From positions 16,260,914 through 16,324,913 of the forward strand of contig NC_049983.1 in assembly GCF_000003815.2 (NCBI RefSeq): a stretch of DNA of 64,000 bases, in the 5' to 3' direction. The stretch comes from Branchiostoma floridae (lineage: Eukaryota > Chordata > Leptocardii > Amphioxiformes > Branchiostomatidae). The translations under genes were made by a program, and so were the position numbers. A model generated the notes under the pieces. It made no database searches and was not told where the DNA came from. It was given only the letters and a program-made list of their open reading frames with translations. Shown here one piece after another: positions 1 to 64,000 of this stretch; positions within the stretch are counted from its first letter, which is position 1; the number at the start of each line of letters is the position of its first letter.

Positions 1-2020
1 GCGCCACCGACTATACTCCACTGTTAATGGATCGGAACGTAGGAGCATGTGCGAACTCCGAGACTTACCCTAGCTTATCTCTGAATGGTAACATCGTGCG
101 GTTTTCACCAGTATCTTGATGAGAAATTTAACGACACTACTGCGTACCATTTTGAGAACTTAATAATCTATTTTATCATAACCTGCGTAAGAGCAAGGAG
201 CAAATTCTCACAGGAGTCTGCCTGTGGTGTGGGAGCCTAGGACAGTTTAGAGACGTAGACGGGAGACATCTAACATGGTCCGTGGAGCTGTGTACATTCT
301 TAAATACTAGTAGATTTGTTGAATACATGGGAGGAAAAAGATCGTCTGTGAAACGACAGCGAGACCGCTGCGAATCCACACAAACAGTTCGCGAACCGTC
401 CCGAGGTCTTCACCTTTCCCCGTCCCGCGCCAGGATGGAATCCAGATGTGACAACAATTTGGCGGGAAGTTTTGCAGCGAGGCTACACAAGGGTTTACAG
501 TATACACGACAAAACAACTGAATCCGTATGACATCGGGATTGGAGTACCTCCACAAATATAATGGCTGACTTATATAGACGCTGCACATTAATATACAAC
601 ACCACCATGCATCTATATTGCATTTTTTTTACCGTTCTTTGATTTTCTAACACGTCAACACGATTCAATAATCCACTACCGATCCTCACAAGTATTATGT
701 TTACATTTCCAACTCCTCAATTTTCAGCTCTGAAATAGTAACCTGCGCCATACAGCTCTTGTTATTGTAAACATTTGCGATCCATCCCTTCTTTACTACC
801 ATCCACAAGTTTTACATTGATAGATTAGCAAAAGATTGTTTGACTAGTGGGTTTGAGAAAAGGATTCACAACACCGCGGTCCAACTCGTACTCCCAAGGA
901 CGTTATAACGTCCTTGGTACTCCGAGGCTAACTTTACGAAGCTAACACGCTCCGCAGGCCTTTGAATACCGACATACATGCCAACTCCTCTTACCTGGAA
1001 GTCTGTTGATACACAGTCGCCTGTTCCACCACTGAACTTGTCTTACAAGACGAAGATATCGCACGTCTGACCGACTAACGGTCCACGTCTGGCAGACACG
1101 TCTGGGCGCATTCCTGCCTCGTACAGACAGGAAGTTGACACTTGTGACCCGGAACTATTCCTCCGATGGCGGTAAAATTTCATAACCTAGTTATCCAAAT
1201 AGCTGCAAATGAGCTTCGGCAGAGCTTTACAACCTCTGTCTGAGAATTACACACTGACGGCGTCGGGAAAATGGACTGTTTTAAAACTTGAGTGTTTCCT
1301 AATAATCATTTTGCCTGATGTTTTGTGTGTCTTTTGGCGTCTTCGTGGATTCCGCTGATCTTTGGTATTACATATGAAGGTAGGTGTTGGTGGGACCTTG
1401 ACTGAAGATCTATATATAGATTTGGGGCCCTCCGCAGCTTGTTATGGTACTGTAGTGGAACTTCCTGGTTTTGTATTAAGTTTGATCTTAAGAGGCCGCC
1501 CAATCGGAGTGGTAGATAGCTCTTGGGCTGATAACAAGTGAGGTACGGGCCTCCTGGTAGCGTTTTCTAGAAGTACAACACCATGGTACGTTTGTACTTT
1601 TTGGGTTGAAATTAGCTTGAAATATGTAGATCTATTGAGAAGGTGCTAGAAATTGACATTATATAAAGTTCAAACATTCTGATTTGAAGCAGTTTGTAAA
1701 TTAGTGTTAGGGCTTGGGCATTACTGTTATCGAACTTTTAGATGAATATTGCCAACTTTTATTAAGCAAATTATATAAAACACGAAGAGACATACTATTA
1801 CATAGGTTTCCCCATATTGGATCATGTTGTTCTTGCCTGCTACAGCAGAACTGATTGGTCAAAAGCGTCACCTAGCAATGTTTATTGTAATGCAGGTAGT
1901 TCGTACCTTCAACAGGTGGCAACGTTGTCTTGTGGGTAGTGTTGTTCTTTGAATCCCAGGCAAGCTCTATCGATGTAGCCTTAGGAAAGTCACTCAACAC
2001 CTTAGAGTCCCTTAAATGCA
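1..2020. other. No gene recognised (left flank)
   Basis: I see no coding exon, RNA gene or complete mobile element here. The only structure is about 190 bp near 1310-1500 that resembles, in the same order, pieces at 32.04-32.42 kb and 41.69-42.09 kb. The short open frames have no recognisable domain and no splice-consistent neighbours. Confidence 0.5.
1310..1500. repeat. Degenerate dispersed repeat, copy 1 of 3
   Basis: Shares ordered blocks with 41690-42090: a TTTGGTATT block, an AGGTAGG block, a GGGGCCCTC-like block and a TGGTACTG block at similar spacing. The third relative is at 32040-32420. Divergence is high. No terminal repeats or coding capacity are visible, so the class is unknown. 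Confidence 0.4.
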
Positions 2021-2021
2021 T

Positions 2022-2402
2022 TTAAGTTCGCGGGGATTTAATTTCGCGGTAGCGGGAAAAAAGTAGTCTCCAAGCAGACCCTACGGTGCCTTAGAAATAG
2101 TATCAAAGCTGGCCAGGGACTTGGTATACCGGTGCCCGTTTGACTCCCTTAGCCGGCTATCTCCCTTTGGCCGGCTATACTCCTTTGCCAGCTTTGATAC
2201 TATTTCTAAGGCACCGTAGGGTCTGCTTGGAGACTAGGAAAAAAGGACTTTTCGCGGTTCGTGGTAGCACCCGATGATACACTGTAGTCTTTAATTGCCA
2301 TGAGAAAACGTTCGCGGTGGTTTAAAGTTCGCGGTGAAGCGGCCACCGCGAAAAACGCGAACATTAATCCACCGCGAAAGTTTCTGCATTTACAGTATTT
2401 CC
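2022..2402. repeat. TTCGCGG/CCGCGAA-rich repeat, split by a MITE
   Basis: Repeated TTCGCGGT and inverted ACCGCGAA words alternate with short AT-rich spacers, ending in a TTTCTGCATTTACAGTA-like tail. The 2064-2236 hairpin MITE is inserted in it. Related copies are at 2798-2872, 3163-3245 and 11312-11495, and similar words occur inside the hAT-like element near 60.9 kb. It looks like a non-autonomous family with inverted-repeat internal structure. Confidence 0.6.
2064..2236. mobile_element. Hairpin MITE with 9-bp target duplication (MULE-like), copy 1
   Basis: About 48-bp terminal inverted repeats start TAGTCTCCAAGCAGACCC and end in the reverse complement, with a spacer that repeats GGCCGGCTA-like words. 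The element is flanked on both sides by the identical 9-mer GGAAAAAAG (2055-2063 and 2237-2245), a perfect target-site duplication. A diverged copy at 28773-28933 has its own 9-bp duplication. Nine-bp duplications are usual for Mutator-like elements; that class call is inference from length alone. Confidence 0.85.
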
Positions 2403-2797
2403 TCACTCTACTTAGATGACAATGAGTACCTAGCTTTGATTATGGACGCCCTCCCAGGTAGGACGTAAAACCGGGCCCAGTGTTTTGGAAAGAGCCACAC
2501 CTCCAGCACGTTTAACTTAAAGAATTTTAAAAACATCACCCTAATCAAAAAAGGGCATTGCCAAGTATCTCGGTATGAGTAGATCAAAGTCATAAGTCTG
2601 GTCTTATGCAACTTTCACCTAGTGTACCAATCTGGTGTGTTCCGCCTCAAGGCCGTACCAGTGTGCCGGTTATACGAACAAACAATCAAACAGATTCACA
2701 TGTCTTCGCCGTGGCAAGCTCCCAAGCTTTCCTGATAACGAGACAATATATGTACATGTAGTGAGAAGAGGTGCCGTAAGTGGCGCGGGTAGAGGAC

Positions 2798-2872
2798 AGA
2801 AGGTGAAGCGACCACCGCGAAAACGGCGAACATAAAACCACCGCCAAAATTTCTGCATTTACAGTACAGTAA
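2798..2872. repeat. TTCGCGG family fragment
   Basis: Contains GAAGCGACCACCGCGAAAA followed by the TTTCTGCATTTACAGTA tail, matching the right end of the 2022-2402 copy. Confidence 0.55.
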
Positions 2873-3162
2873 CATGTGAAAGAATCAAACAGACTATCAC
2901 AAAACTGCCCCCTCCCTTTAGTGCAACGTCATTCTGTGCTTCGGGGCGGCCCAAACTGACATCGAAATTCGAATACTACTGACGTTCCGCGGTTTTTGGT
3001 AAGTACTTCTTGAAAATAGGTTTCCGCTGTTGTGTGTCCGACTCCTACGGTGTACAGAGGTGGAGAGTTCAAGGTACCCCCCCCCCCCGCTACGTATACG
3101 GTGATACAATGAACAATCCCCAGCACACATGTAAAACGGAGAATGGTACTGTAAAAGTTTAG

Positions 3163-3245
3163 ATAGATGTTCGCGGTGGTTTTATGTTTGCGTTCTTCAC
3201 GTTGACCTCTCCACCGCAAGCTTAAATCCACCGCGAACAAACATC
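3163..3245. repeat. TTCGCGG family fragment with inverted arms
   Basis: GTTCGCGGTGGTTTTATGTT at the left pairs with CCACCGCGAACAAAC at the right across a short loop. Same family as 2022-2402. Confidence 0.55.
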
Positions 3246-3428
3246 CCCTTCATACAGTAAAAGTGTAAAACCCTGCATGATAGTTTCAACCACAAACTTA
3301 ACCACGTACCGCGAACACTCAATTTTCTCCCCAAGGCGTTATCAAATTCCCGCGAAAATTTCCCCTTTTACAGCTCTGTAAAGTAAATTTGTACGATCTA
3401 TGAAAAAAAAATCCCAAGACCGTCCTTA

Positions 3429-3659
3429 TACCCGTCACATTTTGGCGAAAATCGATCGGACGACGATTCTGCGGCAATCGCCCGAGCCTCGCTTATGATA
3501 ACAACTTTATTGCACAACAACTGTACAAGGTAGAAAGTATGGCTTGAATATGACAGGGACGGTTTTCAGGTGAAAAATACGCGCAACCCTTTGCCGATCT
3601 TGATTATGGCCGATCTTCCATCCATACGCCCGAAGATCGTGGATAATGTGACAAGGGTA
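3429..3659. mobile_element. TACCCC-TIR MITE, copy a
   Basis: Left end TACCCGTCACATT, right end AATGTGACAAGGGTA. Internal sequence is shared with 5206-5437 and 31436-31618, including GGCGAAAATCGATCGGACGA near the left and CGCCCGAAGATCGTGGATAA near the right. It is flanked by TTA and TAA, a 3-bp TWA-type site such as PIF/Harbinger elements use. Confidence 0.8.
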
Positions 3660-5205
3660 TAAGGATTTTTTATAAGCTTGCATTCACACGGCGATCATAC
3701 GACAGTCTTTAAATTTGCGTCCGATAGATTTCCTTAGAGATTAACTCGCAACCTTTGACTCGTACAGGGGGTACTTTAAATCGTGAAATACATGTAGTTG
3801 CTGTAGTTGTATACCCTTGAAATGATGACCCGCGAGCAAAGAGGATTTGGTGTCAGCAATGCCCTTCATATCCTCAGAGTCAGAGGCAAGTTAACGCGAA
3901 CCACTTCTTGTGGGGAAAATAAGTCTGCTCAAACTTACAGGAATTTTCCATTGCGTCTACAATCAATCACCAGTCTACTGTCACTAATGTCGCTGTCAAC
4001 CACCACAGTGCCTGCAAGCACGCGATTAGAGCAGGCTTGGGTATCAGGCGGCTGCAATTGTCCAGTTTTGTGCGGGGGCGCTGTACTCGGCATTGCTGTC
4101 ATTCCTCTTCTAAACTGGCTTGTAGTTTTGCTGATTTTGTCCTGAGTGATCACGACCAGAGATATCTGTAGTGTACCTTTAATAACACAGTTGGGAACTA
4201 TCTGTATATCTAATTCACCTGGCGTTGCTTTCTAAATGAGATTCTTCGGAGAATCAGGATTGACATTAATTAAGCAGATAACGCGTCATTATCTGTAAAG
4301 TATGCAATGCCTCAGGCAGGGAGCTGGCCTTTTTGACACGGTCCTAAATCATAAGTAAATGGATCAAATCAAAGGACTCAGTGACGCCGACACGATCATA
4401 GGGCATCTGAAATATCATCTGTTTGAATTTGTTCAACGGGTGGAAACTTCCAGAACTCTCTTTATTCGGGGGGAGTGACAGGTTTGAATACGTTTACGTC
4501 GTATTTCTTTGTGGACAGCATATAGAAAAGTTTTAGTGTAACTGTGTGATTTGCGTCTGTAGCCAGGGGTCGGGAAAATAAATATCAAACACGTTCAAAG
4601 AGACAGGAACTTACGAATTTGTTCTTGGGGCATGCCTAGAAATATCTATGCGACACTTCATAATATTTGCCAAACTCCATAAACTGCTGCAAAAATGACA
4701 GAAATAAGACAAATAGTCTAGATAATAAAGTTAGACGGCCTCAGAAGTTTATTTTGCAACCTCTGACGTATCATTAGGTGGCGGAATGCCAATTTCTAAT
4801 AGCCTTTCCAGCTACCTATTGAGTACAATACCTAGTGATACCTGATACAAATCGGTTCACTCTCTCATACCCTTTGTTCACGAAGACAAGAGTAATGTGG
4901 TATAAGAGTCAGCGACAGGGGTGAGTGCCCCTTATCTGGTGCGCTGTTGTAGACTAGCTTAAATTTGTTGCGGAGATAGCGTAAACGGACTGTGAAAGTT
5001 AGACCAGAGTTTGACGAAATTTGGACTCACTAATGATGGAAGGCGTACGATGATTCGTCACTCATTTCTTAACAGACTGTTTCACAATTGTAACAAAAAT
5101 ATTGGATTTGGTTCCGATTGAATACGAAGTATTCCGAGCGTTGGTATTCAGGGGTTGATACCATTGTTTCGAGGTTTTATTTTCTGAAATCTCCACCTAT
5201 GCTTA
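3660..5205. other. No gene recognised
   Basis: Open frames of up to about 110 codons are present at 3807-4145, but with no recognisable domain, signal peptide or partner exon. No clear repeat structure was seen. Confidence 0.45.
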
Positions 5206-5437
5206 TACCCCTGTCCCATATGGCGAAAATCGATTGGACGACGATTCTGCGGCAATCGCCCTTGCCTCTTTTATAATGATAACTTTGTTGCACAACATTT
5301 GTACAAGGTACAAAGTATGGCTTGTATGTGACAGGGACGGTTTTCAGGTGAGAAATACGCACAACCCTCTGTCGATCTTGAATATGGCCGATCTTCCATC
5401 GATACGCCCGAAGATCGTGGATAATGTGACAGGGGTA
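5206..5437. mobile_element. TACCCC-TIR MITE, copy b
   Basis: Left end TACCCCTGTCCCATA, right end ATGTGACAGGGGTA, flanked by TTA on both sides. Closely similar to copy a throughout. It abuts the start of the 22-bp minisatellite. Confidence 0.85.
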
Positions 5438-5444
5438 TTAGAGA

Positions 5445-6510
5445 TACATGTGTGCGCGTCTTGAGAGGTGTCGGCTTGAGTGTTGAGGGTACTATGTCTG
5501 TCTTGCGGAGACGTGTCGGTGTCTTGAGACGTATTGTCTGTGTTTTGACTCCTGAGTGTTATTGAGACGTTTTGGGATGCATCTTCAGAGGTCCTGGGTT
5601 GTGTCTTGATCGAAGTGTTAACGTTGTGTGAGTCTTGAGACGTGTTGGGGTGCGTCTTGTGAGTCTTGAGACGTATTGTGTGAGTCTAGAGAGGTGTTGG
5701 TGTGTGTTGAGCCGTGTTGGGTTGTGTCTTGAGACGTGTTGGATTGTGTCTTGAGACCTTGTTGGGTTGTGTCTTGAGATGTGTTGAGTTGTGTCTTAAG
5801 ACGTCCTGAGGTGTGTTGAGTGTGTCTTGAGACGTGTTGGGTTGTGTCTTGAGACGTGTTGGGGTGCGTCTTGAGACGTGTTAGATTGTGTATTCAGACG
5901 TGTCGGGGGATGTCTTCAGACGTGTTGGGTTGTGTCTTGAGACGTGTTGGGTTGCATCTTGAGACGTGATGGGTTGTGTCTTGAGACGTGTTGGGCTGTG
6001 TACTGAGACGTGTTGGGTTGTGTCTTGAGAGGTATAGGGTTGTGTCTTGAGACGTATTTGGTTGTGTCTTGAGACGTGTTTGGTTGTGTCTTGAGACGTG
6101 TTTGGTTGCGTGTCTTGAGACGTGTTTGGTTGTGTCTTGAGCGGTATTGTAAGATTCTTGAGATATGTTGTGTGACTCTTGAGAGGTGTTGGGTTGTGTC
6201 TTGAGACGTACTGGTTGTGTCTTGTGAGTCTTGAGACCTGTTTGGTTGTGTCTTGGGACCTGTTTGCTTGTGTCTTGGGACCTGTTTGGTTGTGTCTTGA
6301 GACCTGTTTGGCTGTGTCTTGGGACCTGTTTGCTTGTGTCTTGGGACCTGTTTGGTTGTGTCTTGAGACGGTGTTGGGTTGTGTCTTGAGACGTATAGGG
6401 GGTGTCTTGAGACGTGTTGGAGTGCATCTTGTGAGTCTTGAGACGTGTTTTGTGAGTCTTGAGACGTGTTGGGTTGTGTCTTGAGACGTGCTGGGGTGCG
6501 TACGTGTCTT
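5445..6510. repeat. 22-bp minisatellite upstream of crystallin A
   Basis: Variants of a roughly 20-22 bp unit, core TGTCTTGAGACGTGTTGGGT, are repeated for about 1 kb with some units extended by GTGAGTCTTGAGAC. It ends about 40 bp before the 3' splice site preceding the first coding exon of crystallin A, so it lies in a 5'UTR intron or the promoter. It creates long artefactual open frames on the minus strand (TSQDTTQHVSR repeats), which I do not call as genes. Confidence 0.9.
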
Positions 6511-6548
6511 AAGCGGAAATGTTGCTGATTCTGATATTTCTACAGAAA

Positions 6549-9121
6549 ATGGCAACCAACAGTATCAGCATTTATGATGAGGAGGGCTTGCGCGGAACAA
6601 AACACACATTCACTGACACAGGTAAGTTACCTCCTACTGTCTTCAGGAAGTTGTTTGATTTATAAATTGTTCTCATCTCTTCTCTTCTCGCAAATTAGAT
6701 ATAGATTCGAAGTGTCAACTATCTGTGTTCGTCATCGCTAATATAAAGATAGGGTAACGTTTCATTTTGACGATCCTTCGACATTTTCTTCTCGATTCAC
6801 AATTTCACCTTCCACAAGTTGTACAAAAATGCCCCTGTATTTTCAGAATTGCAAGTTACTAGCTGGTTTAAACCTAAACTCACTCACTCCTTTCCATTTA
6901 GTTATTGTAGTAACTCTAATAAACTGGTGATCGTACCACCCTCTAAGTAAAAATAAACACGTAACAACAGAGGACGCTACGGCCGCGTGGCGCGTTGGTA
7001 CACCCGATCCCTCGATCTCGGAAGTTAAGCAACGCGACGGTCCGGACAGTGCTTGGATGGGGGACCAACCAAGGACGTCCGGATTGCTGTAGCCTCACGA
7101 AGTTTCCACGAAATCGTCTTCCGGGAGGGACGTAAAACGGGGGTCCCGTGCTCGAGGAGGTGCCTCGACCACGTTAAACAGCCTCATTACTCATACTGGG
7201 TACCTACTGGCTGGCAAAATACACCAGATGATTATTATTATTACTTTCTTTTGTTTTCTGTACTCGGCGGTTCCTAGTGGCGGACGTACCGGCCGGGCAG
7301 AACTCCTGCTTCTCTATCAAGGTGACCAGCGGAGAGTGGCTGGTGTACTCATACAACGACTTCGAGGGGACTTCTATCCGCCTGCCGACCGGCATCTACC
7401 CCGACCCGGGACACATCCGCTCCAACCACGTCAACCCGGCCAACACCACATGGAATGGTGATATCTTTAATGATCTCTATTTGCATGTTCCTGCCCTAAT
7501 GTAGCCTGGGTACCACCCGGAAAGTAGTTCGCTCCGGCGTTCATTATATACTAGATCATACTATATACAGCCTGACATTCATTATACACTAGTTAGCTCC
7601 CATGTTCCCTTCTGCTATCCAGAAAAGCGAACATGGGAGCGAACTACCATCCGGGTGGTACCCAGGCTAGCCCAAATGGGCTAAATGCAGCAATTCGACT
7701 GTGTTACATCATTTACATGGGATACTATTAGGTATAATAACCACCCGGTCACATACGTTAGGGTCCGGTCACATACATTCCGGATGATGATCCAAGTTTT
7801 GCTACCAAACCCCACAGATAGACGTGACGTTAGTTCGATACTCGCAGTGACCCCTACTTTGTGCCCGTGGGAAAGGCACTTTACACGACTTTTCTCACTT
7901 TACCCAGGTGTCAAATTGGGTACCTGACTTCTGTCGGGGAGAAAAGCGACTACCTTTACCTTTTGTCTGTATCGTGTATGTGCCACTGTTAATATAAGTT
8001 GCAAACTTGAGTGCAGTCCCACATTGTTCTCGTCTGTCAAAAGGCAAATACAAAATACAAAAAATAAAGAAATAACCATCTGTGTGCCCATGCAGACATG
8101 GTCCGGTCCCTCCGCCCCGTCAGGCAGGACGCAGTGACCTTGTACGACAAGGACGACTTCTGTGGGGCCGAGCAAGTGGTCACGTGTGACGATCCTGACG
8201 TCGAGATGGACAACTGCTGCTCAGTCGTCATCCGGGGTAGGTAAGGGGTAGAGGTCACTATGACACGCAGACGCACGGGGTTTACTTTTTGCTCAATTAT
8301 TACCTCCATGAAGGATGTTCACCTCCGACAAGGGCATTGTTTTTGGTTATGTTTGTATGTTCGCATTTATAACTCAAGATCATTTGGATGGCTTTGTATT
8401 AAACTTTGTTCGCGGCCGTAGCTATTGAGGTAAAAAGCGGCTGAAGGACTGGTAAAAACACAGTTGATAGCCAACGACCTTAAAAAGCCTTTTGGGATAC
8501 CCTGACCTTAGTAGCTTGCCATGCATACTTGTTCGTATCTGTAAAGTATTCTTTTGTTGTGGTATGCCCTTAACCCAGTGTGTATATATTGTGCAAATTG
8601 TTTGATTATTTGAACCTTAAAGTTTATTGATTTATAAGAAGCTCAAATCGGCCTGCAGGCCGCTTTTCATTGAGGCCATGAGGGAGGTAAGGTTTAGATA
8701 AAATATGAGATACAGATTACATCAAGTCCTATTAAATCCATCAACATATACCATTACATAACCATAATACAAACATTAGTATGAACGCTCAGCGTTTATA
8801 GCCCCTGTCCGTTCGTTTGGTCATTTCTTTTACTTCAAAAGTCTTTTAAATTTAGCAATAAGGGTCTCCATGCATTCCTTTATAACCCCAGGCGGCTGGT
8901 GGAGCCTGTACCCGTACGGTAGCTACAGCGGAGGGTACCCGCCGAGCAACACGGAGAAGACGATGGGGCCTGGCAACTACCGCGTACAGCTGGTGGCTGG
9001 GGGAGAAACCATCACCATCGGATCCATCAAGAAAGTAGAGTGTCCGTACGATCCATTCCCGTTGACCCCTCCTTTCCCTGGGACCACTGTCGGACCATTC
9101 CACCACGTGTTACCTCTCTGA
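6549..9121 (+). CDS. Beta/gamma-crystallin-like protein A (4 coding exons, 207 aa)
   Basis: Exons: 6549-6621, 7278-7457, 8096-8236, 8892-9121. All three introns are phase 1 with GT..AG ends and the sum is 624 nt, in frame. Each exon carries one Greek-key motif: exon 1 ISIYDEEGLRGTKHTF, exon 2 WLVYSYNDFEGTSIRL followed by GIYPDPGH, exon 3 VTLYDKDDFCGAE and MDNCCSVVI, exon 4 GGWWSLYPYGSYSGG and GPGNYRVQ. The Y/F-x(4)-F/Y-x-G pattern is the family signature. DNCCSV comes close to the D/N-D/N-x-x-S/T-S calcium-binding motif of the superfamily, but its last residue is V. Two domains of two motifs is the vertebrate lens-crystallin layout; the C-terminus is extended (PFPGTTVGPFHH). The ATG lies 4 nt after a 3' splice site ending at 6545, implying an upstream 5'UTR exon I could not locate. 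Function in amphioxus is inferred only: a structural, possibly calcium-binding protein. It is a paralogue of gene B. Confidence 0.88.
6974..7250 (+). mobile_element. 5S rRNA-derived SINE (SINE3-like)
   Basis: The first about 120 bp resemble 5S rRNA from GCTACGGCC to TGCTGTAGCC and keep the internal promoter blocks: CTCGGAAGTTAAGCA (A box region) and GTGCTTGGATGGGGGACC (C box region). A non-5S body with GGGGGTCCCGTGCTCGAGGA and an ATT-rich tail follows. The body motif recurs without the 5S head at 34752-34836. The arm pairing is too diverged for a functional 5S gene. It lies in intron 1 of crystallin A, with the tail within about 30 bp of the exon 2 acceptor. Confidence 0.8.
7502..7669. mobile_element. 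MITE with about 33-bp terminal inverted repeats
   Basis: Left end TAGCCTGGGTACCACCCGGA, right end TCCGGGTGGTACCCAGGCTA. A second inner inverted pair (GCTCCCATGTTCCC / GCGAACATGGGAGC) makes a long hairpin. It lies 44 bp downstream of the exon 2 donor of crystallin A. I could not define a target-site duplication. Confidence 0.8.
7829..8072 (+). mobile_element. tRNA-derived SINE, 5'-truncated copy
   Basis: Begins at a box-B-like AGTTCGATACTCG and follows the 30322-30624 SINE over about 230 bp, sharing GGGAAAGGCACTTTACACGA, ACTACCTTTACCTT, CTGT-CGTGTATGTG and GTGCAGTCCCACATTG, and ends in an A-rich tail. The box A half is missing or unrecognisable. The tail ends about 25 bp before the exon 3 acceptor of crystallin A. 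Confidence 0.8.
8240..8888. other. Crystallin A intron 3, no other feature seen
   Basis: AT-rich intron sequence; no exon, RNA gene or inverted repeat recognised. Confidence 0.5.
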
Positions 9122-9167
9122 CAACTGATATACTGAACGATAGGGATGGTGCTGTTTGTCAAAGTCT

Positions 9168-9341
9168 ACGTCACATTTCCAAACCGGAGCCTGGTCGGGC
9201 AGCTTTCGGGTGAAATGAAGTATGATATATAAGACATCAAACTGCACAAGACGTTAAGAGAATAATAGGTCAAGACAGGTGTTATGGTGATCATCCAAGT
9301 GACAGACAGCCCAACCGGGCTCCGGTTTGGAAATGTGACGT
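9168..9341. mobile_element. CACATTTCC-TIR MITE, copy 1
   Basis: Left ACGTCACATTTCCAAACCGG, right CCGGTTTGGAAATGTGACGT, a perfect terminal inverted repeat of more than 20 bp. It sits in the 3' flank of crystallin A. Relatives: 11069-11251, 17842-18184, and single ends near 11902 and 26021-26066. Confidence 0.85.
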
Positions 9342-10800
9342 TACCCTAAGGCTGGTGCATGATATTTGTGTGACCTTCCTTCCATATCTACGTGTGTTTA
9401 GTGATGTACCCCTAGCAATCTATCAGTAATGGAATATCATAATTACGAATGTTACTAGTACTAGTGACAACCACTGATTTGCTGCTGAATATTCTTAAGC
9501 TTAGTGTCATGTCAGTTGCTTAAACCTGCCTGAATATGAAGCTTGTACTCTTCAGTACAAACCTCTTGTGCTACGCCATGGGGCGGTTAACAAACAAACA
9601 AATAAATAAATAAAATTAACGATCTTCCACCCCAAAACTGTGTAATAAATTCTGACTGTGTAGCCTTCTTACATGTTCTTAATCAAATATGTGACGTAAG
9701 AGGACGAACTATATATATACTAGTGACGACGTCTCCAAGCTAACTCCTGTTCCCACGGCAGTTCCCCATATTGGAGGGCACGTTCCCACGACCAACTCTT
9801 TCACAGCTACGTAAATCACTATACAGTCTTTACAATGGTACCATCTTCGTCTTGTCGCCTGAGGGTGCACGTGTCTATCGTCTCTTATCTAATTATTATC
9901 CCGATGTCGGCAATATCTGATTATACATAATTACTCGTCATGTGCATTATGGGACCGGTGAGGTGAGGTGAGGTGAGCATTATGCTGTAAGATGTCCTTG
10001 ACCGGACAAGAGGTAAAGGAATAGCAGAAACTAACAAAAGTTCGGGAACGAAAAGTATGATAAAACAGTTTCTCTAACTAAAGATATTTCAGGCTCAAGT
10101 TGAACAAGGTCATATAACGGACCTTTAACCCTTTTTTAACCTCCTTGGTCATATGTTTCAAATAGATACGAGGCGGTCATCACAAAGACATTCCTATATT
10201 AAATTAGGCATCATATCGTCGACTAAAGTAGATCGGTTAACAATGCATGATGGTAAGATAGTGCACAAATTGCCCTTGATGATAGCCTGGCAGGAGCTGG
10301 TTCACGGTACATGACAGTCAGGCCATCACTAAGTATGACAAATGACACAAGTCGCCCTCCTTTTGTTGCACACCTGGCCATTATCATATAATAACCGTGT
10401 GAAGGAATCCGACCGAGGAACGCCCAAATATATTGATGACTTTTAGTAACCCCCGATTGAAAGCTTTCTAGACACCGCCCCCTCCTGCAGCGAGCTCTAT
10501 ATATTCTTCCCAACTCTGTGAGCGGTCACTCTGACGGTTCTACCGACGAAAGAGACATCACCCTCCGAAACTTCGTCAGCAGAGAAACAGGCAGTCGTAG
10601 CTGTACAAGATACCCGTAAGTAAATTGTTGTCTATATCTTCGTTTAGGATAACAATATAATCTCAATCTGAGTGCTATTCCCACTCGGCGAGATATACTA
10701 GCGTCTACCAGGGTCACATTTGTTTATCTATTAATTTCATCTATAGACAACTGGGTGACCCCTACAAAAGTTGATTTCCAAGCATACATGTAATACTCCC
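9342..10800. other. No gene recognised
   Basis: The 3' flank of crystallin A. AATAAATAAATAAA at 9601-9614 could be a polyadenylation signal or the A-rich tail of an unrecognised element. A minus-strand open frame of 96 codons at 10223-10513 has no recognisable domain. Confidence 0.45.
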
Positions 10801-10804
10801 ATTC

Positions 10805-11042
10805 CATTTCACGGCGCTCTCATGGCGTTCTCGCTGCGATGGCAAATTTGCCTCAGCGCCGTGCAGCAACTTCAGCGGGCGGCCAAAGATTCGAAAGGTT
10901 ACTCAACGGATTTCAGAGATGAACTACGATAGATTTTCTTATGGCACTCTCACCGCGCTCTCGTCGCGCTCCCATGGCGATTCCACGGCGCTCTCCGACC
11001 ATGACGGGTAAATTTGCCATCGCAGCGAGAGCGCCGTGCCAG
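10805..11042. repeat. Fold-back repeat with CGGCGCTCT words
   Basis: GGCGTTCTCGCTGCGATGGC at 10824 pairs with the reverse complement at 11010-11035 over about 26 bp with one mismatch. CACGGCGCTCT-type words also recur directly inside. Probably a MITE; the class is not determined. Confidence 0.65.
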
Positions 11043-11068
11043 TGGACTGTGGGCCTATTACAGGTCAA

Positions 11069-11251
11069 GACGTGTAACATTGCCAAACCGGCGCTTGGCC
11101 GGGCAAATTACGATATAGAAAACAACAATACACAAAAAACGTAACGGAAAACTAGTCATGAGCATAAATGATGTGTATTTATTGATATACACTTTGAATT
11201 TATTTTTTGTTCCCGCCGCTAAAAGAGCAGCGGTTTGGAAATGTGAGTCAC
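11069..11251. mobile_element. CACATTTCC-TIR MITE, degenerate copy
   Basis: ACATTGCCAAACCGGCGCTT on the left opposes AGCAGCGGTTTGGAAATGTG on the right. Same family as 9168-9341, more diverged. Confidence 0.6.
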
Positions 11252-11311
11252 CGACCCTGACCTTCTGAGGCACGCGCGATGACTGCCTATACTGTAAAAA
11301 GAAAAAAAAAA

Positions 11312-11495
11312 TGTTCGAGAGGTTTTATGTTCGCGGTTTTCGAGGTGAACTATTCAATGTGAACTTAAAACCACCGCGACATTTCTACCGTAGCACTACT
11401 GTGCTTCAAACCGCAAACTTGCTCAAGCCAATGTGAAATTTCCAATTCCAATTTCCCGCGAAATTGAATCTCCGCAAATATTTCCCATTTACAGT
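11312..11495. repeat. TTCGCGG family fragment
   Basis: Contains TTATGTTCGCGGTTTTCGAG, AAACCACCGCGACATTTC and a terminal CCCATTTACAGTA-like tail, as in the copies at 2-3.4 kb. Confidence 0.55.
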
Positions 11496-11899
11496 ATCAG
11501 TCACACCGAAAATCCAAACATACACTGTTACGCACTTATGATTTGGGTCTCCGAAAGTTTGTTTTGTAGCTGGTTCTGGAGGTGGGGTGAAAGTCCCTTC
11601 CATGGTTGACTTCTCCTTTCCTGGCATTAGAAAACCTTAGTCAACGTTGAAAATCGCATCCCCCACCATAAAATAAAAGGCGATCGAAGTCTGCGAAGGA
11701 GTCTACTTCCGGGGGGCGTTACCGTAATGGCAGCAGGACACGCGCTCTTGCTGCAGTGCGATTGTGATGTGAGTACCGTTGAAGAAAAGGAAATTAGACA
11801 GAGAGATCTAAGATACATGTTCAGATAAGTATACGGTATTTTGTTGATGTATGCGGTGTCTCTTCTTTTGTAATAGAGTTGTTTTACTATTCGGGATCG

Positions 11900-12235
11900 G
11901 GTCACATTTCCAAACAGGGGCCCGGCTAGGCTCTGCATGGAAAGGAAAAATAGAAATGTATTCTTAAAAATGTACACAAATAATGCCCACGACACTTCTC
12001 TTTTCGTCTTACATAGTTTGGTATCTTTCATATCATTCTTTTCGTTCCCAAAAGCTGTCCGGTCTTTGCTCAGACCACTTCTACCCTCACTGTCGGATCC
12101 AGAAATTTGCTAAGGGGGGCCGCTGCCTCGCAGCGCAAGCTGCGCGGGGGGAGAGCACGAGAGGAGGGTACCCCCTCTCGTTGGGGGGTATGGGGGGCCT
12201 CCCCCAGAAAATTTTTAAGAAATAGAGGCTCTCTG
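11900..12235. repeat. CACATTTCC-TIR end plus GC-rich unknown repeat
   Basis: GGTCACATTTCCAAACAGGG at 11902 is a single end of the MITE family, and TCGTTCCCAAAAGCTGTCCGG near 12042 resembles 26021-26040 from the other end. From 12096 a GC-rich block (GGATCCAGAAATTTGC, then GGGGGG runs) precedes the LINE fragment. Confidence 0.4.
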
Positions 12236-12255
12236 GTGCATTTTAGAACCATTCT

Positions 12256-12944
12256 TCCAAAGTTCAAACCGATCTGGACAATCTTGTTAGCTGGACTGAC
12301 AAGAACTACATGCAGCTTAACCCAACTAAATGCATGGTGATGTACATAAAATATGCTTCCTGTGAAGACCGCCTGAAACTCCCAAACTGTTTGTTGGCAC
12401 ATCTGAACTTGAAGTTGTACACATGGCCAAGGTCCTGGGTGTAATACTACAAGCACACTTGAAGTGGACTGCACATGTAGTAATGATTGTGGGCAAAGCT
12501 AACCGCCGCCTTTACATGATTAGGTGTTTGAAGAAACACGGTCTGAGCACTATAGTACTTGTGTACATAGGGTTTGTCCGCCCCACCCTGGAATACGCCT
12601 GCCAGGTTTGGCACCCTGGTCTTACAGTAGAACAGTCACGTATGATAGAGCGTATCCAGGTTAGAGCCTGTAAGATTATCCTTGGTCGCTCCTACAGTTC
12701 CTACAGTTCGGCACTGCAGGTGTGTGATCTGGAACATTTGCATGTAAGACGTAAGGCTCACTGCCTCAAGTTTGCCAGATCCCTTGTCCATTCTGAGGTT
12801 TTCGACTGGCTACCACCACGCCGCTCTGAGGCACATGGTAGAGGCCTCAGAAACGCTGACAACTTCACTCAGTTTAAGTGTAGAACGGCTCGTTTTAGGA
12901 ACACTACGCTCCCATACTGTGTCGACCTTTTAAATTCATGTTAG
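12256..12944 (+). pseudogene. Non-LTR retrotransposon reverse transcriptase, C-terminal fragment
   Basis: Two overlapping frames read as the RT thumb and C-terminal region of a LINE. The upstream frame has SWTDKNYMQLNPTKCMVM (the family's W..xxxxLNxxKC block). After a frameshift near 12395, MAKVLGVILQAHLKWTAHV (KxLGVxxxxxLxW block) continues with YIGFVRPTLEYACQVWHPGL and EQSRMIERIQVRACKIILG, all typical of CR1/Jockey-type ORF2 C-termini. It stops at 12944 and is followed by an AT microsatellite. The catalytic RT core (YxDD) is absent, so this is a dead, 5'-truncated copy. Confidence 0.9.
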
Positions 12945-13009
12945 ACTTCAGATGTCACTTTTTAATTTTCCTTAATAGTGATGTTTTAGATTGAAATGAG
13001 ATTTTATTA

Positions 13010-13010
<1 letters not shown>

Positions 13011-13042
<32 letters not shown>
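13011..13042. repeat. (AT)n microsatellite
   Basis: About 16 AT dinucleotides directly 3' of the LINE fragment. Confidence 0.95.
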
Positions 13043-13044
<2 letters not shown>

Positions 13045-13319
13045 ACTATGTGTGTGTAGATCCACACTTTTAAATTGTACAGCTGAGTGCGAATTGCGAT
13101 TATAATAATTTGATTACTGCACATATGCAGGGATTTCCATTATACTCTCTTGTGTACTTAGTGCGAGGCAATTTAGTCTCCGGACTACCAGCTTGTACTT
13201 GATTTTGTGTGCGTTCAATAAATAAACCAGTTCTCTCTTCTCTCTCTCTGAGCAAATTTGAGAAACAAATTAACACTGATTTTTGCATTGTCTGTGTCTA
13301 GTTCACGTTAGGGACATTT

Positions 13320-13460
13320 TTTAGCAACTATCACTGAGGACAAACCTAACGAAGGCTAGTTCGTCCTTCTTAATATTCATAAATGACGCTACGTTACAGA
13401 AATAATATCGCAAAATTATTTGTACCTGGCTGCTGATGTGACTAGCTCCTCGAAGCGGCT
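13320..13460. repeat. Dispersed repeat, related to 33535-33690
   Basis: Shares in order AACGAAGGCTAGTTCGTCCT / AACAAAAGCTTGTTCATCCT, a TAATATTCATAA block, ATATCGCAAAATTATTTG-like, and GGCTGCTGATGTGACTAGCT with 33535-33690. Class unknown. Confidence 0.5.
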
Positions 13461-14770
13461 CGCGCTCCTATAAAATCGCATCGAAATCTCGTAGGGTCTG
13501 AGCGGCTTGCAGGAGACTATTTTGAAAGATCTTGAAAGTGTCTTACGCATTTGAAATTATACATATTACGGACTCTTTTTGCTTCTGTGGTGGCAATTGT
13601 TGACGGTTAATCGGGGAAAATGACAACAAAAACGTCAATCAAACGACGATCAATCATTGCGGCGACTGATCAGAACTGTAGTGGGGAGGGGGGTGTCGGC
13701 GCACGACGCCGATTTTCCCAAGGCGGGGTCGACCGGTCGAGTCTCTCTAACCGATAACGGACGATAGAAATCATCAGTTTATTAAAAATAATTAACTTTC
13801 GCTGATTTTTTGGAGATCTTACAAAATTTCTACGCTCTTTCTATATTTTTAAGCGCCGATTTTGGCTTACAGCGGCCCACGAATTTCATGGGGAGAAATT
13901 GATGCCACCGCGCTCCGTCCCCGGGCCTCTACCATAAGTTTTCGTGACTCGGAGGACCCACTAGTAATTGCAAACCGCAAGTTTCTCTAAATAATTACGA
14001 GAAAACCTCCTTTCAAATAAGCGAATTGGTTTTATAACGTTGTCAATATTCTTGGCGTCCCCCAGAAGACCTCTAGTAGCCTGGGTTTATCTTACCAATT
14101 TTTATTTTTTGCCAGCTGAAGGGGGAGGCGCGCGCCTGGCGCGCACCCCCCTGGATCCGCGCGTGACCCTATCGAGAGGAGAGTTTCATTTAGCACAATC
14201 CAGTTCGTGTTACGAGAAAAACCTGGGTATAGTAGTATACACGGCACCTGATAAGGCCTGCGTCTTTCCAAACTTTGGAAATTCTCTCCTCGCGCAAGGG
14301 TGGAAGTGCGCACAACCACAGTTTTACGTGAAGAGCAAAGCTAAAGTAGTTAAGAATTTGATTTTTTGCTAGTTACTTAAATTCTCCACCAACCTCTGAA
14401 GAGAGCAAACATACAAACCGTAGGAGGATAGAGCATTCTGTTTATTGGAAGAAAACGTTGTATGGCGAAAACAATGCGGTACATGAATACTATATATAAA
14501 CACATGTTCTAATTCAGGACATTCAGTTCGTTAAAACCTGCCCATTTTCTAGCAACTAGTGATGGTGCACCCGGGAGTTTGATAGCGTGAAAACGGGAAC
14601 ACAAGGTGATACCACAAACTTGCTGAAAAGCTGCAAACTTCCAATATGGCGGTGCCCGTGTCAGTGTCATGATTATGACATAATCATTTTTTCCGTCTGA
14701 TCGTTCCTGGCTAATGCGGCATGACGGCTTATCCTCTGAAGGGCTCTAATCGTCTTTTACATCATTTTGG
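13461..14770. other. No gene recognised
   Basis: An open frame of 110 codons at 14040-14372 has no recognisable domain and includes a GC-rich palindromic stretch (GAGGCGCGCGCCTGGCGCGC). No exon supported. Confidence 0.45.
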
Positions 14771-14775
14771 CGTTA

Positions 14776-14852
14776 TGTTGGGCGTCCCGAGAGGTTCCGA
14801 CGTCCCGAGTTCGATACCCGCCATGCCCCTGACGTTGTGACCTTGGATGTGT
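14776..14852 (+). repeat. tRNA-SINE fragment (box B region)
   Basis: GAGTTCGATACCCGCCATGC followed by CTGACGTTGTGACCTTGG matches the box B and following region of the 30322-30624 SINE. The TG microsatellite starts right after it. Confidence 0.55.
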
Positions 14853-14872
14853 GTGCGTGTGTGAGTGAGTGC

Positions 14873-14932
<60 letters not shown>
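14853..14932. repeat. (TG)n microsatellite
   Basis: An uninterrupted run of about 28 TG dinucleotides at 14876-14931, preceded by interrupted TG. The ORFs reading TH repeats here are artefacts. Confidence 0.95.
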
Positions 14933-14936
<4 letters not shown>

Positions 14937-15124
14937 CCACCATAGGTTTGCAAAATTAGAGAAAGCCAAATTGGCTGAGATTCAAACTCCGCTATTGTGG
15001 AGAAAATTACAGTTAATTGTTAGGGTCGCCCTACCCTGACCTGTGCCATTTGGGCGTCGACTCGTTATCATGTCTATATCTCAGCCGCTGAGTCGTTGAA
15101 GCAGAACGGCTACAAGACTTTCAC

Positions 15125-15470
15125 ACTGTGTAACACAGTCACACATACACACATACTCACATGAAAAAAAAACACACACACGCACACACACACGTGTATA
15201 CACACACTGTGACACAGTCGCACAAACACACACACACGCACGCACACAGACATGGACACATGTATACACAAACACACACATATATACACACAGACACACA
15301 CACGTTTACACACACTGTGACACAGTCACACAAACACACACGTACACACAGACACACACATTCATGCAAACACGCACACTGTGTGACACGGTAACACAAA
15401 CACACATTCGAACTATACTCACGCACACTTATATTCGCGCGCGCGCAAGTACTCACAAACGACTCACACA
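15125..15470. repeat. CA-rich imperfect minisatellite
   Basis: ACACACA runs interspersed with ACACTGTGACACAGTCACAC, a unit about 90-100 bp long seen at least three times (15186-15215, 15309-15330, 15378-15400). It is the complementary sense of the TG tract 200 bp upstream. Confidence 0.85.
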
Positions 15471-15688
15471 CCAGTGACAGCACACTCAATACGCCTTTTC
15501 TAGATTATGTCAATGATGAACACAAATGCTTCATCGACACAAATAAAAGTGCACTGAATTTCGTATGGTCGACTATAAACTGCAGAATAGAAATGCTCAC
15601 ATATGAATTTACAAACATAGTAAACTCGTTGTACATTTCTGAGTTCAACTGAATGACATGTAAGCTTTCTTTTTCAGGCGAGTGTACC

Positions 15689-18600
15689 ATGGCAAGCATC
15701 ACGATCTACAGCGAGGAGCGCCTGCGTGGCACCAAGAAGACGTACTCTGGAAATGGTGAGTCAGCATTCTCAGTGATTTGAGTCTATTAAGATCCACGAC
15801 TGAACATTTTAATATGTATCTATGTAATCTGTGTTTGAAAAAGAATGGTTGGTAAAGAATTTTGGGTTGGTTAAGGGCCGTCATCAGTGGATTTATATTC
15901 CACTTTTTTTTACACTTGCCATGCCGAGCTACTGAGTACTGGTACGTTGACATGACCCGTGTCACAACGTTCATGGATGAGATTATGACACCCTTAATTT
16001 GGTTAATTTTGTACATTGTATCGGATACAGTTTCCATACAAACTGTCAGTGCAGAGCAAAGAACAGTTTCCATTTAAGGTAGCAGAACACAGTTTCCGGC
16101 NNNNNNNNNNNNNNNNNNNNNNNNNNNNNNNNNNNNNNNNNNNNNNNNNNNNNNNNNNNNNNNNNNNNNNNNNNNNNNNNNNNNNNNNNNNNNNNNNNNN
16201 TTTGGGGGGGGGGGTTTTTTTTTTTATTGGGGTGGTTCTGTGGGGGGGGGGGGGGGGGCAAAAGTGGCGAAAATTAAGGAGGGGCGAAAATATTCTGAAC
16301 TTCTGATACTATTACACAGGCAATTTTCTTATTATGACATTATCTTTGACTTTGGTTATAGTCCGAATTGTCAGTCGATCGATCCTTCAATCGATTGCAA
16401 CACGTGCAAACAAGATCTAAAACAGTACATGTACAAAACTTCAAGACTTGCATCAAGAACTTCCCATAACAATAATAGAGAGATTTAAAGCATTAAAAAT
16501 TAAGGACTTAAATTGCTACTGCAACTGACGGCTTCAATCTATATATGGTTTCATTCGGTCAATATTGACCATGGCAAAATCCTAATTGCTATCAGCCCTA
16601 CAGTGTCGACTGTGGCTAAACAGCCCTATACGAGCATTGCATTCTCTGCCACATAGGGCACATCTGCAAGCTGACTCAGGTCTGTTGTAGAGTTCTTTTC
16701 GCAGGATCCGCTTTTCTTCAGCCATACGCATCAGTCTTGTTTCTCCTGATTTCTCATAAAGAAGATAACCATAACAATAATGTAGAATTCCAAAGAATTA
16801 AAGATTAAGGACTATGTGACATTATCTGACCGGTTCGGTCCATAAGAAGACGGATTATAGGATGCACAATATACAAGGTAATTACGTCCATAATCTTCTG
16901 TCTTTCCTCAATATAAACGAGGGACATGATAATAAAAAGTGTAGATTATCTTCAACAGTATGTTTGTACATAGTATTATTAGTACAGAGAAAAATATGGT
17001 TAATGTAGTTCTGAGCCTTCGTAGTTTTCAGGTCACGCTTCCGCATACCAAATGCATGCCCGATGGTACACCCTTGGGAAGGAGGCCCAAAGATCACGCC
17101 CCCCCCCCCCCCCCAAAAAAAACCCCTGAAACACCTGCTTTTCCCCTCCAGCTAAAATCGAACAGTCACGAGCCACCTCAAGTCCTGGTAAATAGCTAGA
17201 AGTGGCTTACGATGCACGTGAGGACAAAGCCGAAAACAAATGTCTACATGAACAACAGCGGGTGGAGCCAACAGGATCTACGTTTGATGATTTGATACCA
17301 CCTTCAGCCAGACAGAACCTGGCTGACACATATGTTACATGTACTATGCAGTCTATACTATCCAGGTATGCACAATTGTGTACATAAGCCTAACCATGTC
17401 TTACTCCACAGATAGGGTAATTACAGACGGAAGCATGCGCTATACTACATCATATTTCATACATCATACTACTACATACAAGAGTAGCTCTCAGAGCATT
17501 GGCAGCGTCTTGGGCAGTTCAAACTTGGCGCTCTACCAATTACTCATAGCTCTTCTCCCCAGTCATTGGTCAATGCTACATTCAAATGAACTTCCATATA
17601 TGGTGTAGTCACGTGTCCTATTCCTAAAATAGCCTAGTTACCTAGTAACATAAACATATGGTACAAATTCTCTACACGACTTTTATCTTATCTGTCTCAG
17701 TCTGTCCGGCAAAGTAAAAAGAATAGACTGGACATATTTTTTGAACGTGTTCGCCTTTTTCTTAGGCATTTTGGCATCAACAAAACTGGTACCTGTGAAC
17801 TTGCTAATAAGGCTACCTAAGAATGATCATGAATGTCTTATGTTACGGTCACATTTCCCAACCGGAAGTTACCGGAATAAAAAAAAAATAAAGCTACATT
17901 TATGAAGGATAGACATCCAAATTAAAAAGTAAAGCTGTTTATGGTCGTTTATCAGTTCACAAATTATGGCCACTACCAAGGAGGTTAAAGAATCATTTCT
18001 TTAACCTCCTTGCCACTACTTATTTTCTTTGCATTTTGTGTGTTTTAGGCCCTCTACATACTTTTTATTTGTTCACGAGAGTTGCCCAATCGGACCCCGG
18101 GTTGGAACTGTTACCGTAAAACTACCCCCAGCTTGAGGAGCGAAAGTTGCCTGCTCGGTTCCCGTTTGGAAATGTAACCGTAACATCACCCTTATTTTTG
18201 AGGAGCTGTTGAAGATCTTGTTTGAGAGATTTATTAATTCTTTTGGCAAATCTTTTATCCAATATTATGTTGACCCTTTCACCTCACTTAGTATTAGGCC
18301 ACAGTAAGTAGCTATTGTGGATGACATCAGCGCGAATACAATGTTTTGAATGGAATGAACAAGGAAGCTCCTTGGAATGAATGAGAGCCGATCTAAGTGA
18401 CAAAAATTTTACTCATTGCGGCGCCCCTTTGTAATCAGTCCATCTGCATAATTCATCTCAGTTCGGGTAACGATGTTAGCCAGACCATGGCCACATGGGG
18501 TCGGCGTCTTTGTCTTGGTGATGTCGGAATTTCTTAGTAATCGGTGACATCCCTAATTGATCTGAGCCGAAATGCCGCCGTGCTAATCAATGCCAAAAAC

Positions 18601-21600
18601 ATCCCTTTGTTTATTACCGACAGAACTCTGTATGTGGCCCGGCCGCTGGCACGGCAAGGTGCCACGGTACCGCTAAAGCGGTCATTGCAGCAGCGCATCT
18701 CGTGGCGTATGCATCGCAGACTTTTCGCTCTAAAATTTCTCGAGTTTTCGCTTAAGTCTTTCCTCTAACCTTGTCGGACGATTTGAACACGCTTGTCCCT
18801 AGTTTCATCTTGCTGGCCAAGCCACCACGTATACGCCCCGTCGGCGGAAACCGCTTCCCGTTCAGCGGAGCCAGCGCGCCAAGACCCCGTAAACGTCGGC
18901 CCGTCCCTGGAGCCAGTCAGCTAGGTCTCCGTCGGTTCATTCCTCGGTACCGGTCAATCACGTCCCCGTTCCGGTGTCTCCCTACAGAGCCCTTGCGAGG
19001 CCCTTAACATAGGACACAACTTTCGCGGTCTCAAGCCGGATTTCCTCCGAACTTGTTCGTACGTACCCGGCGGCATTGCTTGGACAGTGCTTTGACAACT
19101 TACTCCCAGACTGTTGACTTCCTGACCCTTCTTGACCCGTCTTCAGCTTAGAGAGGCGAACATCCGGTCAACACCGATCAACTAGCCGAACCTTTCTTCA
19201 GTGACCGAACTCAACTCCACGGTGAGCTGCCATATTGTTGTATCTTGTTACAAACTTGTCCTTCTGATACTTCAACTACGAACATTGCCGTTACCAGACA
19301 CTCTTTTGTATCCCGACAGAAGTCATTTGTTCGGCGTCGTACTATGACAGCCTCCGACGAGCAATTTGTCCTAATTTTTGGGTATCTATTACGTAGACAT
19401 TCAGTTTCATGGCGTGCCGGGTTGCACCATCCCAAAATATTACGCTAGTGTGCTTCCTATTCTGCAGCAAACCAGTCCTCACATTGTGTACGTAGAGCTA
19501 GGGCACAACGATATATGTAGACGCCAATGGGCTCCAGAAACCATAGCTCGTGATTTAGTAGCTTTGGCACGCAAAATCTCTGAAATCCATTCAGTTCGAC
19601 AGGCGATTCTAGTTGAACCAATCTGGCGATTGAAATCCCCCTGTAACATGCCGGACTTCCACTCACGCATCCATGATTTCCGTACCGAGTTTCGCCCCCT
19701 CGTCGACGCTACCCCATCCGTTCACAGATGGTACCACGCAAAGCTGTGGCAGAAAAACCCTAACTATTTCGTTTCTGAACGGTATTTTTCTGAGCCATTC
19801 TCTTCAAATTGTTCTTAATTGAAGGCTTGTTTTGTTAACTTTTTTTCAATTGCTTCAATCGCCAGTTGGCTTCACATTTGGTGTATTTTTAGCCCCGGAC
19901 AGAAATGTTCCAGTCAACATGACGACGACCTTGGACTGTTTCAAAAGAAACATGGACTGGTTCGACTGACATGGACTTGCAAAATGGAGACAAATGGCCG
20001 CATGCTGAGGATTCGAGTAACTAATCGCCTATGAGATTATGTATGAATTTCTCCTCAGGTGAGTATGCCCGTTGTGCTGCTCTGGTTTAAGTCGACTTAG
20101 TTATGTTTAGTTAAGTTAAGTGAAAGGTTATGTTGAACGGGAAGACAACGACCTTAGTGATCTGACAGGAAATTTGTGGATTCTTGTGTCTGGCTCCCAG
20201 TCATTTGCTCTGCATACGTCCCCAGACTTGCGTCCTTGTCTAAAACTTCTGTGATGCCCACTCAACAGTCCTGTCATTTATGTTGTTATGGTTTATAACA
20301 TTGCGTGCGCGTGTGTGTGTGTGTGTGTTCTCCCTCGATCCATTTACAGGCCGACCATACTTAACAAGAGCAATGATGACGATGTTCACTTGGACTCCAC
20401 AACACCGCCACGCCACACACTGTGACTCTTTTTCTTTATTTGTGATATCTCAACATCAGCTCCTACAACATATCTTTAATAGCTGTGACGAGCACCCAAA
20501 TAAACGTGCAACGACGATGACAAAGTTATGGGTGACTTTTGAATAAACCATTAGTGTCAGTATCAGTATATTCGTATAGTATATAAAACGGGCGATGTCA
20601 TTTTTGTGTTCTCTCTCGATCCCAACAGACTAACCATACAGGACAAGAGCGACAACGACGAGATGTTCCTGACACCCACACCTGTGTCCATCAGGACGAA
20701 ACAGTTCCATCACAAAGTCAGTCGGGTCCTTCCACTGCAAGTCACTGAGACGAGCTGTATCGCTGGAGGAGCCGGAATAGACGTCTGTGCACCTTATAAA
20801 GTCGGGAAGGAGCTACACATCACCCAGAACCGCACCGTCCACAGAAGGAAGACAACGAGAGGGCCTAAGAAATGCCAGAACAGTAGCAGATCTGGAGCAG
20901 CAAATCGATTGCACTGCCACAACCACAGAAAACCTAAAACTAGTTAGACAATTCACGGGCTGGTTTTGGCTGATTTATACCATGAATATGTATATATAAT
21001 GTGTATATATTATAATAGTGGATTTTATATGTACAACAAAGAACCGTACATAATTTTCCCACAGCGACGACGGACCTAATCAAACCGGAGGTGTATGTAC
21101 TAATGAAGAAAACCAACATAAGAATATGCAGAAGTGGCCATCGATCGCTGGGAGGAGCTAGAAGATACATTTGTGCGGCTTGAAAATTCTGAACAGAGGG
21201 GAGCCACACAACATCCAGAACAGCGCCATCTACAGAAGGAGGGCAACATGAGGGAAGTAGAGGCCAGTAGCAGAGCCAAGACGTACAGCCGATAGATTGC
21301 GATCATACTTGTACATGTATAGATAACCTGACATGACACCAGTTATAGAATTCACGGATTGACTGATTGATTGACTGTTTATATCACGAATATGTATTTT
21401 AGTGTATACATTGTAGTAGTTGATTTTATATGTATATGAATGGACCGTAGATGTATGGGCCACGTTTTGTGGTGTNNNNNNNNNNNNNNNNNNNNNNNNN
21501 NNNNNNNNNNNNNNNNNNNNNNNNNNNNNNNNNNNNNNNNNNNNNNNNNNNNNNNNNNNNNNNNNNNNNNNNNNNCTGTTTGATACGCCAAAATGTGCCC

Positions 21601-24600
21601 ACCAGATATAATGTATTTGTATGACAGAGAGTCAGAGAGTATAGTTCAGAAGAGAAAGAGAGATCCGCAGCTAAGAACGAAGTTAGCGAGGCCAGCATTA
21701 CTAGTATATAGTAACGTCAAACCATCTTAACAGTCTCCCGTGCCCAGTGTACGGAAAACCTTGTCTCTGCGTCCTTCCTTTATTCTAGCTATGCTAGTCT
21801 TCAAAGCAGAATCTAAACAACTTGAAACCCATTGGTTTCATGGCTTGTTTGAAACATGTGACTTATTAACTTTTCAAAATCAGGCTTTACGTAACCTGTA
21901 TCTATATAGCCGGTATAACCTGGTATAACAGTCCTTCGGCGTAACACACCAGCTTCAATTCAAAACGACAACCACCTGAAAGCGCAACATTTCATATTTC
22001 ATAAAGAGATATCGACAAAAATCTGTGACACATTGGTCTTCTATATTTTTTTGACCTCGTGAAGCATATTATCCCACCTTATAAAAGCAAAGCTCAGAAG
22101 ATATTGGCAAAAGTTGTGCTATATTGGTCTTGTCTTCTTTAAAACATCTTATTTTTCTACCACTCAAAATCAGGCTCTCTATGACTCCGAACGATAACCA
22201 ATTGACAGCATTTCATTCTATATTGTAAAAAGCACAGGCTTATAAAAGACATAACGGCAAAAAGCTGGGACATATTGGTTGCCATTGCAAATTCATAAAG
22301 CATGCGAAACATCGTAATAATCTATGTGTACGGCTTATGATATGCAAGGAGCGCAGTCACTTCCGGCTATGTGAAAAGACCGTTCCCTTAAATCATTGAT
22401 CCTGAAAACAAAGAATGCATCAACAAAGGAAGAATAACAGCTAGAATAGTCTTCAATGACCACTGTATGGACGACACCCCTGTGGTTTAGCCAAAAATCA
22501 ATTCCCAAGGGAATGCATTCGTGGAATTTTCAAAATTCTTTCAAAGCCATCGTAATACTGTAGAAAATGCCTCCGCCCCTGAGGCGTCGCCAAAAACAAC
22601 AAAATCCTGTTGGCGCATCGCCCTTTCACGCCCACTTTGAAACGCCGCTCTGCGGAGGTCACATAACTGCAGCCAGCTCACGCTAGAAGGGCAGTTGCGT
22701 AATGGGGCGCATTTATATACACGAAATAGAAAACAATCCAAATCATACAGTCTCAGAGTCGACACCTTTCGTGACCACGCAGCACAGGTTATATCTGGCT
22801 GCCCCGTCAAATAAGGCTTTTTACCTCAGTCTCCTTCAAGAAGTTGATCCGTACTACCGCTTCATAGACCCCGGGGTTCGCGGATAAATACTGTTCTGCT
22901 ACCTTAATAGCATTTCACAGAGACAGACCGTCATTGTTCTCCGTTGTCTGTTGTCCCTCCCTCTCCCTTAAACATTACCCCTCTTCAGGATGGCTTCCTC
23001 GGGACCCCTCATGGGTAGTGGACTCGGCCGGTCCAGCATGGGTGGACTCCAACGGAGTGACGTACGATGCCGGGAAGGCCCTGGAAGGGAACCCTGACAC
23101 GTACTGGGACCCATGACCGGCCATGGCTACAACGACTGGTTCATCGTGCTTGATCTCAAAGAGTCCTACACTCTGAACCGCATCGGGATAACGAACGTCG
23201 GAGACCACACGCACGACACCAAGGTCTTCAAGCTGCAGAAGTCGGAAGCTGGGCGCCCGTACAACTGGGAGGACGTGGTGTCCGTTGACAACGTACAAAG
23301 TGGGGATCAACGTCAGGTGTTCGGAGGCTTCCAGGGGAAAGCCCGTTACTGGAAATTAGTGATCACGCAGACCTACACGGGCTGGCAGCCGTATGTGAGA
23401 GAATTGGAGCTTTACGCGTCAGGATTTGCTGCCGGTGAGGGAAATTATCCTCCGTTTGTTTGTTACCTCCAGGAAGGAAGATGACCCATGGCAACGGTAC
23501 TGTTTTTGGCTGTGCAATGGCAAACTTTTCCCCAACTTTTTGACCAATCAATGATGAAGTGATTGGTCATCAGCATTTCGTTCAACCTTCCCGACCACTT
23601 AGATTTCATAATGAAGGCAAAACTTTTTTTTATTTGCACGCTAGCATCAGTTTTCAGGTTCCCAGAGGATGTAATCCATATACATGTGTATTTACTGTAA
23701 TCAACATGGCCTTGTATAATGAAAAAATGGCCATTGTTGTCGAAAAATTAATGTATTAACAGTAACGTTGTAACGTTATTCATGTTATTTTCAGTTGAGG
23801 ACGTCCCATCCGGAGTGAACACCTACCACTGTTTCGTGTAGGGTACTCATATCGCTAGTTGTATAATAAAAGTTTATTTTTGTTTAGCAATAAACATATC
23901 AACATTGTAACCATGTAATTTTCAGTTGAGGACGTCCCATCCGGAGAGTTCGCATCAGTTTTGAGGTTCCCAGAGGATCATCCATATGATTACTGAAATC
24001 AACATGGCCTTGTATGATAAAAAATGACATTGTGAGCAATACTTCTATTAATAATGAAATTGTAACGTTATTCATGTAATTTTCAGTTGAGGACGTCCCA
24101 TCCGGAGAGAACACGTGCCACTCCATCAAGGTGAGCAGTGGAGAGTGGCTGGTTTACTCCAACAACAACTTCGAGGGGACTTCCATCCGCCTGCCGGCCG
24201 GCATCTACCCCGACCCCGGCCACATCCGCAATCTGCACTGCGGCTGTGACGCCACTTGGAACGGTGGGTTAAATCACTGATATGATATGATATGTTATGA
24301 TATTATATTATATGATATATGATATGATACAGTCAAACCTGTCTATAGCAGCAACCCAGAGAACTGCACTGTGGCTGTGACGCCACTTGGAACGGTGGGT
24401 TAAATCACTGATATGATATGATATGTTATGATATTATATTATACGATATATGATATGATACAGTCAAACCTGTCTATAGCAGCAACCCAGAGAACTGCAC
24501 TGTGGCTGTGACGCCACTTGGAACGGTGGGTTAAATCACTGATATGATATGATATGTTATGATATTATATTATATTATACGATATATGATATGATACAGT

Positions 24601-26281
24601 CAAACCTGTCTATAGCAGCAACCCAGAGAACTGCACTGTGGCTGTGACGCCACTTGGAACGGTGGGTTAAATCACTGATATGATATGATATGTTATGATA
24701 TTATATTATACGATATATGATATGATACAGTCAAACCTGTCTATAGCAGCAACCCAGAGAACTGCACTGTGGCTGTGACGCCACTTGGAACGGTGGGTTA
24801 AATCACTGATATGATATGATATGTTATGATATTATATTATACGATATATGATATGATACAGTCAAACCTGTCTATAGCAGCAACCCAGAGAACTGCACTG
24901 TGGCTGTGACGCCACTTGGAACGGTGGGTTAAATCACTGATATGATATGATATGTTATGATATTATATTATACGATATATGATATGATACAGTCAAACCT
25001 GTCTATAGCAGCAACCCAGAGAACTGCACTGTGGCTGTGACGCCACTTGGAACGGTGGGTTATATTACTGATATGATATGATATGATATGATATGACATG
25101 ACATGATATGAGACAGTCAAACCTGTCTATAGCACCAATCCAAGGGACTGCACTATGCCTGTGACACCACCTAGAATTATGGGTTATAGACCATGAATAT
25201 GACTTGAGTTTAAGTTCATTCAGATCAACAATTAGCGTTAACAATATACAAGTACACTTGGACTTCTCTTCATGTGGTATAACCGTACTTCTGCAGTGAT
25301 TTACGATATTGGACCAAAACCATTCATAGACTATATAATGAATTGAATTAAGTTCATTCAGACCAACAATTAGCTTTAACAATATACAATATACTAGCTT
25401 TTCATACACGTTAAAACTGCCACGGTTTTAAAGTGTATAAACATTACATTCGATCTAGATATTTGATGTTATTTGATGTCATTCTTACTAGTATTTGATT
25501 TCATTTACGCATATTAATTTTGGTACTGTCAATGTTTCATAGGAAATTTCTAATATAGCACGCATCTTAAACGCGGGATCAAAATATACGCACACGACTA
25601 CCCTGGAACTAAACACTGAGTACCACCCCTTTGAGTAAGTTGCTGATTTGTGATTATTATATTTCCAACTTTACAGACCAGGTTCGCTCCCTTCGCCCCA
25701 TCAACCAGGACGCCATCACCCTGTTTGACAAGAACGACTTCTGTGGATCCGAGAAGAGCCACCAGACCAGCAACCCCAACATCGAGATGGACAACTGCTG
25801 CTCCATCATAGTCCGTGATAGGACATGTTGAAATGTTGTTGCATGAAATGCAAGGACCACATGATCATCATGATCGTCTTTAGTATAATTGACCCTAACT
25901 CCTGCTATAGGCGTTACAAAATTCTCAAAAGATATCTTAGGCCAATAAATATGCGCAATGCATGCTGTTGAATTATTTTCGGTCCGTTTTATGTTGTTGT
26001 CTTTCACATCATACTTATCGTTCCCGAAAGCTGCCCGGCCGGGCCCCTTTGTGGAAATGTCACCTTAGCCTTACTGGGTATGACATCTGAGATTTCTTGT
26101 TCTTTCGTTCATTGCAGGTGGATGGTGGAAGGTGTTTCCTTATGGAGACTACAACGGAAATTATGACTGGTGCCGTGGAGAGTTCATTATTGGGCCGGGT
26201 AACTACCGCTTGAACATCTACTGTCCGGGCAACGACAGGATCACTGTCGGTTCTGTGCAGAAGGTGCCGTGCCCTTACTAG
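15689..26281 (+). CDS. Beta/gamma-crystallin-like protein B (4 coding exons, 181 aa)
   Basis: Exons: 15689-15755, 24087-24263, 25677-25814, 26118-26281; all introns phase 1, sum 546 nt, in frame. Exon 1 SITIYSEERLRGTKKTY, exon 2 WLVYSNNNFEGTSIRL and GIYPDPGH, exon 3 ITLFDKNDFCGSE and MDNCCSIIV, exon 4 GWWKVFPYGDYNGNY and IGPGNYRLN, ending VPCPY. One Greek key per exon, as in gene A, to which it aligns throughout. Exon 3 ends at GTC-C before GTGATA, so it has one glycine fewer than gene A at that junction. The ATG is 11 nt after a 3' splice site ending at 15677, so a 5'UTR exon lies upstream. The 8.3-kb first intron contains a discoidin exon of the same phase. Both sides of exon 2 are tandemly duplicated. 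Role as for gene A; inferred structural protein. Confidence 0.87.
16082..16260. other. Assembly gap with low-complexity edge
   Basis: 100 N at 16101-16200 followed by long G and T homopolymers. Sequence next to the gap is probably low quality. Confidence 0.95.
16582..16790 (-). pseudogene. LINE ORF2 C-terminal zinc-finger remnant
   Basis: On the minus strand the frame ends CRCALCGREC-NARIGLFSHSRHC then a stop at 16582. This CxxC...HxxxxC/H finger, preceded by RMAEEKRILRKELYNRP, is the typical extreme C-terminus of some non-LTR retrotransposon polyproteins. No RT core lies upstream within reach, so it is a 5'-truncated copy in intron 1 of crystallin B. Confidence 0.7.
16791..17840. other. Crystallin B intron 1, no feature recognised
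   Basis: AT-rich with a C-homopolymer at 17099-17114. Short open frames lack domains. Confidence 0.5.
17842..18184. mobile_element. CACATTTCC-TIR MITE, long copy with central hairpin
   Basis: Left end GTTACGGTCACATTTCCCAA, right end TTGGAAATGTAACCGTAAC. The middle has a near-perfect palindrome, AAGGAGGTTAAAGAA ... TTTCTTTAACCTCCTT, at 17978-18013. Same TIR family as 9168-9341. Confidence 0.8.
18544..19359 (+). other. Possible 5' part of a retroelement ORF, degenerate
   Basis: Adjacent frames at 18544-18768 and 18771-19007 are basic and Arg/Pro-rich (for example RPRKRRPVPGASQLGLRRF), GC-richer than their surroundings, and lead in the same strand to the SGNH-like frame. I cannot assign a domain; linking them to one element is inference from proximity and composition. 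Confidence 0.35.
19360..19818 (+). pseudogene. SGNH/GDSL-hydrolase-like domain of a retroelement, broken
   Basis: The frame reads HIVYVELGHNDI, matching SGNH block III (GxND) after a hydrophobic strand, then RDLVALARKISEIHSVRQAI and LVEPIWRL, the usual helix-strand order. The Gly-Asp-Ser block I expected just upstream is not in this frame, and the C-terminal DxxH block is not seen, so the domain is incomplete or frameshifted. SGNH domains occur in several invertebrate retroelements (CR1 ORF1, Ngaro/DIRS type). Which type this is cannot be told without a search. Confidence 0.6.
20303..20328. repeat. (GT)n microsatellite
   Basis: A short GT run just upstream of the first duplicated ORF copy. 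Confidence 0.9.
20340..20440 (+). repeat. Duplicated unknown segment, partial copy 1
   Basis: CTCGATCCATTTACAGGCCG and AGAGCAATGATGACGATGTTC align with CTCGATCCCAACAGACTAA and AGAGCGACAACGACGAGATG of the 20615-20947 copy. In this copy the frame is broken. Confidence 0.5.
20632..20947 (+). CDS. Unknown ORF, possibly an exon (105 codons)
   Basis: Open frame following a plausible 3' splice site (CGATCCCAACAG). The product starts LTIQDKSDNDEMFLTPTPVS and contains VTETSCIAGGAGIDVC, then a basic tail (HRRKTTRGPKKCQNSSRSG), and stops at 20947. I do not recognise it. Partial, more decayed relatives lie at 20340-20440 and 21065-21300, so it may be a pseudogene cluster or part of a repeat. It is on the same strand as crystallin B, inside its first intron. 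Confidence 0.35.
21065..21300 (+). repeat. Duplicated unknown segment, decayed copy 3
   Basis: Shares CACAGAAGGA/TACAGAAGGA, CCAGAACCGCACCGTC/CCAGAACAGCGCCATC and the ending CGATTGC/AGATTGC with 20750-20910. Stops interrupt every frame. The AT-rich flank after it (21340-21450) also duplicates 20945-21050. Confidence 0.5.
21476..21575. other. Assembly gap
   Basis: 100 N in intron 1 of crystallin B. The duplicated flanks around it suggest a collapsed or unresolved repeat. Confidence 0.95.
21576..22988. other. No gene recognised; shared 22-mer at 22575
   Basis: Intronic. At 22575-22596 a 22-bp word (core CCCCTGAGGCGTCGCCAAAA) recurs exactly at 27243-27264. A TTTATATA motif at 22711 follows it, but no transcript start can be argued. 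Confidence 0.45.
22989..23434 (+). pseudogene. F5/8 type C (discoidin) domain exon with one-base frameshift
   Basis: Starts after CATTACCCCTCTTCAG and ends before GTGAGG. Frame 1 reads GWLPRDPSWVVDSAGPAWVD and GKALEGNPDTYWDP, then hits a stop. The frame one base over continues MTGHGYNDWFIVLDLKESYT, NRIGITNV, KLQKSEAGRPYNWEDV, ARYWKLVITQTYTGW and VRELELYA. This is a complete discoidin fold except for one missing base in the CCC run at 23110-23112. With that base the exon would be 447 nt, phase 1 at both ends, a symmetric shuffling module. Its strand and phase match crystallin B, so it could be an (alternative) exon of that gene, between Greek keys 1 and 2, or a stranded module. Either sequencing error or real mutation could explain the break. 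Confidence 0.75.
23648..24110 (+). repeat. Tandem triplication of the crystallin B exon 2 acceptor
   Basis: TTTTCAG followed by TTGAGGACGTCCCATCCGGA occurs at 23794, 23925 and 24087; only the last is followed by the Greek-key exon. The upstream copies run into stops (the first after about 15 codons). Intron sequence also repeats: TTCCCAGAGGAT, ATCAACATGGCCTTGTAT and GTAACGTTATTCATGT recur before the copies. So intron 1's 3' end plus about 20-30 bp of exon were duplicated. Confidence 0.88.
24230..25195 (+). repeat. 131-bp minisatellite carrying the crystallin B exon 2 donor
   Basis: The unit begins with about 33 bp copied from the end of exon 2 (CTGTGACGCCACTTGGAACG), then the donor GTGGGTTAAATCACTG, an ATATGAT-rich stretch and ACAGTCAAACCTGTCTATAG. 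Donor copies lie at 24264, 24395, 24526, 24662, 24793, 24924 and 25055 (spacing 131, once 136), with an eighth degenerate copy near 25180. Units are nearly identical, so the expansion is recent or homogenised. Only the first donor is fused to the complete exon. Confidence 0.95.
26021..26070. repeat. Single end of CACATTTCC-TIR MITE
   Basis: CGGGCCCCTTTGTGGAAATG followed by TCACCTTA matches the right end of the family at 9168-9341. The left end is not visible. Confidence 0.5.
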
Positions 26282-28762
26282 TCCCCACTCCTTTACACAA
26301 CAACTTGTCTCATGTATCAAGGAACAACTGATAAATGACAAAAAATACCCATCCTATAACATTAGCGAAATGACAAACATTGCTTTTTCTTTGACATTGT
26401 TTGAATGGAAAAAAAGGCATTGAATGCACCCACCTCTAAAGTTGACTTTAAGTCTTCTGCCTGCATTACTCCCAGTGTATAAGAGTCCGGTCTGAAAACT
26501 TTATTGGGCACCCAAAAGGCAAAACGTGTGCATATCATAATTCCCATGGCCCACCTGATGTAAGACATTCAAAATTGAAGCTTTTGAATGTCTTAGGATT
26601 TAACTACTAAAATTTTGGGATTCGAGCTATTGTGCAGTTACAAATACCACGAACACTTTTCATCCCTTCTAGATAAATCTGCAATTTTAATGAAATAAAG
26701 AACCTAAAATAAAAAGCAAAGTATCTCCAGAAACACCGTTCGTCTATGTGTGGCCTTAAAAGGTCCATAATTTTCCATCTACCTGATGGAATCGTTCTAT
26801 CTCTCCAAGGAAATACCTGAATGGAGAACCTTTGTGCGTGAGACAAGTTGTAGTTGGAGTGCCGACGAGTGAGTGAAGTCAACAAGATTGACAAATAACG
26901 CTTTGATGCTTCTGGCAATCATAATCTGGTGATCGTTTCCTGATGGTAAAGGTTTGGGCTGTCTTTTCGACACAATCAAAGAGTCCGCTTACTGAATATT
27001 CAACTTACTAAAGGGCTTGACATTTTCAACACCTAAAGTTCCTTGCAGCAGACAAACCTTATCTGCATCACCAAAGATCATAATGTTTCTTTGGGATTTC
27101 CATAGCTACCCACCTACCCACATTCATATAAAACCTTCAAGACAATCTTGCTTTCACGAGTTATAGCTGCTAACACACAAACTCAACCAAAACAAGTACC
27201 TCCGTCTGATGTTACATTCCTTTCCAGAGTAAAATTAGGCTAGCCCCTGAGGCGTCGCCAAAAAATCTGCATGCACATATTAAACACATTCAGTACACGG
27301 ACTGCAGGTTATGTGCTTTAGAGATACCTACACAGCTACAGCGCTAACCTAAATGATTGGCTGACTGGTAATCTCCAAGTTCATGCAGTATTGTGTTTGA
27401 AAGGCACAGCCCAATCCTTCTTCAATCATAGCTGGTTTTATCATAAACTTATTAAATGTGTAACTTTAATCTTCAAGAGCTAATGTAGGGTTCAGATGGA
27501 TGGAGGAAAGCAAAGATATATGAGAAAAGAGAACCATCGGAAAGACTTAGAAAATGCCTGAAAAAAAAGTAAAGTACTGAGCTGGACCCTACATCTGCTT
27601 GGAGATTAAAAAACTTTCGGAAATGCTTTTCGGCGCGAAAACTGCAGGTGGCTTTGTCAGACACTTCTTGAAATTTGACAGTTGACTTTTTGCAAACCTA
27701 CAGTGCCGGTTTTCTGAATTACATTGAATGTCAGTCCTTACGATGGAATTTGTTAGGGAAGATGAGAGAAATTGTAGCAGTTTTAAATACAAGTAATTAA
27801 AGTCCTACATTACATTAGTTTCTAATCAACCTTCAGGTACATTACATGACCACTTGTTCAATGACGTAAAATATCATCTTGTACGTCCGAATCTGTATCC
27901 TCCTTGATAATGAGATCTGTAACAAAACTGGCATATGAAGACTGATGCTATCTGTAACAAGTGATACATCTTTATAGAAGGAATAGCACGTTTTAGCAAC
28001 AAAATAAGTCGAAGTTCACTTAAATAAAGTGTGCCATTACATACATCCCAGCAGTTATGTTAACATACTAATCCCACTGTTATCTTAAGAAAACGGCCAA
28101 GCAATGTGTAAACAAACATCAGAAATGTCAAGCCATTGCTGTCAACTTGTCATAAATTTTTCATGAACGCTTAGCAATAAAACTTGCAACCAAATGTTTC
28201 TACTGTTGTCGTTGTTTTGCTCTGGACAGTATGTACGGGCATTGCTGGGTGCATGGATGAAAGTTAGATGAAAATGTGCAATGAATTCGAATGACTGAAT
28301 TTTTGTACTGATCAAACATACATAAGCAAAATACAGATAGCGGCCCACTCAAGACGAACAACTTATATTGGCGCCACTCTCAAAACAAAATGAAAATGGC
28401 AGATAATTGACAAGAAAAGCAGAAAGATGAATATAAACAACAAAAAAACAACAACACTTATTTAGGTATTTAGTCCTAGTTCCCCTACCTCAGTGATTTA
28501 GGTAAGACACTGCGGAAAAAAAGCATACTTTGGAGGGAATGGTTTATGATGGTGAGAACCGGTCAGCTAGTACAATGTAATTCTGGACACATAATCATAC
28601 TATTTGTGGATAAGTTACAAAGGAAGAAGCACAGAGTAGTAAATGTGTGATTTCGCCATCAGTAAGAGAGTAAATGTCGAAAATATGTACTACAGTCCTT
28701 GAAAGGATGATTGAATAATTTTCTGCCACCTTACTGGGTTTAATGCAATCCTGTGATTATGT
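26282..28762. other. No gene recognised between crystallin B and the HNMT-like gene
   Basis: AT-rich. Minus-strand open frames of 60-116 codons (for example 26607-26918) show no domain. The shared 22-mer is at 27243-27264. Confidence 0.5.
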
Positions 28763-28772
28763 AGTATTTGCT

Positions 28773-28933
28773 TAATCTCCAAGCAGATCCAGCTGTGCCA
28801 TAAGATAGTATCAAAGCTGGCCAGGGAGTATACTATGGCCGGCTAAGGGAGTCAATCGGGCACCGTAGATCTGCCAGATCCTACGGCAAGTTTGATACTT
28901 AACATTACGCACCGTGGATCTGGTTGGAGATTA
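28773..28933. mobile_element. Hairpin MITE with 9-bp target duplication, copy 2
   Basis: Ends TAATCTCCAAGCAGATCC and GGATCTGGTTGGAGATTA; body shares AGTATCAAAGCTGGCCAGGG and GGCCGGCTAAGGGAGT with copy 1. Flanked by identical 9-mers GTATTTGCT at 28764-28772 and 28934-28942. Confidence 0.85.
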
Positions 28934-28995
28934 GTATTTGCTCTATTCCTGAAGAATATGAAATGCATATCTCCGCTTAGGCTAAATGATGTATG

Positions 28996-28996
28996 T

Positions 28997-29084
<88 letters not shown>
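28996..29084. repeat. (TA)n microsatellite
   Basis: About 43 uninterrupted TA dinucleotides. Such tracts can extrude cruciforms and often break assemblies. Confidence 0.97.
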
Positions 29085-29085
<1 letters not shown>

Positions 29086-29195
29086 AGGAACCCAGTGACT
29101 GTTAACTAATCGCGTTGTTAATTAAGTTCGCGGTTGAAACAATTTTCCACTACCGTAACAGCAGTGATACAGCAGAATTCGTCTGCTGGTAGAGA

Positions 29196-31409
29196 CTATT
29201 TTTTGAAGGCGATCATAACTTCACCGATTTGTTTAAGAAGAACATTTTCATCAATAACTACTGAATTACATCGAATATTTTCCAAGGCCGTCGTTCGCAT
29301 CTCTGGGTCACTGGATACGTAAGGCGTTTGTGTTAAGAAATCAAGAAGCTGCATTCCCGCCTCTGAGTTGCCCTTAAAACATTCTGTGACGTTGACGTTG
29401 GTTACGTACCCTGACGTGACGTAACGGATGCCCATCGCGTCAAGCCACTGTCTGACGTCACCGGACGTACGAATCGGCGTCTTCAGACGGTCCCCGTGGC
29501 CGAAACACTTCCAGAAGTGTTCCCGCAGCTCCCAGACAGTGCCTTTATCTGTATCGTAACCAAAGAAAAATGCAACAAAACCTGCGATCACATCATCATT
29601 TGTTACCTTCGCCAAGATGGTTATGTTTTGGTAGCCATCGGATGTGCCAACACTATGACCCGAGAATTGCCTTGTTCTGATATTTCGTAACTATGTAAAT
29701 GGTTGTTTTGATGTTTCGTATGTGGATAGGTCTTTGTGTGACCTAATGTTGGTTACATATTTGGAGTCCTAGCGGCTCGTCGTGTTACTGCAATAGATTG
29801 TCCGCTAAGTACCTCAAAACATGTAGCATGGGTAACTTATGGCAGGTGAAGATGTTGAGATGGAAGATCTCATCGTTTCCTTGCAATAAGAGACGGTTAC
29901 GCAATTTAGCCCAACATCTGCGCGTTGAGTTTAGTAAAACACATAGGCTTGCTGAAATTGCTCATTTACCTGCCTCCAAAATGATTAACATGTGACCGCC
30001 TTCTACCAGCTGTTCCCACATGTCTCGCAAGGTGGCGTGCAGGTCTTCCACAAAGTACAGAACGTGGACAGCATGCAGCAGATGGAACTTCGTGCTTTCC
30101 CCATTCTGGAAGTACTCTTCTGCTGTCTGGTGGCACCAGTCAAACTTCACACCACCAAAACTGGGGTCCTCACGAACAAGTGCCTGTAGTGGATACACTT
30201 CGTTAGATGTCATCAATGAAGAATTTGTAAGGGAACACAAATTTCTTGAACCGGACAAAAACGACATTTCATTTTACATATATAGCGAACGATCCTGCTA
30301 TGGTGTATTGTATGTATGTGTTACGTCTGTGGCGTAACTGGTAGAGCGTTGGGCTCGACATCTAGTAGAGGTCCTGGTTTAGATACTCGCCGTGCCTCCG
30401 ACGTTGTGCCCTTGGGAAAGGAACTTCACACGACCTTCCTCACTTCACCCAGGTGTGCAAAAGGGTAACTGGCTGGCTTGAGTCGGGGAGGTACAATACT
30501 ACCTTTACCTTCTGTCTGTACCGTGTATGTGGCACTGTTGTATTAGGCTACTATTTATTTTAAACTCGAGTGCAGTGCCACATTGCTCTCTTTCGCCCTA
30601 AAAGCATATATAAAAAGAAAATTTTTCGAGGGACGTATCGAAAAAGTCGTACCATAGAAAGCCGCTAGGATGCCAATTATCAAATTTGACTTAAGTTTCC
30701 GACTCCTACCCACCTACCAAATCATGACATAATCGAAAGTATCCATCCACAGCTTCTCGATTCATACTCGTAACAAACATGCGTAAAGAGACACAACACA
30801 TTAACAATCGTCACCTAAGTGAAGGTGCTTATTATCACCTTGAACTGCTCAATCCTTTCCCCACATGGCTCCACGACCCTGCTGTAAACTCTGCTGTGGC
30901 TCTGAAGAAGCTTTTTCAGAAAAATACTGTCCGCCTCTCCTAAAAATACATGTTAATTCTCATATCATACCCGGGCCGTATTTTACGTTATGGCCGGGGT
31001 TCCATAGTTCGATTCGACCCCGCTTAATTGCGTGCACCTCTGTCAAAAATCCGAACAAAAGAATGGTGGCAGGAGTAAAACAAAACGTTGCAATCATCCT
31101 CTATTTATTGCAACTTTTTTTTGTTTACCCCTGCCACCATCGTTTGATCCTTAGAGACAGTTACACTCTCACAGTTGTACTCTCACAGGTCAATTTCATC
31201 ATGGCCGCCTCACCTGATCCACTCCCAATCCCTAACACACGAAGGTCGGCTTCCACATCATGTAGAATACTGCCAGGAACCAATGACCTGTAGGACAGGT
31301 AGAGGTTGTTGCTCCCACCGCCGCCCATCTCCATTGAGGCATTGAAAACTCTAAAGCCTACCCAATACCGCGTTAGGTAGAGGTGTGACAACCGTCCGAC
31401 CTTCGCCAT
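29196..31409 (-). CDS. HNMT: Histamine N-methyltransferase-like protein (4 coding exons, 287 aa)
   Basis: Minus-strand exons in order: 31409-31214, 30939-30839, 30183-29970, 29548-29196; intron phases 1, 0, 1; sum 864 nt, in frame with GT..AG ends. The first junction rebuilds SAM-binding motif I as LGIGSGSG, split by the intron. Exon 2 gives LKKLLQSHSRVYSRVVEP, where VVEP is the HNMT strand contacting the adenosine. Exon 3 has VKFDWCHQTAEEYF and HAVHVLYFVEDLHATLRDM, corresponding to the W-H-x-E-T..Y and H-M-x-Q-M-L-Y-Y-V-x-D segment of HNMT. Exon 4 has VTECFKGNSEAGMQLLDFLT (HNMT: DISDCF..G..LLDFLT). Length is close to human HNMT (292 aa). Family role: SAM-dependent methylation of histamine in the cytosol. 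Several amphioxus paralogues could exist, so the substrate is not certain. A 3' splice site (TTTTAG) lies 2 nt before the ATG, implying a 5'UTR exon. Confidence 0.88.
30322..30624 (+). mobile_element. tRNA-derived SINE, full-length-looking
   Basis: Box A TGGCGTAACTGG at 30330 and box B GGTTTAGATACTC at about 30376, spaced as in a tRNA, are followed by a body also found at 7829-8072 and in fragments at 14776 and 56728, with an A-rich tail. It lies in intron 2 of the HNMT-like gene, opposite to its transcription. Confidence 0.85.
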
Positions 31410-31435
31410 GCCTAAAACAAACAGTCCAGTCATCA

Positions 31436-31618
31436 TACCCCTGTCATATTCAAGTGGCGAAAATCGATCGAACAATGACTCTGCGGCAATCGCCCGAGCC
31501 TCGATTATGGACGGTTTTCAGGTAAAAAAAATACGCGCCAACCCTCTGTCGATCTTAAACATGGCCGATATTTCATCGATACGCCCGAAGATCGATCGTG
31601 GATAATGTGACAGCGGTA
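31436..31618. mobile_element. TACCCC-TIR MITE, copy c (internally deleted)
   Basis: Ends TACCCCTGTCATATTC and AATGTGACAGCGGTA. Lacks about 50 bp found in the middle of copies a and b. It begins 27 bp upstream of the HNMT-like ATG, so it may lie in that gene's promoter or 5'UTR intron. Confidence 0.8.
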
Positions 31619-32039
31619 TAACCAAACGTTGTAAGACGCGGATACGTAGTGTGGATATGACTAACGTTATATCAAAATCAATCAGATACCAAACCTACCT
31701 GCCATTGCAGTTTCAGTGGTGTTATGCTTACGTCCTTCAGAACTCGTTTACCTTGCCAAGGACAAATGAAGGACGAACAGTCAAAGAAAGATAGGCGAGG
31801 TCGCAAGGTCCTTTAGAGGCTTGGTAACTAAAAAATTAATAGAAGTTCTAATCACTCTATCAGAGGAATATGTCATCATCAATATTTGGTAAAAGGTGTC
31901 GTTAATACACCTTAAGAATCAATATTTGTATAAAATAAACTGCTTCCTGACTGACGGTACCTCCCCGGTGTATATGTGCAATGGACGCTTCCAATTGGCG
32001 GCATATCTGACCTTTTGCTGAAGACTTACACCACGTGTT

Positions 32040-32420
32040 TTTACCTTTGCTAAGAAGGTTATAGTTTGAGCGTGTTTGCCTGTGTGTCTGCTGTGAACAT
32101 CTCGAAAAACCTTTATTTGGTGGATAGTATAGTAGATGGGTAAGTCTCGGGAAAACGAGGGCCAAATTCTGTACTGTGTCCATGGCGGCTTTCTGTGGTA
32201 CTGCAGCTTGATTTCTATTTTTAATATCTCATGTTCTGGTCAAGTTGTGGCCGTGATTTTTGAGTGGTGGATAGCTTTGTGCACAGAGTAAGTGCGGTAT
32301 GTTCAGGCCCCTTCTGGCTTTTTTTGGAACTGCAATGGCCGAATTTGTTTTTAAATTTTGACGACAAGAACTGACAACAAGACCTGACAACAAGAACTTG
32401 TTGACGGATTGCCTATACTT
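32040..32420. repeat. Degenerate dispersed repeat, copy 2 of 3
   Basis: Alternating blocks resembling 41690-42090: TGGTACTGCAG, GGTCAAGTTGTGGCCGTGAT, GGTGGATAG, CAGGCCCC, TTGGAACTGCA. It looks like an internally repeated element. Confidence 0.45.
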
Positions 32421-33534
32421 TTGGCCTGTGGATAGCCTAAGTAATGACTGACATGATAAGATGATAAATACTAGTATGCAATTCAGCAGCTGTTTGCATA
32501 CTTAACGAGGAAAGTCTATAAATCCACTACATTCAGTGACAGGAATTTGTAAGAGTCCTTTTGGAAACGGCCGGCCGAAAATTGATGCGCCCGCGGCTGT
32601 CATTCATATAGTAAAATCAACATGGCCTCATGCTATCTAGGAGATGATCAACTATGAAAATTTATGCAAATGAAGATCTTGTTTGCGTAATTGATGGGGA
32701 AAGTTATAACACTTCAATCGAAAGTTTAATATCATTTGGCGAAGGTACGAGGGCGTGGAACTCGCTGTACTTGATGCAACATTTTAGTTCAGTGATTAAT
32801 CTTCTTTGTAAAAACCTTTGTCTAATATCAAGCAAGCGCTCAATATTTTTTACACTGTGGATATATCTTATCCCCTTAGTTTTGTTTTCGACAGGTTAGT
32901 ACTACGTACGTTACTCACATTCTAGTTTACCGATTAGCTTATGTATAGAAGTACGTTCGATCTCTGTTTCATTTATTTTGTACCTCTGTAATATCAAAAT
33001 ATTCCCTGAACGATCAGGAGTCTCCTGGGCTCACTCAGAAGGTGATCCGCAGACACTGACAAGGTGTAATTTGGTGGTACATGTATTTGTGTATTGGATC
33101 GCTAGATGGCATCAAAGTACTCGAATAACATGCGACCTTGCGCACAACCTGTTCGGCAAGGTTATTTATTCAAAGGACTTGTTTATACAAGGTCGTTTAC
33201 CGCCATGTTTCTTCGAATTCAAAATTACCAATCAAAGTGTTATTTGCAATATTGTTTGCAACCTTGTAATGTTTACTATGAATAGGTTACCTCCTTCGCC
33301 AATTAGCGATTTATTATGTATTATTTGACGGATCAACAAGCGCGAGCTTCCTAGGGCATGCTCCCACGGAAAATGTTGAAAAGTGAAACTTCTGAAATGG
33401 CATTTTCTGACTTTTTAGTAGAATTTCAAAGGAAAAATCAAAGATGTACATAACTGTTTTTGACAGCATTTTATAGGAACAGAATAAAAGATTGAGTATA
33501 TCCACATAACTCATGTTCTAACTTTCAAGTTAGT

Positions 33535-33690
33535 TAAAACAGCCGTAGCAATCTTACTTAATATTCTAACATAACAAAAGCTTGTTCATCCTATTGATAT
33601 TCGTAACTAATGCCACTACATGTATATCCAAACAACATCGCAATATTATCTGGCTGCCGATGTCATTTGCTACACGAAGCTGTCCATTTC
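33535..33690. repeat. Dispersed repeat, related to 13320-13460
   Basis: See 13320-13460. It is followed 100 bp later by the duplicated 33.79-kb segment. Confidence 0.5.
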
Positions 33691-33789
33691 AAGCTCTTCA
33701 TACTATTCTCATTTGCATTTGTTGAAGTAATGTGTAATCCCCTTTTCTCCAAAATCACACATAGTAGTATTTTGTCTCTTTAGCACCCT

Positions 33790-34163
33790 CCGTTGGCATA
33801 ATAGTCACACTTTTCCCACGACGGCGAGTATCGAATTGTGTTCAGCTCATTGTGTTGACAAGGTCGATGACCTTATAGGTTATACCACCGGGCAAGTAAC
33901 TATGGGTTTCTCAAAACCTAGGTGCACAGCGCCTTGGGCTCCAAGTCAGACTTTCTCGTGTGACTCTGATAAGTGCTTTTTCACAGGATCTCACGTTCAC
34001 ATACTTCTATTCTCCAAGCAGAGGTGCAGCTCCAGCTGTTGTTTTACTTGTTTAGCAGTTTGAGTGGGGTTTCACCACAAATGCACACGACATGCTAAGG
34101 ACATTCCCTTTTGGTGTTTATGTTGGTTAGGTCATGCCGACCCATCCTCGCTTAAATAATGTT
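33790..34163. repeat. Dispersed repeat pair, copy 1
   Basis: About 370 bp repeated in direct orientation at 36333-36692: both contain CACACTTTTCCCACGACG, AGGTGCACAGCGCCTTGGGC, GTCAGACTTTCTCGTGTGAC, TTTGAGTGGGGTTTCACCAC and end ATGCCGACCCATCCTCGCTT. No TG..CA ends or coding region between the copies, so not a convincing LTR pair. Confidence 0.85.
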
Positions 34164-34422
34164 CACTGGTTGTGACAAAATAATTCCTCCAGTATCCGGT
34201 ATCCAATGCATTACCTTCCAAATTAGAAGTTCGTTATGTATAAATGTCCCATCATTATACTTCACTGGTTTAAAAACAAATCTGCCCCTTAACCAGCAAG
34301 TTTCCAAGTGATTAAACTTTGTCGCTACGAAAACAAGTTTGGACAAGTCGGTTAACCCCGAAAACTTCGTGGCGTTGGTGGTCTGTCGAACTGGCGCTTG
34401 TATCGTGTGAAATTATGAATGA

Positions 34423-34500
34423 ATGAAGACCTTTATTGTACATACATACCCACTGGGTTCAGTACAGGTCACAACAAATGATACAACATGATACACTGTG
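34423..34500 (-). repeat. LINE 3'-tail-like fragment
   Basis: On the minus strand it ends TACAATAAAGGTCTTCATTC plus an ATTC repeat. The same tail is seen on the plus strand at 39766-39796 inside a transposon copy. Confidence 0.5.
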
Positions 34501-34751
34501 ATACAATGAATCTACACTACTCAAGAATCATATTCTACTGCGTACATTCGGCTTCTTCTCGTTTCTTTGTGATATTTAAAATTTAAGAACAGATATGCTT
34601 TATAAGTGAATGTTTGTCTAGATTCATAAGGAATATAAATTTGTCTATATTACTTAGTTGTATGAAGTGGGGGAACATGGGTTCTATTAGTCTGTAGAGT
34701 TCAACTCTCTCTTTGTTGTACATTATGACACGGTCTGTCCGTCATACAAGT

Positions 34752-34836
34752 GCGAAATATGGGGGTCCCGTGTTCTAGGAGGTGCCTCCAGTACGTCATG
34801 ATCACAACTAGTCTCATCACTCAGACTGGGTAACAT
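34752..34836 (+). repeat. 5S-SINE body fragment
   Basis: GGGGGTCCCGTGTTCTAGGA, GGTGCCTCCAGTACGT and CATCACTCAGACTGGGTA match the non-5S body at 7139-7205. The 5S head is absent. Confidence 0.6.
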
Positions 34837-35079
34837 CGACTATCATATTTCCACCAGGTGCCATAATACCGCCATCTCAAAAACGTTAGTATAGAGGTCT
34901 TCCCCAGATTGTCTTGAACATTGAATGTTAACTAGAAAGGCCAACATTTTCTTGAGAGCAAATACAGCATATTTCAGCCATCCCCCTCATGCAACAATAG
35001 GCCTTGAGGTCGTTGACCCTTTGGCCATTGGAAAATGACCCCAAAAATTCCCAAATATATCATTTTCAAGTGTTCCATG

Positions 35080-35645
35080 CCAAAAATTGTTTGATCATTT
35101 GGATGAATATCTAGAGCACCCCTTTACCAAATTTCGAGTCATTGGTTGTAAAGAAAGGGAACAGGAGCAAAAAATGTCAAATTTTTGTCCAAAAATGGCC
35201 ATAAAATCGCAATATTAAGCATTATGTTGTACTGTATGGAAAAACTGCTATTGAATTCATGTGCACATAATCAAAGGACACTTTTATACCAAATTTCAGG
35301 TCATTCGGTTGTAAAACGAGGTTACAGGAGGCAAAAATGTACTTTTTTTGTCAAAAAATGACCAAAAATCGCAAAATTAAGCATTTTGTTGTACCGTATA
35401 CCAAAACTGTTATTAAATCTGGGTGGGCATATGATCAGGGCACCTCTGTACCAAATTTCATGTCATTCGGCTGTAATACCAGGGTACAGGAGCCCAAAAT
35501 ATACATAAGAATTGACAAAAACCTCAATAAAATCATTTTAAAGGCAGATACTAAAAAAATAAAAATAAAACACCCGAGGGTATTGGCTTACTCTACCTTT
35601 GTGCCAAATTTCAAGTCAATCGGTTAAAAAATGGCTGAGTTGATT
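35080..35645. repeat. 162-bp tandem repeat, about 3.5 units
   Basis: ACCAAATTTCA(G/T)GTCATT recurs at 35125, 35287, 35449 and, degenerate, 35601 (spacing 162, 162, 152). Each is followed by TACAGGAG, a CAAAAATG block and AAATCGCAA-ATTAAGCAT. Strongly diverged, so old. Confidence 0.8.
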
Positions 35646-36332
35646 CGATTTGAAGATTTGACAGGAGAAAGAAAGAAAGAAGAAAACTTTAAGAAACATT
35701 ACGAATACAATATATTTCACCATACCTATGGTATGGCTGAAATATAAATATGCTAAATGTATTGCAATGCAGACGTTTGGGTGTTGAAGACAACCTTGAG
35801 AAAGTCTCTATAAAACGTTTTTTGAGGTGGCGGTATAATGGCACCTGGTGGGATTATGCGAATGTATGTTACCTGCTGACTGTGATGATACAACAGAAGA
35901 ATAATATCTACACATTGATAGTTACAATGAGTTCGATAGGGGTTTTTCTTTGAAGCAGACTGAACACACCGCGCATACTGGGGACAAAACAATCTATTTC
36001 AAGTGTAATGTAGATAGGTCAGAAGAATTTAGGAAATTATAACCTCTAGCGCAACACATTGACTCAAATATTCACAAGACCCGATAGTGCGGCTGGGGAA
36101 ACGCCACATTAAATAAGAATAGCCTTTATCATGTTATTTAAATCAGACCATTCTATTGATAGTTTAGATGCAGAGTTAGCAGAGATGATAGAGGAGGAAA
36201 TCTTAGATGGCGTTATTTGGAAGCTAAAGGCAAAGCATGCGCACTGGTCATTCACAACCTACTACAAGGGTTCTTTCGTTAGATAAAGCAGAAATAGTGG
36301 TTTCTTTGCTTTGTTTAAGTGTCGGCCAGGTG

Positions 36333-36692
36333 TTGCCCTCCGTTGCATAAGAAGTCACACTTTTCCCACGACGCCGAGCATCTGATTGATTAATGACCCC
36401 ATAGATTATACCACGGAGCAAGTGATCACAAGTTCCCAAGCCTAGGTGCACAGCGCCTTGGGCACCAAGTCAGACTTTCTCGTGTGACTCTGATCAGTGC
36501 TTTTTCACAGGATCTCACGTTCACATACTTCTATTCTCCAAGCAGAGGTGCAGCTCCAGCTGAGTTGTTGTTTTACGTGTTTAGCAGTTTGAGTGGGGTT
36601 TCACCACAAATGCACACGACATGCTAAGGACATTCCCTTTTTTGTATATATCTTGGTTTGGTCATGCCGACCCATCCTCGCTTAAAAATGTT
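36333..36692. repeat. Dispersed repeat pair, copy 2
   Basis: Direct copy of 33790-34163 with a few indels. Confidence 0.85.
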
Positions 36693-39057
36693 CAAATTGG
36701 GTTCTGTAATGAATGCTTGACATGCATTGAAAGTATACCTTGTTTGGATTAACTCAATTACTACTAGGCGGCTGTTCGGTTTGATCAAAATGTCTGCGCG
36801 AACCTTATTGGTCGTCTTATGACCTCCATATATAAATACATACAAGTACAGACCGTAGGATGATGTCTGATTTATAAGGAAATCTGTATATGTATTTAAG
36901 AACTTTAAGAAGATAAAGTAATGGATAAAGGGAATGATTCTGATTACTTATAAATATGTCGTTTGTAACAAACATCGAACAATATAGGTGAATTTTGGGT
37001 GCCCTCTACAAACATTCGCGATACATCTGCTTAGTCCATCCTGATGTAGCAAAGAAAAACTCCGCTGGAATATGCAAGACCACCTGTCGAGGGGCGTGTA
37101 TATAGGTGTCAATAGAATCTTAAGATTACCCATGTGGAGACTTGACTGTTGACACGACGCAAAATAAATGACGATCACACGGTGCCCTGAAGTCACTGCT
37201 GCCCCCACCTTTCCCACCACCCCTGCTGCCCTCTACTCGTCTTATCTCTTCTGGCCGACTGCATTTGCTCGAGGGAACACGATGTCTTTCGGATCTGTCA
37301 TCTGTAGTCGGTATTATTTATTGTTTTTGGGCTATAAAAGGCGGGAACATCTGCGCTTTGCGGTAGACCGCGGCGGGAAATCCAGCTTGGAGACGTCCCT
37401 GCACCGAAATCATCACCCAGTGGGCGGCCACTGACACCGTCGGTCGGAAGGGCTGGATGAAGGGAGCGCCCTTTCTGATATCAGCAACACCCTACGCTTA
37501 TTGTAGCACCCTTCGCACCTGTATACTTGCTCCGATTCCAGGCAAGAAAGCCCAACAACTTACAACTGTGAGTAAAGACAGCTTTGTTAATTTCATTTAC
37601 GGCATTATTTCGTTTTCATTATGTTCTGTCGACAGGGACGCCGCGGTTTTCTGGTAAATGCACGTTCTCAAAGTCGTACTCGACAGTTACGCGACGATCG
37701 AATCGAGCCTGTGGTTACATCAAGGATTGTTGTGCTGTCAACGACAGTGCCTCGCTACGGCGTCGACGTTTCCCCCCAATCGTGCTACTAAAAGACAAAG
37801 CATGCGCCTGGACGAATTTTTCGCGAAGGACTATTGACGCGGTGAGACCGTTTTGGTTTTATTGACCAATAGAGTCATTCGCACAGCTGTACTTTGAATA
37901 TTATCTCTGTGGCCGGCCCTTGACTCTACGTCGAGCGTCGTTGCATGTTTCGCTGCTGTCCTTTGCTAATTGTAGACGTGATACCATGTGATCTGGCAAC
38001 ACAGAAGAACTGATGACTTAATTTCAGGGCCACCGATTGAGTATGGCCACATTTGCTATGATTTTTTTTACGTATCAGCCGGTAGAAGACTAATACGGCG
38101 CACATCACAGACTTTTGTCGTCGACGTTAAGAAGACGTGCCTCGGGTATTTTCACGGCGGGCGCAGGTCTATCCTGCTGGTGTCGCGGGCTGTCGTCCTG
38201 AATAAAAAGGGTACGAAGTGACGACTCATGGCCGACACGCCAATATGGACACACCCCAGACGACCCGTTCTTGCAAAAAGCTTGACGCGACGGCCTCCAC
38301 GGCCGACACGCCCCTAGTCGACCCGTACTCACAGAAGGCATGAGGTGACGGCGTCCGCGGACGACGATCGAGTGTGCGGGTCGCGCTACGGCCTGTTGTG
38401 CATAGAGGACGTGGCAAGAAGGTGGTCTTTACAGCCGACGCGCGGCTGTGACCACATTGCAGTTTCTTTTGATAGATGCATTTAATATCCAAAGCTGTTC
38501 TAAATTGTTGTTTGCATACTTAGCTGGCGTTTGATAGAGGTTAATTTTAATACAAGTGAGCTCAAACATCTCTTTCTATTTGCTGTCTGCATTAGAGCAT
38601 ATGAGATGTTGCCTCTATTAAAAGATCTTGGACCGTCGATTGAGAGAGTCAATTACTTAGAAAGTCAATACTAGTACTCCTCTTTTATGAATATGGAATT
38701 TTAGTGACTATTATATACTAGTATTATATGCCTCGTACACTATATTCCAATTATGAAATACTTGTGTCACATCAAACGATTTTGGTTCCTCCTTGTTTGC
38801 TCGACTCAGGTCGCTCGGCGATCGCCTATCAGAACAAGAGCCCTTACAAATTGCCTCGCTATACGAGTATGTTGGATGGAACTAGTTCAGTATTACCCAT
38901 GTCACGCGCAGACGACAAATTGTCGAGAACATACTCGTTGATAGTGGGGGTATGTCTGAGCTTTTTTTTTTTACATATCAACCAAAGAGAAAGGCATACA
39001 TGGGGCATGTTCTGTTTCTATAATTCTATGGATCATAGGGACCATGTTGTGTCCTAA
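36693..39057. other. No gene recognised; candidate TATA box and GC-rich stretch
   Basis: A canonical-looking GGCTATAAAAGGCGGG is at about 37330-37345 in locally GC-rich DNA, but I find no recognisable coding exon downstream. 37.6-38.5 kb is GC-rich with degenerate GACGACCCG / GCCGACACGCC words spaced about 60 bp apart (38228-38370). Open frames have no domains. Confidence 0.4.
37330..37345 (+). promoter_or_regulatory. Candidate TATA box
   Basis: GGCTATAAAAGGCGGG fits the TATA consensus with flanking GC-rich sequence. No gene can be attached to it, so this is sequence match only. Confidence 0.3.
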
Positions 39058-39957
39058 TACCCCCCTCACATTAGACGAAAATCTATCGGAAGACTAATCT
39101 ACGAGCTCTAAATGACATTTTCGTGAGTATGACGTCCGGTATTCTCGCGCTCATCTTGCGATTTTTAGGGATCGCCGGCGATTTTCAGGGGTCGCACGAT
39201 GGTCGCGGTGCAGCGAAACATGTTATTAACATAAGAGACAAGTCGCAGGAGATCTCCGAGATCGCAGAGCTCGTTACCTAGTCGCAGATCGTGTGTGCAA
39301 ATCGTGCGTAACTCGCAAGGGTATCGGTCGACTTTCGATTGATAGTCGTGTGTCAATCCAGCACAGACCTAGTTATTAATCATCGAGCGCAAATCGGATT
39401 GGGAACGCCCGTTTTTAATGGGGGTATAACAAAATTAAAAAAAAAGAAAACCCGTCAGTCGGGCGACGTTTGGGCGACGTTTGCCCGACTTCCGTTTGTT
39501 TACAAATATTGAATTTCTGAGAATGTGGGAGTAGTTCTGACATTGTGGCCCCTGTGGCAGTATATAGGCTGCCTTTGTGACACAATTTCTTTTCTTTCGT
39601 CATTTCTAGTATGCCCGCGCATTCCATTAATTGGTTTGAAAATTACGACAACAAAAGAAACAACATTTATTGATATCTAACTTTCTGTGAGGAACGTTTT
39701 TGGATTACTTTGTCCGCGTGCAAGAGGTCATGGGAGGGTCAGCCCGGTTGGGCAAAATTGTACAATAAAGGTCTTCATTCAATTCAATTCAATTATCATA
39801 GATTTATTCAGACATGATCGCAAGAGCCTCGCTTATATGTGACGGGGACGGTTTTGGGGCGAAAAAATACGCAAGACCATCTTAAGATCTTAAAATCAGC
39901 CGACTTTCCTGCGATCGCTAAGTACGTCCAAAGATAGTATATAATGTGAGGGGGGTA
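39058..39957. mobile_element. Long TACCCC-TIR element, copy 1 (900 bp)
   Basis: Left TACCCCCCTCACATTAGACG, right TATATAATGTGAGGGGGGTA, flanked by TAA on both sides (TWA site, as PIF/Harbinger). The right 150 bp resemble the right ends of the short MITEs at 3.4, 5.2 and 31.4 kb. It carries an insertion near 39740-39797 ending TACAATAAAGGTCTTCATTC that copy 2 lacks. No transposase frame is visible. Confidence 0.85.
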
Positions 39958-40213
39958 TAAGGATGTGTCATGTCGGTAGACTTCTGCGGAGTCCAGACAT
40001 GTTTTAGTTCGCGCGTGTGTACGCGTGTCAGGGCCTTAGGGCCTGAGGGCTTTTGCTTGGAAACACGATAGGCAGGTCTTTCTGCACTGATGCACTGATA
40101 GATGGCAGTTACCTGAGGAATGAGGTCACTCTTCTTTGAACTATTGGTGTATTATTGAACTATTGAACATATTTGAACTATTGAACATATTTGAAAGAAA
40201 AGCAGTGTCTTAA

Positions 40214-41015
40214 TACCCCCTTACATTAGGCGAAAATCGTTCGGAAGACTAGTCTACGAGCTCTAAATGACATTTTCGTAAGTGAAACGTCCAGTGTTCT
40301 TACGATCATCTTGCGATTCTTAGGGATCGCCGGCAATTTTCAGGGGTCGTACGACGGTCGCTGTGCAGGGAAACATGTTATTAACATAAGAGACAAGTCG
40401 CAGGAGATCTCCGAGATCGCAGAGCTCGTTACCGAGTCGTAGATCGTGCGTGCAAATCGTGCGTACCTCGCAAGGGTATCGGTCGACAATCGATTGAAAG
40501 TCGTGCGTCAATCCAGCACAGACCTAGTTATTAATCATCGAGCGCAAATTGGATGGCGAACGCCCGTCAGTCGAGCAACGTTTGGGTGACGTTCGCCCGA
40601 CTTCCGTTTGTTTACAAATATTGAATGTCTGAGAATGTGGGGGTAATTCTGACATTGTGGCCCCTGTATGCAGGCTGCCTTTGTGACACATTTCTTGTTT
40701 TTCGTCATTTCTAGTATGCCCGCGCATTCCATTAATTGGTTAAGAAGATTACGACAACATAAGAAACAACATTTATTGATATCTTGCCTTTCTGTAAGGA
40801 ATGTTAGTGTTACCTTGTCCGCGAGCAAGAGGTCATGGGAGGTTCATTATCATAGATTTATTCACAGACGATCGCACGAGCCTCGTGTATATGTTAGGGG
40901 GACAGTTTTTGGGCGAAAAATACGCAAGACCATCTTAAGATCTTAAAATCAGCCGACCCTCCTGCAATCACGAAGTACGTCCGAAGATCGTATATAATGT
41001 GAGGGGGGGGGGGTA
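40214..41015. mobile_element. Long TACCCC-TIR element, copy 2 (802 bp)
   Basis: Left TACCCCCTTACATTAGGCGA, right TATATAATGTGAGGG with a long G run and GGGTA. Nearly colinear with copy 1, 256 bp away in the same orientation, without the LINE-tail insertion. Confidence 0.85.
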
Positions 41016-41303
41016 TTAGCGCTCTTCTAAGAGTTTTCAGAACACCTAGCACTGGGAACGTGTACTCTTAAGCTGCTAGATGCCAACCCTCAAAGAATTA
41101 ATATTTTTTCAAACATACCATTCACCTCTGCATTCACATGTACTTACTTCTTTTGTTGAGTCATCTTTCTAATTCTCTGTTGCTGACACTGCAGAATTAC
41201 ATTGGATAAAAGGGCAGAGCATTAATAATAGTAAGTGCACGTGTCAGGTGATAATGTCCCCTCCTTATGAATTTTATTCCAGGTGAGCTAGCCTGGATAC
41301 GTG

Positions 41304-44300
41304 ATGGACCCACGAGGGTTGGTACACCTGAGACTGGTCGCCGTTGTCCTTATGGCCACTTGCGTGACGGGTCAAAGTAAGCTTTTCCTCTCAATCATGC
41401 CAAGTTATTGTATAGCAGTATTCAAACCCCAAATACAGATGGTCATTGTACAAGAAAACAATCATATATTGAGAAACTGAACAAGGAGGCACAGTTTTTA
41501 CTGCACATTCTTCTGCTGGGTGGAGGTTAGGAAACACTGCATGATGGGACGGCAGGTGAGTGGAGGTGATTTTAAGGCATGATGGGGGTTCTGCTGGATG
41601 AGAGTAATCAAACTTTGCAGCTATAAGAATCTTATATGTATCTTAATTCATACAGAAAAGTGCAACATTTTTTGTCATGTTTATCATCTCCATGAAAAAT
41701 GGAGATATAGTTTTGGGTGTGTCTGTGTGTCTGTCTGTGTGTTAGTTTGTGTTTCCGGATATTTGTCATGAACCTTTGGATGATAGCCTTGGTATTTAGT
41801 ATGTAGGTAGGAGTTGGAAAGAAAAAGGTCAAGCTCAATTTTGGGCCCCCTGGTATGTGACCTTGGTACTGCAGCAGAAATTCCGTTTTCTTGTATCTTT
41901 TGACCTGCTATGGTCTTGATTTTTTGGTGGCAGATAGGTGATGATGTGAGGAATATGTCGTGTATGTCTGGGTCCCCTAGCAGGTTGCTATGGAACTGCA
42001 GGGGCGTTTTTTCAAAATCTTCTTACGAGGATAACTGGACAAGGGAACAACAAATTTAGATTATATTTGGTATGTAGGTAGCTTAGACAGCGATGCACAT
42101 TATGCAAATTGGCACTTGATTGGCATATTCAATGAGGGAAATCTATATTTGTAGTTTTTGCCATTGTAGGACTCAAATACCAGTCATATATGTAGTTTGT
42201 GATTGGTTGGACATGGACAGATATCAATTATGCAAATACGTCCCTAATTTGCATAATCTATGTAAAGTGATATAATTATTCTAAATGGTAAATGATTGCA
42301 CAATCAACATTGTGACCAGTGTAACTTATCTAAATGTGTACATTAAAATGCATATATTATGTAAATGTGGAAATCATTTACATAATCAGACTATTTCATT
42401 GAGATATAGGGTCTCCGAACTCTTGTTTTCCTCCTGCTTAGCAATCCGTCTGGTCGGCGGCAACTCGGCAAATGAAGGCAGAGTGGAAGTCTTCCACAAC
42501 GGTCAATGGGGGACTGTCTGCGATGATATCTGGGATATCAATCACGCGCGCGTGGTGTGTCGGGCCCTCGGCTACGGGAACGCTCAGGCAGCAAGATCAT
42601 CAGCCTCATTCGGCCAAGGCTCCGGGCAGATCTGGCTAGACGACGTGCAGTGTTCCGGTACGGAGGCAAGGCTAGCGGATTGTACTCATCGGGGATGGGG
42701 ATCTCACAACTGTGGCCATCATGAGGATGCTGGTGTGGTCTGTCTTGCAGGTATGGAGGTTAAGAAATACTGCCTGATATTAAGGGAAAACACTGTATAA
42801 CAGGCAGGTTTGACGGAGGTAATTACACTGTATGATGGAATGATGGGTGGATGGAGGTAAAGAAACACTGCATGATGCGAATTGCGGTGCTGGAAGGTCA
42901 GAATCACTGCATGATGGGACAGNNNNNNNNNNNNNNNNNNNNNNNNNNNNNNNNNNNNNNNNNNNNNNNNNNNNNNNNNNNNNNNNNNNNNNNNNNNNNN
43001 NNNNNNNNNNNNNNNNNNNNNNCTTTTCTGGCAGCTCAGCCTGACGGCACTGATATGTGATTAAGCTTGCAAACATTCAGAAATGTGTAGATGAATAGCC
43101 ATACTAATCAAGACTTAGCCAGCAAAAAAAACAACATTATCATTGCTAAAGAATTTGCCTAAACTAGAGCAACATGTACGTTTACTACCTATACTATATT
43201 TATTGCGTCAGTCCCGAGTCAAAGTTCAGTCTTGAAAAATGGCACATTGAATGAATGCTAAGACGTCTATGTCATGATATGCATGAAAAACGTTATCGTA
43301 GGCGCATAATAGGGTGATGAATGGTGTTCATACATTTCTATGTGGTTTATTTATTTGAATTTTAGAACATGGAAAAAAATATATGTATGAAAAACTGTAC
43401 CAGCGTAAATATGTGTAAAATTTGGTGGAATGAACAATTATGATATCGTGGGTTAAAAGATACCATGCAGGCCACGCCAGTTGGATGGAATGGACAGGAC
43501 TAGGGTGTACCACCGTACCGTACTGCATATTGTAGTGGAATATCAAAACATAATATCTATACTTACTGAAGATATTTGAAAATACAATTGTGACAGAGAA
43601 ATTATAATGGAACCTATGGTCACCCTTTGCAAGAACCCTATCTTGTTACACATTCATTATTGTAGACATACTTAGTATCTGCTTTCACATCCAATTCACA
43701 ACACAAAGACTCAAACGTTTCACTGTTGACTAATTGGTTGTTTCTATCCGCGTTCACAGATATCGATGAATGCGCGGCTGGCACAGACAACTGCCACAGT
43801 CAGGCAACCTGTACCAACACAGACGGTGGTTTTACCTGTGCCTGTACCAATGGTTACAGTGGAAATGGGGTCACCTGTACTGGTAAGAACGTTTCGTTGT
43901 AACATTTACTTAGATAAATTCGCCTGTTTAAATAATTCCGCCAAGCTGAAAAATACATCCAAACGTAAACAGATCTCCATCCAATCGTCTCCCGGTATTA
44001 TGCTTTTCTGTATCATAAGTGCACGTCTGGGGTGCGGCACAAGAGATCACTCAAACACGCTGTTTTCAAAGTGGCAGATTTATGCAATCCAGCAGATGAA
44101 TGTTATTGGGGGATGAATCAACTTTACGTCAACTGTTCGAGTGCATTATTTTCAGAGAATCACATTGTGTATATCTCAACTCAAAGTCTCGCAAGTTAAG
44201 TTACATTGTGTCATCGGTAACTTGGATTGTCTATGACTACAGATATTGATGAATGTGCGGCTGGCACAGACAACTGCCACAGTCAGGCAACCTGTACCAA

Positions 44301-47300
44301 CACAGTCGGTGGTTTCACCTGTGACTGTACCAGCGGTTATATTGGAAATGGAGTCACCTGTACTGATAAGAACATTTTGCTGTTTTACTGGTAGAGTTCA
44401 TTGATTCATGTGAGGCACATACATCATAACATAAAGTAGTTTTGGTTACGTTGTAGCAGCAGTAACTTGGATTGTCTATGATGTATCCTTTTTTTGGACT
44501 CTCCTGTCGATTCGACAGATGAGCAGACAGACAGGCATTTGCAACCTGTTTGCCTGAATTGCACATGAGTTTTTTTTAATCCTTTTACTTTTAAGTAAAA
44601 TATTGAACTGTTAGATTCCAATTTTTCAAGATAGTTATACATCACAACAAAGCATCACTTATTAGTAAGATTAAGTTACAAAGTAACTTGGATGGTTTAT
44701 ATCCACAGATATCAACGAATGTGCAGGTGGCACAGACAACTGCCACGATAACGCAACCTGTTCTAACACAGACGGTGGTTTCATCTGTAACTGTAATAGG
44801 GGTTATAGTGGAAACGGCGTCACCTGTACTGGTAAAACAAAAATATTTATAGTACATTCGGTAAGTGCTACAGTGCTTGCAATATCTTTGAATTTCTATT
44901 CTAAAATTCAGGATTATTCATGAATGAAACTTTGTATCCACAGATAACGATGAATGTGCGCTTGGCACGGACAACTGCCACAATAACGCAACCTGTTCTA
45001 ACACGGATGGTGGTTTCACCTGTGTCTGCACCAGCGGTTATAGTGGGAATGGGGTCTCCTGTATCGGTAGGAACAAAGAATTTTATTGTCTATCAATAAC
45101 TGATGACAGTGAATTCAATGCCTACATGTTATTCCATTTACACAAAGTGTATTATGTTTATTCATCAATTGTAACTCTGGTGTGGTCTGTACCTACAGAT
45201 GACGATGAATGTGCAGATGGCACAGATAACTGCCACGATGATGCCACCTGTACCAACACAGACGGTGGCTTTACCTGTGCTTGTAATTACGGCTTCAGTG
45301 GAGAAGGGATCACTTGCACAGGTATAAAATATCCCCTTCATCCTTTTTATCCCCTATCTGAAAAAAGCACACATGCTTTCTTCTATTCTAGATCAAACAT
45401 CCAGCGAAACTTCTAGTACCTTGGTCCACATACAAAGATCCACACGACTGTAATTGATGAACTTAAATGAAATTTGAAATTTCCATTCTCAGCACTCCTT
45501 TCGCATAGAAGTAGAGAAAATGTGTTGCTACCATGCATAATTTTTTTATACGATTGAGTGGCTAAAAAGGCATCTTTTTTTTTGTAATCCCCCCCCCCCC
45601 CCCAGCTTTGTCTGACTTAGTCTTCACTGATATTGGGATGAGCTACATGACACTGTCCTGGACGGCGCCTGCTGACCTGAATATAACACGATATCGACTG
45701 CGTTACCAACGTGCTGGGGCTTCGTACCAGGACCTGTCTCCCCCACCGGGACCGGGCAACACCTCAGCAACCGTATCCGGACTGTGGGCAGACACAGAGT
45801 ACACCTTCACCCTGACTGCGTTTGGAGATGACGATGAGGAAATTGGCGAGATAAGTGGGACAGAGATGACAGGTTGGTCGGTGGTAGGACATGAATTCAG
45901 GGATGCTTAGATGGGTTAGATCTCTTAACATAATTGACGTAATTATAAGAGAGGCTTCAGTCCGAATCCCTAAAGTGAAATTCATATAAGATCAATGGTT
46001 TATTGAGCAATCATAAAGTCCAGCATTGGCACTTAATGCTGAACTGAAGGTAGGTCTTTGTAAGAAGTTGTGGTCAGTGTGATTTGTGTAGGTTTCACTG
46101 AGTGTTTCTGACATGGATGTGAGACCTCAGGGAAACATTACTACTAAGAGTAGATTTGTTCGCTGGACCTCCAGCAAAGAATACATTGTGCATATATGTA
46201 TATAATGACTATGATGAAAATTATATGTTCATGCAGATGTTTTTTTCAGCTGAGGTTATTGTGAACGTGGAGTGCCATCAGGACCACATGACCGTGACCT
46301 TCCCCAGAGCAGCGCTACCAGCGGTAGATGTGGACAACATGCACCTGCTGGACGACAGCTGTCGAGCGACGATTACAGACACGGAGGTGACTCTAAGGGC
46401 CGGGCTGCAAGACTGCGGGACGATTCGGAATGTAAGTACCTGGTAGCTTTTAAGTTTTGGAAATGTATAATTATTAAAAGACACATGCAAAATAAATATA
46501 GATGAGGCGAGTAGCATTGCTAAATGAAGAGCCAAGGTGGTGCATGCTACTGTAAATGGCTAGAATTTTTCACAAGGACAACTCACGACAGAGACTTTCT
46601 GATTGTTTAGTAACTGTTTTTTTTTGCATTTTCCCTGTTTTCATAGTCCTCAGTGGATGACAAGTTCATCTTCACTAACGAGGCCATCGGTCGTCAGGTG
46701 ACATCTGACAATGGTGCTGTGAGAGGAGCGCCCTTCAGCAGGAGGTTCCAGTGCGAGTTCCTCCGTCAGTTCGTGGTCTCACAAGGAAGGGATATCCTCT
46801 ACAACATTCCGTCTCCACGGTAAGTTCCTCCGTCAGTACGTTGTCCCGTCTCCTCGGTAAGTTCCTCCGTCAGTACGTTGTCCCGTCTCCTCGGTAAGTT
46901 CCTCCGTCAGTACGTGGTCTCACAGGGAAGGGAGATCCTCAGTACAACGTTCCGTCTCCTCGGTAAGTTCCTCCGTCAGTACGTGGTCTCACAGAGATGG
47001 GAGATCCTCTACAACATTCCGTCTCCTCGGTAAGTTCCTCCGTCAGTACGTGGTCTCACAGGGAAGGGAGATCCTCAGTACAACATTCCGTCTCCTCGGT
47101 AAGTTCCTCCGTCAGTACGTGGTCTCACGGGGATGGGAGATCCTCTACAACATTCCGTCTCCTCGGTAAGTTCCTCCGTCAGTACGTGGTCTCACAGGGA
47201 AGGGAGATCCTCAGTACAACATTCCGTCTCCTCGGTAAGTTCCTCCGTCAGTACGTGGTCTCACAGAGATGGGAGATCCTCTACAACATTCCGTCTCCTC

Positions 47301-49925
47301 GGTAAGTTCCTCCGTCAGTACGTGGTCTCACAGGGAAGGGAGATCCTCAGTACAACATTTCGTCTCCTCGGTAAGTTCCTCCGTCAGTACGTGGTCTCAC
47401 AGGGCAGGGAGATCCTCTACAACATTCCGTCTCCTCGGTAAGTTCCTCCGTCAGTACGTGGTCTCACAGGGCAGGGAGATCCTCTACAACATCCCGTCTC
47501 CTCGGTAAGTTCCTCCGTCAGTACGTGGTCTCACAGTGAAGGGAGATCCTCTACAACATTCCGTCTCCTCGGTAAGTTCCTCCGTCAGTACGTGGTCTCA
47601 CAGGGCAGGGAGATCCTCTACAGCATCACGTCTCCTCGGTAAGTTCCTCCGTCAGTTTGTGGTCTCACAGAGCAGGGAGATCCTCAGTACAACATTCCGT
47701 CTCCTCGGTAAGTTCCTCCGTCAGTACGTGGTCTCACAGGACAGGGAGATCCTCTACAACATTCCTTCTCCTCGGTAAGAGTTAGTAACTACAAAGCTAG
47801 CACAAACTGTGCCTGACTAGGATGTGTGGTATGATTTTTTCAGATCAATACTTTCCCATTCAGCTATCTATATAGTTGCCCACTTGGTTCTCTTTACAGC
47901 GTGCAAGTCGTGGATGCAGAAAACAGTTTCACCTTCGAGATGCACACGTTCACATCGGCTGACTTCACTGATACATACAATTCACCCGACTACCCTGTGC
48001 AGGTGTGCTGCTCTTTTATCTTTTGCATATATGCTATACTAGTATATATATCATGTGCGTCAAATTAAATGTTAAAAGATCGTATACCTAGGCCTGGACA
48101 CCCTGCCATGTCCAAACTGTCCTGNNNNNNNNNNNNNNNNNNNNNNNNNNNNNNNNNNNNNNNNNNNNNNNNNNNNNNNNNNNNNNNNNNNNNNNNNNNN
48201 NNNNNNNNNNNNNNNNNNNNNNNNAGTAGTTGAAAGGACCAACTGTTTACCCCATATGTTCTCAACTCAATTACTTGGGTAAAGAGTCAGTGTCATTGTA
48301 TACTTAGTAATAGGCCAGTTAAATTTATGATAATTTCTATCCTGTAGGTGTGACGTCGACACCACGCTTCAGCTAGACACAGAACGGTCTACTGACATGG
48401 CCTCATACTACTCCATCCAATCTTTCACCTTCCCCAACATTGTTGATCCCAGTCTGGTAAAATGGGCTAAGCCATTTATCCGGTGGTGGGCAGCTAAGTT
48501 AAAGTTAAAGTTGCCCGTGCATCTGGCAGATGCTTAGGGGTGGCGCCCATCTGCATTTCGAGTAGCCCTTGGGCCACACATGTGCAAGCCACTACAGCAG
48601 GGGGCTGGTCCGCTGGTTGTGATGTGTGTTTAACTCCCATACTCATTCTCATTAGTGCTGAGTGCTAAGCAGAGAAAGCAGCATGTACCATTTTTAAGTC
48701 TTTGGTATAACTCGGCCGGGGATCGAACCTAATCGGTAGTCAAGAATATTGACTACTACATGGTGCTTGGGTGCCTTCAATCCTCATGGTGGTGGGCTTG
48801 TTTCATACAGATATTATTCTTTCCTCCACGGCAGATCTACATCCATTGCACCATGGTGGTCTGCTTCAAAAACGACACAGACTCACGATGCAGTCAGGGA
48901 TGCATCCCCGCAACGCGGCGCAGGCGCGCTGTGTCCGACATGAGCGAGGCCCGAGTCCGACGCGCGAGCGAAAATGACCACATCACGACCCTCAGCCAGG
49001 GACCCTTCAAAGTTGAGAATGCACAAAAAGAAGGTAACTTTAATTTAGAATTTGTATATCAGGAAGGTGCCTAATATATAAAGTTTACTCAAATGGATGG
49101 GTGTTCTAACATTGGGCGGTGCGGCAGCAGCTGGTCATAGTTACACTGAACGACCTGTAGCGCCTAACCTAATAGCACATCTCACTGTAAGGGCTGTAAA
49201 GCTAAAGCTATCTAGTGAGAATGCACTCTACGATAGTAAGTACGAAAGTAAGAATATTTGAACACATCAATCCTTGGTTGATAACTTTGATACTTAAAGG
49301 CATGAGTACTACTATTTTTTTTTTGTTCTTGTCGGAGCTGGCACTCTGAGTAGCATGTGCAGAGACCGCGCACTAGTGAAAACAGTGAAGTAGACAGTAT
49401 GAACGGTATCTGTGTTTCCACAGCCTCTACCCTCCCCACTGCCGGCATCGCTGTGGGCACAGCTGCGGGGATAGCCGGAGTCCTCCTGCTAGTTGTGGCT
49501 GCCTTCCTGGTGAGAAAGAGACGCAGTCGTCATGCCAAGGAGCAGGCCGAGGATCGTGTCGGTCAGTGAGAGGTTAACACCCTGTGCAGAATCTGCTTTC
49601 AGATGATTTTTGTCCAAAGAATCCTTGTTCATTCAGCATGACAGTAGAAAAGCTAGCTATATGTGTAGCTTTTAATTCCAACAGTTGATGTTGATTATCC
49701 ACATGGCAATTAATTTAGAAGTGAGATCAGACCGCCAATCAAACACTATAATCTAACTACCCCGTACTAACAGTGGCAATATGATAATGAGCATTTGGTC
49801 CTTCCCCCTATTTTGCGTATTTGCCTAATGAATGTTATAATGTTTTTTTTTCAGGCTTTGACAACTATTCGTTTGAGCTTTGGGGGAAGGACAAGGCTGC
49901 CAACGTCACCCCTAAACCAGAGTAG
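41304..49925 (+). CDS. SRCR-cbEGF-FN3-ZP type I membrane protein
   Basis: Exons: 41304-41376 signal peptide ([12 protein letters not shown]), 42442-42750 SRCR, five 123-nt cbEGF exons (43760, 44243, 44709, 44944, 45199), 45606-45872 FN3, then the ZP module at 46250-46431, 46647-46819, 47900-48002, 48348-48456 and 48835-49033, 49424-49561 TM ([20 protein letters not shown]), 49855-49925 tail ending NVTPKPE. Introns in the modular part are all phase 1. The ZP module has the expected cysteines, ends SRCSQGC, then RRRR (48916-48927), a furin-type site, before the TM; family members are cleaved there and polymerise. Phase does not match between 48002 (phase 0) and 48348 (needs 2 nt), so a small exon is missing, probably in or near the gap at 48125. 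A 3' splice site 20 nt before the ATG implies a 5'UTR exon. Role: probably an extracellular matrix or surface polymer; I do not recognise a specific orthologue. Confidence 0.88.
41690..42090. repeat. Degenerate dispersed repeat, copy 3 of 3
   Basis: In intron 1 of the ZP gene. Shows internal duplication: GGCCCCCTGGTATGTGACCT with GGTACTGCAG, and again GGGTCCCCTAGCAGGTTGCT with GGAACTGCAG. Confidence 0.45.
42442..42750 (+). CDS. SRCR domain exon
   Basis: [73 protein letters not shown]: a complete SRCR domain with six cysteines (the group A number) in one phase 1-1 exon. The 100-N gap after it (42923-43022) could hide another module. Confidence 0.93.
42751..43759. repeat. Intron with GGAGGTAA..CACTGCATGATG repeats and gap
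   Basis: Degenerate units containing ACACTGCATGATGGGACAG recur at about 42865, 42905 and, in the previous intron, 41530. Gap at 42923-43022. No exon seen in the visible remainder. Confidence 0.6.
43760..43882 (+). CDS. cbEGF exon 1
   Basis: [33 protein letters not shown]: calcium-binding EGF with D-x-D-E-C and the Asp/Asn-hydroxylation pattern CxNxxxxFxCxC. 41 codons, phase 1-1, donor GTAAGA. Confidence 0.95.
44243..44365 (+). CDS. cbEGF exon 2, donor site destroyed
   Basis: [33 protein letters not shown]; acceptor ACTACAG is intact. Where exon 1 has TGTACTG-GTAAGAAC this copy has TGTACTG-ATAAGAAC, so the GT is lost. Read-through meets a stop 11 codons on. Because the exon is 123 nt, skipping it keeps the frame. 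Either it is a dead exon or the base is an allele or assembly error. Confidence 0.85.
44709..44831 (+). CDS. cbEGF exon 3
   Basis: [33 protein letters not shown]; phase 1-1, donor GTAAAA. Confidence 0.93.
44944..45066 (+). CDS. cbEGF exon 4
   Basis: [33 protein letters not shown]; phase 1-1, donor GTAGGA. Confidence 0.93.
45199..45321 (+). CDS. cbEGF exon 5
   Basis: [33 protein letters not shown]; phase 1-1, donor GTATAA. Confidence 0.93.
45606..45872 (+). CDS. Fibronectin type III exon
   Basis: [40 protein letters not shown]: the W, Y-x-L-R-Y, L..x-T-x-Y signature of FN3. Complete in one phase 1-1 exon of 89 codons. A C-homopolymer serves as its polypyrimidine tract. Confidence 0.93.
46250..46819 (+). 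CDS. ZP-N subdomain exons (46250-46431, 46647-46819)
   Basis: [49 protein letters not shown], then [12 protein letters not shown] and [12 protein letters not shown]: the four-cysteine ZP-N fold. The second exon ends in phase 2 before GTAAGT, the seed of the array that follows. Confidence 0.92.
46757..47780 (+). repeat. About 68-bp minisatellite built from the ZP exon 3' end and its donor
   Basis: The unit is the last about 62 bp of the ZP-N exon (TTCCTCCGTCAGT..., TCTACAACATTCCGTCTCC-CG) followed directly by GTAAG, which fuses with the next unit's TTCCTCC. Two short units of 37 bp (46820, 46857), then about 13 longer ones to a last donor at 47775 (GTAAGAGTTAGTAAC). Every unit ends in a consensus CG-GTAAGT donor. 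Units differ by only a few bases. The microhomology AGTTCC at exon and intron ends suggests slippage as the origin. Confidence 0.95.
47900..48002 (+). CDS. ZP linker/ZP-C exon
   Basis: [20 protein letters not shown] then [15 protein letters not shown]; accepts phase 2 and ends phase 0. In ZP proteins a short segment (LxVxV-like) should follow before the Cys-Asp-Val of the next exon; it is not visible. Confidence 0.88.
48125..48224. other. Assembly gap inside the ZP gene
   Basis: 100 N. The phase mismatch across this intron suggests that a coding exon is lost here. Confidence 0.95.
48348..49033 (+). CDS. ZP-C exons with furin-type site (48348-48456, 48835-49033)
   Basis: [20 protein letters not shown] and [12 protein letters not shown], then [20 protein letters not shown] and [13 protein letters not shown]. 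An in-frame earlier acceptor at 48810 (adding ILFFPPRQ) is possible. The tetrabasic RRRR after the last cysteine fits the consensus furin cleavage site of ZP precursors. Confidence 0.88.
48490..48745 (-). mobile_element. tRNA-derived SINE (second family), minus strand
   Basis: On the minus strand a box B (GGTTCGATCCCC at 48718-48729) leads into a body and ends in TTTAACTTTAACTTTAACTT. Lies in the intron between the two ZP-C exons. The 5' half with box A is truncated or diverged. Confidence 0.65.
49424..49925 (+). CDS. TM and cytoplasmic tail exons
   Basis: 49424-49561: [20 protein letters not shown] then [14 protein letters not shown], a single TM with a basic stop-transfer. 49855-49925: [20 protein letters not shown] then KPE and TAG at 49923. 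Short 35-40 residue tail. Confidence 0.92.
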
Positions 49926-51498
49926 TCGTCTCTGGAGTGAACATTGAAATGTCAGGATGAGCAATTTCTTCGGACCAAATGTCGCGCCCACTCCCTTTTC
50001 AGTTCCTCTCTTTCTCTATCTAAGTCTCTCTCCCTTAATTTTTCAATCTCTCTCTCAATCTACTTCTCAATCTATCCCTTTCTCAATCTCTCCCTTTCTT
50101 AATCTTTCTTCCCTTTCTCATTCGCTCTTTAATACTCTTATTCTTAATCTCTCTCGCGTGTAGATATAGACACACACGTGCATACTCTCCTCACTTGTTC
50201 TTCCTTCTCATCCATACCCATGTCTCTTTCTTAATGTTCTTCCTTTGCAATCTTCTGAAGCTATTTTTAATTCTTACGCTCTCTTGAGTGCTATCATTTA
50301 CAAATTTACATAGATGATCATGTTATAATTATAAATAGATTAGAAAAGCTGACAACAGTTAGAAGCCCACTCAAATTTTGTTTGCATGTAAAGACTAACT
50401 TGACAAAATCCCATAGCGGACAGCACACAAGGTTAATGCCATACACTGAGAAAAGTTCAAATTTTAAAACTAATCAGATTTTAAAACAAAGCAAAAAAAT
50501 AAACCCAGATCTTAGTTGCATTTAAAGACTAAATTGACAAAATCATACAGCAGACAGCACAGAAAGTGTTACCTTTTGCATAGGGCAAAGTTCATATTTT
50601 TCAAAGGACTAAACAAAAAAAGACTGATATGTGTGTAGTTGTGATACGGCATCTTAACATGTTCATGATGAACGCCTTACAAAGGTGCAAATGGTCCTTG
50701 GATAGAAGGTGGAAAACTGTTGTCAGCTAAACAAAAAAAATGCCGGTGAAAGGAGCTACATATATATAAATGGACTACCACTTCTGCACCCACCGTGTGT
50801 CAACGTGTTTTAATCTGTAAGAGACAAAACCTTAAGAGTTCTGTGGATAACATTTTGAAAGGCTTATCAAACAACTGTGATCAACATGGTGGTCGTCATA
50901 TCCGATATGATTTTACAACCGCTACAGTCAAAAGCATTAAGATCAAAATGGAGATGATGAGATCAAAGATGGTCTTGAAAGGAGTGAGGCTGGTTGTCAA
51001 ACATTGTGGAATAATCAGTATCTTTAACATGTATGCAGATTGCTAGCAGGTCTATATAGTATGCCATCTTATTCTGTTTAACCACATTTCTGATCTGATA
51101 CTCTACATAGTGGACTATTGTTACTTAATGTCTGTCTAGACTGGCAAACAGTAGTAGTAGTAATATACTAGATATAATTTTCGTCTTCCAATGGCTTTTT
51201 GACTAGATATTGCTTATACTGAGGTTATCAGGTCAGCATTGTTAGCTTACATTAAGACACCATTGCATTAGAAATATGATAAATGCATTAGTGAGGTGTA
51301 AGTGTGGCTTTACTGTATGGTGGGAATCAGCTTACTTATAACCAACAATATGCATGATGTTGTGTTTCTAATCTACAGTCTGAGGTGCTGCAGAATATTG
51401 TCTTAGGTATTGAGAAATCCCTTATATACATAAACTAGAGCAACCTTCATTAACTAAACCAGATGTGATATCTTGCATTACTCAAAACTTAAAGGACA
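49926..51498. other. 3' flank of the ZP gene
   Basis: Pyrimidine-rich CTCTCTTTCTC/AATCTCTC tract at 50005-50160, probably 3'UTR. AATAAA at 50498-50503 is a candidate polyadenylation signal. No exon or repeat family recognised beyond it. Confidence 0.5.
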
Positions 51499-53078
51499 GC
51501 ATCAGAAAATTTTCAATTCGTTATTTTCCAGTAGTTTACTCATTAAAAAGTTGATGTACGTCAATTTTTACATTGATCCGCCTAATATGACCCTGTAGAC
51601 ACGTTTGAACTTCGCGCTCTCCTCCTTTCCCCGCCGCGCTGGCCGATGACGTAATGGCCGCGTTCTGAGAGTCTGACGTCACAGATCCAAAACTTCTAGC
51701 CAGCCATTTTGCTCGGTGAACCTCGGTCCTCTCAGCGGTAAATAATCACTCCGCCATTCTGGAGTTCAGTCCGTAGTTGTTGACAATTACTTTCGTGGAC
51801 CTGTAAGTCGCATTGTGACCTGTCTACGAAGCCATAGTCCCCGGGAGACTAAACATGAATGAGCTTGCCTGCGAGTAAACCGTGCGGCGACGGGACGAAA
51901 TCAAAACAATGGCGGTGGGGAAGGTTCACGCACCGTGCCATTCTGGACTGTTACAAGAGCGAGTTTGGGTCAATCCTTACCTTCTCCTTTCCGGACAGCA
52001 CAGCGATAATTACACGTAAGCTTCCACGAATTTTGGTTGAATTCACAGTTGTCCAACTGGCAGTGACATAAAAAATAAAAAGAAACATTTTCCTCTGACA
52101 ACATCGGACGATCCCCTTTTCGCGNNNNNNNNNNNNNNNNNNNNNNNNNNNNNNNNNNNNNNNNNNNNNNNNNNNNNNNNNNNNNNNNNNNNNNNNNNNN
52201 NNNNNNNNNNNNNNNNNNNNNNNNACAACACAGACCGGCATTGTGAATGGCGAGAAATGTCGCCTTTATGGGAGAGTGCGTGATTTATTTTGATGGAACG
52301 CCCAGGAATATCCGCGAAAGCTACATGATTGAAAAACCGGACAGTGCGGATAATTTACCCGAGATACAGAAAATAAAGTGAGAGGCGAGGCGTAACTCGC
52401 TCGAATCTGTACAAGTTGCGGTGCTATCTGTTTCGGCGCGATAAGGGGATCGTTCGATATGTAGTGATCAAGGGTATGTTGTCAGAGGAAAATGTTTCTT
52501 TTTTTTAATGTCACTGCCAGTTGGACAACTGTGAATTCAACCAAAATTCGTGGAAGCTTACGTGTAATTATCGCTGTGCTGTCCGGAAAGGAGAAGGTAA
52601 GGATTGACCCAAACTCGCTCTTGTAACAGTCCAGAATGGCACGGTGCGTGAACCTTCCCCACCGCCATTGTTTTGATTTCGTCCCGTCGCCGCGCGGTTT
52701 ACTCGCAGGCAAGCTCATTCATGTTTAGTCTCCCGGGGACTATGGCTTCGTAGACAGGTCACAATGCGACTTACAGGTCCACGAAAGTAATTGTCAACAA
52801 CTACGGACTGAACTCCAGAATGGCGGAGTGATTATTTACCGCTGAGAGGACCGAGGTTCACCGAGCAAAATGGCTGGCTAGAAGTTTTGGATCTGTGACG
52901 TCAGACTCTCAGAACGCGGCCATTACGTCATCGGCCAGCGCGGCGGGGAAAGGAGGAGAGCGCGAAGTTCAAACGTGTCTACAGGGTCATATTAGGCGGA
53001 TCAATGTAAAAATTGACGTACATCAACTTTTTAATGAGTAAACTACTGGAAAATAATGAATTGAAAATTTTCTGATGC
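51499..53078. mobile_element. Fold-back element with about 620-bp arms
   Basis: The left arm from GCATCAGAAAATTTTCAATT runs to the gap at 52125. Its reverse complement runs from about 52436 to GAATTGAAAATTTTCTGATGC ending at 53078. Arms are nearly identical; the centre of about 310 bp contains the gap. Each arm has the CRE palindrome TGACGTCA (51674 and mirror about 52897) and several ATGGCGG/CCGCCATT words. A frame of 70 codons is repeated in both arms without a domain. No target duplication found. Class unknown (fold-back or long-TIR non-autonomous element). Confidence 0.9.
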
Positions 53079-54465
53079 ACTGCTCTGGAAGCTTTTTAAT
53101 AGATGCGCAGTTTTGGTACCACACATACGTGTTTGTAGTCTTTGTGTCTTTGATAGCTCGATAACTTACTGTAAGTACACAAGTCAAAAGCTGTCTTTTT
53201 CATTCAAATATGAAAATGTATCTTTTACTTAATGTATTCCACATGATGTGGAACAAAAAGTCTGAACACTTATGGTCTTAATAAGAATATCAATCTTTTA
53301 TTGGGGTGGGGTAAGACCCACTACTTACTACAGATTACATGTCCCATTTGTCATTCAAGTAGTCGAAGCTTCACACCTGCCAGAATTCAGATTGAAAATA
53401 TGCCCTTTGATGATATCATTTCTGGGGCAACTGACGGACTGTCAACTCCATATCAAATAAAAGCAATCAGAGATGGCAGACTTACCCATTCTTTTAACAA
53501 AAGCAAACATTTTCTATGCTAACCGTTGGGCAACTTGTCAGCTGCCTTAACCAGTGTGTAAAATCATCATGACATATTTTGCTCCATGGTTGTGTGGCAA
53601 CAAGAAAAATGCAGTCCCAAACATGACTGAGTTTGTATCTCCATTATGTTCAATTTCATGTTAGGGTGGGTCCAATAGCTTAATTTATGAGTTCGTCATC
53701 TATACATGTATTGCACTATTGTGCAAGTGCCGTTTTGACCTGTTGACTTGTTACAGCTCAATCAATTCAAAATATTCAATGCGTTTCAAAGTTCTTTTTA
53801 ATAAGTTAACATTAACAACTTGAAAGCGGTAATTAATGCATTACCAAACAACATCAAATATATAGCTTCTGTCCTATGATTATCAACAGACAAGGATAGA
53901 ACATACAGTACTGGCATGTAAAGCAGTGCATTTCTCATTATGAACTAACTCCCTACATGAAACAAAGAAAAGAAAAACTACACCTACTTCTAATGTTAGA
54001 TCTTGAATAATAATAATGTGTACAAAATTAAGAATAAAGCCAATTGCTACAAAGGTAATGTGAAAATAAAGTTTAGTAAACACTTAACCTAAATCTGTAA
54101 AATGCAATATAATGATCATTTATTAATGTGTAGATCTGAAATAGTTTGGGTTTATGATATACATGTAATACTAATAGAACAAAAGCCAAGTGTATCCACA
54201 CGTGGCTCATTGTGACCACATTTCTGCACCAAAACTTAAACCGATGTGCAGGTGACATAATAAACAATACTGGCATGTAGCTCGAGCTATCAGTCAATGG
54301 CAAACTGTGAAAACTTTGTACTGCAGATACAAAACAGTATGAAACATGTGACTTTCTTGTACAAAATACTCATCAACAATAGTAAACCGTAAACCTTTTC
54401 ATTTTGCTGGCAACCAAGTTTTGATATTTACAGGAGAGCAACAGTTACAACAGACCACTGGAATG
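53079..54465. other. No gene recognised; NSMCE3 3' flank
   Basis: AT-rich. TTTATT at 54119-54124 and 53294-53299 are candidate minus-strand AATAAA signals for NSMCE3. Confidence 0.4.
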
Positions 54466-54804
54466 CAGGGCTCTAGCCAGCGTCCGTTTTTCCGTCAATT
54501 GCTGTGTGCGACGGAAAAGAAATAGCATCGGATAGTGCACCTTTTGACGACAGAATCTGATGAAAGCTCTTTGGTGGAGCTACTAGGCGCTTGGGGACGC
54601 TGTTCACGCACATAAAAGCCACACACAGTTAGTTGTGTATTTGTTACGAATCTAGACAATGTCTATCGGTGCTCTTTCGCATACGATAATCTCATTAAAA
54701 CCCGTTTTTCAAGGTCTCAGTTCAGTCTCTCTAACTCGTGGAATAGTGTGCTCGGACAGTGGAAATTGGCTGACAGAAAAAATTTCGGGCTGGCTAGAGC
54801 TCTG
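54466..54804. mobile_element. hAT-like MITE with 8-bp target duplication
   Basis: Left CAGGGCTCTAGCCAGC, right GCTGGCTAGAGCTCTG; flanks are the identical 8-mer CTGGAATG (54458-54465 and 54805-54812). CAG ends plus an 8-bp duplication are the hAT hallmark. It shares an internal core (TCATTAAAACCCGTTTTTCA) with the 1.3-kb element at 59698-61022. Confidence 0.92.
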
Positions 54805-54812
54805 CTGGAATG

Positions 54813-54920
54813 TTAACTTTCTCACGTCTGAGGGCTAGTCTCTAGCCTCAGACTGGGACCTAATGTGATATTGCAGTGGTGCCTCACAGACTTATCCCTC
54901 CCCACCCTATCAAACAGGAT
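54813..54920 (-). repeat. Partial duplicate of the NSMCE3 terminal exon and 3'UTR
   Basis: CTCTAGCCTCAGACTGGGAC and CTAATGTGATATTGCAGTGG, GTGCCTCACAGACT repeat 55079-55140, which spans the NSMCE3 stop codon. The sequence at 54325-54460 also repeats 54905-55030 (GATGAAACATGTGACTTTCT). So the 3' end of the gene was tandemly duplicated before the hAT MITE split the copy. Confidence 0.75.
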
Positions 54921-55129
54921 GAAACATGTGACTTTCTTGTACAAAATACCCTTTCAAAACAGTAAACTGTATACTTTTCGATTTATCTGGTCACCTATTT
55001 TACACAACCGTTACAACATACCACTGAAGTTGTAACCACTGAAATGTTGACTTTCTCAGGTGCTACATGTACATATAGTCTCTAGCCCCAGACTGGGACC
55101 TAATGTGATGATGATACTGCAGTTGTGCC

Positions 55130-58100
55130 TCACGGACTGCCCCCCTCCCCACGCAGCACGTCCTGGTACTGGGAGGTCCAGATCTCCAGACTCTCGCTGC
55201 CATACATCTGTAAACACAAACAAACTCTGTAAACATAAACAAACTCTGTAAACACAAACAAACTCTGTAAACATAATACAAACACATGATACATGCATCA
55301 TAAATAAATGAAACTATCACGTGATCAGTATATTCTGGACACTGCAACTTATGTAAAAATTCCAATCAAGAAGTCATATAACCTGTAGTTCCAAGGAAAG
55401 CTGATAGTGGGTACAAAACAGCACATATTATTCCTGAACCCAAAACTACCAGGTACTAAAACATCGTGACATACAAAACCAGAAGTTCCGCTGCATAAAA
55501 GAAAAAGCTGTTAGGAGACCCAGTTCTACATTTTTGGACACCTGCTGCAGGCCATAGGCTTAAGTGGGTTGTTATTCACTGTGTCTAGGATATGGTATTG
55601 GAGGGAGTCCAGCCTTTTCCTTCCACTACCTTTTTCTTCTCTAACCAAAGAACTCTTAAACATATGATTATACCAGCCAACATGATCAGTCCCAGGTTTA
55701 AGTCTGGACCTCTCTTGACCTGGACTTAAACATGCTAGACTCATATGTTCCTTGATACTTCATCCAGTTGACCTTTAACAAGGCTGACCCCTCACCTTTG
55801 ACACAAACTGCAGCACCCTCCTCTTGCTGGTCTCCTTGTGGGCCCGAGGACCCCACCTGTACTCGAAGGATGGGGGGTCCGACTGGGGGACTCTCTTATA
55901 CTCCAGATACCTGTACAACATGATAGTCTCACACCTTAGACTTCATAACAAATGGTGTGAACAACAACACTTTGCTTCAACACAACAAATCTTAACTTAC
56001 TTATTCAGTGATTTAGCAACCTAATAAAACTTTTTAAAGAGCTATGCAAGAAGCATATAAAGAGGAAGGAAACTCACTGTTGTCTTGTGAACTCCTTCGT
56101 TAGTAGACTCTTTACATCTCCTAATACCTCATGTGGATGGCTGGGGGAAGAAATTTTTACAAGTATTGTAAATCATAATATATTCCAAGAGCTATTTGTA
56201 GTTTCTACAAAAATATACTCTGTCATACTAGTGTACTACAGTTTTGTATTATTTCAATTGTAAATGTGTCTTTTTCCATTCCTGCTATAAGATCAAGTCC
56301 CTGAAAACTTAGAATGTTTTACCATATGTGCTGTACACATCTTTATCACTAGACAGCAGTATAATGTAAACTCCAGAGTGGTGAGTTGCATTCACAACGG
56401 GAATGTCTTTCAATAATTGCTAACTGGGAATCATTCAGATGACCAACCATAGATTTTACATTTTCATTTTGACACTGACAATAGCCATAGCTGAAGCTAT
56501 GAATTTGGGGTTTTACCAAGGTCAGTATGAACAATGGCCATATTCACAATAAGGTATAGAGCTTACTTCTCCTCAATGCCGAGTCTCTTGAGTGTGTGCC
56601 ACAGCAGTGCTGTACAGAACAGGTGGAGAAAAAAACATCACACATGTACACAAATGGCTTCTTCGCTAACGAAACTGAAACATGACTTTTCACCCTGGAC
56701 TACATGTGCACTAGACTATACTCTAGGTTCAATACTCTGACATGCCCTGACATTGTGCTCTTAGGAAAGGCACTTGAAACCAATTTCCTCACTCGACTAA
56801 CGTTAGGAAGGTTCTTTGACAGGATGTTGAGAGGATGTCCCGTGTTTGAGCAGAGCCACAACTCTGGTAGGATAAAGACTAAACACACTTGAGTAGGGCT
56901 TTGCCCTGGTGCATTCTAGCAAAAAATTTCCCCTTCTTTGACCTGGAATCAACTTTAGCATTCCACAACTTTAGCATCCATTTTCCAATATTTATTTTGC
57001 AGTACCCAGTAAACGTCATACATTTTCTCATTTTGATTGACAGTACGGTCAAGAACTTTTCAGTGGAAAGGACGGGAATCAATACGCACATAGACGTCTT
57101 ACATATAATCAAATCAACATGACCTAACAGAAAACCAAGGCAACACGTACTATCCTGGATGACGTTCCCCTTCATAAAGATGAGGCTGAGAACAACCAGC
57201 AGCAGGCCAGACTTTGGGCCATCATCCAGCCTGGAGAAAAACAGGGTAACAAGAGACATGTAAAATATACATAGTCTCAAGTCTTCAAATACAATTTAAT
57301 CTTTACAACTGGGCAAAAAAACGGAGATTTACTTCCTCATGTTTTAAGTGACATCCATCACACTTCTTTGGCATTACTACTAGAATGAACTGGCAGAACA
57401 ATTCAAGACATGCACAGCTAACTAGTAAAACTGGTCGAACATGTCAAGTTTCTAGTGACGCTGAAGAAGAGTGATGGATGTCACTTGAAACGTGCGGAAG
57501 TAAATCTCCATTTTTTATCCAGTTGTGGAGATTGAATTGCATTTGAATATTGTTTACCTGCATGTCTAACCTCATAAAGGCATAATCTCAAGTCAATCTT
57601 CTATTTTTGAAAGGCAAATGATGGGAAACATTTTCTCAAGGAAAAATCTGACTTGGAATGTCGTCCCACAAGTAAGTGAGTACACATTTTGAGCACAGAA
57701 GAATAATTGGACCTAAAAAGCCACCAGGCTCAAGCTGTTATCAGTGGAATGGAATTAAAAACTTTACCAGGGGGGAGGTGATCACTCTAAAGTAAAGAAC
57801 TTTGGCATGATACCTTCATCTGTAAAGTTTGTCTACATCATACAACAACTATGCAACACTTGTTCTTTTAATGTGTTCAAATACAAGATTGGTTTATATG
57901 TAAAATAACCAATTGACCATATAATCACGATATCATCACAAATCTTATTTGAGAAGAGAGTTAACTGACATGTTGAGGTGGTCTTGCCCATCAGGAGTGT
58001 CGATCAGATTAACCAGGATGTAACGTTTGTCCTTTCCTTCTAGCTCTTCAACACTCACACCGAATACCTGTAACAACAAAGTACAACATAGAAACAACCA

Positions 58101-61100
58101 GGTTAACCAGGATCACACCGAATACCTGCAACAACACAGTACAACATAGAAACAACAGGTTAACCAGGATCACACCGAATACCTGCAACAACACAGTACA
58201 ACACAGAAACAACAGGTTAACCAGGATCACACCGAATACCTGCAACAACACAGTACAACATAGAAACAACAGGTTAACCAGGATCACACCGAATACCTGC
58301 AACAACACAGTACAACACAGAAACAACAGGTTAACCAGGATCACACCGAATACCTGCAACAACACAGTACAACATAGAAACAACAGGTTAACCAGGATCA
58401 CACCAAATACCTGCAACAACACAGTACAACAAAGAAACAACAGGTTAACCAGGATCACACCGAATACCTGCAACAATACAGTACAACATAGAAACAACAG
58501 TTAACCAGGATCACACCGAATACCTGCAACAACACAGTACAACACAGAAACAACAGGTTAACCAGGATCACACCGAATACCTGCAACAACACAGTACAAC
58601 ATAGAAACAACAGGTTAACCAGGATCACACCAAATACCTGCAACAACACAGTACAACAAAGAAACAACAGGTAACCAGGATCACACCGAATACCTGCAAC
58701 AATACAGTACAACATAGAAACAACAGTTAACCAGGATCACACCGAATACCTGCAACAACACAGTACAACATAGAAACAACAGGTTAACCAGGATCACACC
58801 AAATACCTGCAACAACACAGTACAACAAAGAAACAACAGGTAACCAGGATCACACCGAATACCTGCAACAATACAGTACAACATAGAAACAACAGTTAAC
58901 CAGGATCACACCGAATACCTGCAACAACACAGTACAACAAAGAAACAACAGTTAACCAGGATCACACCGAATACCTGCAACAACACAGTACAACATAGAA
59001 ACAACAGGTTAACCAGGATCACACCGAATACCTGCAACAACACAGTACAACATAGAAACAACCAGGTTAACCAGGATCACACCAAATACCTGCAACAACA
59101 CAGTACAACAAAGAAACAACAGGTAACCAGGATCACACCGAATACCTGCAACAACACAGTACAACATAGAAACAACAGGTTAACCAGGATCACACCGAAT
59201 ACCTGCAACAACACAGTACAACATAGAAACAACCAGGTTAACCAGGATCACACCGAATACCTGCAACAATACAGTACAACAGTTAACCAGGATCACACCG
59301 AATACCTGCAACAACACAGTACAACAAAGAAACAACCAGGTTAACCAGGATCACACCGAATACCTGCAACAACACAGTACAACATAGAAACAACAGTTAA
59401 CCAGGATCACACCAAATACCTGCAACAACACAGTACAACATAGAAACAACAGGTAACCAGGATCACACCGAATACCTGTAACAACACAGTACAACATAGA
59501 CACAACAGTTAACCAGGATCACACCAAATACCTGCAACAACACAGTACAACATAGAAACAACAGTTAACCAGGATCACACCAAATACCTGCAACAACACA
59601 GTACATACCCTTCATATAACACCTGCATACAGTTACACAGGTGACATAGAAACAATGTAACACCTGAAACAACAAAATGATTATACTCGATGTATATCAG
59701 TGTTTCCGCCAGAGGGGCGTCCACCCGTCCAATGACGTTCTCATTTCGTTTTGGACGGCTTGAACGCAACCAGAAGCCGTCCTCATAAAAAAAATTGCGN
59801 NNNNNNNNNNNNNNNNNNNNNNNNNNNNNNNNNNNNNNNNNNNNNNNNNNNNNNNNNNNNNNNNNNNNNNNNNNNNNNNNNNNNNNNNNNNNNNNNNNNT
59901 ATTGAAGCTAGAGGCTTAGGGGACGCCGTTGGGACGCTCACTGTTTGTTTTGCTATTGTTATGGTTGTTGACAATGTGTGTCGGCGGCCTTTAGCATACG
60001 ATAATCTCATTAAAACCCGTTTTTCAAGGTCTCAGTTACGCGAATTTGCCCTGTCACATTTCGAAAACTTGGCGGTAGGTCGATCTCGCTATAAGTATAA
60101 CACTACAAACTAAACTTTGTTATTGTAAGAAATAAGACAACACACTAACTTTGTCTAGATTAACAACTTTAGTCTCTGTTTTCATCGTCAATCATCGTAA
60201 ACAAAACAAAACACAATCAGAAACATGTGCCCACCGGCCCGGGTGCTCGGCACGGGAAATCCCCGACCTCGTTCAAGTTCGTTATCGGCAACACAGCGGA
60301 AAAATAAAGTGTTCACATAAGAGGTGCTGGACGTAAAAAACATCAAGTATAACTTTGGTTCCTTTTGATATGAGTTTTGAGCCCGCAAAATCTCCGAAAA
60401 CGGCAGAAATACACTTCAAAATATTCGGGATAAATACACTTCAAAATGGCGCTCGAGAGCTTGTTGTTTATCCTGGCCAATCACAGCGCTTGTTTCCCAT
60501 GACGTCGCTAGCTTTCCCAGATCTCGCGAGAAGTCACCACGGGAGATTGCGGGATTTCGGCCGCCATTACGCACATTGCCGCCGATAGAGGAGCGATAGA
60601 CGATGTTTTTCTTCATTTCTGAACGCAAATTTCTCGATCTATGGAAGGTTTTAGATGATTTATAAGTATACCACAACCTAAAATACAATATATACAAATG
60701 TTATTTCTTTTTTGAAAGTCCAAGAACCGTTTCTGGAACTTTTTAAAAGTAGTAGTACCCGTTCGGTGCGGCATACCGGCACGCAGCACAAATCAAAACA
60801 TCCTTGTTGTTACGGCACTGAACTTTATCGGACGTTAGTTGTTTTGTTTTTTCTTGCGACAGCGAACCGTTAACTTGAATTTTCGCGGTTTTGCAATTGA
60901 ATTTAATTTTCGCGGTTTTACAATTAGAATTAATTTTCGCGGTTTTTAATTAAATCTAATTTTCGCGGTTTTTTGCGCCCCAAGGTGGACGGCCTCCCAG
61001 CTGAGGTCTGGCGGAAACACTGATGTATATAATATATACTGTAATGTCCATATGCCCAGAACTGTGTCTATTCTAACTTTACGACATCCTTGCCCCAAAT

Positions 61101-63603
61101 AACCAATCTGAATGTTCTCTCTTGACTACTCACCTCCCTCAGCTTCTTCTTGGCCTTCTCAAACACCACAGGAAACACCCTGCTGTGCTCCTTCAGGATG
61201 TGCTTCGTAATGTCTGCAATGGACAATTTCAATGTTACAGTGATTTTTGAACGTGTACATGATACATGTAGAAGCTAAGTAAGTCATTGCATATGTATAC
61301 TACATGTACATGTATAACCCCCACACAAGTTTTTGATGTTTAGCAGGACTGAATAATTTGTTACATATGTTGCATATTGGACAAATGTAGGATGCAGATG
61401 TCAACTCAAATGAAGGCTCAAAGGGGTAGACCATAGACAAGTTTTGAAAGTCACAAGCTCTATAGATAAAAACGCTAAAAAAATCTACTGGCCCAAACGA
61501 ACTTTTTGCTGTCCCAAAATTAGATGGTGTATTTTAATACATTTTTATATGCAGCAAGGAAATCACATTTCCAGTTAAGAAGATTACTGCAATGTTCAAA
61601 TTACAAGACCAAGGACTCTTCAGCTTGCATCTACTTAATGTAGTCCGATCTGCTATTCAGGCTAGTGGAACAATATCTACCCATTACAAAATCACACCCA
61701 TGGAAAAATGACACTCATGGAAATCACCCTCATGGAGAATGGAAAAATCACACCCATGGAAAAATCACACTCATGTCATGAAAAAAATCACACTCATAAA
61801 GAAACAACACTCATGGAAAAATCACACTAATGGATCCTTACCATACCTTACCTAGTCCCATCCTCATGTCTGAGGGTCAGGGACTAATGGATCAGGCAAC
61901 TACAAATGAAATGTAATTTCACTTGCCCCGGACAATCTTACACATGGATTTGTCTAACCATGACTCACCTGCCCTTTTTACTGCTGCCTTTTTCTGTTCC
62001 ATGATGAGGAAAAATTGCACAACTTCATTGACCTGAGTTGGAAAAAAAAATCATGTTGGATTGACTCTGATTTTAAACCGCTCAGAATTTGCACTGAGGA
62101 AGGTGACAGATAGTCACCGAATCAACATCTGTAACTTTGTTGTGAATACAGAACCTTATGGGCCTTAAACAGACTTCCCCTGGTGTGAATTGTTTATATG
62201 TACTAGTATATACCAGGGGTTAAAAACCAAGTTCACACCTAGGTAAAAAGGGCTGAACAGTATCTTGCATATCAGTGTAATTTATTCATTATTGATATGC
62301 ATTGCTACAGGAGGGAGCCCTCACCCAAGTTTTGACACCTTCCATTGGAGGTGTTAACACTGTCAGTCTGAAAGGGGCTGGCTTTCTTATTGTGTTCTGT
62401 TGCAAAGTAAACACATCTGGTTCCATTCAATTTCTTGCATAATGAGAAAAGAAGTGAACAATAAAGTCAAGGACATTGTCCTTGATAAAGCATATTCATT
62501 CAGCCCAATAACAGTACCGTAATTTTTTCAATTAACCGTGCACCCCCCATTTGGGGCTCATCATGTGCCCTTTCACGCAAACTGAGATAGACGATGGAAA
62601 AACCTGTAAAATGCATGCACCTCATTTTTGCCGACGTACCGGTAGTTAAGTCTGATTCAGACCATATTGCGTGTTTTTGTTTTTCAGACCATATTGTGTG
62701 ACCTTTCTGTCCTGGCAGTTGGAGTGTACAAATTCAGAGGGCGTGAGTAAGAACAGAAAGAAACAACACCCCGGCTCCTGGGATTCGAACCCGCGCCGAA
62801 ACCGGGCAGCCGGATCACAAATCGAACGTGCAAACCGTTCGGCCAAAAGGCTTAAGCCGTTAGGTGTCTTCGGTTTAGCAGTCCTTGAACACCACTGTTA
62901 CAGGAGTTCAGGAGTGTGAAGTGTGATCTCACCTTCCTCTCTATCTCCTGTCTGCTGAGCGACTCTGCAGCCCGCTGTGCCTGTGTGAGGGTGACCTGGC
63001 TGGCCTGGCTGGCCTGTGTCGGGGGGTCCGTCTCCATATCTGAGTCCTGCATTAACAGATACATGTACAACATCATCAACATCATGTATGCCTTGTTCCC
63101 TCCACGGCCTGAAGGTTGAGGGACTAGGCTAGGTAGGTAGGTAACCATCATCGGCAGGGCTGTTCGTTTCTAAGTTATATCACACACACACACACACATT
63201 TTGACCCTGTTCTTTATTAAGGAAACACGCCAGCCCCCAATACATACCCTCGGACCCAGAAACTTTCAGAAAGGGTAGCCTTATGAGGTTGCCCACCTCA
63301 CTAGCCTAGCCCCTCTTTTCCAGAAACCCACCAAGAAATATTTTCACGTTTCAATCGCTCCAGTTCAACAAGACTACCGTATCGTGGAAGAAGTCTTTGT
63401 ACTAATAGCTCGTCCCCTTCAAGTCGAAATTAAGTTATAAATTCAACAAATTATGTGACAGTTTCCTGGATCGAGCTTGGATCGAGCAAGGAGCTTTCAA
63501 CCTCCTTGGATCGAGTGAGCGAGTGTGCTCGGAGCGCCCCGGCCCCCCTCCCACAACTCACCTCCTGGTGTGCACGAGCTGATTTTCCCCGCGCTTTCGG
63601 CAT
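55130..63603 (-). CDS. NSMCE3: NSMCE3 (MAGE-family SMC5/6 complex subunit), 10 coding exons, 258 aa
   Basis: Minus-strand exons: 63603-63562, 63046-62933, 62032-61969, 61213-61134, 58067-57970, 57230-57151, 56609-56567, 56140-56078, 55910-55796, 55207-55130. Sum 777 nt, all junctions in frame. N-terminus [14 protein letters not shown] is short and basic; from exon 3 a MAGE homology domain: [50 protein letters not shown] then [84 protein letters not shown]. The tandem winged helices, the Y-x-R-V-P segment and FxWGPRA are diagnostic of MAGE proteins; invertebrates usually have one, the NSE3 orthologue (human 304 aa, intronless). Known role: with NSMCE1 (RING) and NSMCE4A it forms the Nse1-3-4 module of SMC5/6 in DNA repair. 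The ninth-position intron-rich structure contrasts with the retrogene origin of mammalian copies. Confidence 0.93.
56728..56800 (+). repeat. tRNA-SINE fragment
   Basis: GGTTCAATACTCTGACATGC, CTTAGGAAAGGCACTTGAAA and CCTCACTCGAC match the region after box B of the 30322 SINE. In an NSMCE3 intron. Confidence 0.55.
57231..57969. other. NSMCE3 intron 5 with inverted pair
   Basis: At 57330-57380 and 57465-57515 GGAGATTTACTTCC..GTGACATCCATCACTCTTC and its reverse complement form a hairpin of about 50 bp arms, a likely MITE remnant. Otherwise nothing recognised. Confidence 0.5.
58054..59610 (-). repeat. 57-bp minisatellite carrying the NSMCE3 exon 5 acceptor
   Basis: About 27 units. On the minus strand each is ATCCTGGTTAACCTG (15 bp) + 30 bp of pyrimidine-rich intron ending TGTTGTTGCAG + GTATTCGGTGTG (12 bp). 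The last part is the exact start of exon 5 and the first part matches codons ILVNL of the same exon 36 bp further in (14 of 15 bp). So the unit equals the acceptor plus exon 5 with 12 codons removed. Translated, it repeats [19 protein letters not shown]. The unit next to the real exon is 58 bp, so use of any upstream acceptor shifts frame and stops after about 20 codons. Confidence 0.93.
59698..61022. mobile_element. hAT-like non-autonomous element, 1.3 kb, 8-bp target duplication
   Basis: Left CAGTGTTTCCGCCAGA, right TCTGGCGGAAACACTG, a perfect 16-bp TIR. Flanks ATGTATAT at 59690-59697 and 61023-61030 are an exact 8-bp duplication. The interior holds a 100-N gap (59800-59899), a core shared with the MITE at 54466, and three or four TTTTCGCGGTTTT repeats near the right end. 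No transposase frame. In NSMCE3 intron 4. Confidence 0.93.
61214..61968. other. NSMCE3 intron 3 with ATGGAAAAATCACAC repeat
   Basis: At 61695-61840 about seven degenerate copies of a 15-25 bp word, CATGGAAAAATCACACTCAT. No other feature. Confidence 0.7.
62772..62855 (-). repeat. tRNA-like sequence (SINE head or tRNA pseudogene)
   Basis: On the minus strand, box A TGGCCGAACGG and box B GGTTCGAATCCC are present with a long, variable-arm-like spacing, but I cannot form a convincing anticodon stem. In NSMCE3 intron 2. Confidence 0.55.
63182..63201. repeat. (CA)n microsatellite
   Basis: Ten CA units in NSMCE3 intron 1. Confidence 0.9.
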
Positions 63604-63840
63604 CTTTCGGCAATCTTCTGTTAGGAGAAAACGCAATACGGCAAACAAATTTGCCAGTAACCAGAAATCAGACCAGCAAACCCGTCTTCTATCTCCTGAG
63701 CACCTCAAAACTTCCGCGTCGCGTCCACAACAAAATTTTGCCGCGAAATTTTTGTAAGACCACAGTGCGCACGCGTGGCAACCTCTGACATTCTAAATCA
63801 GCTGGTGATGAAACAACATGGCCGCCCCCTGAAGTACAAA
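63604..63840 (-). promoter_or_regulatory. Candidate NSMCE3 promoter with YY1-like site
   Basis: On the minus strand, GGGGCGGCCATGTTG at 63828-63814 matches the YY1 core (GCCATNTT), often found at TATA-less start sites of housekeeping genes. It lies about 215 bp upstream of the ATG in fairly GC-rich DNA; no TATA box seen. Confidence 0.45.
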
Positions 63841-64000
63841 AATCGGGTTTTCTGCTTTCCTCCTAAAATATTCCAAATACGAGAAGATTTATCCATTTTT
63901 AAAAGTTTACTAAGCGAGAGAGTGTTGCTTTAGACGACAGAGAAGTCTTAACTGTATTACGTTTGACCATTTATGCTATTTATCGCGGTGAAAATGTGAA

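Follow-up and report, generated by a model that had tools for sequence, protein, structure and literature searches.

Why do minisatellites lie on exon/intron junctions in several unrelated genes within a short stretch of the amphioxus genome? The question arises from a window of 64,000 nucleotides of Branchiostoma floridae, in which an initial annotation had reported three arrays whose units contain the true splice site, namely at the donor of crystallin B exon 2, at the donor of a ZP exon and at the acceptor of NSMCE3 exon 5. TRF and exon models based on protein relatives show that all three are real (Table 1). With a probability of about 0.86, we consider the window arrays to be mirages, that is, minisatellites produced by tandem duplication straddling an exon/intron junction.

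Table 1. Junction features in the window, with positions counted from its first nucleotide.
Feature	Position	Strand	Basis or remark
Crystallin A exon 2, paralog junction	7278..7457	+	exon model
Crystallin B exon 2 acceptor, three copies, degenerate repeat	23644..24114	+	
Crystallin B exon 2 (beta/gamma-crystallin)	24087..24263	+	Pfam Crystall 4e-15 for the model; B. floridae P0057 identical here
Crystallin B exon 2 donor array	24233..25194 (right edge estimated)	+	TRF (24233-25170, 131 bp x7.2), splice-site copy count
SRCR exon donor repeats, weak candidate (cut between 42750 and 42751)	42745..42915	+	abuts assembly gap
ZP-domain exon, SRCR-EGF-FN3-ZP gene	46647..46819	+	exon models from protein relatives
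ZP exon donor array	46756..47779	+	TRF (67 bp x15), splice-site copy count
NSMCE3 last-exon acceptor array, 19 bp x4, last copy real	55207..55283	-	TRF, exon models
NSMCE3 exon 5	57970..58067	-	exon models from protein relatives
NSMCE3 exon 5 acceptor array	58055..59605	-	TRF (57 bp x27.5), splice-site copy count

The crystallin unit of 131 bp is composed of 31 bp of exon and 100 bp of intron. The true donor of this exon lies between 24263 and 24264, and seven of the eight donor copies are intact while one is decayed; B. floridae P0057 covers 80% of the gene model at 100% identity. In the ZP array, where the exon model places the true donor between 46819 and 46820, we counted 16 donors, all with the splice signal. 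Its units are 67 or 69 bp long (64-66 bp exon-like sequence plus GTA), apart from two short units of 37 bp, and the exonic share of the unit is 64 bp. NSMCE3 exon 5, whose first base is 58067 on the minus strand, has 28 acceptors with the signal in each, forming 27 units that range from 45 to 58 bp and in most cases measure 56-57 bp. These units contain 13 bp of the exon together with a displaced 14-bp exon piece, which matches at 13 of 14 positions (0 of 1000 shuffles). A coding role for the NSMCE3 unit was rejected, as the 57-bp units are open but the 58-bp unit adjoining the exon breaks the frame.

Two other junction arrays were overlooked or left unlisted in the initial annotation. At the acceptor of the last exon of NSMCE3, all four copies of the 19-bp unit hold the acceptor signal. 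The acceptor of crystallin B exon 2 is present three times, each with the signal, and the exon sides begin at 23795, 23926 and 24087, the last being the real one; this threefold acceptor is probably the source of the start at 23648 given earlier.

Exon use was judged from the gene models and from the predicted proteins of relatives. By this measure, the real site is the first copy in donor arrays and the last copy in acceptor arrays, and the additional copies fall to its intron side in each of the five clear window cases and at all 12 loci of the ZP array described below. Splice signals are retained in nearly every copy. When 12 alternative sites were tested, 11 resulted in a stop or a shifted frame. 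Against the reading as tolerated mirages, one alternative site was in frame, and the acceptor used for crystallin exon 2 scores 6.34, below the 8.74 of an upstream copy. The predicted crystallin of B. lanceolatum (P0058) and the predicted NSMCE3 of B. belcheri are without repeats. We suppose that a short duplication across the junction would arise by slippage or microhomology joining, and that slippage or unequal exchange would then multiply the duplicated junction. The spliceosome would stay on the outermost, exon-proximal copy, which would leave the mature mRNA unchanged, and the arrays would be tolerated because the surplus copies remain in the intron. The earlier suggestion that splicing hides the expansion fits these results. 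The arrays need no special function, and the class recurs across the B. floridae genome.

Repeats of this kind have been described before. The amphioxus Adh case, which the initial annotation had pointed to, is indeed quoted for them in two papers, and the class is named mirages. The window arrays belong to this class as characterized in passages of PMC3087553 and PMC3902484: the unit spans an exon/intron boundary, the genes are cephalochordate and many units hold splice signals. For the globin genes BflGb6 and BflGb9, the relevant passages of Ebner et al. (2010, PMC3087553) report minisatellite-like duplications at 5' or 3' exon/intron boundaries, with AG/GT in many units, six and three units in two haplotypes, and boundary copies that escape homogenisation; RT-PCR and Adh3 data are taken there to suggest that mirages leave splicing undisturbed. 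These mirages resemble the window arrays in their boundary-spanning units with splice signals, whereas the globin units measure 150-160 bp in few copies and the window arrays 19-131 bp in up to 28 copies. Moreover, the same passages describe no array common to a whole family such as we found for ZP. The Adh3 mirages (Canestro et al. 2002, as cited in PMC3087553) have units of 10-72 bp over exon/intron boundaries and show somatic instability; they share the short boundary unit with the window but lie in a different gene, and here the difference in copy number is between paralogs only (10 donors at L030 versus 6 at L031, both ZP loci). In lancelet PGBD5 and TnC, according to a passage of PMC3902484, tandem repeats overlap splice sites as they do in the window, and those of PGBD5 (60 and 108 bp) are called imperfect there; their copy numbers vary between assemblies, being 2 or 7 and 3 or 6. 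The Rogers model, as outlined in part of PMC4974935, explains intron gain by tandem AGGT duplication. There the duplication carries splice signals as it does here, but no new intron was found in the window: the ZP and crystallin donors lie at the same place in array-less paralogs, and TRF reported no array at the exon 2 junction of crystallin A.

The initial annotation had counted three independent cases. As a count of genes this stands; the ZP array, however, is common to its gene family. In all 12 close paralogs, spread over four contigs, it occupies the same junction in an identical register, as against none of seven distant ones; the seven are those fetched among 11 distant matches of the ZP exon, the other four being left out of the count, and no repeated hits were listed near any of the 11. 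On the tree, the presence of the array requires one change, as low a number being reached in 0 of 500 shuffles, with a support of only 63/88. Since the array is shared by all close and by no distant paralogs fetched, it was probably gained once and then kept. Downstream of the array, L030 and L031 share 298 of 300 bases, and upstream of it 38 of 432 aligned bases differ. Among 47 matching ZP proteins, 44 align across the junction and 42 of these are free of a long insert; unrelated insertions of 22 and 25 residues are present in P0113 and P0114.

We further examined whether arrays overlap junctions in excess. Within the window, four of 17 TRF arrays span one of the 62 junctions of five genes, after removal of nested duplicate TRF rows and of arrays whose units measure 1-8 bp. 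The expectation is 0.71 with placement over the whole window (P=0.0036) and 1.48 with placement within genes only (P=0.047). A cruder circular-shift test gave no excess, with a local copy at 13 of the 62 junctions (P=0.095), and eight of these 13 are EGF-exon duplicates.

Searches of the genome for repeated donor words of two patterns then turned up at least 14 more candidate arrays at junctions of unrelated genes, including folate carrier, VWC, trypsin, BACK, TDG, myotubularin-related, Ig exons and others. The word AAGGTGAGT gave 18 loci, of which 12 are multi-copy arrays and six are single pairs left unfetched; in nine of the 12 arrays the word serves as a coding-exon donor. Taking a base rate of perhaps 10-25%, a rough value from 20 AAGGTGAGT sites inspected by eye (two that look like clear donors, L074 and L081, and a few possible ones), the binomial P is 1.7e-7 to 3.9e-4, or 2.1e-5 to 0.019 when the same arrays are counted as nine of 18 loci. 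For CAGGTAAGT, 100 of 376 places were listed, up to C5:4.44 Mb; 68 of them, from two dispersed families, were dropped, and the remaining 32 formed six loci, all fetched. The pair counts for TGAATGGAC were 4 and 7.

Part of these data suggests, as the initial annotation had proposed, that splice junctions are hot spots, and part leaves this unproven. It is possible, although we are inclined to doubt it, that junctions, and donors in particular, are genuine hot spots where the donor motif seeds duplication through microhomology with an exon look-alike. The nine donor arrays out of 12 argue for it, together with 15 donor arrays whose units are skewed towards a small intronic share (mean 0.28, KS P=0.004) and several of which have their joint within the donor hexamer; however, 13 of the 15 were found through an intact donor word, their exons were called by eye and the base rate is rough. 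In addition, the reversed word (22 matches in nine loci, six of them arrays, and at least two themselves containing GTGAGT) gave six array loci against 12 for the donor word (P=0.16), the circular shift was not significant, and AAGGTGAGT is not above its first-order expectation in the genome (4578 seen versus 5314 expected). A random 200-kb block also held just one recognised junction case among 37 arrays, where 0.5-1.0 is expected at 60-120 assumed junctions, although the exon finder caught only 18 of 27 known exons. One array of this block (54551-55513) possibly has an exon inside. The wider proposal that the B. floridae 5' splice site is a breakpoint hot spot genome-wide, its arrays persisting through gene duplication under the shield of splicing, seems unlikely to us. 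We give an even chance to the idea that duplications occur anywhere, that purely exonic ones are purged and that those at junctions survive by being spliced out; the weak or null tests of junction excess and the intron-side position of surplus copies wherever the exon was identified agree with it, while the nine donor arrays among the 12 and the skew in intronic share do not.

A function of the arrays, for example in splicing regulation or by holding alternative exons in reserve, is improbable. It could account for the retention of the ZP array in all close paralogs, for the acceptor 57 bp upstream of the NSMCE3 last exon, whose use would add residues without shifting the frame, and for the predicted protein P0111, which contains repeated ZP units and whose model reads through about two of them. 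But P0111 looks like an annotation artefact, because its model joins a donor to an AG within the array and ends at an array donor. Read-through past the real crystallin or ZP donor hits a stop codon either immediately or five codons later, and conservation at the splice cores of the copies does not exceed that of other blocks; selection on these cores was rejected, with 26-41% of equally long blocks equally invariant. That the arrays are created by the assembly is highly improbable. The assembly is Sanger-based and haplotype-merged with gaps nearby, so array lengths may be wrong, but the copies differ from each other and the ZP array recurs at 12 loci on four contigs. As for the replication or R-loop mechanism offered by the initial annotation, we found no support for it. 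The sense-strand GC skew across four arrays differs in sign (+0.11, -0.13, +0.37 and +0.64), both strands of the three large arrays lack G-quadruplex motifs, and the folding z-scores of the crystallin unit (-0.71), a two-unit ZP stretch (0.60) and the NSMCE3 unit (0.77) are not unusual, for which reasons seeding by R-loops or structure was rejected. The 19-bp NSMCE3 unit has a folding z of -3.1, yet only -0.5 kcal/mol.

Taking the window arrays as mirages, the family-wide ZP array, which looks old and inherited, and the at least 14 candidate arrays in unrelated genes look like additions to a class that the passages cited above describe gene by gene. Together they suggest that such arrays are frequent, datable and countable in B. 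floridae, which makes two questions testable: whether junctions attract tandem duplication and whether the arrays feed intron or exon gain. Junction arrays also seem to mislead gene prediction, as in P0111. Lastly, the repeats at the SRCR exon donor comprise a 26-bp match (88%) that begins two bases into the intron and a 34-bp match (71%) that crosses the junction.

Minisatellites of lancelets whose tandem unit spans an exon/intron boundary are already published, as mirages. Such arrays were not found in the accessible parts of PMC2632668, PMC2206037, PMC5802833 and PMC5896119, and the literature in scope, partly accessible and leaving out most subscription papers, yielded no genome-wide mirage count and no family-wide inherited case. 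The donor array of the ZP-domain exon is one of five clear junction arrays in the window. A 180-bp exon query was used to seek ZP paralogs, and 18 loci were fetched (11 close, 7 distant). All 11 close paralogs (82-92% identity) carry an array at the same donor, making 12 of 12 with the window, with 3-16 donors per locus, and each of the seven distant paralogs has a single donor. Nine of the 12 array loci have a 34-nt short unit in common, substitutions aside. On the ZP exon tree a single change explains the array (support 63/88; 62% of bootstrap trees; 0/500 shuffles as low), and unit similarity is 0.928 within loci versus 0.897 between loci. The simplest reading of these sequences is a single gain, then retention, with modest branch support. 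Two paralogs, L030 and L031, are identical at 298/300 bases 3' of the array and differ at 38/432 on its 5' side, a contrast suggestive of gene conversion or misalignment. At another, L038, about two array units are taken as coding in the B. floridae gene model (P0111), which is probably an annotation artefact due to the array.

Chance meetings of arrays and junctions were estimated in several ways. After every array was reduced to a single unit, 4/17 span a junction, against 0.71 expected over the whole window (P=0.0036) and 1.48 for placement within genes (P=0.047), both values being flattering because the window was chosen by a reader for its junction arrays. Circular shift of all junctions round the window gave P=0.095. 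In a control block of 200 kb (7.3 kb of it N), picked regardless of content, 4/37 arrays are no more than 60 bp from a predicted coding segment, and junction cases may be missed there since the segment finder caught 18 of 27 known window exons. One of the four is a 71 bp x3 array at an exon acceptor, whose repeat spans the pyrimidine tract and barely any exon; this exon has no match in Pfam or PDB, and the adjoining segments are presumably kinesin-like, judging by motifs.

Two donor words were searched genome-wide and blind. CAGGTAAGT-N(40-70)-CAGGTAAGT gave 376 matches versus 11 for the reversed pattern, and among the 100 matches listed, 68 belong to two dispersed families. Five of six other loci fetched from the matches listed are junction arrays. 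Pfam cut-offs are passed at VWC, folate carrier and trypsin, the last an acceptor array of two copies; one exon is presumably dynein-like, and the fifth locus has no name. The sixth locus, L053, consists of two unrelated donors. A dispersed 51-bp repeat with CAGGTAAGT occurs in pairs of opposite orientation, spaced about 1-1.5 kb, at the place tabulated and others among the matches listed, a layout resembling that of a mobile element whose repeats are subterminal. AAGGTGAGT pairs gave 52 matches versus 22 for the reversed control, and single-word counts were close (4578 versus 4187); both words fall below first-order expectation (5314 and 6162, respectively), so these counts yield no base rate. 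Nine of 12 multi-copy AAGGTGAGT loci sit on a coding-exon donor, the exons being judged by eye. At assumed base rates of 0.10-0.25, the binomial P is 1.7e-7 to 3.9e-4 for 9/12 and 2.1e-5 to 0.019 for 9/18, and for array loci alone (12 versus 6 reversed) P=0.16. BACK and Ig exons are above Pfam cut-offs, TDG and MTMR2 exons match solved structures (1e-12 and 4e-13), and CCDC138-, sulfotransferase- and C1-like matches are under cut-off; the L056 exon has no match and that of L057 a weak DUF match only. A codon-usage score of 10 was passed by 5/9 donor-array loci versus 2/20 random AAGGTGAGT sites, the scoring leaving out the other three multi-copy loci (L054, L055 and L062). L062 holds a 69-bp x18 array whose first units stay open in a single frame; this may be a repeat within coding sequence.

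The splice dinucleotide is kept in every copy of the five clear arrays, except the last crystallin donor copy. By a matrix derived from these same window genes, the used copy has the top or tied score in the ZP, crystallin donor and both NSMCE3 acceptor arrays; the used crystallin acceptor is not top-scoring among its copies. The initial annotation had offered, as one of two explanations, that splicing hides the expansion from selection, and 11 of 12 alternative sites tested fit this, as they give a stop or frame shift. An immediate stop follows from 4/4 alternative donors tested in ZP, and a stop after five codons from 2/2 in crystallin. In NSMCE3 exon 5, 3/3 alternative acceptors shift the frame, with a stop seen for two and the third translation ending earlier. 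Two acceptors of the NSMCE3 last exon also shift the frame, but a third, 57 bp upstream, preserves it and would add residues to the protein; shielding of this array is thus incomplete.

In 15 donor arrays little of the unit is intronic (KS versus uniform P=0.004), 13 of these arrays having come from searches with an intact donor word: 3 nt in ZP, L059 and L061, 4 in L048 and 1 in L058. These values were entered by hand; for tied modes, 1 was chosen over 7 in L058 and 12 over 15 in L052, and for L049 the value taken was 5 of 61, the second commonest, since the commonest (19 of 64) stems from a 3-bp insertion. Microhomology at the donor may seed duplication, which we regard as a lead, not proof.

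Positions of features in the window and at fetched or searched loci
Feature	Sequence	Position	Strand
22-bp array (GTCTTGAGAC core)	window	5663-6498	
Crystallin exon 1	window	15689	
F5/8C-type exon	window	23113-23434	
Weak donor, crystallin B exon 3	window	25815-25820	
Second EGF exon of ZP gene	window	44366	
ZP donor array	window	46756..47779	+
69-bp x18 array	L062	88-1334	
Inverted 51-bp repeat pair	contig G000:C3, B. floridae	7451737-7453274	

The window contains five gene models, two crystallins, an SRCR-EGF-FN3-ZP gene, NSMCE3 and a methyltransferase-like gene, in which 62 exon/intron junctions were placed. Pfam supports crystallin (4e-15), F5/8C, SRCR, EGF, fn3, ZP and MAGE domains, and the methyltransferase-like match is under cut-off. 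The NSMCE3 model aligns with the solved NSMCE3 chain 9lwi_E (5e-57) and B. belcheri shows 94% in alignment with it. The predicted B. floridae protein P0057 (LOC118416460) is 100% identical across 80% of the crystallin model, but its source is very likely the assembly in which the window was placed (G000:C5:16260914-16324913), and it is thus no independent evidence. We infer that this is the chromosome-scale assembly for which the accessible part of PMC7269912 gives Sanger reads, HaploMerger2 and Hi-C. The F5/8C-type exon sits between a crystallin exon 1 and exon 2; P0057 begins inside it, and B. lanceolatum P0058 instead matches crystallin exon 1. At the weak donor of crystallin B exon 3 (GTGATA), P0057 continues into the intron. 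The second EGF exon is followed by ATAAGA instead of GTAAGA, so that its donor looks broken. The 22-bp array stops about 48 bp before the likely acceptor of the crystallin A first coding exon.
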